The position numbers and the translations under genes are program-made. Positions 1 to 34,317 of a stretch of 34,317 nucleotides of DNA are shown piece after piece. Within the stretch, counting starts at the first letter, position 1. Each line of letters begins with the position of its first letter. Origin of the DNA: Lachnospiraceae bacterium (lineage in GTDB: Bacteria; Bacillota; Clostridia; Lachnospirales; Lachnospiraceae). The notes beneath the pieces are model-generated. The model did no database searches. It was given only the letters and a program-made list of their open reading frames with translations, and had not been told where the DNA came from. The stretch spans positions 1 through 34,317 of the forward strand of contig JAILBQ010000004.1 of assembly GCA_024680815.1 (NCBI GenBank), given 5' to 3'.

Positions 1-57
1 AGCATGGACGTGACCTATGCCAAGACCAATTCCATGTTGTCATTGGCGGTTCAGTAA
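1..57 (+). CDS. C-terminal end of an upstream gene (partial)
   Basis: Frame 1 is open from the first base and ends in TAA at 55-57, giving 18 residues that finish in ...MLSLAVQ. The piece is too short to identify. Frame 3 is also open (to about 128), so the choice of frame is not certain; frame 1 is preferred because it stops just before a promoter and leaves room for the leader of the next gene. Confidence 0.4.
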   Translation, partial: SMDVTYAKTNSMLSLAVQ

Positions 58-65
58 GATATAAT
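37..65 (+). promoter_or_regulatory. Promoter for the small P-loop gene
   Basis: TTGTCA at 37-42 and TATAAT at 60-65 are separated by 17 bases, close to the sigma-A consensus. The predicted start near 72 would give a leader of about 70 nt before the ATG at 144. The -35 lies inside the end of the upstream partial gene. Confidence 0.6.
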
Positions 66-143
66 ATAAAAGAGTTGTGTGGCGAGCGGAGCAGTTTTCG
101 GATACACGGCCCTTATTTTCATTCATAACCCGGGAGGAAACAC

Positions 144-566
144 ATGATCAAACTGATTGTTGGCGAAAAGGGGAAGGGTAAGACAAAGGTTCTGCTGGAC
201 GCGGTGAACGAAGCGGCAAAGGAAGCCAAAGGAAATATTGTGTTCATCGACAAGGACAAGTCCCATATGTATGAGCTGAAAAACACTATCCGCCTTGTCT
301 GTATCACCGACTATTCCGTCAGATCCACCGACGGCTTCGAGGGCTTTATAAGCGGTCTTATTGCGGCCGATCATGATCTGGAAAAGATTTTCATTGACGG
401 TTTTTTAAAGATATCCTCTGCAGCGAATGCCGAAACAGCTGTAGAGCTTTTAAAAAAGCTTGATGAATTAAGCGACAGATTTGATGTGGAGGTAATTATC
501 AGCGTTTCGCTTTTAAAGGACGAGCTGCCTGACGACTTGAAGCAGCGTGTGATAGAAGCGCTTTAA
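144..566 (+). CDS. Small P-loop NTPase-like protein
   Basis: This 140-residue protein begins with a beta strand and a Walker A motif, GEKGKGKT at residues 7-14, which is a nucleotide-binding P-loop. A hydrophobic strand ending in Asp (KIFIDG, near residue 84) may serve as Walker B. No DNA-binding, membrane or kinase signature is visible, and it is much shorter than true PilT or AAA motor ATPases, so the PilT label that such proteins sometimes carry in databases should not be read as motility. A GGGAGG ribosome binding site lies about 7 bases before the ATG. The gene has its own promoter at 37-65 and a terminator at 584-615, so it is probably transcribed mostly alone, with some read-through into the HlyD-like gene. 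Its function is unknown. Confidence 0.7.
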   Translation: MIKLIVGEKGKGKTKVLLDAVNEAAKEAKGNIVFIDKDKSHMYELKNTIRLVCITDYSVRSTDGFEGFISGLIAADHDLEKIFIDGFLKISSAANAETAVELLKKLDELSDRFDVEVIISVSLLKDELPDDLKQRVIEAL

Positions 567-583
567 ATACTATGGAATCACCG

Positions 584-615
584 GCTGCCGCGCTTGACAC
601 GGCAGCTTCTTTTTT
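584..615 (+). terminator. Intrinsic terminator after the P-loop gene
   Basis: Stem GCTGCCG (584-590) pairs with CGGCAGC (600-606), followed by TTCTTTTTT at 607-615. It ends only 8 bases before the next start codon, so the ribosome binding site (GAAGG, 616-620) sits directly behind it. It could therefore attenuate expression of the HlyD-like gene. Confidence 0.8.
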
Positions 616-623
616 GAAGGTTT

Positions 624-2048
624 ATGGCAGAAAAAAAACGCAAACACAGGAAACATTCGGAGATACCGTCTGAGAACGTTACGCCCATGCGGCATCCGAT
701 CAATCTTAATATCGGTATCCTCCTTTTTCTGGCTCTTTTCATATATATAATTATAATGGTTGTTCTCTCCCTGAAGGCGAAACGGGTCATCGGCTATGAG
801 GTTCGCGAGGGGTCTTTAGCCGTCAACAATTCTTTTGAGGGAATCTGCTTACGCACTGAACATCTTTACCCTGCCGGAGCCAGCGGCTATATAAATTTTT
901 ACGCCAGGGAAAACGCCAGGGTGGCAAAGGGCGAGCTGGTCTACTCCGTCGACGGGAGCGGGCGTCTTTCCGGTATGATATCGGAGGGAGATTCCGTTAA
1001 CGGGGCGATCCTGTCAAACGAGGATCTTAAAGAGCTCAAAAACGAGGTCATTTCCTGGCACGCTTCTTATACGGATCGGGATTTTTCCGAGGTGTACGGC
1101 TTTAAAACCCAGATCGAGGGGACGGCATCCAAGCTTATCAATTCCAACGCCATGCGCACCATCAGCTCCCTTTCCGGCAATTCCGTCATCAATGACGCCG
1201 TGAAGCTGGGATATTCCGCCGACAGCGGCATTGTGGTCTATTCCTGGGACGGACTTGAGGATCTTACAGCCTCCGGAGTCAATGCCTCCCTGTTTGACAA
1301 AAGCCGTTACAAACAAAGACAGATCGCGGCAAACACCCTGGTCGGGGAAGATGAGCCTGCCTACAAGCTGATTACCGAAGAAAACTGGTCGGTGGTCATC
1401 CCTGTTGACGAAGAGCGGCTGGAGGAGTTCAGAAACCTTAAATATCTGAACGTGCGCTTCCTGAAAAACGGTTATACCTCCTGGGGGGCTGTTTCCGTTC
1501 TTGAAAATGATGACGGAAGCTACCTGAAGCTGGATTTCACCAACTCCATGATAACCTTTGCCGGAGAAAGGTTCTTAAATGTGGAGCTTCTGGCCGGGGA
1601 GACCACGGGCTTAAAGATCCCCAATTCCGCAATTGTCACAAAAGACTTTTTCATCGTTCCGGAGGATTTTCTTACCAGAGGAGCCGAGGGCCTGGACGGT
1701 GTCATGAAGCGCACCTATCTCGAGGACGGCGGAGAGAGCACTGAATTTATACGCACCAGCGTCTATTACAGGGATTCGCTCGGAGTCTATCTCGATAAGG
1801 AGGTCTTAAACGCCGGCGACATTCTCTTAAAACCGGATTCCTCCGAGACCTTTACGGTAGGAGAAACAAAGTCCTTAACCGGAGTATATGACATGAACTA
1901 CGGCTATGCCGACTTTACTCGTATAGATCCGTTGCTTTCCAATAAAGAATACACCATAGTATCCGCCAGCTCGAATTACGGCCTCAACGTATACGACCAT
2001 ATCGTCCTGGACGGAGAAAGCGTCAAAAATGAAGACTTTACACAGTAA
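624..2048 (+). CDS. HlyD-family membrane-fusion-like protein
   Basis: The 474-residue protein has a short basic cytoplasmic N-terminus (KKRKHRKH), one membrane segment at about residues 28-50 and a large outside domain. After the membrane segment a half-motif resembling a biotinyl-lipoyl/barrel-sandwich fold is seen (GYINFYARENARVAKGEL, then a VDGSG turn), as in HlyD and MacA periplasmic adaptors. A second barrel-like stretch in the C-terminal half includes a GLKIPNSAIV strand typical of this family. In Gram-positive bacteria such proteins may be adaptors of ABC exporters or stabilise envelope complexes, but no ABC transporter is adjacent here. The start is the ATG at 624, 3 bases after a GAAGG site that overlaps the preceding terminator. 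Family assignment is fairly secure; partner and substrate are unknown. Confidence 0.75.
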   Translation: MAEKKRKHRKHSEIPSENVTPMRHPINLNIGILLFLALFIYIIIMVVLSLKAKRVIGYEVREGSLAVNNSFEGICLRTEHLYPAGASGYINFYARENARVAKGELVYSVDGSGRLSGMISEGDSVNGAILSNEDLKELKNEVISWHASYTDRDFSEVYGFKTQIEGTASKLINSNAMRTISSLSGNSVINDAVKLGYSADSGIVVYSWDGLEDLTASGVNASLFDKSRYKQRQIAANTLVGEDEPAYKLITEENWSVVIPVDEERLEEFRNLKYLNVRFLKNGYTSWGAVSVLENDDGSYLKLDFTNSMITFAGERFLNVELLAGETTGLKIPNSAIVTKDFFIVPEDFLTRGAEGLDGVMKRTYLEDGGESTEFIRTSVYYRDSLGVYLDKEVLNAGDILLKPDSSETFTVGETKSLTGVYDMNYGYADFTRIDPLLSNKEYTIVSASSNYGLNVYDHIVLDGESVKNEDFTQ

Positions 2049-2053
2049 ACCTG

Positions 2054-2280
2054 AAAAAGTCAAACGGGCCTGCGACCATAGGTCGCAGGTTGTTTTGCGT
2101 AAAGAATTGTCGGGACAAATTTATTTGTCCACGCGATTCTTTACGCAAAATACAGGCAGCGCAGCTGCCAGTACCCGTTTGACCTTGGAAGGCAGAAAAA
2201 ACGAGTAAGAAGCGCGACAGCGCGGATTGCGAGTTTTACCAGCGTTGCGGGAGCAGCGCAGCTGCGCAGCAACGCGTTGC
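2054..2280 (+). repeat. Structured intergenic element, copy A (unnamed family)
   Basis: This fills most of the 266-base gap between the HlyD-like gene and yggS and has no coding potential. Block 1 is AAAAGTC (2055-2061) facing GACCTTGG (2181-2188), extended by AAACGGG (2062-2068) pairing with CCCGTTT (2174-2180). Inside are three hairpins: CCTGCGACC/GGTCGCAGG (2069-2077/2081-2089); a perfect 15-bp stem 2093-2107/2136-2150 with an inner stem GGACAAAT/ATTTGTCC (2113-2120/2123-2130); and GGCAGC/GCTGCC (2155-2160/2164-2169). Block 2 is GAGTAAGAAG (2203-2212), a GCGC hairpin, then GGATTGCGA (2224-2232). A GCGTTGC/GCAACGC stem (2242-2248/2269-2275) closes the element. Blocks 1 and 2 recur at 24262-24424 and block 1 at 28367-28415. 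Confidence 0.65.
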
Positions 2281-2314
2281 AAAATCACTATATATATCAC
2301 AGAAAGGGTTCCCC

Positions 2315-3007
2315 ATGATTAAGGAAAATCTTGAAACCGTCAGAAAAAACATAGCCGAAGCCTGTGAGCGCTCAGCCCGGAAGAGCGATGAGGTTACTCT
2401 TATCGCGGTAAGCAAAACCAAGCCTGTGGAACTGATAATGGAAGCTTATGAGGCCGGAGTCCGCGATTTCGGTGAAAACAAGGCCCAGGAGCTGGCGGCA
2501 AAATACGAGCAGCTGCCGAAGGATATCCGCTGGCATATGATAGGGCATCTGCAGCGCAACAAAGTCAAATACATTATAGATAAGACTGTGCTTATTCATT
2601 CCGTGGATTCCCTTGCTCTGGCGCAGGAGATAAGCAGACAGGCCGTGAAACATTCTCTTACGGCGAATATTCTGGTGGAAGTTAATATTGCGGATGAGGA
2701 GAGCAAGTTCGGAGTACCCGCCTCCGAAGCCGCCAAATTAGTTGACGAAATAATTAGTTTACAAAATATTTCCGTCCGCGGACTTATGTGTATCGCTCCG
2801 AATGTTACAGATTCTAAACAAAATAGAAAATTTTTCAAAAAATTATGTAAATTAGTTGTTGACATAAATAAAGTTTTGGTACATAATACACCTATGACAG
2901 TTTTGTCTATGGGGATGACGGGAGATTATCAGGTGGCCGTCGAGGAAGGTGCCACAATGGTAAGGGTCGGAACCGGAATATTCGGAGAGAGAGATTACAA
3001 TATTTAG
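2315..3007 (+). CDS. yggS: YggS-family pyridoxal-phosphate homeostasis protein
   Basis: At 230 residues this has the usual length of the YggS/PROSC family, a single-domain alanine-racemase-like TIM barrel that binds PLP without known catalysis and buffers free PLP in the cytoplasm. The PLP lysine is K34 in AVSKTKP. Other family marks are FGENKAQE, WHMIGHLQRNK, SMGMTGDYQVAVEEGATMVRVG and the terminal GTGIFGERDY. The start is the ATG at 2315, with AGAAAGGG at 2301-2308 upstream. In Firmicutes yggS commonly precedes sepF, as it does here (start 59 bases after the stop). Oddly, about 2740-2905 is much richer in A/T at third positions (TTA, AAA, AAT, ATA codons) than the rest of the gene, although the protein family features continue through it. 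Confidence 0.93.
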   Translation: MIKENLETVRKNIAEACERSARKSDEVTLIAVSKTKPVELIMEAYEAGVRDFGENKAQELAAKYEQLPKDIRWHMIGHLQRNKVKYIIDKTVLIHSVDSLALAQEISRQAVKHSLTANILVEVNIADEESKFGVPASEAAKLVDEIISLQNISVRGLMCIAPNVTDSKQNRKFFKKLCKLVVDINKVLVHNTPMTVLSMGMTGDYQVAVEEGATMVRVGTGIFGERDYNI

Positions 3008-3029
3008 CGCATACTTCTCCTGTATGCGC
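3007..3029 (+). other. Hairpin between yggS and sepF
   Basis: GCGCATAC (3007-3014) pairs perfectly with GTATGCGC (3022-3029) around a 7-base loop. It starts on the last base of the yggS stop codon. No T-run follows, so it is more likely an mRNA processing or stability element than a full terminator. Confidence 0.5.
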
Positions 3030-3065
3030 GGAGCGCTTTTAAGAGACGCGCAGGAGGATCTGAGG

Positions 3066-3584
3066 ATGGGATTTATTGACAAGCTTTTAAACTCTATGAA
3101 ACTCAATGACGATTATGATGATTATGATGACGATGAGTTTTATGATGACGATGACGAGGATACCGTAGAGTCCAGGAGAAAGTTCGGGCAGAAGGAAGAG
3201 CGCATCGAGGAAGAGGAAGCTCCGGCAAAATCCAAGATCATGTCCATGCGTCAGGTCAAGAAAAAGGCTCAGGGCGGAAATAATATGGAAGTCCGTATGA
3301 TGAAGCCCGTGTCCTTTGACGATTCAAGGAATGTGATGCGGGAGCTTTTAAGCGGCCGTACGGTTGTAATGAATCTGGAAGGCCTGAAGGTTGATGAGGC
3401 GCAGCGGATCTTTGACATAGTCTACGGCGCGGTGTTTGCTTTAAACGGCAGCATGCAGGATGTTTCACAATGTATCTACATTGCCGCACCGCATAATGTT
3501 TCACTGTCAGGCAATGAAAGAGAGAGCGAACCCGAGGAGCGCTACAGCGCCCCAAAAGCAAGAGCGGTGGGAAGCCGCTTCTAA
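3066..3584 (+). CDS. sepF: Cell division protein SepF
   Basis: SepF tethers FtsZ to the membrane and shapes the septum in Gram-positive bacteria. The start is set at the ATG at 3066, not an upstream in-frame start at 3024, because AGGAGG (3052-3057) sits 8 bases before it and the resulting N-terminus MGFIDKLLNSMKL is the expected amphipathic membrane-binding helix. An acidic linker rich in Asp/Tyr (about residues 15-35) and a Glu/Lys linker follow. The folded SepF domain runs from about residue 75 (VRMMKPVSFDDS), through TVVMNLEGLKVDEAQRIFDIVYGAVFALNG to the IYIAAPHNV strand. The length (172 residues) and domain order are normal. It lies directly after yggS, as in many Firmicutes division clusters. 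Confidence 0.93.
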   Translation: MGFIDKLLNSMKLNDDYDDYDDDEFYDDDDEDTVESRRKFGQKEERIEEEEAPAKSKIMSMRQVKKKAQGGNNMEVRMMKPVSFDDSRNVMRELLSGRTVVMNLEGLKVDEAQRIFDIVYGAVFALNGSMQDVSQCIYIAAPHNVSLSGNERESEPEERYSAPKARAVGSRF

Positions 3585-3642
3585 TCCGGTACCGAACTGT
3601 AAATGGCGGTATAGATTCCAGTATTCTTCATAAAATGCCGCG

Positions 3643-3694
3643 TTGATTTCGTATTTTTCATGTGTTAAGATTAGGCGATGCTCATGCATCGCCT
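3643..3694 (+). promoter_or_regulatory. Candidate promoter and 5' hairpin for aroB
   Basis: TTGATT (3643-3648) and TAAGAT (3666-3671) are 17 bases apart. Directly behind is a perfect hairpin, AGGCGATG (3673-3680) with CATCGCCT (3687-3694), followed by TCTCTGTTTT. The hairpin can be read as a weak terminator for sepF or as the 5' end of the aroB transcript. Confidence 0.4.
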
Positions 3695-3739
3695 TCTCTG
3701 TTTTCAGGGCTGATCCTTAAGAATATCCGGAGAGAACAG

Positions 3740-4831
3740 ATGTCTGAAAGGCTTCATATTAACAAAACCGAATCCGGAGATGCGTATGATATCGTTATTT
3801 CCGGAGATTATAATAAGCTGCCGGAGGAGATTTCCGCCCTTTCCACCTTTACCCGGCTCTGTATAGTTACCGACAGTAATGTTGGTCCTCTTTATGCCGG
3901 AAGGCTTCAGGAGATTCTGCGTCCCATCTGCGGGGAAATTTATATTTATACTTTTCCTGCAGGAGAGAAAAACAAGACACTCTCAGAAATAGAGGGCCTT
4001 TACTGCTTCCTTATGGAACATCGCTTTGACCGGAAGGATATTCTGATAGCTCTGGGAGGAGGTGTTGTCGGGGACATGACGGGGTTCGCGGCTGCCACGT
4101 ACTTAAGAGGCATACGCTTTGTACAGCTTCCGACAACCCTTCTTGCCGACACAGATTCTTCCATAGGGGGAAAAACCGGCGTAGACCTTCGTTCCTACAA
4201 AAATATGGTAGGGGCATTTTATATGCCGTCCCTTGTATACATTTCTCCCGGTGTTCTTTCCACTCTGCCTGATCGGGAGTTTTCCTCGGGAATGGCGGAG
4301 GTTGTAAAGCATGCCCTTATAAAAGACCGCCTTTATTTTGATTTTCTTTCCGGCAACAGGGATAAGATTACGGCTCTTAATCAAACCGTGCTGGAGGAAA
4401 TGATATTTAAAAGCTGCCGGATTAAGGCCCGGGTCGTGGAGGACGATCCGAAGGAGAGCGGAGAACGGGCGGTTTTAAATTTCGGACATACCCTGGGGCA
4501 TGCCGTTGAAAATTATATGAATTTCAGCCTGACCCACGGCGAGTGCGTTTCCCTGGGGATGGCTGCCGCCCTTGATATTTCCCGAAGCAGGAACTATATT
4601 TCCGAAGACGAGGTAAATGCCGCAAAAGACCTTCTTGCTGCTTTTTCTCTTCCGGTAAAGCTCGGCAGGAATACTGACACCGGAAAAATCCTGGAATTAA
4701 GCAAATCGGATAAAAAGATGGCCCGTAATAAACTCCGCTTCATTCTGTTGAAGGAAATCGGTCTGGCCGTGATAAAAACCGATGTCACGGATTCGGAGAT
4801 AGAGGATTCACTTAAAGGTATTCTTGAGTAA
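3740..4831 (+). CDS. aroB: 3-dehydroquinate synthase
   Basis: AroB converts DAHP to 3-dehydroquinate, step 2 of the shikimate pathway, using NAD and a divalent metal. The start chosen is the ATG at 3740 (363 residues), with GGAGAG at 3729-3734 in front, rather than an in-frame ATG at 3662 whose added N-terminus is encoded across the hairpin at 3673-3694. Family motifs in order are the NAD-binding GGGVVGDMTGFAAATYLRG, LPTTLLADTDSSIGGKTGVD, KNMVGAFYMPS, SSGMAEVVKHALI and LNFGHTLGHAVEN, which supply metal-binding Glu and His residues. It overlaps the upstream in-frame region of lspA and likely forms an operon with lspA and rluD. Confidence 0.95.
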   Translation: MSERLHINKTESGDAYDIVISGDYNKLPEEISALSTFTRLCIVTDSNVGPLYAGRLQEILRPICGEIYIYTFPAGEKNKTLSEIEGLYCFLMEHRFDRKDILIALGGGVVGDMTGFAAATYLRGIRFVQLPTTLLADTDSSIGGKTGVDLRSYKNMVGAFYMPSLVYISPGVLSTLPDREFSSGMAEVVKHALIKDRLYFDFLSGNRDKITALNQTVLEEMIFKSCRIKARVVEDDPKESGERAVLNFGHTLGHAVENYMNFSLTHGECVSLGMAAALDISRSRNYISEDEVNAAKDLLAAFSLPVKLGRNTDTGKILELSKSDKKMARNKLRFILLKEIGLAVIKTDVTDSEIEDSLKGILE

Positions 4832-4841
4832 GAGGTTAGTG

Positions 4842-5411
4842 ATGATTTCCAAAAAAAGAACCGTAGTATTTCTTATTATCGATATCTGTCTTATGTCCCT
4901 CCTCGTATGGCTGGATCAGTTTACAAAGACTGTTGTGAAAGCCTCTCTTCAGGGAAACGAGCCCTTAAGCCTGATAGGGGACTTCGTAACCTTCCGTTAT
5001 CTTGAAAATACCGGAGCGGCCTTTTCGATTCTTCAGAACCGGAGAATTTTTTTTCTGATTGTGGGAACGCTGTTCGTCGTGGTGATCATCTTTTTTCTTG
5101 TGCTTATCCCTCCCACGAAGAAATACCTTCCGCTGCGGGGGGGCCTGTGCTTCCTGGGTGCCGGAGCTGTGGGAAATATGATTGACCGCTTTTTTCTGCA
5201 TTATGTTGTGGATTTTATAAGCGTCGGAACCTTCCCGGTCTTTAATGTGGCGGATATTTATGTGACGGTTTCGACTGCCTTTCTGATAATTCTCGTGCTT
5301 TTTGTCTATAAGGATGATGATCTGGACTTTAAAAAGGCCCGCCATCCGAAACTCCATTCTTCAATGCTTCCCCCGGAGGAAAACCCGGACTCCGGGTCTG
5401 AAAAGTCATGA
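4842..5411 (+). CDS. lspA: Lipoprotein signal peptidase (signal peptidase II)
   Basis: LspA cleaves prolipoprotein signal peptides ahead of the lipid-modified cysteine in the cytoplasmic membrane. Four membrane segments can be drawn, with the conserved WLDQFTK, NTGAAFSIL, GNMIDRF and FNVADIYV motifs. The catalytic aspartates are D115 (NMIDR) and D138 (NVAD), counted from the ATG at 4842. That start has AAGAGG 7 bases upstream; an earlier in-frame TTG at 4824 and a GTG at 4839 are possible but less likely. The gene follows the aroB stop by 10 bases. The C-terminal tail after about residue 157 is unusually long and charged (about 30 residues), beyond the last membrane helix. Confidence 0.95.
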   Translation: MISKKRTVVFLIIDICLMSLLVWLDQFTKTVVKASLQGNEPLSLIGDFVTFRYLENTGAAFSILQNRRIFFLIVGTLFVVVIIFFLVLIPPTKKYLPLRGGLCFLGAGAVGNMIDRFFLHYVVDFISVGTFPVFNVADIYVTVSTAFLIILVLFVYKDDDLDFKKARHPKLHSSMLPPEENPDSGSEKS

Positions 5412-6331
5412 CCGGAGAATACTCTTTCTCTGTTCCGGAGGAATCGGACGGACTGCGGCTTGACGTATATCTTTCCGAAGAGCTGTCCGAAATTTCCCGT
5501 TCCTATATCTCAAAGGTGATCCGCTCCGGCGGCGTTTTTTTGCGGGACAGGGCCGGAAAGGCCTCTGACAGGGTGCGTTCCGGCGATTCCGTGCGCTTAA
5601 GCCTGCCCGAAAACTCTGTTCCGGAGGTCGAAGCCGAAAATATTCCTCTGGATATTCTCTATGAGGACGAGGATGTTATCGTCGTAAACAAGCCGAAGGG
5701 TATGGTGGTGCACCCGGCTCCCGGGCACTACACGGGGACTCTTGTCAACGCCCTTCTCTGGCATTGTCATGATTTAAGCGGCATAGGCGGAGTTTCCCGC
5801 CCCGGTATCGTTCACCGGATAGACCGGGATACCACCGGATCCCTTCTGGTCTGCAAAAATGATTATTCCCACCGGAAAATATCGGAGGCTCTGAGGGAAC
5901 ATTCCCTTACCCGGCTGTATGAAACAGTGGTTTACGGGGGCTTTTCCGAGGAGGAAGGGGTTATAGATGCCCCGATCGGAAGGCATATACGGGACCGAAA
6001 GCGTTTCGCGGTGTCAGCCGACGGCCGGAGGGCAGTTACCCGCTACAGGGTTATAGAGCACATGGGAAATTATACCCGTCTGGAATGCCGCCTGGAAACC
6101 GGCCGCACTCATCAGATACGTGTTCACATGGCTCATATAGGACACCCTGTAGTAGGAGATGAGTTGTATTCAAAAGCGTCTTTTCCTGTGCGTACCGACG
6201 GGCAGGTGCTCCATGCCAGAACCCTTGGATTCTGCCAGCCCCATACCGGGGAATATATAGAAATCGAAGCTCCGCTTCCGGAATATTTCCGAAAAGTTGT
6301 GGAGTACATTCTGAGCAGACACAAAATATAG
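5408..6331 (+). CDS. rluD: RluA/RluD-family 23S rRNA pseudouridine synthase
   Basis: This 307-residue enzyme has an N-terminal S4 RNA-binding domain (about residues 14-75, RLDVYLSEEL...RSYISKVIRSGGV) and a pseudouridine synthase domain. The catalytic motif HRIDRDTTG places the nucleophilic Asp at residue 139. Other family marks are VVNKPKGMVVHPAPGH, RLYETVVYG, TRYRVIEHMG, TGRTHQIRVHMAHIGHPVVGDELY. Homologues modify large-subunit rRNA uridines; the exact site cannot be read from sequence. The ATG overlaps the lspA stop by 4 bases (ATGA), indicating translational coupling, and lspA-rluD is a common pairing in Firmicutes. No classic terminator follows, only an A-run then AT-rich DNA. Confidence 0.92.
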   Translation: MTGEYSFSVPEESDGLRLDVYLSEELSEISRSYISKVIRSGGVFLRDRAGKASDRVRSGDSVRLSLPENSVPEVEAENIPLDILYEDEDVIVVNKPKGMVVHPAPGHYTGTLVNALLWHCHDLSGIGGVSRPGIVHRIDRDTTGSLLVCKNDYSHRKISEALREHSLTRLYETVVYGGFSEEEGVIDAPIGRHIRDRKRFAVSADGRRAVTRYRVIEHMGNYTRLECRLETGRTHQIRVHMAHIGHPVVGDELYSKASFPVRTDGQVLHARTLGFCQPHTGEYIEIEAPLPEYFRKVVEYILSRHKI

Positions 6332-6403
6332 TAAAAAAAAATTTTCATACACTTTATGTCACCTCTTTATTTTTTCTCCTTTGTAAAATACGACACATAA
6401 TTT

Positions 6404-6474
6404 TCACGTTAAATTTTTATGCAAACGTGATAGAAAATATGTTCGATTGTATCTGCGGAAATATAGATTATAAT
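6404..6474 (+). promoter_or_regulatory. Promoter with upstream inverted repeat for the Ala-rich gene
   Basis: A perfect -10 TATAAT lies at 6469-6474 with TTGTAT at 6447-6452, a 16-base spacer. Just upstream, TCACGTT (6404-6410) and AACGTGA (6424-6430) form an inverted repeat with a 13-base spacer, a possible operator. The surrounding 140 bases are strongly AT-rich. The transcript start would be near 6481, giving a leader of about 40 nt. Confidence 0.55.
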
Positions 6475-6521
6475 TGAGTTACACTTTATTTTCCAATAAG
6501 AGTAATAGGAGGTGTGGAGAA

Positions 6522-8153
6522 GTGAAAAAGTTTTATTCGGCCCTGATGGTCGCTGCGATCAGCGTATTATTTGGGGTACAGGCTTTTGCGGCGACCCCGG
6601 AGCAGGTTGCTGCAGCTCAGGCAGAGGCGATTCTGGAAGGGACTATTGATAATGCCGCCAATCAGACCAATGCCATGAAGAAGGTTGCTGCCGATGCCAT
6701 CGGAACAGCTACGAAGAATGCCATCGATGCCCGTTATGCTTCCAATATTCAGAACGGGAATGCCAAGGTGGCGGAAATGAATGCGGCTGCTCAGGCCGAT
6801 GCTGCAGTTCGTGCGGCGAAGGAAGCTGCTGAGCGTAAAGCTGCCGCTGATGCCGCGGCTATTGCCGGTGCGCAGAAGCTTGCAAACATTCAGAAAATGA
6901 ATGCTATCGAAACCGAGCAGGCTGCCAAGATTGCAGCTGCGAAAGAACAGCTTGCCAAAGCCCAGGAAGCAAAGGTTGCCATTGCAAATGACAATTGTGC
7001 AAAGATTCAGGCTGAGGCCGACGCAGTCAAGGCTGAGTATGAGGCGAAGAGGGCAGCTACTGATGTAGTGATTCAGCAGGCCTACGACGCCAAGATCGCT
7101 TCGATCAACGGCAATCTGGCCATTATCCAGAATCAGCTGCAGGAGAATGCTGCTGCTCAGATCAAGGCCACCAATGCCACTGCTGCTGCAAATATCGCGG
7201 CTATCGAGGCCAAGTATCAAAATGAGATCGCCGGATACGCTGTTCATAACCTCAATTATCAGGAGGGTGTGACTGTACAGATCGCGGCTGTCGGTATCAA
7301 CAATCCTAACGTATTAAAAGAAGCAAATTACAAGATTGCCTGTGAGCGCCAGACGAAGAATATGAATGACGCGATTATTGACGCTGCCACTCATATCGGA
7401 AGAGCAGAAATCTATGCTGCAAGGTCTGCGGCCCTCACTCCCGCTGCGGCTGCCGCTGTTGCAGAGTGCAAGGCAACGCTTGATAAAGGCGCCGTAGTTA
7501 TTAAGGCTGCCAAGGATAATACAAAGAAGACAAAGGAAATGGCTGACAGCACCGTGAATGCTTTCAAAGCATCCGCCGAAGCCATGGTTCCCGCTTACAT
7601 CAGCACCACCGCTGCCGCGGCCGGAGCTAAGGAAGCTGTTACAACTGCAAACGTTGAGGCAGGTATTGCCCGGTTCAATGCCGAGTGTGCGAAGTATGTG
7701 CTTGGCCGTACCGTGATTCGTGCCGCCGCTACCGAGCTTGCTCAGGCTACCACAAACCAGTATCTGGCCGGAGAGCTTGGCAAGATCGTTGACCAGGCGC
7801 AGAAGAATGCTGCCGCTCAGGCCGGAGTAGCTGCCGCTGCCAAGGATCTGGCTGCTGCCCAGAAGAATCTGGCAAATGTAATGAGTGCTCAGGCTAAGGC
7901 TGCAGAGAATGCACGTGATGCCACGGTTGCAGGAACAAAAGCTGCTCTTATAGCTCAGGATGCTGCCGCAACAAAGCTTATCGTAAATGTTTCCGATGCT
8001 ACGAGCGTTGCACAGTTCGCAGCGGCCATGTCCATTGCCGATCCGTTCTGTGCTCAGTACATCGTTGCGTCCACACCTGGACATATTCAGTGGATGCGTG
8101 ATCTTTCGGTTGCGAAGTATCACGTAAAGACTACTCCCGCGAAGCTGTTCTAA
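6522..8153 (+). CDS. Secreted alanine-rich, predicted helical/coiled-coil protein
   Basis: The start is the GTG at 6522, because an AGGAGG site (6508-6513) lies 8 bases before it and the protein then opens with a textbook Sec signal peptide: MKKFYS, a hydrophobic core, and an AFA cleavage site before ATPEQVAAA. The mature part (about 520 residues) is dominated by Ala with Lys, Glu, Gln and Asn in repeating amphipathic patterns (for example AAAQADAAVRAAKEAAER, KIAAAKEQLAKAQEAK), so it should be almost all helix and possibly coiled coil. Only the last 50 residues or so look folded differently (FCAQYIVASTPGHIQW, KYHVKTTPAKLF). There is no lipobox, LPXTG, SLH or LysM anchor. It is monocistronic, with a strong promoter, strong ribosome binding site and strong terminator, which suggests high expression. 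I do not recognise the family; a surface filament or spacer is only a guess. Confidence 0.75.
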   Translation: MKKFYSALMVAAISVLFGVQAFAATPEQVAAAQAEAILEGTIDNAANQTNAMKKVAADAIGTATKNAIDARYASNIQNGNAKVAEMNAAAQADAAVRAAKEAAERKAAADAAAIAGAQKLANIQKMNAIETEQAAKIAAAKEQLAKAQEAKVAIANDNCAKIQAEADAVKAEYEAKRAATDVVIQQAYDAKIASINGNLAIIQNQLQENAAAQIKATNATAAANIAAIEAKYQNEIAGYAVHNLNYQEGVTVQIAAVGINNPNVLKEANYKIACERQTKNMNDAIIDAATHIGRAEIYAARSAALTPAAAAAVAECKATLDKGAVVIKAAKDNTKKTKEMADSTVNAFKASAEAMVPAYISTTAAAAGAKEAVTTANVEAGIARFNAECAKYVLGRTVIRAAATELAQATTNQYLAGELGKIVDQAQKNAAAQAGVAAAAKDLAAAQKNLANVMSAQAKAAENARDATVAGTKAALIAQDAAATKLIVNVSDATSVAQFAAAMSIADPFCAQYIVASTPGHIQWMRDLSVAKYHVKTTPAKLF

Positions 8154-8191
8154 GCTAAGAAGCTTTCGGAGTATGCATTGACGCATTTCAT

Positions 8192-8229
8192 GCCGCCAGA
8201 GTTGGAAATCTTCCGCTCTGGCGGCTTTT
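8192..8229 (+). terminator. Strong intrinsic terminator after the Ala-rich gene
   Basis: GCCGCCAGAG (8192-8201) pairs perfectly with CTCTGGCGGC (8216-8225), followed by TTTTC. The loop carries a further GGAA/TTCC pair. Confidence 0.9.
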
Positions 8230-8426
8230 CTGTAAAAAACGAGGCAGAAACCGGCGAAATAAACAAATGTTCGGATTGCACTTATGAGAAGATAACGACA
8301 GATATTTTAATCGTTCAACAACCGGGGCTTTGTTCCGGAAAAGTTCGCAGAAATAACACTTTTTTGAATAAATAACACACGAACCGCATACAATAGCAAA
8401 TGTTATGAAAAGGAGCCGTGAGAGCT

Positions 8427-9215
8427 ATGAATGAAAATCAGGAAAACAATTCTGCCCCCAAAAAATCAGGCGGTGTTGAGGTTGTTAAAACAATTATTCT
8501 CGGCATATGTATTGTCGCCAGCTGCGTGGCCATAGCTTTCGGGCTTTCGATGTTTCGTTCCGGCGGCGAGCATTCCATCGGAGCAACGGGCTCGGCCAGT
8601 GTGGATTTTGAATCCGACCTGATAAAATGGGGCGGACAGTTCAAAACCCATGCAGATACTTCAAAAATCGCATATAAACAGATAAAGAAGGACGCGGACA
8701 TAGTCAGGAAGTATCTGGAAAATAACGGTATACTTCCGGAAGAACTGGTCTTTTCTTCAATTGATATTACGGAACGCACGAAGGACGTTTATGATGAAGA
8801 GGGAAATTACAAGGGATATGTGCCTGACGGCTATGATCTGTCCCAGACGGTAACCATAGTTTCCGAGAATATCGACGGAGTGGAACTGATTTCCAGAGAT
8901 ATTTCGAGTCTCCTTGATTCGGGGGTGGAGTTTACCTCCTGGTCACCGGAATACTATTATACGAAGCTGGATGACCTTAAACTGGATCTTATTGACCAGG
9001 CTTCCGAAAACGCAAGGGAAAGGATAGATATTATCGCGGCAAATTCCGACGCGAAGCTGGGCATGCTTAAAAATTCGAGTCTGGGGGTATTTCAGATTAC
9101 AGCAAGAAATTCCGGCACGGGAGATTATTCCTATGACGGAGCCTTTAATATAAGTTCACGCGAAAAAACAGCGACTATTACGGTCAGGCTTGAGTACGAT
9201 TTGAAGCTGTTTTAA
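8427..9215 (+). CDS. SIMPL (DUF541) domain protein, membrane-anchored
   Basis: The 262-residue protein has a short polar N-terminus, one membrane segment at about residues 20-40 (VKTIILGICIVASCVAIAFGLSMF) and an outside domain. It shows SIMPL hallmarks: a GATGSASVDFESDLIKW opening strand, alternating helices with DADIVRKYLENNGI, a central SSIDITERTK strand and a final ATITVRLEYDL strand. SIMPL proteins (BP26/OMP28 relatives) form envelope oligomers of poorly known role. The ATG at 8427 is preferred to an in-frame GTG at 8418, which lies too close to the AGGAG at 8411-8415. A weak promoter (TTGAAT 8364-8369, TACAAT 8389-8394, long spacer) is possible. Its stop overlaps the stop of the convergent gene by 4 bases. 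Confidence 0.82.
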   Translation: MNENQENNSAPKKSGGVEVVKTIILGICIVASCVAIAFGLSMFRSGGEHSIGATGSASVDFESDLIKWGGQFKTHADTSKIAYKQIKKDADIVRKYLENNGILPEELVFSSIDITERTKDVYDEEGNYKGYVPDGYDLSQTVTIVSENIDGVELISRDISSLLDSGVEFTSWSPEYYYTKLDDLKLDLIDQASENARERIDIIAANSDAKLGMLKNSSLGVFQITARNSGTGDYSYDGAFNISSREKTATITVRLEYDLKLF

Positions 9216-9841
9216 TAAGTCTTCTCGAAAGCTTCGATATAATCGGAGATAAGCCGGGCGGTACCGTCAATTCCCAGAACGGAGGAATTGACCGAAAGAT
9301 CGTAGGTTTCTATGTGCCCCCATTTTTTGGAGGAATAATAATTGTAGTAGCTTTTACGCTGCTTATCTTTTTTAAGAATCATATCCCTGGCTTTTTCCGG
9401 CCGGTCCAGATCCGGGAAACGCTTCATTACGCGTTCGATCCTGTCCTCAAGTCGGGCATAAATAAATATGTTTAAAACATTCTCCATATCCTGGAGAGCA
9501 TAGTCAGCGCAGCGGCCCACTATAACACAGGGGCCGTCGGCCGCTGTCTTTTTTATCGTGTCGAACTGGGCCAGGAAAACCTTGTGGGATATGGGCATAT
9601 CCACAAAGGCGGAGGAATTGTAGCCGAAGGAATAGGTGTCCATTACGAGATTGTACAGAAAGGAGCTGGTTGGACGCTCGTCCTGATGCTCAAATATCTC
9701 CTCGCACATTCCGCTTTCCTTCGCAGCCCTGGTCAAAAGCTCCTTGTCATAACAGTGAATGCCGTATTTTTCAGCAATCTTTTCGCCAATCTCCCTGCCG
9801 CCGGAGCCGAACTGCCGTCCGATGGTAATAATGGTATTCAT
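9212..9841 (-). CDS. Cytidylate-kinase-like P-loop protein
   Basis: This 209-residue protein on the minus strand begins MNTIITIGRQFGSGGREIG, the variant P-loop of the cytidylate kinase-like family (Cytidylate_kin2), followed by KIAEKYGIHCYDKELL. A lid-like region with RFPDLDRPEKARDMILKKDKQRKSYYNYY and the YDLSVNSSVLGIDG strand match the family. These proteins are common in Clostridia and Bacteroides, separate from true Cmk, and their substrate is not established. A GGAGC site precedes the ATG, and ATTATA at 9865-9870 (TATAAT on the minus strand) is a plausible -10. It converges with the SIMPL gene and diverges from the large membrane protein gene. Confidence 0.85.
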   Translation of the reverse strand: MNTIITIGRQFGSGGREIGEKIAEKYGIHCYDKELLTRAAKESGMCEEIFEHQDERPTSSFLYNLVMDTYSFGYNSSAFVDMPISHKVFLAQFDTIKKTAADGPCVIVGRCADYALQDMENVLNIFIYARLEDRIERVMKRFPDLDRPEKARDMILKKDKQRKSYYNYYSSKKWGHIETYDLSVNSSVLGIDGTARLISDYIEAFEKTY

Positions 9842-9878
9842 AGGAATGCTCCTTTCTCTTTTTTATTATAACATTTTT

Positions 9879-9907
9879 TTGACGCATTAAACATAATATG
9901 ATAGGAT
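9879..9907 (+). promoter_or_regulatory. Promoter of the large membrane protein-carboxypeptidase operon
   Basis: TTGACG (9879-9884) and TAGGAT (9902-9907) are 17 bases apart, about 45 bases before the ATG at 9952. The 90-base divergent region also carries the probable minus-strand -10 at 9865-9870. Confidence 0.5.
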
Positions 9908-9951
9908 AAATAAGTTTTCACTTTAATCTGTTGCTCTGGGAGGAATTCTTT

Positions 9952-12900
9952 ATGAATGTCCTGTTTTCCAATCTGTTTTCCGGGCCTGCCGGAGAGGCGC
10001 TCTTTAATGTGCTGAAGGCTTTGAGCGGCCTCATGGTTATTGCGGCATGGATTCTTTTACTGGGAGCCGCGGTCAATCTGTTTTTCGGCTTCCGTTATTC
10101 CCGCCTGGCCGGTTTTGTAAATGTATTCGCGGTCTGCGGTCTTGCCGGCGGCATCTCCGGAGTTCTGCTCACAAAAGGTTCGGCAGTGGGCTTTTTTATC
10201 GGGATGCTCTTAATAGGCGGAGGGGCGGTGGCGCTTTCATGGCGGTTTCCCCGGGCAGGCATCTTTCTTGACGGCTTTTTATGGGGATTTTTTCTCCTGG
10301 GCTTTTTGCTGATTTTCGGCGGAAACCGGACGAGCGCGCTGATTCTCGGAATAGTGGGAGGTCTTGCCATGGGCTTTGCCTCCTGCTTTATGGATAAAAA
10401 GTTTCTGGTTGTCAAAACAGCGGTTCAGGGCGGCTCGGTCTGCGGAATATTGATAGGACTTCTTTTCTGGCATCTTCTGCTGGGGCTGATTTTATCCGTG
10501 GGTCTCTCCGTCGCCGGCATTGTGGTGCAGCTCCTGCTGCAGCGGTTTCTCCCTGAAAAAGACGGCAGCGGAAAAGAAATGGAAGAGGAGGCTTCAGGGG
10601 TGGTCTCGGAAGAGCCTCTGCCCAGAGTCGGAAATCCTGATCTTTTTGTGGAGGATATACTAAGAGAGCTTCCCTATGTTTTTTCAGAGGATATTATGCT
10701 TCAAATGAAGGCTCTTCCGGAATTTTTCCCGGACGGGACCTGGATCTGCGCCTGCGGTCAGAGGAGCGGGGCTGAGCAGTGTCCGCGCTGCGGTCTGGAA
10801 AAAGAGGACGCCGACACGAAATTAAACTACAGATATCTTAAAGAACACAGAACCACGAGGCTGAATGTGGAGAAACGTATGGGAGGAAGCATGCCCGTTG
10901 TTGGAAGAGTCTCGGAAAAAGGGGAGGATGAGACAATGGGAGAGGCTTTAAACAAAGAAACCGATGCGGAAACAAAACAGGAAAATTCCGTTTCCGGAAC
11001 AAACGCCGCCGGATTGACGGAAAATGCTGCTGCCGCCGCGGCTGGTGCCGTTGCTGTCGCGGAAATCGCGGCTCCGGCTGTCGAGAACCCTGCCCCTGTT
11101 GAGGAAAATCCGGCTCCGGCTGCTGAAAATCCCGCGCCTGTTACGGAAAACGCGGCTCCGGCTGCTGAAAATCCCGCACCGGATAACGCGGAGGCCAAAA
11201 AGGAGGAAGCTGAAATAAGCGAAGGCGATTCTTCCGTAAATGACGGAGGTGCTTCCGGGGCTCCCGAAAGTGCTCAGGACGGCGAATCGAAGGGAGATGT
11301 CATTCCGGAGAAGAAGAATACCGGAGCATCAGTAAGAAAATCCAGAAAAAAGAAAAGGGCTGAGCGAAAAAATAAGGAAGCCGCGAAAAAAGAGGATGAA
11401 GTAAAGGAAGAAAAGGAAGAAAAGGCCGAAAAGACAGAAGAAAAAGAAGAGAAGGAAGAGAAGGAAGAGGCGCCGAAGACTCCGGAAGAAAAGCCTGCCG
11501 AAGAGGAAAAGAAAGAAGATAAGGACAAAAAGACGGAGGGAGATAAAAAATCCGAAAAGAATAAAGCGGATAAAAAAATCAACAAACTCCTTCTTCTGAT
11601 TATTCCGGCAGTTGTGGTACTTCTGGGGATTATCGGGCTTGTAATATACCTGAACCGCTCCGCTATCGAAAGCATACGTTTAAACTTCAAGGCAGCCTCG
11701 ACGCAGGACTCCAAAGAAAAGTCGGAGCTTTATACCGATGCGATTGAGATAAAGGAAAACGCGGATTCCTGGATAGGGCTTCTTGAACTTGCCCTGGAGG
11801 AAAAGAACCGCAAGCTTGCGCTTTTATGCGTTGACCATCTGGAGGAAAATTATCCGAATAATTTAAAATACCGTCAGCTTAAAAAACAATATGCCCCTGC
11901 TCCCCCCACAAGCTCCCTTAAGGACGGAACCTATAACAACTGGGAAGAGCTCAGCTTAAGCGCCGGAGAGGGAGATATTATCTATTTTTCCGTAAACGGC
12001 GGAGAACCCTATCAGTACAAGGGGAGCGTCGCCATGAACAGAAACGGGGACTATACGATTAAGGCATATGCGGAAAATGATCTGGGACTGAAGAGTGACG
12101 AAGCGAGCTTCCATTACCTGTTTGAAGCCGTGATGCCGCAGGCGGTAACTTTTGACCATGAAAGCGGGGAGTATTTCGTGAATCAGACCGTGGCACTTTC
12201 CCAGCCGGACGGCCTTGAAATTCATTATACGGTGGACGGAAGCGAGCCGGATGCTTCAAGCCCTGTCTATACCGAGCCTCTTGTCTGCGGAAGAGGGCTT
12301 TCAATAATCAAGGCAAAAGTCTTTGGCGCCGACGGAGTTCCTTCGGAGACGTCAACCTGCGAAATCGGAATCCACGGAGAGATTCGGGGCAACGCCATCC
12401 GTTTTTCCGAATCCGGCTATATCTGCGATTATTTTGCCTCAGACAAGGGACTGTGCCGGTATGACACCGCCGGCAACCTTATTGATGTCATAGATCCGAA
12501 AGAAGCCAGAGGCCTTCGTTTCCAGGACGGAATGCTCTACTACTTTTCCGACGGATTTCTTAAGCGCTATGAAGAAAAAACCGGTAAGATCGATGCTCTT
12601 GCCAAAGCCGGAGCGGATATGTGCGCCGTTGCCGACGGGAGGATATATTTTGCCGAGGTGGGCGGGCCTCTTATTTCAGCCGCACTGGACGGAAGCGACA
12701 TGCAGGATCACGGCGGCGAAATGACAAATCTCGACTACCATGACGGCGTGCTTTATCTGGCGGAGCCCAACAGGGTTTCGAAGCTTTTAGCCGACGGTTC
12801 CTTTGAAACCATCTTCACAAGGTCAGCTTCTGAAGATGAAGATGCTGAAGAAGGAGAAGAAGGAGAAGGAGAGGAAGAGAACGAGGAAAAAGAGGAGGAG

Positions 12901-13383
12901 GGAGAAGACGTTACACTGACTCCCATAAGGTCGATCTTGGCTGACAGTGAAGGGATTTATTTCACTTCCGACGGCCTTTCCATCTATCAGAACGGCCAGA
13001 TAGGCACTCTTGTTGAGGGCATTTCAGAGATTGACCGCAAAGAGCCCAAAAAAGGCAAGGCCGGTTCGGGCTCGGAGCATCTGCGTTACCCCGAAAAGCT
13101 TTGTACCTTTGCGGGCCATCTCTGCTTCCGTTACTGCGATGAGGTTTCAAAGTACTCCATAGACCCCGAAACCCTGGAAAAAACCGACGAAGAGACAGAA
13201 CGGAAGGGAAGCGTATATACCTACGACCTGGAAAGCGGTGAATTCCGTTCAATAGCCGGTTCCGACTTTTTCCCTGTTTCCGACGGATATTTCACCTATT
13301 CTCCCGAAGCGGAGGGATTTATCAAGCTGGATTTTGAAAGCGCGCAGATTGAAGTCGAGGGAGAAGAAGAAGCTTCCGAATGA
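9952..13383 (+). CDS. Large multi-domain membrane protein with zinc ribbon and extracytoplasmic beta domains
   Basis: The 1143-residue product starts at the ATG at 9952 (GGGAGG at 9938-9943); an in-frame TTG at 9931 lies before that site and is rejected. Domains in order: about six membrane helices (residues 10-200); a cytoplasmic zinc-ribbon motif with C266, C268, C277 and C280; a low-complexity Pro/Ala/Glu/Asn repeat (about 372-413); a long Lys/Glu-rich stretch (about 460-542); a single membrane helix (about 547-569); then an outside region. The latter has a TPR-like short helix pair, one or two chitobiase C-terminal-like beta modules (IYFSVNGGEPYQYKG; IHYTVDGSEPDASSPVYTEP) and a propeller-like repeat region resembling DUF5050 (RYDTAGNLIDVIDP, LRFQDGMLYYFSDG) with a very acidic insert at about 959-988. 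The stop overlaps the next ATG, so it is coupled to a D,D-carboxypeptidase, which points to an envelope role. Exact function is unknown. Confidence 0.72.
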   Translation: MNVLFSNLFSGPAGEALFNVLKALSGLMVIAAWILLLGAAVNLFFGFRYSRLAGFVNVFAVCGLAGGISGVLLTKGSAVGFFIGMLLIGGGAVALSWRFPRAGIFLDGFLWGFFLLGFLLIFGGNRTSALILGIVGGLAMGFASCFMDKKFLVVKTAVQGGSVCGILIGLLFWHLLLGLILSVGLSVAGIVVQLLLQRFLPEKDGSGKEMEEEASGVVSEEPLPRVGNPDLFVEDILRELPYVFSEDIMLQMKALPEFFPDGTWICACGQRSGAEQCPRCGLEKEDADTKLNYRYLKEHRTTRLNVEKRMGGSMPVVGRVSEKGEDETMGEALNKETDAETKQENSVSGTNAAGLTENAAAAAAGAVAVAEIAAPAVENPAPVEENPAPAAENPAPVTENAAPAAENPAPDNAEAKKEEAEISEGDSSVNDGGASGAPESAQDGESKGDVIPEKKNTGASVRKSRKKKRAERKNKEAAKKEDEVKEEKEEKAEKTEEKEEKEEKEEAPKTPEEKPAEEEKKEDKDKKTEGDKKSEKNKADKKINKLLLLIIPAVVVLLGIIGLVIYLNRSAIESIRLNFKAASTQDSKEKSELYTDAIEIKENADSWIGLLELALEEKNRKLALLCVDHLEENYPNNLKYRQLKKQYAPAPPTSSLKDGTYNNWEELSLSAGEGDIIYFSVNGGEPYQYKGSVAMNRNGDYTIKAYAENDLGLKSDEASFHYLFEAVMPQAVTFDHESGEYFVNQTVALSQPDGLEIHYTVDGSEPDASSPVYTEPLVCGRGLSIIKAKVFGADGVPSETSTCEIGIHGEIRGNAIRFSESGYICDYFASDKGLCRYDTAGNLIDVIDPKEARGLRFQDGMLYYFSDGFLKRYEEKTGKIDALAKAGADMCAVADGRIYFAEVGGPLISAALDGSDMQDHGGEMTNLDYHDGVLYLAEPNRVSKLLADGSFETIFTRSASEDEDAEEGEEGEGEEENEEKEEEGEDVTLTPIRSILADSEGIYFTSDGLSIYQNGQIGTLVEGISEIDRKEPKKGKAGSGSEHLRYPEKLCTFAGHLCFRYCDEVSKYSIDPETLEKTDEETERKGSVYTYDLESGEFRSIAGSDFFPVSDGYFTYSPEAEGFIKLDFESAQIEVEGEEEASE

Positions 13384-14651
13384 GTTACGACGATTTTCAA
13401 AACAGTCAGACTCAGGACAGGGAAAGACTGCGCCGCCGTATGCAGGAGCGCAGAAGAAGACAGCGTGAGATTCGTATAAAAATTGCGCTTCTTTCGGTTT
13501 CAGCCGTTGTTATTCTGGCGGGAACCCTGATTCTTCTTGTTCATCTTTTCCGTTCAAAAAACTCCGGGGAAAATAAAGGGCAGAAGACTGAGGTTGTTGC
13601 CCTCGAACCGGAAGAAAGCAGTGAGATCCCTGAGGAATATTCTGAAGAGCTTCCGGAAGAGGATCTCGTTATCGAGGAAGACACCCCGGGCGGAGAGGAA
13701 GAAAATCAGACAGGAGAAGGGGAGGACTCAGACTCCGAAGGCGAATCTGTTTCCGATAATACCCCTGAGGGATTCTTTAGAGGCTATTCCCCTGTGTTTA
13801 CCGGCGAAACCGCCCAAATCCCTGATTCCATGACTGAGAGTGTCTACGGAATACTGATTGATATTTCAACCGGTAACGTTGTGGCGGCGAAAAACGCTGA
13901 TGAAGTCATGTATCCCGCGTCCATGACCAAAATTCTCACGGTGCTTACGGCGATGGAATACGAACCGGATATGGACGATATCGTGACCATGACCGATGAG
14001 ATCGCTCAATATACTTATGATCATGACTGCTCCAGAGCAGGTTTTTCGGTTTCGGAAAACATCCCCGTCAGGGATCTGTTTTACGGAACTATCCTTCCCT
14101 CCGGGGCGGACGCGGTGCTTATGCTTTCGAACTATTGCACGCCTGACCGGGAAGAATTTGTCCAAAGGATGAACGAGAAGGCAAGGGAACTGGGACTGTC
14201 GGAGGAAAAAACCCATTTTGAGAACCCCATCGGCCTTTTCAGCGAGGACAATCACTGCACGGTAACTGATATGGCCATGATTCTTAAGGCCGCTGAGGAA
14301 AACGAATTTTTACGCGAAGTCCTCAGAAGCAGAAAATACACTACAACTCCGTCAATTTATCATCCTGACGGAATCGAGCTCTCAAATCTGTTTCTCAGAC
14401 GTATCGAGGATAAGGATACCCACGGCTTTGTTGCCGGGGCAAAAACCGGCTATGTAAATCAGTCGGGAAACTGCGCTGCCAGCTTTATGGAGGGAGATGA
14501 CGGGATAAACTATATCTGCGTGACCGGAAAAGCCCAGGGCAGTTGGAACTGTATAGAAGACCATGTAAAGATATACGATAAATATGTGCCGGGTGGGACG
14601 GTGTCGGAAAACTCGGAAAACTCGGAAAACTCGGACAACGAAGAGGAGTAA
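13380..14651 (+). CDS. Membrane-anchored D-alanyl-D-alanine carboxypeptidase
   Basis: This S11-family penicillin-binding protein trims the terminal D-Ala of peptidoglycan stem peptides. After an Arg-rich cytoplasmic start (residues 17-33) and an N-terminal membrane helix (about 35-57), an acidic linker (70-128) leads to the catalytic domain. The SxxK motif is S181-MTK (PASMTKILTVLTAMEY), the KTG motif is K355-T-G (GAKTGYVNQSG), and the middle motif reads SGA (241-243) instead of the common SGN. It lacks the usual C-terminal PBP5 beta domain and amphipathic anchor and instead ends in a Ser/Glu/Asn tail made by a 9-base tandem repeat at 14604-14639. It overlaps the preceding gene by 4 bases. 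Confidence 0.88.
   Translation: MSYDDFQNSQTQDRERLRRRMQERRRRQREIRIKIALLSVSAVVILAGTLILLVHLFRSKNSGENKGQKTEVVALEPEESSEIPEEYSEELPEEDLVIEEDTPGGEEENQTGEGEDSDSEGESVSDNTPEGFFRGYSPVFTGETAQIPDSMTESVYGILIDISTGNVVAAKNADEVMYPASMTKILTVLTAMEYEPDMDDIVTMTDEIAQYTYDHDCSRAGFSVSENIPVRDLFYGTILPSGADAVLMLSNYCTPDREEFVQRMNEKARELGLSEEKTHFENPIGLFSEDNHCTVTDMAMILKAAEENEFLREVLRSRKYTTTPSIYHPDGIELSNLFLRRIEDKDTHGFVAGAKTGYVNQSGNCAASFMEGDDGINYICVTGKAQGSWNCIEDHVKIYDKYVPGGTVSENSENSENSDNEEE
14604..14639 (+). repeat. Short tandem repeat in the carboxypeptidase tail
   Basis: Three exact copies of TCGGAAAAC (14604-14630) and one variant, TCGGACAAC (14631-14639), encode Ser-Glu-Asn repeats. The 9-base unit keeps frame if copy number changes. 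Confidence 0.85.
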
Positions 14652-14798
14652 ATTTTGATTTTTTCTGCCACATCCGTATACGTATCGTATAAACAGGTAG
14701 AAAAAAGTAGAGAAAGAAAGCGGAATCCGACGCTGTGCCGATCTTCGGGCTTTGACCCGGGGCTAAAAATTCCATCCACAAAACAAGAGAGGTTAATA

Positions 14799-15125
14799 AT
14801 GGAAGACAACAAAATGCAGGAAGAATTTTTTGACGAGACATTTGAGGTGAGTACGGAGGAATATAAACTTAATGACAACGAGCTCGAAGACGTAAGCGGC
14901 GGAGGGATGAGTGATGATAATTTTTATTGTTACTACTGTAAAGAAAAACATGCCTTATTAAGGCAGTATCCCTTCAGGATCAGGCCCGCAGCCGCAGGTA
15001 GGAAGAATGATTGTTATGTAATGGCGACCAAGTATAAATGCGACAAAAACGGAGTATTCTTCACAGTTCCTCTGAAAAAAGGCGGAACCGCCTATTTTAA
15101 CGAGTTAATGCAGAGAATGGAGTGA
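14799..15125 (+). CDS. Double-glycine-leader small protein (bacteriocin/RiPP-like precursor candidate)
   Basis: The start is the ATG at 14799 with GAGAGG 6 bases upstream; an in-frame upstream start at 14655 would add 48 unconvincing residues. The 108-residue product has an acidic N-terminus and the stretch LNDNELEDVSGG (residues 24-35), an exact fit to the double-glycine leader pattern L(S)xxELxxVxGG that C39-peptidase ABC exporters cleave. The predicted released part is 73 residues with C44, C47, C72 and C81, in a CYYC ... C-x8-C arrangement like a small zinc ribbon or two disulfides. No exporter, modification enzyme or immunity gene is next to it. It lies between the carboxypeptidase and a tyrosine recombinase. 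I do not recognise the core. The leader call is strong as a pattern; the bacteriocin role is inference. Confidence 0.72.
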   Translation: MEDNKMQEEFFDETFEVSTEEYKLNDNELEDVSGGGMSDDNFYCYYCKEKHALLRQYPFRIRPAAAGRKNDCYVMATKYKCDKNGVFFTVPLKKGGTAYFNELMQRME

Positions 15126-15129
15126 CAGA

Positions 15130-15180
15130 CTGCGAAGAGCAGCACTTCCTCATGACGTGCTCCCGTCTCGGCGGTCGCAG
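15130..15180 (+). other. Structured region after the double-glycine-leader gene
   Basis: CTGCGA (15130-15135) and TCGCAG (15175-15180) enclose two smaller hairpin-like segments (GCAC/GTGC and CCG/CGG). It starts 5 bases after the stop codon and lacks a T-run. It may end or stabilise the transcript. Confidence 0.4.
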
Positions 15181-15205
15181 CGCAATACTTTCTGGTTCAC
15201 ATAAC

Positions 15206-15241
15206 TTGTATTAATTTACTAATTGTGTTATAGTCTGATTA
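15206..15241 (+). promoter_or_regulatory. Promoter giving a leaderless recombinase mRNA
   Basis: TTGTAT (15206-15211) and TATAGT (15229-15234) are 17 bases apart. The expected start point, 6-7 bases after the -10, falls on the A of the ATG at 15241. No Shine-Dalgarno sequence is present between the -10 and the start codon. Confidence 0.6.
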
Positions 15242-16299
15242 TGTCGGACTATAAGAAGGAAACCAACAATAAAACAAGGCTCAAGGCCAACCGGATGATC
15301 GCCGAGCTTCCGCCCTTTGTTGAGGACTATTTTCTGGAGCGGGAGATTCGTTTAAGCGCCATGTCCATATATTCCTATGCCAATGAGCTTTCGGTCTTCT
15401 TTAAATTTCTCCATGACTCAAACTCATATTTTGCCACAAAAAGCATAAAAAACATTACCCTTGAGGATCTGGACGCCTTAAACGACAGGGATATAGTGGA
15501 GTTCATGCACTACCTGAGGAACTATCCGACCGAACTCGCAGACGGAAGGGTGCGGATCACGGAATGCTCGCCCACAACCATCCAGCATTATATGGTGGCT
15601 CTCAATACCTTCTGGAAATATCTTTATGTCCGGAAAATGGTTTCCTCCAATCCGGTGGAGTTAATCATAAGGGCAAAGCTTCCCAGAAAAGAGGTAATAT
15701 ATCTGGACCGGGATGAGAAGAACATTTTTCTGGATGCGGTGGAAAGCGGGGAGGGGCTGTCAAAGAAGCAGCTTGCAAGCCACTCCAAAAATGCGGAACG
15801 GGATACGGCCATCGTACAGGTTTTTCTGGCCACCGGAATCCGTGTTTCGGAACTGGTGGGCATGGATATCCGCGATATAAATTTCCGCCGTCATTCCATA
15901 AATGTGTACCGCAAAGGGGGCAATTTCGATACCGTATATTTCAGCGACACCGCGGAGGGGTATCTCAAGGCCTATCTTGATGTACGCGAGAAAAAATACC
16001 GGCCCGCAAAGACAGAGGAAGCCGTGTTTTTAAACCGGGACGGAAAGCGGATAAGCGTGCGCTCGGTCCAGCTGATGGTGAAAAAATACATTTCCGTCTC
16101 CGTGCCCGGTCAGGCCGGGCGCATAACCCCGCATAAGCTCAGAAGCACCTATGCCGAAACCATGCTTAAGGCCACCGGCGGAGACCTGGAACGGGTGCAG
16201 AAGCTGATGGGCCATTCCTCCATTACCTCCACCACACATTATGTGGCCAGTACCGAGGAGGAGAAGGAAGCTGTCAGGAATCTTTCGGAGGTAAATTAG
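15241..16299 (+). CDS. Tyrosine recombinase, XerC/XerD type
   Basis: The 352-residue protein has an N-terminal SAM-like core-binding domain (about residues 20-130, LSAMSIYSYANELSVFFKFL) and a C-terminal catalytic domain. Catalytic residues are all present: Arg in TGIRVSELVGMD, Lys in YRKGGNFDT, His-x-x-Arg in PHKLRSTYAE, His in GHSSI and the nucleophile Tyr in THYVAST. It is somewhat longer than typical XerC/D but has no phage neighbours, excisionase or visible attachment site, so a housekeeping chromosome-dimer resolution role or a related Xer function is favoured. The ATG at 15241 is chosen because of the promoter geometry; an in-frame start at 15223 lies inside the promoter. The AI-2E-family gene follows after 5 bases. 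Confidence 0.9.
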   Translation: MSDYKKETNNKTRLKANRMIAELPPFVEDYFLEREIRLSAMSIYSYANELSVFFKFLHDSNSYFATKSIKNITLEDLDALNDRDIVEFMHYLRNYPTELADGRVRITECSPTTIQHYMVALNTFWKYLYVRKMVSSNPVELIIRAKLPRKEVIYLDRDEKNIFLDAVESGEGLSKKQLASHSKNAERDTAIVQVFLATGIRVSELVGMDIRDINFRRHSINVYRKGGNFDTVYFSDTAEGYLKAYLDVREKKYRPAKTEEAVFLNRDGKRISVRSVQLMVKKYISVSVPGQAGRITPHKLRSTYAETMLKATGGDLERVQKLMGHSSITSTTHYVASTEEEKEAVRNLSEVN

Positions 16300-16304
16300 C
16301 GGTC

Positions 16305-17570
16305 ATGAAATTCAAATGGGATAAAAAATATCTCTACTGGGGAATCACCGCGTTCACGGTTACGATAGCGGTGATGATCTTTCAGGATATTTTCTTTAAA
16401 AATTCCACATTTTTCGGGGTCCTCGGAAATATATGGAGTGTGATGACTCCTGTGGTGGACGGGCTGGTGCTGGCCTATCTCTTAAACCCCGTTCTGGATT
16501 TTTTTGAACACAGGGTTGTAACTCCGGTGTTTCTGCGTTTAAAACAGAATGTTTCCGGCGTAAAGGAAAAACGCTATACACGAAGCTGTTCGGTGGCTCT
16601 GACCATGGCTACGACCGTTTTTGTGGTATATATTCTGTTCAGAATGCTTATCCCCCAGCTGGCCGACAGCATCGGAAGCGTCATCCGTAATTTCCCCACC
16701 TATGTGAAGAACTTCACGAAATGGATAGAACAGGTATTCCGGGATAATCCCGAAATTGAAGGGATTCTTGTAAATATAATTGAAAACTATTCCAGAAGTA
16801 TTGACGAGCTCTTTACGAATCAGATTCTGCCGGGAGTAAATACAATAGTTTCTTCTCTTTCCTCCGGTGTGGCCCAGCTCCTTCGGTTCACCTGGAATCT
16901 TCTGATAGGGCTGATAATTTCCATCTATGTCATGTCCAACAAGGAGCTTTTCAAGGCCCAGGCCAAAAAGGTTGTGCATGCCTATTACAACGACAGAACC
17001 GCCTCGGCGATTTTCAAGGAAGTTCATTTCATTCACAGAACCTTTAACGATTTCATCGTGGGAAAGGTTATAGATTCCATTATCGTGGGGCTTATCTGTT
17101 TTATCGCGACTTCTATTCTGGGGACGCCCTATGCCGTTCTGGTGAGCGTTCTTGTGGGTGTCACAAACATAATTCCGTTTTTCGGCCCGTTTTTCGGAGC
17201 CATTCCCAGCGCGATACTGATTCTTATGGTCAATCCGCTGCAATGTCTTTATTTCCTTATCATGATCCTGATTCTGCAGCAGGTGGACGGCAATGTTATA
17301 GGTCCCAAAATCCTCGGGGATTCCACCGGAATTTCAAGCTTCTGGGTGATCTTTGCCATTACCGTGGCCGGAGGTCTTTTCGGGGTTCCCGGAATGTTTA
17401 TCGGCGTGCCGGTGTTCGCCGTGCTCTACGCGGAATTCAGGCGCAGGGTCAACAAGCGCCTTAAGAAAAAGGGATTTTCGCCCAAAACCGCCGACTATTT
17501 CGAAGGGGGAACGGTTCATCCGGCCCGCTTCGTGTCTCCTGCCGATCCGGAAAAAATGCCTGAAAAATAG
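16305..17570 (+). CDS. AI-2E family transporter (YdiK/TqsA/PerM-like permease)
   Basis: This 421-residue integral membrane protein has about eight hydrophobic segments: two near the N-terminus (residues 10-30 and 45-65), one around 95-115, a soluble-looking middle with GSVIRNFPTYVKNFTKWIE, then a cluster from about 200. The family core is seen in FNDFIVGKVIDSIIVGLICF, GVTNIIPFFGPFFGAIPS, QQVDGNVIGPKILGDSTGIS and GLFGVPGMFIGVPVFAVL. Members export autoinducer-2 or act as Na+/H+ antiporters; substrate cannot be told from sequence. The start is 5 bases after the recombinase stop with a GGAGGT 12 bases upstream, so it is co-transcribed with the recombinase. Confidence 0.92.
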   Translation: MKFKWDKKYLYWGITAFTVTIAVMIFQDIFFKNSTFFGVLGNIWSVMTPVVDGLVLAYLLNPVLDFFEHRVVTPVFLRLKQNVSGVKEKRYTRSCSVALTMATTVFVVYILFRMLIPQLADSIGSVIRNFPTYVKNFTKWIEQVFRDNPEIEGILVNIIENYSRSIDELFTNQILPGVNTIVSSLSSGVAQLLRFTWNLLIGLIISIYVMSNKELFKAQAKKVVHAYYNDRTASAIFKEVHFIHRTFNDFIVGKVIDSIIVGLICFIATSILGTPYAVLVSVLVGVTNIIPFFGPFFGAIPSAILILMVNPLQCLYFLIMILILQQVDGNVIGPKILGDSTGISSFWVIFAITVAGGLFGVPGMFIGVPVFAVLYAEFRRRVNKRLKKKGFSPKTADYFEGGTVHPARFVSPADPEKMPEK

Positions 17571-17574
17571 CTTC

Positions 17575-17610
17575 TTCCCGATGGAGAAATCGGGAAAAAT
17601 ATGATATAGT
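17575..17610 (+). promoter_or_regulatory. Hairpin/operator and promoter before the CPBP gene
   Basis: TTCCCGAT (17575-17582) pairs with ATCGGGAA (17589-17596). A -10 TATAGT lies at 17605-17610 with a weak -35, TGGAGA (17582-17587), 17 bases upstream. Transcription from this -10 would begin about 1-2 bases before the ATG at 17619, so the mRNA would be almost leaderless. The palindrome covers the -35 and could be an operator. Confidence 0.5.
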
Positions 17611-17618
17611 AATTTATC

Positions 17619-18629
17619 ATGATTAATGCTTCAGAGCGTTTTAAGGGGGAAGCTTTCTGCAGGGGAGTTATTTCGAGGCTGGGGTTCGCGTTTTTAGCAG
17701 GAGCGCTTATAATCCAGCTTATTTCCGGTGTTCTTGTTTTTATTCTCGGACTTTTTTTCCCAACTGAAACTTTGAGCGGAAATATGGAGCTTGCGGTATC
17801 CTCCGTGGCTGTATATCTTTGCGGATTGCCGATAGCCGTTCTGATAGCAAAAGGCATACCCCATGTTCATCCCATCAGAAATTCAATCCGGCCGGCCCGG
17901 TATGCCAAGGCGTTTCTTTTATGCTATGCCATCGTTTTTTTCAGCAACCTTTTAGGAAACATGCTGACGGGCATTGTCTCGTTTCTGCGCCAGAGCCCGG
18001 TAAATAACGGCGTTCTGGACCTGATGGAAAACACTTCCTTTCCCCTGCAGCTGCTTTGTGCGGTATTTATCGCCCCTGTTATGGAGGAGCTGGTTTTCAG
18101 AAAGCTGATTGTTGACAGGACTCTGATGCTGGGAGATAAAACGGCAATTTTTATTTCAGGCCTGACGTTCGGTCTTTTCCACGGAAATCTTAACCAGTTC
18201 GTCTATGCCTTCACGCTGGGGATGTTTTTGGCCTATCTCTATATCCGCACGGGAAATATCCGCATTTCCATAAGCCTTCACATGCTGATCAACTTTATAA
18301 GCTCCGTTGTGGGCTTTCTTATGATTGACTGTCTGGATATTGATAAGCTGATAAGCGCTTCCGAGAGCACCGATCCGACTGAGCTGATCATGTTTACCCT
18401 GGACAACCTTCCGGTTATGATCGTGATTTCTCTTTATACGATGGCTCTCATGGTGGTTGTGGCCGTAGGCGCAGTTCTGCTTGTTTTAAGCCGTAAGAAA
18501 TTCCGCTTGCTTAAGGGAGAGATAGTTATCCCCGGGGACAGCTTTGCCAGAACGGTTTTCCTTAATCCGGGCATGCTTTCCTTCGCCGTCTTTTTTTTGG
18601 TGATGATTATCATGCAGCTTTTCGAATAG
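17619..18629 (+). CDS. CPBP-family intramembrane glutamic protease
   Basis: This 336-residue membrane protein has about eight hydrophobic segments and the CPBP (Abi/Rce1-like) motifs: motif 1 EELVFR with E156, E157 and R161; motif 2 FGLFHGN with H188; and motif 3 HMLINF with H221 and N225. These residues form the catalytic site of Rce1-type intramembrane proteases. In Gram-positive bacteria such proteins can serve in peptide processing or self-immunity to bacteriocins, which is of interest given the double-glycine-leader gene 2.8 kb upstream, but no direct link is shown. No Shine-Dalgarno sequence precedes the ATG. The diguanylate cyclase gene follows after 13 bases and is probably co-transcribed. 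Confidence 0.9.
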   Translation: MINASERFKGEAFCRGVISRLGFAFLAGALIIQLISGVLVFILGLFFPTETLSGNMELAVSSVAVYLCGLPIAVLIAKGIPHVHPIRNSIRPARYAKAFLLCYAIVFFSNLLGNMLTGIVSFLRQSPVNNGVLDLMENTSFPLQLLCAVFIAPVMEELVFRKLIVDRTLMLGDKTAIFISGLTFGLFHGNLNQFVYAFTLGMFLAYLYIRTGNIRISISLHMLINFISSVVGFLMIDCLDIDKLISASESTDPTELIMFTLDNLPVMIVISLYTMALMVVVAVGAVLLVLSRKKFRLLKGEIVIPGDSFARTVFLNPGMLSFAVFFLVMIIMQLFE

Positions 18630-18642
18630 TCAGGAGAAGGTT

Positions 18643-20193
18643 ATGGACGAAAGCAACCAGCAAAAGAAACTGCAGGGAACGACGATAACGCTCATTGTAG
18701 TCATGGCCGTTATTTTCCTTGTTCTGTTCCGGCTTGCCTTTATTAAGGCGGGAGACGCCTATACCAGACAGCTCTACGATAATGCCACGGACTTAAACGG
18801 CGGCTTTTTAAAGGAGACCGTGGATAATCTCATAAGGGACATAGATTCCTCCGAGGCAAGCTGGCAGGAGGAGTTTTCCAACCGCGCGGAGCTTCAGTAC
18901 GATTCGGTGCGTTCGGTCTGCACATTAAGCGGCAATATGAAGGATAATGTGGAAGAGTATTTCAAAACCCTGCCGGATGCTCCCTACTGGACCTGGATGC
19001 TCTATAACGATGCCTCCAATGAGGTCTATCTCGATTCCGCGGGGTTATTGGGAGATGCCTGGGACGGGGACAGCGATTCCGTGGAGGAGGTCTTCGTCTC
19101 CGCCGAAAAGATTTCCGTTTCGGGAAACACTTTAATCTACGGGATACGAAAGGAGACCCTGCATAATTATGTTAAGGACAGCGTTCTCCGGAAAGTCCGC
19201 GGCTATCAGTTCAGCCACGGGGTAAGTGCCATAATCGACGAAATCATGAATGAAAAGGGAGGAAAAAATTTCGCGAAACGCCTTGCCTGTCAGGAGGATC
19301 CTAAGCTCGAGGGAATGCTGCTGTCCTTTGACATGAGAGCTTCGGGCACAATGCTTCCCTATAACGAGATTTTGTATGAGGCTGTACGTACGGGCTCCTT
19401 TGCCTCCTCCTATTCCTTTGATGAAGACGGAACCGTAAAATACAGACAGTTTTATTCAGCCATGTATCCTGAATACAGATGGCTTATTACACTCAGTGCC
19501 CCCCTGGATGATATCGAAACCTATGTCAGGGAATCCCAGCGATACTCCGAAAGCCTGATGCGGCGGTATCTCGTCGTCTTTTCGGTACTGTTCCTTCTTA
19601 TGATCGTTGCGATGTTCTTCATAATGATGCGTAACGACCGGAACTATTTTGATTCCAGAACCGCGATTCTGCGCAAAAAGGTGGAGCGCGACGCCCTGAC
19701 CGGGGCCACCACAAGGGATTACGGCACCGAAAAGCTCCGGGAATGCTTCGATCTTTTCAAGGCCGGAAAGAAGGATCCCGCCATCATGATTCTGGACGTG
19801 GACAGGTTTAAGGGCATAAACGATACCTACGGGCACGATGTGGGGGATATTGCCTTAAAACGGGTTGTCCGCGCTCTCTACAGGGCCCTCGGAAAGCATG
19901 ACTACCTGATACGCTGGGGCGGTGATGAATTTATCGGGCTTTTCCCGAACCTTAAGCACGAGGACTGCATGTTCTTTATGCACAAGGTGTTAAATGCCGT
20001 CCGGAGTGTGGAAATCGTAGTGGAAGAGGATCACTTCAATCTTACGGCCTCCATCGGCTTTGCTTATTTTTCGGCTGAAGACAATGAGTTCGAGGACGGC
20101 TTAAAGCGGGCAGATACCGCGCTATACGCCTCCAAAGAGGGAGGAAGAAACCAGGTTCATCTTGCGGAAGGCCCTGCTGAGGGCGGGACGTAA
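18643..20193 (+). CDS. Membrane-bound diguanylate cyclase
   Basis: The 516-residue protein makes cyclic di-GMP. It has a membrane helix at about residues 14-35, an extracytoplasmic sensor of about 265 residues (probably Cache-like, not clearly identifiable), a second helix at about 310-330 and a cytoplasmic GGDEF domain (about 345-510). The signature GGDEF is residues 426-430 and the metal-binding Asp pair lies in LDVDRFKGIND (D385, D387). The inhibitory I-site RxxD five residues upstream reads GKHD (417-420), so product feedback by the canonical site is probably absent. The terminal GGRNQVH is normal. A CAGGAGAAGG site precedes the ATG. It shares an operon with the CPBP gene. Confidence 0.93.
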   Translation: MDESNQQKKLQGTTITLIVVMAVIFLVLFRLAFIKAGDAYTRQLYDNATDLNGGFLKETVDNLIRDIDSSEASWQEEFSNRAELQYDSVRSVCTLSGNMKDNVEEYFKTLPDAPYWTWMLYNDASNEVYLDSAGLLGDAWDGDSDSVEEVFVSAEKISVSGNTLIYGIRKETLHNYVKDSVLRKVRGYQFSHGVSAIIDEIMNEKGGKNFAKRLACQEDPKLEGMLLSFDMRASGTMLPYNEILYEAVRTGSFASSYSFDEDGTVKYRQFYSAMYPEYRWLITLSAPLDDIETYVRESQRYSESLMRRYLVVFSVLFLLMIVAMFFIMMRNDRNYFDSRTAILRKKVERDALTGATTRDYGTEKLRECFDLFKAGKKDPAIMILDVDRFKGINDTYGHDVGDIALKRVVRALYRALGKHDYLIRWGGDEFIGLFPNLKHEDCMFFMHKVLNAVRSVEIVVEEDHFNLTASIGFAYFSAEDNEFEDGLKRADTALYASKEGGRNQVHLAEGPAEGGT

Positions 20194-20211
20194 AGACAGT
20201 TAAACAGCCTC

Positions 20212-20239
20212 TTGTTTTTTGTAAAAAAAAGACTACAAT
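20212..20239 (+). promoter_or_regulatory. Promoter for the VanW-family gene
   Basis: TTGTTT (20212-20217) and TACAAT (20234-20239) with a 16-base spacer lie about 37 bases before the ATG; an AAGGA site is at 20263-20267. Confidence 0.5.
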
Positions 20240-20275
20240 ATTATCCTGAAAATTTTCTGTTTAAGGAAAATACAG

Positions 20276-21769
20276 ATGCGGCTTGACGAAGACGCTCCGG
20301 TGAAAAAGAAACCGGGGCCCAGAACAAGGCGAAAGCGCCGGAGAAAAATCATACACAGGGTGGTGATCCCTTTGCTGGCAGTCATTGCGGTAATCGTGAT
20401 TGCCTTTTCTTTGGTGCGCATTTCCTTAAAGAGGGTGGAAGCCGCAGAGGAGCGTGCCGAGGTTAAGCTTTTTATTGACGGACAGGATATGACCGGTATG
20501 CCGATGGCACAGGCTTTGGAATACTTCTCGATGAAATATCCCTGGAGCCTCAACGTGGTTCATGAGGGAGAGACCACGTCTCTTACCGACCTTGTGCGTC
20601 CGGAGATAGAGAAAAAGGTGGAGGAGGCCTATAAAGCCGAGGAGGAAGCGGAGAATCAGGAGGATAATCGCAGCCTTTTCGAGAAGCTGAAATCCGGCGG
20701 AGCGAAAAAAGACGATATTGTACTTGAGTTTTCCTTTGAGTTTCCCGGAGAGGAGGCGGCGGAGCGGCTGTTCGCGGAGGTTCCTGCCGACTGGGGAACC
20801 GAGGCTGTAAACGCCTCAATAGAAGGTTATGACGCCGAAAGCAATACCTTCAGGGTTGTGGAGGGGCATAAGGGAAACGCTCCCGACCACGATACTTTAA
20901 TGGCGGATATTGCCGGGGCTCTCCGGGATCATGATTATACAAAAACCATAGAAGCTGTGGACGTTCCGATTTCCCCGGAGATCGGCCCTGAAGATTTCAA
21001 AGTTATGTCAACCTACACAACCCATACTACCTCTAATGCGAAACGGAACACCAACGTGGAGCTTGCCGCGAAGGCCGTTAACGGCACAATTATTCTGCCG
21101 GGAGAAACCTTTTCGTATAATGAAGTGGTCGGACCGAGGACAGAAGAGAAGGGCTATCAGCAGGCTCCTGCCTATGCCGACGGCCAGACGGTGCAGGAAT
21201 ACGGCGGCGGTGTCTGCCAGATTTCCTCCACCCTGTATAATGCCGTGGTGGATGCGGGACTTGAAACCACCGTGCGCAAAGGCCATACCTTTGAGCCCAG
21301 CTATGTCACCCCCGGACAGGACGCCACGGTAAGCTACCCTGAACCTGATTTTCAGTTTGTGAATAATTCAAAATCTGCGATAGGTATAAAGGCGAGCTTT
21401 GCCGACCGCACTGTGGTGATTGAGCTTTTCGGCGTCCCTATTCTCGAAGAGGGTGTGACGCGCCACATGGAATCGGAAAAGAAGAGCGACCTGGAGGTTC
21501 CTGTACCCACCTATGTGGAGGATCCCACCGTGCCTTTCGGCCTGGAGCTTCCCGGGAAGAGCGGAACAGCCGGAAGCATCTGGATCACCAATATCGTAAC
21601 CGAGAAAAACGGAGAGGTAATCAGTTCGGAATATCTTCACCGCACCCAGTACAGGGGACATTCAGGCACAATAAGGAGAAACACCCTCTATCCCAACGGA
21701 ATTTTCCCTGTTTTAATTCCGGACGGCACCCAGACTCCGGAGACCCAGCCGCAGGAGGGCATGCAATAA
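20276..21769 (+). CDS. VanW family protein, membrane-anchored
   Basis: This 497-residue protein has a strongly basic cytoplasmic N-terminus (residues 10-27), one membrane helix (about 28-50) and an outside region. A Glu-rich coiled segment (about 105-145) interrupts a PG_binding_4-like domain (VVEGHKGNAPDHDTLMADI). The VanW domain follows at about residues 245-380, with NAKRNTNVELAAKAVNGTIILPGETFSYNEVVGPRT and the hallmark GGGVCQISSTLYNA. The C-terminal part contains FGVPILEEGV and a beta-rich tail. VanW proteins occur in many Gram-positives without vancomycin resistance; an envelope role is likely and the name should not be taken as a resistance call. The product is 497 residues with its own promoter. 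Confidence 0.9.
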   Translation: MRLDEDAPVKKKPGPRTRRKRRRKIIHRVVIPLLAVIAVIVIAFSLVRISLKRVEAAEERAEVKLFIDGQDMTGMPMAQALEYFSMKYPWSLNVVHEGETTSLTDLVRPEIEKKVEEAYKAEEEAENQEDNRSLFEKLKSGGAKKDDIVLEFSFEFPGEEAAERLFAEVPADWGTEAVNASIEGYDAESNTFRVVEGHKGNAPDHDTLMADIAGALRDHDYTKTIEAVDVPISPEIGPEDFKVMSTYTTHTTSNAKRNTNVELAAKAVNGTIILPGETFSYNEVVGPRTEEKGYQQAPAYADGQTVQEYGGGVCQISSTLYNAVVDAGLETTVRKGHTFEPSYVTPGQDATVSYPEPDFQFVNNSKSAIGIKASFADRTVVIELFGVPILEEGVTRHMESEKKSDLEVPVPTYVEDPTVPFGLELPGKSGTAGSIWITNIVTEKNGEVISSEYLHRTQYRGHSGTIRRNTLYPNGIFPVLIPDGTQTPETQPQEGMQ

Positions 21770-21774
21770 GCCCC

Positions 21775-21803
21775 TTGACGAAGTCTGAGATTTATGATAT
21801 TCT
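21775..21803 (+). promoter_or_regulatory. Promoter of the rplU-prp-rpmA operon
   Basis: TTGACG (21775-21780), a 17-base spacer and TATTCT (21798-21803) place the start near 21810, giving a leader of about 105 nt. Confidence 0.65.
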
Positions 21804-21809
21804 TTGCGG

Positions 21810-21900
21810 GTGTGCGCCGCATGGCTTTGGTTTAAGTCTGTAAAGGTTGTTTTTTCAGCACCAAAGACAGCGAGATTGAAGGTGACCTGTCACCTTACGG
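21810..21900 (+). ncRNA. L21 leader-like structured 5' UTR
   Basis: The leader between the promoter and rplU holds CTTTGGT (21825-21831) pairing with ACCAAAG (21860-21866), then a compact hairpin AAGGTGA/TCACCTT (21879-21885/21890-21896) a few bases before the GGAAAGGAG site. Firmicutes rplU operons are known to carry an autoregulatory L21 leader RNA. Position and layout agree, but I did not match it to the Rfam model. Confidence 0.5.
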
Positions 21901-21914
21901 AAAGGAGAAAGAGT

Positions 21915-22220
21915 ATGTACGCGATAATTGCTACCGGCGGAAAGCAGTATAAAGTTTCCGAGGGTGATGTCATTTCCGTGGAAAAGCTTGAGGGAGACAA
22001 GGAAAGCTCCGTTACCTTCGATACGGTTCTGGCTCTTGGCGGTGACAGCCTCTCTGTAGGCGATGATGTTAAAAGCGCCACCGTGACCGGGACGATTCTT
22101 GAACACGGCAGAAGAAAGAAAGTCACTGTCTACAAGTATAAGCCCAAGAGCGGATATCACAAAAAGAACGGTCACAGGCAGTCCTATACAAAGGTTAAGA
22201 TCGAAAAGATCAACGCGTAA
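21915..22220 (+). CDS. rplU: Ribosomal protein L21
   Basis: The 101-residue protein has the L21 features [25 protein letters not shown] at its N-terminus and the basic RNA-binding segment [31 protein letters not shown]. It binds 23S rRNA with L20. The start is the ATG at 21915 after AAAGGAG; longer in-frame extensions run back through the leader RNA and are rejected. The stop codon ends at the base where prp begins, so the two genes overlap by one base. Confidence 0.97.
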
Positions 22221-22609
22221 TGACCCGGATCACCATCCAGTATGATGAAAACGGTGTTCCACGTAAACTAAGGCTTTCGGGCCATACCGGCTATGCCTCT
22301 TCCGGTGAGGATGTGGTGTGTGCGGCGGTATCGGCTCTGACCATCAACACGGTGAATTCTCTGGAGTATTTTCTTCCGGAAGATAAGTTTAGGGACACCT
22401 CTGATGAGAAAAAGGGCTTCATCGAGTTTGAGTTTGTTTGTGACCCTTCGGAAAAGGCTCAGCTCCTTGTAAATTCGTTGATTTTCGGTCTTAAAAACAT
22501 TAAAGATCAGTATGGGAACACATATCTGAAAATTACGGAAAAACCCTTCGGGCATTCTCGCAGGCCGCCCGGAAAGCGGCAGAAAGGAAAAAACGATGCT
22601 GAAGTATAA
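22220..22609 (+). CDS. prp: Ribosomal-processing cysteine protease Prp
   Basis: Prp removes the N-terminal extension of ribosomal protein L27 in Firmicutes and related groups. The 129-residue protein carries the catalytic pair H22 (GHTGYA) and C34 ([11 protein letters not shown]) at the positions known from the Staphylococcus aureus enzyme. It sits in the standard place between rplU and rpmA. Its C-terminal tail (about residues 110-129) is basic and longer than in many homologues, and it overlaps the start of rpmA by 14 bases. The presence of a matching cleavage sequence in L27 here supports activity. Confidence 0.95.
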
Positions 22610-22889
22610 TCTTCAATTCTTCGCTCATAAAAAGGGAGTCGGTTCCACGAAGAACGGCCGGGACAGTGAATCAAAGCGTCTCGGTGCCAAAAGGGCCGAC
22701 GGGCAGTTTGTTTTAGCCGGCAACATCCTTTACCGTCAGCGCGGAACCCATATTCATCCCGGAAAAAATGTGGGCCGCGGCGGAGACGATACCCTGTTTG
22801 CAAAGGTCGACGGCGTTGTGCGCTATGAGCGCTATGACCGCTTCCGCACACAGGCAAGCGTTTATCCGGTAGAGCAGAAAGCGGAGTAA
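22596..22889 (+). CDS. rpmA: Ribosomal protein L27 (with Prp-cleaved extension)
   Basis: The 97-residue protein begins [21 protein letters not shown]. The MLKYNLQFF extension matches the Firmicutes motif that Prp cleaves after FF, exposing AHKKG, whose flexible tail reaches the peptidyl-transferase centre. The body has [42 protein letters not shown] and the [10 protein letters not shown] end. AGAAAGGA precedes the ATG at 22596. It is the last gene of the operon before a hairpin at 22915-22940. Confidence 0.97.
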
Positions 22890-24257
<1,368 letters not shown>

Positions 24258-24261
24258 TACA

Positions 24262-24424
24262 GGCGTCAAAGTCACATGTCGTTCGAGCTTGCTCGATAAG
24301 ATATGTGACCTTGGACGCCACCCCAATATGAGCAAGTAGCAAGATGCCCGTTTAGTGGGTATCGCAGCGGATTGCGAATATTGGGCAAAATCGCGGAAGT
24401 TGTGAAGCAACGAAGCGATTTTGA
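24262..24424 (+). repeat. Structured intergenic element, copy B
   Basis: This element fills most of the 263-base gap between obg and yhbY. Block 1 is GGCGTCAAAGTCACAT (24262-24277) paired with ATGTGACCTTGGACGCC (24303-24319) with a CGAGC/GCTCG tip hairpin. Block 2 is GAGCAAGTAGC (24330-24340), a hairpin GATGCCC/GGGTATC (24343-24349/24357-24363), then GGATTGCGA (24369-24377). CCAATAT near 24323 can pair with ATATTGG near 24378. A final stem AATCGC/GCGATT (24389-24394/24415-24420) encloses GTTG/CAAC. The order of blocks is the same as in copy A at 2054-2280. No open reading frame is supported. Confidence 0.65.
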
Positions 24425-24520
24425 GTATCAGAGACTTTTGTCGCTTAAATCATAGAATAAAATAAACGTTTATGGTAAAATCCTTTTGATTTGTTTTCGG
24501 TTTTTTTACGAGGTGCCGCC

Positions 24521-24853
24521 ATGGCTTTGACTCTTACTACAAAACAACGCGCATATCTTCGAAGTCTTGCCGTCAACGAAAGACCCGTGCTTTCCATCGG
24601 CAAGGAGGGAGTAACTCCCGAGGTGGTGCTGAGTGCCGAGGAAGCCCTTGCAAAGCGCGAGCTTATAAAGATTAATGTTCAGAAATCCTTTGAAGGCGAA
24701 ATAAAGGAAGCGGCCGAAACCGTTGCTTCACGCAGCCGCTCCGTTCTTGTGCAGATTATGGGAAGGAAGATCACTCTGTACCGGCCGGCCAAAAAGCCTG
24801 AAATTATTCTTCCCAAAAAGAAAGACAAAGTGGGAAAGCCGAAGGATGCCTGA
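24521..24853 (+). CDS. yhbY: CRM-domain (YhbY) RNA-binding protein
   Basis: The 110-residue protein is a single CRM (CRS1-YhbY) domain of the kind associated with pre-50S ribosomes. It begins MALTLTTKQRAYLRSLA and has the conserved VLSIGKEGVTPEVV loop, RELIKINVQ and the final GRKITLYRPAKK strand. The start is the ATG at 24521 with GAGG 7 bases upstream; an in-frame TTG at 24491 is rejected. The product ends in a basic tail. A -10-like TAAAAT lies at 24476-24481. Its stop overlaps the nadD start by 8 bases. Confidence 0.93.
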   Translation: MALTLTTKQRAYLRSLAVNERPVLSIGKEGVTPEVVLSAEEALAKRELIKINVQKSFEGEIKEAAETVASRSRSVLVQIMGRKITLYRPAKKPEIILPKKKDKVGKPKDA

Positions 24854-25487
24854 ACCTTCGGGAAAGGAGAGACGCCGGATCGGAATTCTGGGAGGAACCT
24901 TTGATCCGCTGCATTTCGGTCATCTTCTGTTGGGAGAAGCAGCCATGGAGGAAGCCGGACTTGAAAAAGTTGTCCTGATGCCCAGCGGCTGCTCCTATCT
25001 TAAGAAGGACAGGGAGATTTCCCCCGCTCCTGCCCGCCTTCAAATGGTGAAGCTTTGTGTTGAAGGCGATGGGCGCTTCGAGGTCTCCGATCTCGAAATA
25101 AGGCGGGGAGGCAACACCTATACGGCCGATACAATAGCCGAGTGGCATATGCTCTACCCCTCGGACGAAATATTTTTTATCACCGGGGCCGATACACTCC
25201 GTCTTATGGATGAATGGATCCGGCCGGAGGAGATTTTTTCCGGCTGCACCGTGCTTGTGGCGGTACGGGAGGGCACTGATGAGGCCGCTCTTAAGGAGGT
25301 AATCGCTTCCTATCGCAGGAGGTTTTTGGCCGAAATCCGGCTGATTTGCGCGCCCAGAATTGATATCAGCGCAAGCCTTATAAGAGAGCGGATCCGGGAA
25401 GGGAAAAGCATAAGATATTATGTGCCCGAGCCGGTACGGCGTTATATTGAAAAAAACAAATTATACAGGGACGGATATGACGGATAA
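24846..25487 (+). CDS. nadD: Nicotinate-nucleotide adenylyltransferase
   Basis: NadD adenylates nicotinate mononucleotide to deamido-NAD in NAD synthesis. The 213-residue protein has the nucleotidyltransferase signature GTFDPLHFGH (residues 17-26), a VLMPSGCSYLKKDREISPAPARLQMV segment, FFITGADTLRLMDEW and the C-terminal ISASLIRERIREGKSIRYYVP. The start is the ATG at 24846, overlapping yhbY; a GGAAAGGAG sequence just inside the gene has no suitable start codon after it. It overlaps yqeK by 11 bases. The pairing with yqeK is standard in Firmicutes. Confidence 0.95.
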   Translation: MPEPSGKERRRIGILGGTFDPLHFGHLLLGEAAMEEAGLEKVVLMPSGCSYLKKDREISPAPARLQMVKLCVEGDGRFEVSDLEIRRGGNTYTADTIAEWHMLYPSDEIFFITGADTLRLMDEWIRPEEIFSGCTVLVAVREGTDEAALKEVIASYRRRFLAEIRLICAPRIDISASLIRERIREGKSIRYYVPEPVRRYIEKNKLYRDGYDG

Positions 25488-26067
25488 TATTCGCCAGATC
25501 AGAAAAAGAGTCAAGGTGATGCTGGATAAGGAGCGCTATCAGCATACGTTGGGCGTGGCCTATACCGCTGCGGCTCTTGCGATGCGTTATCACGAGGATG
25601 TGGACCGTGCTTTTACGGCGGGGCTCCTTCATGACTGCGCGAAATGTATCGACAACGCGGAAAAGCTTCGCCTGTGCGCTAAATACGGTATTGAGGTAAG
25701 CGAAACGGAGAGAAAAGCTCTGTATCTTCTGCATTCGAAGCTTGGTGCGGCAATTGCCGAACGGGATTTTGATATTAAGGACCGGGGCATTCTGGACGCC
25801 ATACGGTATCATACGACCGGGCGTCCCGCCATGAGCCTTATAGAAGCCATAATCTTTACAGCGGATTATATCGAGCCGGGCCGGAGCGAGGCTCCGGATT
25901 TGGAGGAAATTAGAGCCCTTGCGTTCACGGATCTCACTGCCGGAATAAAGAAGATTTTAGGCGATACGTTAAAATATCTGGACGGCCGTGACAGACCTGT
26001 GGATCCCGCAACAAAAGAAACCTACGACTACTATACGGCTTCCGGCGGACGCGTACCCGGATGTTAA
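25477..26067 (+). CDS. yqeK: YqeK-family HD-domain diadenosine tetraphosphatase
   Basis: YqeK proteins hydrolyse Ap4A symmetrically with an iron-containing HD site. The 196-residue protein shows metal ligands H23 (RYQHTLGVA), H52 and D53 (GLLHDCAKC), then IRYHTTGRPAMS and FTADYIEPGR in the expected order. The start is the ATG at 25477, inside the end of nadD, preceded by ACAGGG. It runs into rsfS: the stop lies before the rsfS ATG at 26082 by 14 bases. No LytR-CpsA-Psr gene stands between yqeK and rsfS, unlike in several relatives. Confidence 0.93.
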   Translation: MTDNIRQIRKRVKVMLDKERYQHTLGVAYTAAALAMRYHEDVDRAFTAGLLHDCAKCIDNAEKLRLCAKYGIEVSETERKALYLLHSKLGAAIAERDFDIKDRGILDAIRYHTTGRPAMSLIEAIIFTADYIEPGRSEAPDLEEIRALAFTDLTAGIKKILGDTLKYLDGRDRPVDPATKETYDYYTASGGRVPGC

Positions 26068-26081
26068 AGGAGAAAAAATAC

Positions 26082-26429
26082 ATGAATGATAAGGATGAAC
26101 AGGAAAACCTCAGACTGATTTCAGATGCCCTTTCCGAGAAAAAGGGAGAAGATATCCGCATACTTGATATCAGTGCTCTGTCCGTAATTGCGGATTATTT
26201 CCTTATAGCGAGCGGTTCAAATCCCACACAGATTCAGGCAATGGCCGATAACGTGGAGGAAAAGCTCAAAGATAAAGGAAAACGGCCCCTGAGTATTGAA
26301 GGTTACGCAGGAGCCGCCTGGATATTAATGGATTACGGAAATTATGTGATTCACATTTTCGACCGGGAAAACCGGGAGTTTTATGACCTGGAACGTATCT
26401 GGAAGGACGCCAGGCCCGTCACACTCTGA
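26082..26429 (+). CDS. rsfS: Ribosomal silencing factor RsfS
   Basis: RsfS binds L14 on the 50S subunit and blocks joining of the subunits when nutrients are short. The 115-residue protein has the family landmarks ISALSVIADYFLIASGSN, TQIQAMADNVEEKLK, EGYAGAAWILMDYGNYVIHIF and REFYDLERIWKDA. The start is the ATG at 26082 with AAAGGAG 9 bases upstream rather than an in-frame ATG at 26061 that lies before that site. It is the last gene of the yhbY-nadD-yqeK run and converges with lexA after 29 bases, with no clear terminator. Confidence 0.95.
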   Translation: MNDKDEQENLRLISDALSEKKGEDIRILDISALSVIADYFLIASGSNPTQIQAMADNVEEKLKDKGKRPLSIEGYAGAAWILMDYGNYVIHIFDRENREFYDLERIWKDARPVTL

Positions 26430-26458
26430 ATACGGAATATAGAGCCTGTCTTCAGAAT

Positions 26459-27088
26459 TTACCGGCAATTGCGGAAGACTCCGAAGACCTTTCCGAGGAT
26501 TTCGCAGTTTGCCACAATTATCGGGGACATTGTATCGTTCTGGGGCTGGAGCCGCACGCGGCCGTTTTCCTTGTAGAAGGTCTTCACAGTGGCTCCGTCC
26601 TCCACCATGGCAACGACTGTGTCTCCGTTTTCCACATGCTTTGTGCTCTGTACAAAGACCAGATCGCCGTCCATTATTCCCACATTTATCATACTGTCAC
26701 CGCGGACGTGAAGCACAAAGGCTTCGCTGTTTTTCATTCCTCTCGGAAGCACGTCGACCGGAAGAGGGAAATATCCTTCTATATTCTGTTCCGCGAGAAT
26801 CGGTTCTCCTGCGGCAACCCTTCCCACAATAGGAATACTTGTCATTTCGGTGCGCAGCATTTCGAAGCCTTCGTCCACGATTTCAATGGCTCTGGGCTTT
26901 GTGGGATCCCGGCGGATATAGCCGTTTTTCTCGAGCGTTTCAAGATGGGCATGCACCGAAGAAGTTGATTTAAGCCTCACAGCCTCGCAGATCTCGCGCA
27001 CCGAAGGCGGAAAGCCCCGGTCAAGAATCTGCTCTTTTATATAATCCAGAATTTCCTGCTGCTTTTTTGTGATCTTTCCGTATGACAT
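26459..27088 (-). CDS. lexA: LexA repressor
   Basis: LexA represses SOS genes and cleaves itself when RecA filaments form. The 209-residue protein has an N-terminal winged helix (residues 1-68, SVREICEAVRLKSTSSVHAHLETLEKNGYI), the cleavage site A93-G94 in GRVAAGEPI, and the S24 serine-lysine dyad S132 (GDSMI) and K169 (ATVKTFYKE). It is divergent from the LysM gene and the shared region holds several SOS-like boxes, one of which overlaps its own promoter: -10 TATAAT on the minus strand at 27139-27144, with TTGCAT 17 bases upstream at 27162-27167. Autoregulation is therefore likely. Confidence 0.97.
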   Translation of the reverse strand: MSYGKITKKQQEILDYIKEQILDRGFPPSVREICEAVRLKSTSSVHAHLETLEKNGYIRRDPTKPRAIEIVDEGFEMLRTEMTSIPIVGRVAAGEPILAEQNIEGYFPLPVDVLPRGMKNSEAFVLHVRGDSMINVGIMDGDLVFVQSTKHVENGDTVVAMVEDGATVKTFYKENGRVRLQPQNDTMSPIIVANCEILGKVFGVFRNCR

Positions 27089-27165
27089 CCGTCCCTCCGC
27101 TGAACTGAATTTAAAATTAAAAAATTGCTACAAGCCTGATTATAACAGCACCCGGAGCAAAATGC

Positions 27166-27263
27166 AAACATATTTTCGGGAAAATTTGTTCGAGAGTATT
27201 GACAGCCGAAAATATGTTCGGTATAATGCAAGCATAAAGAACACCTGTTCGCAACAAATGTTC
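27166..27263. promoter_or_regulatory. Cluster of five SOS (LexA) box-like sites
   Basis: Matches to the Gram-positive pattern GAACnnnnGTTC are: 27166-27177 (minus strand GAAAATATGTTT, next to the lexA -35), 27180-27191 (GAAAATTTGTTC), 27208-27219 (GAAAATATGTTC), 27239-27250 (GAACACCTGTTC, a perfect match) and 27252-27263 (CAACAAATGTTC). They fill the intergenic region between lexA and the LysM gene. Confidence 0.85.
27199..27227 (+). promoter_or_regulatory. Consensus promoter of the LysM gene under LexA control
   Basis: TTGACA (27199-27204) and TATAAT (27222-27227), both perfect, are 17 bases apart. The SOS box at 27208-27219 lies inside the spacer and two more lie downstream, so LexA binding should block transcription. 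Confidence 0.85.
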
Positions 27264-27273
27264 GGAGGCTGTT

Positions 27274-27615
27274 ATGAAAATTCGGAAAATTCGACGTATA
27301 AAACGCAGACTCAAAAGGAATTTTATAAAGCTTTTCTGTGCGGGACTTCTGATAATCTGTTTCGCTACAGCCTTCGGTCGAGTTTCCTCCTATGCCCGCA
27401 CAGGCAATACGGAAACAAGTAAATATTTTACAAGCTATGAGATAGTTTCGGGAGATACCCTGGAATCCATAGCGGACAGGTTCTGCACGGAGGAGTTCGG
27501 AAGCAGGAGAGCTTTTCTTAAAGAAGTCCGCTCCATCAACGCTCTTTCGGATTTTGACCATATCCGCGCCGGGAGCTATCTCATAATTCCCTATTATTCT
27601 GCTGAAGAGAAATAA
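27274..27615 (+). CDS. LysM-domain protein, YneA-like SOS cell-division inhibitor candidate
   Basis: The 113-residue protein has a very basic N-terminus (KIRKIRRIKRRLKRNF), one membrane helix or signal anchor (about residues 19-35) and a single LysM domain (YEIVSGDTLESIADRFC...SINALSDFDHIRAGSYLIIPYY). This is the architecture of YneA, which halts division during the SOS response in Bacillus, and of related small inhibitors. It lies head-to-head with lexA under a promoter covered by SOS boxes, the classic yneA arrangement. Sequence identity to YneA cannot be tested here, so the gene name is left open. GGAGG lies 6-7 bases before the ATG and is shared with the last SOS box flank. Confidence 0.85.
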   Translation: MKIRKIRRIKRRLKRNFIKLFCAGLLIICFATAFGRVSSYARTGNTETSKYFTSYEIVSGDTLESIADRFCTEEFGSRRAFLKEVRSINALSDFDHIRAGSYLIIPYYSAEEK

Positions 27616-27702
27616 CCGTTACAGCTCTGCGATATTCTGCTGAGAGCTTTTCGATCATAGTATCTGCAGGAATTTCAGTTTGAATAAGCCATCACCCCAT
27701 CT
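27616..27702. other. Intergenic region with no recognised feature
   Basis: Part of the 303-base gap between the LysM gene and the Rrf2 gene. I see no open frame or clear promoter in these bases; the remainder of the gap holds the hairpins, palindrome and promoter listed separately. Confidence 0.5.
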
Positions 27703-27751
27703 GAGGTTGACATAAATATATTATGTCAACCTCTCTCTCCCTCTTTTTTTT
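27703..27751 (+). terminator. Perfect 13-bp hairpin followed by a T-run
   Basis: GAGGTTGACATAA (27703-27715) pairs perfectly with TTATGTCAACCTC (27721-27733). A pyrimidine stretch ends in eight T (27744-27751). The 10-base gap before the T-run is longer than usual, so termination efficiency is uncertain. Confidence 0.6.
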
Positions 27752-27789
27752 AATGTCTGTTTGAATTCGTTTCCCTGTAAAACACGAGA

Positions 27790-27883
27790 CGTGAAATAAG
27801 GATTTTCACGGATAAGACTCCCTGAAAAAGACGCCGAATAAGGATTAAAATTTATTTTAATCCCGGATAATAAATGGTAGAAT
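27790..27883 (+). promoter_or_regulatory. Promoter and palindromic operator of the Rrf2 gene
   Basis: A perfect palindrome, GGATTAAAAT (27842-27851), TT, ATTTTAATCC (27854-27863), overlaps the probable -35 (27855-27860), with TAGAAT at 27878-27883 as the -10. A smaller inverted repeat CGTGAAA/TTTCACG (27790-27796/27804-27810) lies upstream, and AATAAGGATT occurs twice (near 27796 and 27837). This layout suits autorepression by the Rrf2 protein. Confidence 0.65.
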
Positions 27884-27918
27884 TAAAAAAATGTTTTTTC
27901 ACAGGGGAATTTATAAAT

Positions 27919-28356
27919 ATGAAAGTATCGACAAGAGTGGAATACGGGCTTGTAGCCATTACCGATATAGTGCTTCACAGCGAAAAGGGTAAAAGTGTTT
28001 CCGCGCCGGAGATTGCAGAGCGGCAGCATATATCCCATAAGTATCTTGAGCAGATTCTGCTGCTGCTGAGGCAGGCCGGTTTCATCAAGGCCCAGAAGGG
28101 ACTGCGGGGCGGCTATGCCTTATGCTGTCCGGCAAGCGAGATCCGTTTGTCCGATGTCCTTAACGCACTGGACGGAAGCATTCTTTCGGGAATGGAAGAG
28201 GATGACGCCGGGGATCTGCGCTCGGTAATAAACAAATGCTTCTGGAACAGGATTAACTCAAACCTGAAAGAATATGCCGAAAACATGAAGCTAAGTGAGT
28301 TTGCCGCCCAATGCCAGAACAACCTCCCGGAAAGCTGGGATTTGTACATGATATGA
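27919..28356 (+). CDS. Rrf2-family transcriptional regulator
   Basis: The 145-residue protein begins MKVSTRVEYGLVAITDIVLH and has the Rrf2 winged helix: SAPEIAERQHISHKYLEQILLLLRQAGFIKAQKG and the wing LRGGYALC. Unlike IscR and NsrR it lacks the three-cysteine Fe-S cluster loop; only isolated Cys residues occur (the CC in ALCCP, one in NKCFW and one in AQCQ), so a CymR-like or other ligand-sensing mode is more likely. The start is the ATG at 27919; an in-frame ATG at 27874 lies at the -10 and is rejected. The ribosome binding site (AGGGG) is weak and 11 bases away. A perfect palindrome over the promoter suggests autoregulation. No obvious target operon is adjacent. Confidence 0.9.
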   Translation: MKVSTRVEYGLVAITDIVLHSEKGKSVSAPEIAERQHISHKYLEQILLLLRQAGFIKAQKGLRGGYALCCPASEIRLSDVLNALDGSILSGMEEDDAGDLRSVINKCFWNRINSNLKEYAENMKLSEFAAQCQNNLPESWDLYMI

Positions 28357-28366
28357 TGCCAGGGTC

Positions 28367-28415
28367 TCAAAGTCTCAACCGATCGTGCCTGCACGAAAAC
28401 GGTTGAGACCTTGGA
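28367..28415 (+). repeat. Structured intergenic element, copy C (short)
   Basis: TCAAAGTCTCAACCG (28367-28381) pairs with CGGTTGAGACCTTGGA (28400-28415) around a TCGTG/CACGA tip hairpin. The CAAAGTC/GACCTTGG block and its A-C mismatch are the same as in copies A and B; the rest of the stem differs. Block 2 is absent. Confidence 0.6.
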
Positions 28416-28423
28416 ACTGCGCT

Positions 28424-28452
28424 TTGTACTCCTGCATTGATTTTGCTATACT
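28424..28452 (+). promoter_or_regulatory. Promoter of the hybrid histidine kinase operon
   Basis: TTGTAC (28424-28429) and TATACT (28447-28452) are 17 bases apart, directly after element C. The leader to the ATG at 28486 would be about 27 nt and has no recognisable Shine-Dalgarno sequence. Confidence 0.55.
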
Positions 28453-28485
28453 ATTAAAAAATACTTTTGACGACCAAATCATATA

Positions 28486-31400
28486 ATGAACGCCGAAAAC
28501 AAACATACAATAAGAAAAACCATAAAAAAAATAATTAATATTGTCTGGTGCGTTCTGGCCTGGCTTATTCCGGTACTGCTTGCTTTTATCGTGATTCCGC
28601 GTTTTGACGCCGAGGAGGCCGCCCAGGCCCGCGGAGAGACCTACGATTACAACGAGGGCTGGATTTTAACGCTGGAAGACGGTTCAAGCAAAGAAGTAAC
28701 TCTCCCCTTAAGACTATCTCCCTCCGACGGCAGGAGAGCCGTGCTTTCCAACACCCTTTCGGAGGAATACAGCAATCTCTCCTTAAGTCTTAGCGTAACG
28801 AATGCCGCGTTAAAGGTTTTTGTGAACGGAAAGCCTATATATGACGTGGGCTACGGCGGGGCTCCGATGCCAGGTATACCGGCAGTGCCCGGCCCCGGAA
28901 CGGGGAATGGAATTTCCGTTGATGCTCTTTCCCTGCCTGAGGCTTTAAACATGGAAGAACCCTTCAGGGAAGGCCTGGATGAACCGGAATACGTTGAGTC
29001 CGAAGAGGACGAGAAAACAGATATAGGAGATTATCTCGATGAAAATTCGGGCGATGAAGGAGAAACCCGGCGCTCCAATGAAAAGCTTGAAGGCTCCTAT
29101 AGCATAATTGATTTAAATGAACTCTCCGGACAGCAAAAGCTTGTTGTTGAGCTGGAGTCTGTCCGAAAGAGAGAGGATATCGTGGTGGGGGATGCCTATA
29201 TCGCCCACAGGGACATCGCTCTTATCGGGCAGTTACGGGGCGGCTTTTTTGACATGCTCTGCTGCATCCTTCTTATTCTCAGCATAGTCATGCTTCTTTA
29301 CCTCGATTTGATCCGTACCCTTGCGAAATGGAAGAGAAGAGGACTTTTCCGTCTGGCTCTCCTGGGATTTGATATTCTGATCTTTGCCTTTTCGGCGACC
29401 CGGATACTGCCCACGTTTTTCGGAAACGAATATCTTTTCATGACCCTGGAAAATCTGTGTTTTCTTTTAATCCCTTTCCTGCTTGTATTTTATTATTCCA
29501 GATCGGCGAAACAGCGCTCGCTTTTCCATTTAAGACAGCTTTTATGGATAAATACTCTGGTGGCCCTTGCTCATGTGCTTTTGTATATCTTCGGCATCGA
29601 CAGACTCAGGGGAATGGAAATCGTGACCCTGCTGCTCCTTCTGGTTTCAGTGGTATTTATCTGTCTTTATCTTCTCGGACAGGGAAAGAGCGGTAAACGT
29701 TTCGGGGTTCTTCAGGAGTGCATTGCCTTGGGAATACTGGTGCTCTCCTGTGGGCTTAAGCTCATATCCCGGGCCTTTCCGGAGCTGGAAATACTGCACA
29801 CCTTCTGTGTCAGCGGTATGACCCTCTTCCTTCTGATTCTAACCTCCCTTGAAATAGCGGTTATTCTGAGGCAGTACAAAGCTATGCTGGAGAAAGCCGC
29901 TCTGGAGCTGGAGGAACAGAATGCGGAGCTTATGCGGACAAAATCTCTTGCGGAGGAGGCTAGGGCGGAGGCTGAAACCGCCAACGAGGCCAAGGGGCGG
30001 TTCTTAGCCAATATGTCCCATGAAATCCGGACTCCGATTAACGCCGTGCTGGGCATGGATGAAATGATTTTGAGGGAAACCGGGGAGAGCTCAATTAAGG
30101 CTTACGCCATGGATATTTACACCGCAGGGCAAACCCTCTTATCCCTGATCAACGATATTCTGGACATTTCCAAAATAGAATCAGGAAAAATGGAAATCGT
30201 TCCGGTGCGCTACGACCTTTCGAGTCTTATTCATGATCTTATGACCATGACGGATTTACGCGCCTCGGCCAAAGGGCTTGAAATGAAGCTTGAGTTGGAT
30301 GAAACGCTTCCTTCCTGGCTTTACGGGGATGATGTGAGGATTCGCCAGGTACTCACCAACATTCTGACAAACGCGGTTAAATATACTAAAGAGGGAAGCG
30401 TAACCTTCAGAGTCGGCGGAACGAAAGACGGAGAGGATATATTGCTGCACTTTGAGGTGGAGGACACAGGCATCGGAATAAAGGAGGAGGATATTCCGAA
30501 GCTGTTCGAAGCCTTTGAGCGCATTGAGGAAAGCCGAAACCGCAACATTGAGGGCACAGGCCTTGGAATGAGCATAACGATACAGATTCTATCCCTTATG
30601 AACAGCAGTCTGGAGGTGGAGAGTGAATACGGCAGCGGCTCCCGGTTTTCCTTTACGCTGCGTCAGAGGATAGAGGACGAAACCCCCATCGGAGATCTTG
30701 TAAAGCGGATTAAGGAAACCGCGGAAAGCTATTCCTATAAAGAGGAGCTCTATGCTCCCGGGGCAAAAATTCTTGTGGTGGACGATAACGATATGAACCG
30801 GCGAGTGTTTGCGGGCCTGTTAAAGCCCACAGGAGTTAAGGTTGACGAGGCCTCCGGTGGAAAGGAATGTCTGGAAAAAGTAAAGCAGGAGCATTTCGAC
30901 ATAATCTTTTTGGATCACATGATGCCCGAAATGGACGGGGTGGAAACCTTTGAACGGATGAAGGGATTGAAAGAGGCCGGGGATTATCCCAACGCCGGCA
31001 CTCCGGTTGTTGCCCTTACAGCCAACGCCGTGGCCGGAGCAAAGGAGTTTTATTTAAATACAGGATTCGATGCCTTTCTATCAAAGCCTATTGTCTCCTC
31101 TGCCCTGGAGGCCCTGTTACAGGAAAAGCTGCCGGAGGAGCTTAAGGAGGAAAGGCCGGCAGAGGAGGAGGCAGGTAATGAAATTCCTGTTTCAAAGGCC
31201 GCACAAAAGCTTCCTGCATCCGGAGGTGTTCCGGGGACGCTTCCTGCGGTGGACGGTCTTGACTGGAATTACACCTTTCTTCACCTCGGGGATGAAAAGC
31301 TTGTCATGGAGGCTGTAAAGGACTTTTATGACCTTATTCCCGGCCAGGCCAAAGTTCTATCCGACTGCTACGCCCACCTTCCGGACAGGGAGAAAATGAA

Positions 31401-31836
31401 CGCCTACCGGATACAGGTGCACGCCATGAAAAGCTCCGCCGGCACCATAGGCATAATTCCTCTGGCCGGAATGGCCAATGTTCTGGAATATGCCGCCAGA
31501 GACGACGATTTGAACACTGTCATGGCTATGCACAAAATCTTTCTGGATTTCTGGAATTCCTATCGGGAGAGGCTTAAGGCGGTGTTTGAGCAGGATGAGG
31601 AAAAAACAGAGAAAAAGAATGCTGACAGGGAAGTTATTCTGGCGCTTTTCACAATGCTGGAAAACGCCATGGAGAATTTCGATATTGACGGAGCGGATAA
31701 GGCCGTAGAGCAGCTATCAGGCTTTGAATGGGCGGAAGGTGAGGCTTCGTTTGAAGAGCTTAGGACTGCCGTAAAGGCACTTGATGATGATGAAGTAAAG
31801 ATTATAATTGAAAGACTTAAAAGGGGTTTGGAGTAA
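28486..31836 (+). CDS. Hybrid sensor histidine kinase with REC and HPt domains
   Basis: This 1116-residue kinase begins with a membrane helix (about residues 17-38), an extracytoplasmic region (about 40-255) and then a block of about seven membrane helices (255-465), an arrangement like 7TMR-DISM receptors. A coiled segment (about 465-500) leads to HisKA with the phospho-His H512 (MSHEIRTPINAVLGMD), a HATPase domain (N box N629 in TNILTNAVKYTKEG; then DTGIGI and GTGLGMS), a receiver with D766/D767 and phospho-acceptor D810 (FLDHMMPEMDG), and an HPt domain with H979 (HAMKSSAGTIG). All four phosphorelay elements are thus in one chain. A helical C-terminus follows HPt. The ATG at 28486 lacks a Shine-Dalgarno sequence. 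The response regulator starts immediately after the stop. Confidence 0.93.
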   Translation: MNAENKHTIRKTIKKIINIVWCVLAWLIPVLLAFIVIPRFDAEEAAQARGETYDYNEGWILTLEDGSSKEVTLPLRLSPSDGRRAVLSNTLSEEYSNLSLSLSVTNAALKVFVNGKPIYDVGYGGAPMPGIPAVPGPGTGNGISVDALSLPEALNMEEPFREGLDEPEYVESEEDEKTDIGDYLDENSGDEGETRRSNEKLEGSYSIIDLNELSGQQKLVVELESVRKREDIVVGDAYIAHRDIALIGQLRGGFFDMLCCILLILSIVMLLYLDLIRTLAKWKRRGLFRLALLGFDILIFAFSATRILPTFFGNEYLFMTLENLCFLLIPFLLVFYYSRSAKQRSLFHLRQLLWINTLVALAHVLLYIFGIDRLRGMEIVTLLLLLVSVVFICLYLLGQGKSGKRFGVLQECIALGILVLSCGLKLISRAFPELEILHTFCVSGMTLFLLILTSLEIAVILRQYKAMLEKAALELEEQNAELMRTKSLAEEARAEAETANEAKGRFLANMSHEIRTPINAVLGMDEMILRETGESSIKAYAMDIYTAGQTLLSLINDILDISKIESGKMEIVPVRYDLSSLIHDLMTMTDLRASAKGLEMKLELDETLPSWLYGDDVRIRQVLTNILTNAVKYTKEGSVTFRVGGTKDGEDILLHFEVEDTGIGIKEEDIPKLFEAFERIEESRNRNIEGTGLGMSITIQILSLMNSSLEVESEYGSGSRFSFTLRQRIEDETPIGDLVKRIKETAESYSYKEELYAPGAKILVVDDNDMNRRVFAGLLKPTGVKVDEASGGKECLEKVKQEHFDIIFLDHMMPEMDGVETFERMKGLKEAGDYPNAGTPVVALTANAVAGAKEFYLNTGFDAFLSKPIVSSALEALLQEKLPEELKEERPAEEEAGNEIPVSKAAQKLPASGGVPGTLPAVDGLDWNYTFLHLGDEKLVMEAVKDFYDLIPGQAKVLSDCYAHLPDREKMNAYRIQVHAMKSSAGTIGIIPLAGMANVLEYAARDDDLNTVMAMHKIFLDFWNSYRERLKAVFEQDEEKTEKKNADREVILALFTMLENAMENFDIDGADKAVEQLSGFEWAEGEASFEELRTAVKALDDDEVKIIIERLKRGLE

Positions 31837-32601
31837 ATGAAAACAGTATTGCTTGCGGGTAAGCTGAATGAACCCATGAAGGATCTGCATGACTTTCTTT
31901 CCGGACATTTTACGGTACAGCTCTGCCCGGAGGACGCCGAGGTTTTCTCCGGAATGATGAAGGTGGTGCACCCCGATATTGTGCTCGTGAGTCTTATAGG
32001 GCTCTACGAGGTCAACGCCGCTGTTTTCCGCCGTCTGGAAACAGATTATCCGGAAATTCCGGTTATAACCATTGGGACGGAGGCGGAAAGAGAGGCCCTG
32101 AAAAGTCATTTTGAGGGCGAGCAGTTTGAAAACCTCATACGCCCTCTGGAGAACAGTACGGTGTATGAAGCTGTCTGCAGGAGGCTTTCCGTTATTCCTG
32201 CCCCGACAGAGCCGGTGAAAGACAAAAGGCCGAATGTTCTGATAGTTGACGACAACGCCGCGACCCTTCGGGCCATAAAGGCCATGCTGGAGGACAGGTA
32301 TGAGGTAACGGCGGCGATTTCCGGAATGAAGGCCATGAACGCCATCGGAAAGAGGCGGCCTGATCTCATTCTGCTGGATTACGAAATGCCGGTCTGCGAC
32401 GGGAAGCAGACTCTGGAAATGATAAGAAACGACGATGAAATTTCCATGATTCCCGTAATTTTCTTAACCGGAGTAAACGACAGGGAACATATTCAGGCAG
32501 TGCTGAATCTAAAGCCCGCCGGCTATCTCTTAAAGCCCCCGGTGAAAGAGACTCTGCTGGAAGCAATAGAAAAGGGGCTGAATGAATTAATTTCGGATTG
32601 A
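31837..32601 (+). CDS. Two-REC response regulator without output domain
   Basis: The 254-residue protein begins right after the kinase stop codon, so the two are co-transcribed and probably partners. Its first half (residues 1-118) is receiver-like in pattern (MKTVLLAGKL; DIVLVSLIG) but lacks the acceptor Asp, having Val/Ser there, so it is a pseudo-receiver. The second half (about 131-254) is a complete receiver with the acidic pair in LIVDDNAATLR, acceptor D181 in LLDYEMPVCDG, a Thr in FLTGVND and Lys in YLLKPPVKE. There is no DNA-binding or enzymatic domain, so it may act by protein contact or as a phosphate sink, perhaps fed by the kinase HPt domain. Confidence 0.88.
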   Translation: MKTVLLAGKLNEPMKDLHDFLSGHFTVQLCPEDAEVFSGMMKVVHPDIVLVSLIGLYEVNAAVFRRLETDYPEIPVITIGTEAEREALKSHFEGEQFENLIRPLENSTVYEAVCRRLSVIPAPTEPVKDKRPNVLIVDDNAATLRAIKAMLEDRYEVTAAISGMKAMNAIGKRRPDLILLDYEMPVCDGKQTLEMIRNDDEISMIPVIFLTGVNDREHIQAVLNLKPAGYLLKPPVKETLLEAIEKGLNELISD

Positions 32602-32628
32602 CATACCGGCACAACATTATCAAAATAA

Positions 32629-32672
32629 AATGCAGGGGGAATGTCGGATTTATCTGAGCATTTCCCTGCATT
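32629..32672 (+). terminator. Hairpin after the two-component operon
   Basis: AATGCAGGG (32629-32637) pairs with CCCTGCATT (32664-32672), with further pairing GAATG/CATTT inside. ATTTTATGG follows, a weak T-run. Confidence 0.55.
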
Positions 32673-32691
32673 ATTTTATGGAGGTACAAGC

Positions 32692-32736
32692 ATGCAGGCA
32701 AAAAGCAGAGGCGCTTCGCGCCTTGCCCGCCCATAA
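32692..32736 (+). CDS. Possible 14-residue peptide (small ORF)
   Basis: A well-placed GGAGG ends 7-8 bases before an ATG that opens a 14-codon frame (MQAKSRGASRLARP, then TAA). The frame contains a GGCGC/GCGCC hairpin and is followed by CCCATAAG/CTTATGGG (32731-32738/32752-32759) and a GTTCGTATAAT/ATTATGCGAAC inverted repeat. No gene follows on this strand, so a leader-peptide role is not supported; it may be a gene remnant. Confidence 0.3.
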   Translation: MQAKSRGASRLARP

Positions 32737-32821
32737 GAAAAAGTCAAGGTCTTATGGGCACTGTTCGTATAATTTATATTATGCGAACATGTTATACTGA
32801 CTATTCAATCGAAGCGCATCC
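32731..32821. other. Intergenic inverted repeats between the response regulator and the surface-protein pseudogene
   Basis: Two hairpins can be formed: CCCATAAG with CTTATGGG around an AAAAAGTCAAGGT loop, and GTTCGTATAAT with ATTATGCGAAC around a short AT-rich loop near 32766-32790. The loop sequence partly resembles the AAAGTC and GACCTT words of the intergenic elements, in a different order. Confidence 0.4.
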
Positions 32822-34131
32822 TTAAAGCTTCCCGGTGTAGTCCACCTTTCTCCGGACTATCTTAAAGGAAAGGGTCTTCGTTCCGGCGTAGCTTCCCTTG
32901 CCCTTAAGCACCACCTTCGCCGTTCCCCGCTTTATATTACTGCTGTAGGAGACGATCTCGAAATCCGTGCCGGGTGTGAGGTATTTCGGTGCTGATTTGC
33001 TGCCGGTATAAAACACGTTGGTAAGATCCGCATAGGACAGCTTTACAGCGTTTCCGGTATAGCTCTGATCGGCGATCTTCTTCGTTCCGGCCTTGCCGAT
33101 ATTGGCACTGACGTCCAGATAACGGAAGGCGGCAGGTGCCTCACCGGTATAATTTCCCGCTCCGGTAACGCCCACCGTGACTGTCCCGGTATTGTCGTCC
33201 CCGACGGGAGTGCCGTTAGCTCCCACGAGGAAATCCTTTCCCGAGCTCAGCTTATTCCCGTCCGTATCATAGATCGTAACCGTGGCCTTTTTAAGCTTTG
33301 AGCTTTTAACGAACTGGTCGGCGGCTGTGATGGTGAGCTTCGAGATATCCTGCTGCGTGATGGTAAAGCTGCGGTATTGCCGATGATCACAGGAGAGCCG
33401 CTGACGTTGAACGTGCCTCCGTAAAGATACACGCCACCGCCGCCTTGCGCATTATCAATGCCTTGGGTTGCGGTGCAGCCGGTAATCCGCGCGCTGCCGT
33501 TCATGGTGAACGTGCCGCTGTATACACATACGCCGCCACCAAATCCATTTCTGTCGGTGCAGCTGCTGATCGTGCCGCCGTTCATCGTGAACGTGCCTCC
33601 ATTAACCTTCACGCCTCCGCCACCGGAGTTCGCGGCGCAGTCAGTGATGCTGCCGCCCTCCATGGTGAACTTTCCGTTTTCATCGATGAACACTCCGCCA
33701 CCGCCGCCGCCTAGGCTACTAATATTGCCGCCGGTGAGCTTGCCGGTGCTATTTGCGCTGCTGTCGGTGAGGGTCAGGTTGCCGCTTACCTTGATGACGT
33801 TGCCGTTTTCCTTACTGTAATATTCATCATTCTGAAGCCCGCGGTCGATGGTGTGGCCGTTTAAGTCCAGGGTGACGGTCTTGTCGGACGGGATTATCAG
33901 AGGATTGGAATCGTCTCCTGACGCACTAGGATAGCTTTCTTTCCAATTGACATCCTTCTCCAGCTTGACCGTATCGCCATTTGCTGCGCCGTCTATCAGT
34001 GCCTGCAGCTCGGCAAAGGACATGGTATCCGAATCATCCGCAAGGACACTCACATCCGCCTGACTGATAACCAGCATTGCCGCAAGGCCCACCGCTGCTA
34101 TCCTTTTCACGATACCCCTTAATTTCTTCAT
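32822..34131 (-). pseudogene. Frameshifted cell-surface protein (beta-helix repeats plus Ig-like repeats)
   Basis: The start is the ATG at 34131 on the minus strand with GAGGAG 9 bases upstream. It gives a signal peptide (KKLRGIVKRIAAVGLAAMLVIS, cleavage near VLADD), a domain with VTLDLNGHTIDRG, and imperfect Gly-rich repeats (GGGVKVNGGTFTMNGGTISS, GGGVCVYSGTFTMNG, GGGVYLYGGTFNVSG) typical of right-handed beta-helix surface proteins. After SPVIIGNTAA (near 33370-33380) the frame ends in a meaningless Ser/Arg-rich run to a stop at 33247. The adjacent frame instead continues sensibly with FTITQQDISKLTITAADQF, then Ig-like repeats (GTVTVGVTGAGNYTG; GSYAGTKTLSFKIV) to a stop at 32822. A one-base shift, probably at the edge of an internal deletion, has broken the gene. 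No C-terminal anchor is visible. Confidence 0.75.
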
Positions 34132-34156
34132 AATCTTATTCTCCTCATCCACCAAT

Positions 34157-34279
34157 TTATCCTTTATGATACATACGATATAAAGCTGTCTTCATTGTTT
34201 CCAGCTCCTCCATCGCTTCAAACCCGCTCTCCGGGATATAAACAAGCCCTACCGCGTATCTTGTGACCGCTGCCAGCAT
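34157..34279 (-). CDS. Short open frame upstream of the surface-protein gene (probable gene fragment)
   Basis: A minus-strand frame runs from an ATG at 34279 to a stop at 34157 (40 residues, MLAAVTRYAVGLVYIPES...RMYHKG). The same frame is open back to a stop at about 34308, so it is not a truncated long gene in this window. No Shine-Dalgarno sequence precedes the ATG. The composition looks coding and amphipathic, but I do not recognise it; it may be the remnant of a larger gene or a short exported/regulatory protein. Confidence 0.3.
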   Translation of the reverse strand: MLAAVTRYAVGLVYIPESGFEAMEELETMKTALYRMYHKG

Positions 34280-34317
34280 CAGATGAAGCGTGGTAGATCT
34301 TGTGCCTTACACCCCTA

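Follow-up and report, generated by a model that had tools for sequence, protein, structure and literature searches.

The window analysed here, a stretch of 34,317 nucleotides from a Lachnospiraceae genome, poses a puzzle: What are the three look-alike intergenic sites, named copies A, B, and C (table 1), in which the words (A/C)AAAGTC and GACCTTGG enclose stems that differ and still pair at each site? An earlier note had read them as a selected structure of RNA or DNA or, alternatively, a mobile repeat, forming a nameless family with a constant pair of words. From comparison of sequences, the three sites are copies of a small mobile DNA element of gut bacteria, and this mobile element carries a selected structure, so that both proposals survive while the namelessness and the constancy of the words do not. 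The best explanation, which we consider very probable, is that all three copies are members of a family of miniature inverted-repeat elements (MITEs) of Lachnospiraceae, the core of which is the Rfam family RF01699, "Clostridiales-1 RNA."

Table 1. Features of copies A, B, and C, by position in the window
Feature	Position	Strand	Remarks
Copy A, diverged, three extra hairpins at first-arm tip	2046..2290 (approximate)	+	RF01699 58.9 bits at 2141-2284; fold z -10.7
obgE stop TGA, made of the duplication's last T and the element's first GA	24255..24257	+	ORF 22965-24257
Left target-site duplication ATAGAAT, copy B	24249..24255	.	Exact 7-bp repeat
Copy B, complete element, 196 bp	24256..24451	+	Between obgE and yhbY-like gene; RF01699 110 bits at 24255-24430; tail and duplications
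Copy B first arm P2, with AAAGTC/GACCTTGG words	24262..24319	+	Predicted fold
Copy B second arm P3, GAGCAAGTAGC ... GCGGATTGCGAA	24322..24385	+	Predicted fold
Copy B third arm P4	24386..24423	+	Predicted fold
Copy B 3' tail, completing the terminal inverted repeat	24430..24451	+	Beyond the end of the Rfam match at 24430
Right target-site duplication ATAGAAT, copy B	24452..24458	.	Exact 7-bp repeat
Copy C, short derivative: inverted repeat (GATGCCAGGG) and first hairpin only	28355..28438 (right end approximate)	+	Sequence; fold z -4.3

Copies A and B exceed the gathering cut-off of RF01699 (48 bits) and have the same three-arm fold, and the whole genome contains 19 matches above that threshold. 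The model misses copy C, for which no match appears even up to E 10; 69-bp derivatives of the same type occur in a relative (L190, L191). The family thus had a name already, since RF01699 stands in a table of 2010 as a candidate RNA (row y, n, n; PMC2864571), and Rfam assigns it the type "Gene; sRNA." Mobility, the tail, the inverted repeats, the target duplications, and a mobiliser are absent from that table passage. Within the titles and abstract openings of the literature searched, nothing tied RF01699 or Clostridiales-1 to a MITE or a transposase; a term search of the 2024 review of prokaryotic MITEs (PMC10969869) returned zero occurrences of Clostridi-, Lachnospir-, Rfam, and IS1182, and no function for RF01699 was found in the papers searched.

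The words and the pairing stems between them are confirmed at all three sites, as is the second module in copies A and B (GAGyAAG, a hairpin, GGATTGCGA, and a distal stem). The limits first drawn, 2054-2280, 24262-24424, and 28367-28415, had to be extended to those of table 1, the left limit of copy A lying approximately at the stop codon at 2046. The word pair with its A-C mismatch is not constant across the family, as other copies in the genome mostly differ there. Genome word counts also reject it as a family signature: GACCTTGG occurs 33 times against 72 for the reversed word, and AAAGTC followed after 4-34 bases by GACCTTGG retrieves copies B and C only, the gap in copy A being longer than this search pattern.

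The evidence for mobility lies in the ends. Many copies extend at the 3' side past the Rfam match by a short tail, and this tail completes a 17-bp imperfect terminal inverted repeat, GATGCCAGGGTCAAAAG / GATGTTGGGGTCAAAAG (consensus from 80 tailed copies; full tailed copies are 182-222 bp long). Exact flanking duplications of 7 or 8 bp, with the consensus ATNNNAT, are present in 57 of the 78 tailed sites that entered the test, where about 1.4 would be expected; none of 9-12 bp was seen among these 78. Two-ended forms of all sizes bear a duplication in 48 of 95 cases, and internally deleted forms without the core have duplications too. When flanks were joined, a match in a relative ran through the junction for 40 nt or more at seven of the nine sites queried; base-by-base alignment of four gave three sites uninterrupted in relatives and one that was not clean. 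Taken together, the inverted repeats of about 17 bp, the ATNNNAT duplications, the empty sites, and the deleted copies with fresh duplications establish mobility by comparison, which bears out the mobile repeat that the earlier note had offered as its alternative. Among the 55 untailed copies there is one duplication of 7 bp (0.02 expected) and one of 6 bp, while copies of the own genome show duplications at only 2 of 18 testable sites (0.18 expected). This scarcity suggests that many Rfam members, including most of those in the own genome, are old or differently built.

The elements are MITEs in being short, with terminal inverted repeats and target-site duplications, in being too short to encode their own transposase, and in having autonomous insertion sequences (IS) with matching ends, both in one record (L291) and one each in two others (L433, L434). 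Elements of the REP/IS200-IS605 type lack terminal inverted repeats and target duplications; the presence of both here rules this type out.

Matches to RF01699 above cut-off are found in 41 of 48 genomes of the same genus and in 87 of 200 sampled genomes of the family; some genomes contribute several copies, so that the copy counts are only partly independent. In one genome (G001), 14 of the 20 copies fetched are identical while their sites are unrelated. Copies sit behind obgE and other genes in gut and rumen Lachnospiraceae. Thirty obgE loci were fetched, 12 of which were not readable by the motif used; the interval between obgE and yhbY lacks the element in 16 of the 18 readable ones, and the one carrier besides the genome of copy B holds another subtype. 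The end pattern recurs in seven stretches of viral contigs; viral contigs gave no relative of the IS1182-like transposase described below. A phage set gave five partial element matches. Among plasmids, the G001 element appears in one record; plasmids also gave distant transposases and one 63-aa fragment from Roseburia, the surroundings of which (L432) show no element-type ends.

How do these elements relate to the genes they adjoin? At the empty site of copy B, joined in silico, the obgE frame reads ...EYIE and the next codon is the stop TAA; the insertion changed the stop from TAA to TGA. Because the element starts with GA and inserts after T, insertion after the T of a stop codon would rebuild a stop, and in the duplication-bearing copies with a stop exactly of the T+GA form (B, L101, L105, L249) the empty sites also stop, with TAA, TAA, TAA, and TAG, respectively. 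The wider survey started from 164 unique sites (167 copies) and left out 15 on the edge of a contig and 2 that lacked ORFs, the genes being script-called ORFs of at least 100 aa with real stop codons rather than annotated genes. In tandem with the neighbouring gene, sense copies outnumber antisense copies by 60 to 31 (p 0.003), and a gene stop lies within -10 to +6 of the element end in 36 of the 79 sense cases, against 6 of the 50 in antisense (p 9e-5). Tailed copies alone give values that are not significant, both for orientation (31 sense, 18 antisense, p 0.085) and for the nearby stop (11/42 sense, 4/29 antisense, p 0.25), whereas in untailed copies the nearby stop is found in 25 of 37 sense and 2 of 21 antisense cases (p 2e-5).

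The branched core consists of stems that vary yet keep pairing: In one alignment, which included 58 copies, 27 of the 29 predicted pairs have changed on both sides, and 93.7% of the cells are paired, against 70.5% after shuffling. None of 200 dinucleotide shuffles was as stable as the fold of copy A, B, or C (z for A and C in table 1; for B, -10.6 as RNA and -8.9 as DNA). Further copies and covariation, on which the earlier note had staked its claim, were both looked for and found.

Is this fold selected as RNA or as DNA? The sense orientation behind stop codons favours a role as RNA; the few G-U pairs and the DNA-type loops on two arms favour a role as DNA. We slightly prefer, at close to even chances but short of them, a mechanism in which sense copies behind a stop would form a folded module of the 3' UTR, which mRNAs either tolerate or exploit, whereby the copies last. 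That RF01699 is mainly a functional RNA, an sRNA or a 3' UTR regulator, for which spread by transposition would be secondary, is plausible though somewhat doubtful. It draws on the strong covariation, on the sense bias near stop codons, strongest in untailed copies, on the candidate listing of 2010 (PMC2864571), and on the modelled strand giving the better fold of the two strands in all of 72 copies. However, the strand difference is obtained with DNA parameters as well, sites are gained and lost between relatives, young identical copies are scattered, forms deleted of the core bear duplications too, and G-U pairs amount to only 2.2% in the element against 7.9% in 19 tRNAs folded likewise, a small and imperfect control.

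The mechanism in which the fold would work as single-stranded DNA, in transposition or its control, is a tentative one. In the wider form of this reading, still more tentative, hairpins on one strand would be recognised or used in transposition or replication. Its evidence is the low share of G-U pairs, the loops of two arms, gCNNGc in 113 of 125 P2 hairpins found and cGNAg at P4 in 84 of 130 distinct copies, and a test by replication strand, in which the modelled strand coincides with the G-rich one for 29 of 43 matches from three genomes (p 0.03). The strand bias, however, is confounded with gene direction and hence not independent, the loop gCUUGc is stable in RNA as well, and the P3 loops are mixed (cGNAg 27/128, cGNNAg 12/128, by a rough caller). 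Furthermore, in the RNAalifold table G-U cells exceed A-C cells (31 vs. 12), as expected of RNA too. For the loops, gCNNGc is among the motifs in the title of a paper on stable DNA tetraloops (Nakano 2002, as cited in PMC5090098), and d(GCGAAGC) has been termed an extraordinarily stable hairpin (PMC6582339). A composite view, which we hold to be unlikely, is that the RNA family is really mobile DNA selected for a single-stranded three-arm fold, with the stable-DNA loops gCNNGc and cGNAg on two arms, an IS1182-like mover, and first bases that rebuild stops, so that it would settle harmlessly behind genes.

Returning to the mobile element itself, which enzyme moves it? The probable mover, acting in trans, is a divergent IS1182-like transposase of the DUF772/DDE kind that has the same two different ends. 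An IS1182-like insertion sequence with these ends is present in one Blautia genome bin and, putatively, in two partial faecal contigs. Its protein, P0001, has the domains PF05598, PF13751, and PF01609 (DUF772 and DDE transposase) above cut-off, and it scores 127.5 bits (E 6.9e-37) with the IS1182 profile NF033551 of NCBIfam, which is below the curated cut-off of 270 bits, hence the name IS1182-like only. L291 has matches to both ends (two, with at most 3 mismatches, 0.01 expected). Throughout the three records, two of them partial, every end sits on the side of the gene that corresponds to it, and the flanks ATAATAT and ATGTCAT of two records fit ATNNNAT. These observations weigh against the alternative that another transposase moves the family and that the IS1182-like ends are shared by chance or convergence, which we deem quite improbable. 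In favour of the latter, the IS was found intact only once, in a MAG contig whose first base is also that of the IS; its right flank, AAGTGAT, departs from the target consensus; the profile score is under cut-off; and the locus was retrieved for one such end, which leaves the gene and the other end, with its 3 mismatches, as the independent evidence. A scan of 30 spans between inverted ends found a transposase in L291 only; with gene names read by eye from the longest ORF per span (the family-library search covering P0001 alone), long spans were rejected as autonomous elements for their host-type genes, namely L164 (thiolase, HPF), L180 (MATE), L184 (amidohydrolase-like), L185 (polygalacturonase-like), L212, L215, and L221. 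Lastly, that the sites are chance hairpins of intergenic DNA is virtually precluded: Taken by itself, the 8-base word shows no enrichment in the genome, but Rfam matches, target duplications, covariation, and shuffle z-scores refute the idea.

If true, this account would explain an Rfam family known since 2010, and it warns that covariation and high copy number can mark a transposable element instead of an RNA gene. Annotators and users of RNA-seq will encounter such copies behind obgE and other genes. A general question also becomes testable, namely whether the folds of bacterial MITEs are kept for an RNA role in host mRNAs or for a DNA role in transposition.

Among known systems, IS1272/TnSha1 of the IS1182 family is reported to cut hairpins bluntly without target duplication (PMC4923244); P0001 falls in the same transposase family by its best NCBIfam profile, below cut-off, but the RF01699 elements, unlike IS1272, duplicate their ATNNNAT target. 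NEMIS/Correia and ERIC are likewise small mobile repeats with folds, proposed to act as RNA on neighbouring mRNAs, with an orientation-dependent effect in the case of ERIC (PMC2229807); they are different elements of other bacteria, likened to ours by description. RUP of Streptococcus pneumoniae comes close in being a short intergenic MITE with IS-like ends, which resemble those of IS630-Spn1, and it is described in the same source as having a TA target and no other signature of structure or function (PMC2229807). Unlike RUP, the RF01699 elements combine duplications of 7-8 bp and an IS1182-like partner with a covarying core of three arms.

The three plus-strand intergenic sites of the window, copies A, B and C (see the table), form part of a MITE family that carries the Clostridiales-1 core of Rfam (RF01699, cut-off 48 bits). 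Copies A and B were recognised in the Rfam scan; copy C was not matched to RF01699 even with E values up to 10, and the folds of all three are each far stabler than those of shuffled sequences. The structured sites described in an earlier note are thus present in the sequence, but some details needed correction: the word pair described there as constant is not the family signature, as it varies among other copies, and GACCTTGG is without enrichment in the genome.

Features of the window, with matches and observations attached to them
Feature	Position	Observation
Copy A	2046 to ~2290	RF01699 match 2141-2284, 58.9 bits
Copy A, place of first-arm tip	2069-2173	Three hairpins in place of the tip; one of them is a long stem with almost perfect pairing, TTTTGCGTAAAGAAT ... 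ATTCTTTACGCAAAA
Short-protein gene	14799-15125	MEDNKMQEEFF...NELEDVSGGGMSDD...; leader of double-glycine type, resembling those of ribosomal peptide precursors (by eye)
Tyrosine-recombinase-like gene (by eye)	15223-16299	Adjoins the short-protein gene
Copy B, left duplication	24249-24255	ATAGAAT
Copy B	24256-24451	RF01699 match 24255-24430, 110 bits
Copy B, right duplication	24452-24458	ATAGAAT
Copy C	28355 to ~28438	

The further copies that the earlier note proposed to seek are plentiful. The genome itself has 23 RF01699 matches at E 10, of which 19 exceed the cut-off. Matches over the cut-off also occur in 41 of 48 genomes of the same genus, two of which have at least 46 matches each, a lower bound because 46 candidates were scored per genome. 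Across the Lachnospiraceae, 87 of 200 sampled genomes carry the element over the cut-off, with at most 13 candidates per genome scored. Class-wide, a match at E 1e-5 occurs in 8 of 291 genomes, namely 7/10 of the same family (own genome counted), 1/3 of the others in the order and 0/278 outside it, a split read from the order of the table.

That the family is mobile is apparent from its copies, ends and flanks. In genome G001, 157-nt copies are identical in 14 of the 20 fetched, at unrelated places, and 12 of the 20 share a further 34-nt tail, the end of which is the 5' end inverted; in the same genome 201 sites match the 17-base end pattern with no more than one mismatch, and none matches that pattern in reversed order. 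G001 and G004 contain two-ended forms measuring 36, 46, 90, 112, 143, 190, 344/345 and 399 bp. Among copies with the tail (n=44), exact target-site duplications measure 7 bp in 24 and 8 bp in 7, where comparison with the flanks of other copies predicts 0.72 and 0.05; in the enlarged set (n=78) the counts are 45 and 12 (expected 1.34 and 0.06), with 5 bp in one, 6 bp in two and none of 9-12 bp. The consensus is A-T-N-N-N-A-T, and two-ended forms of all sizes have 7 bp in 40/95 and 8 bp in 8/95. Untailed copies (n=55) have one exact 7-bp and one 6-bp duplication (expected 0.02 and 0.06), and the own genome only two among 18 testable copies (0.18 expected), at L001 and at copy B (L005). Nine other loci of this genome (L003, L004, L006-L012) form a subfamily with the closing stem TGAAAGT/ACTTTCA or near variants, lacking a recognisable tail and duplications, which is perhaps older or mobilised differently.

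Empty sites point the same way. When the flanks of nine G001 copies were joined and searched in five relatives, the junction was crossed by at least 40 nt on each side in some relative at seven sites, and no such match was found for L117 and L125. Four of the seven were aligned at base level: L131 in G030, L130 in G004 and L126 in G004 run uninterrupted, the last with one difference, within the duplication, and L118 in G047 reaches the junction only. Two-piece matches show an occupied L131 site in G023 and, in G047, an occupied L126 site. Positions 1580-1631 of the joined-flank query are a second high-copy intergenic repeat, GTTACTGTTCACTCGCTTTCAGCTCG..., seen at L165, L166, L171 and L172 and with many matches in G004, G030, G047 and G023; in the 344/345- and 399-bp forms it follows the third arm and precedes the closing stem's 3' strand. 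In the obgE-yhbY interval, the site of copy B, the element is absent from 16 of 18 readable loci (30 fetched), some of near-identical relatives; the carriers are the own genome and G013, a second genome of the genus, with different subtypes, the latter insertion (L163, G013:C94) lying directly behind the obgE stop codon.

Which enzyme moves the family? In 431 loci (2.12 Mb), inverted ends enclose thirty spans of 0.7-3 kb, and one of these shows a transposase: L291, on a contig of Candidatus Blautia merdavium, an element of 1842 bp running from GAT to ATC with a single main gene of 546 aa. Its protein exceeds the Pfam cut-offs for DUF772, DDE_Tnp_1_6 and DDE_Tnp_1, and scores 127.5 bits against NCBIfam IS1182, under the cut-off of 270. 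The start-side end equals TGATGYYAGGGTCAAAAG with 0 mismatches, the locus having been picked for that end; the independent part of the match is the stop-side end, TGATATTGGGGTCAAAAC, with 3 mismatches. These correspond to the two different MITE ends, 5' GATGCCAGGG... and 3' GATGTTGGGG... (80 copies). On a faecal contig with a transposase 84.8% identical, the stop-side end is followed by ATAATAT, and on a second (54% identity over 60 N-terminal residues) ATGTCAT precedes the start-side end; both fit ATNNNAT, whereas the right flank of L291, AAGTGAT, does not. No relatives of this transposase were found in viral contigs, and only distant ones plus one fragment in plasmids. The shared ends make an insertion sequence of this type the probable mobiliser. 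At L185 (G240:C64) and L184 (G085:C1), two MITE ends enclose host-type genes (polygalacturonase-like and amidohydrolase-like by eye) with no duplication common to both ends; these may be two separate insertions or a composite unit.

The covariation sought in more aligned copies is present: RNAalifold predicts 29 pairs from 58 copies, and 27 have changed on both sides. Paired cells reach 93.7%, where shuffles give 70.5% and slid controls no more than 45.1%; the covariation score is 0.609 versus 0.188. These figures are biased in favour of the structure, which was predicted from the same alignment; the number of further pair types (67 versus 62.6, reached by 40 of 500 shuffles) is unremarkable. 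Compared with its complement, the modelled strand gives the better fold in 72/72 copies under RNA and DNA parameters alike. Among 129 elements, 2.2% of pairs are G-U, compared with 1.5% for the opposite strand and 7.9% for 19 tRNAs from the fetched loci.

Against a pure DNA reading of the fold stands the orientation relative to genes. In tandem orientation, 60 copies are sense and 31 antisense (p 0.003), that is 31 versus 18 among tailed copies (p 0.085) and 29 versus 13 among untailed ones (p 0.02). A stop codon lies at -10..+6 of the element in 25/37 sense versus 2/21 antisense untailed copies (p 2e-5), and in 11/42 versus 4/29 tailed ones (p 0.25). Lasting old copies are therefore mostly sense and directly behind a gene, a bias that suits a tolerated or useful RNA. 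The modelled strand lies on the G-rich strand in 29/43 matches of three genomes, as gene bias alone would give. With copy B removed computationally, obgE would end in EYIE and TAA; with it, the stop is TGA, its T coming from the duplication and its GA from the element. Of the 79 copies that follow a sense gene, 12 have a stop exactly at this junction; three of these (L101, L105, L249) have a recognised tail and duplication, and their element-free stops would be TAA, TAA and TAG.

Clostridiales-1 is already known as a sequence family; in the literature searched, it is not described as mobile. Its loops are gCNNGc in the first arm (113/125), cGNAg in the third (84/130) and mixed in the second (cGNAg 27/128, cGNNAg 12/128). 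The reference list of PMC5090098 has d(gCNNGc) and d(cGNNAg) in the title of Nakano 2002, and PMC6582339 calls GCGAAGC an extraordinarily stable hairpin; the first- and third-arm loops resemble such motifs, known for their stability in DNA.
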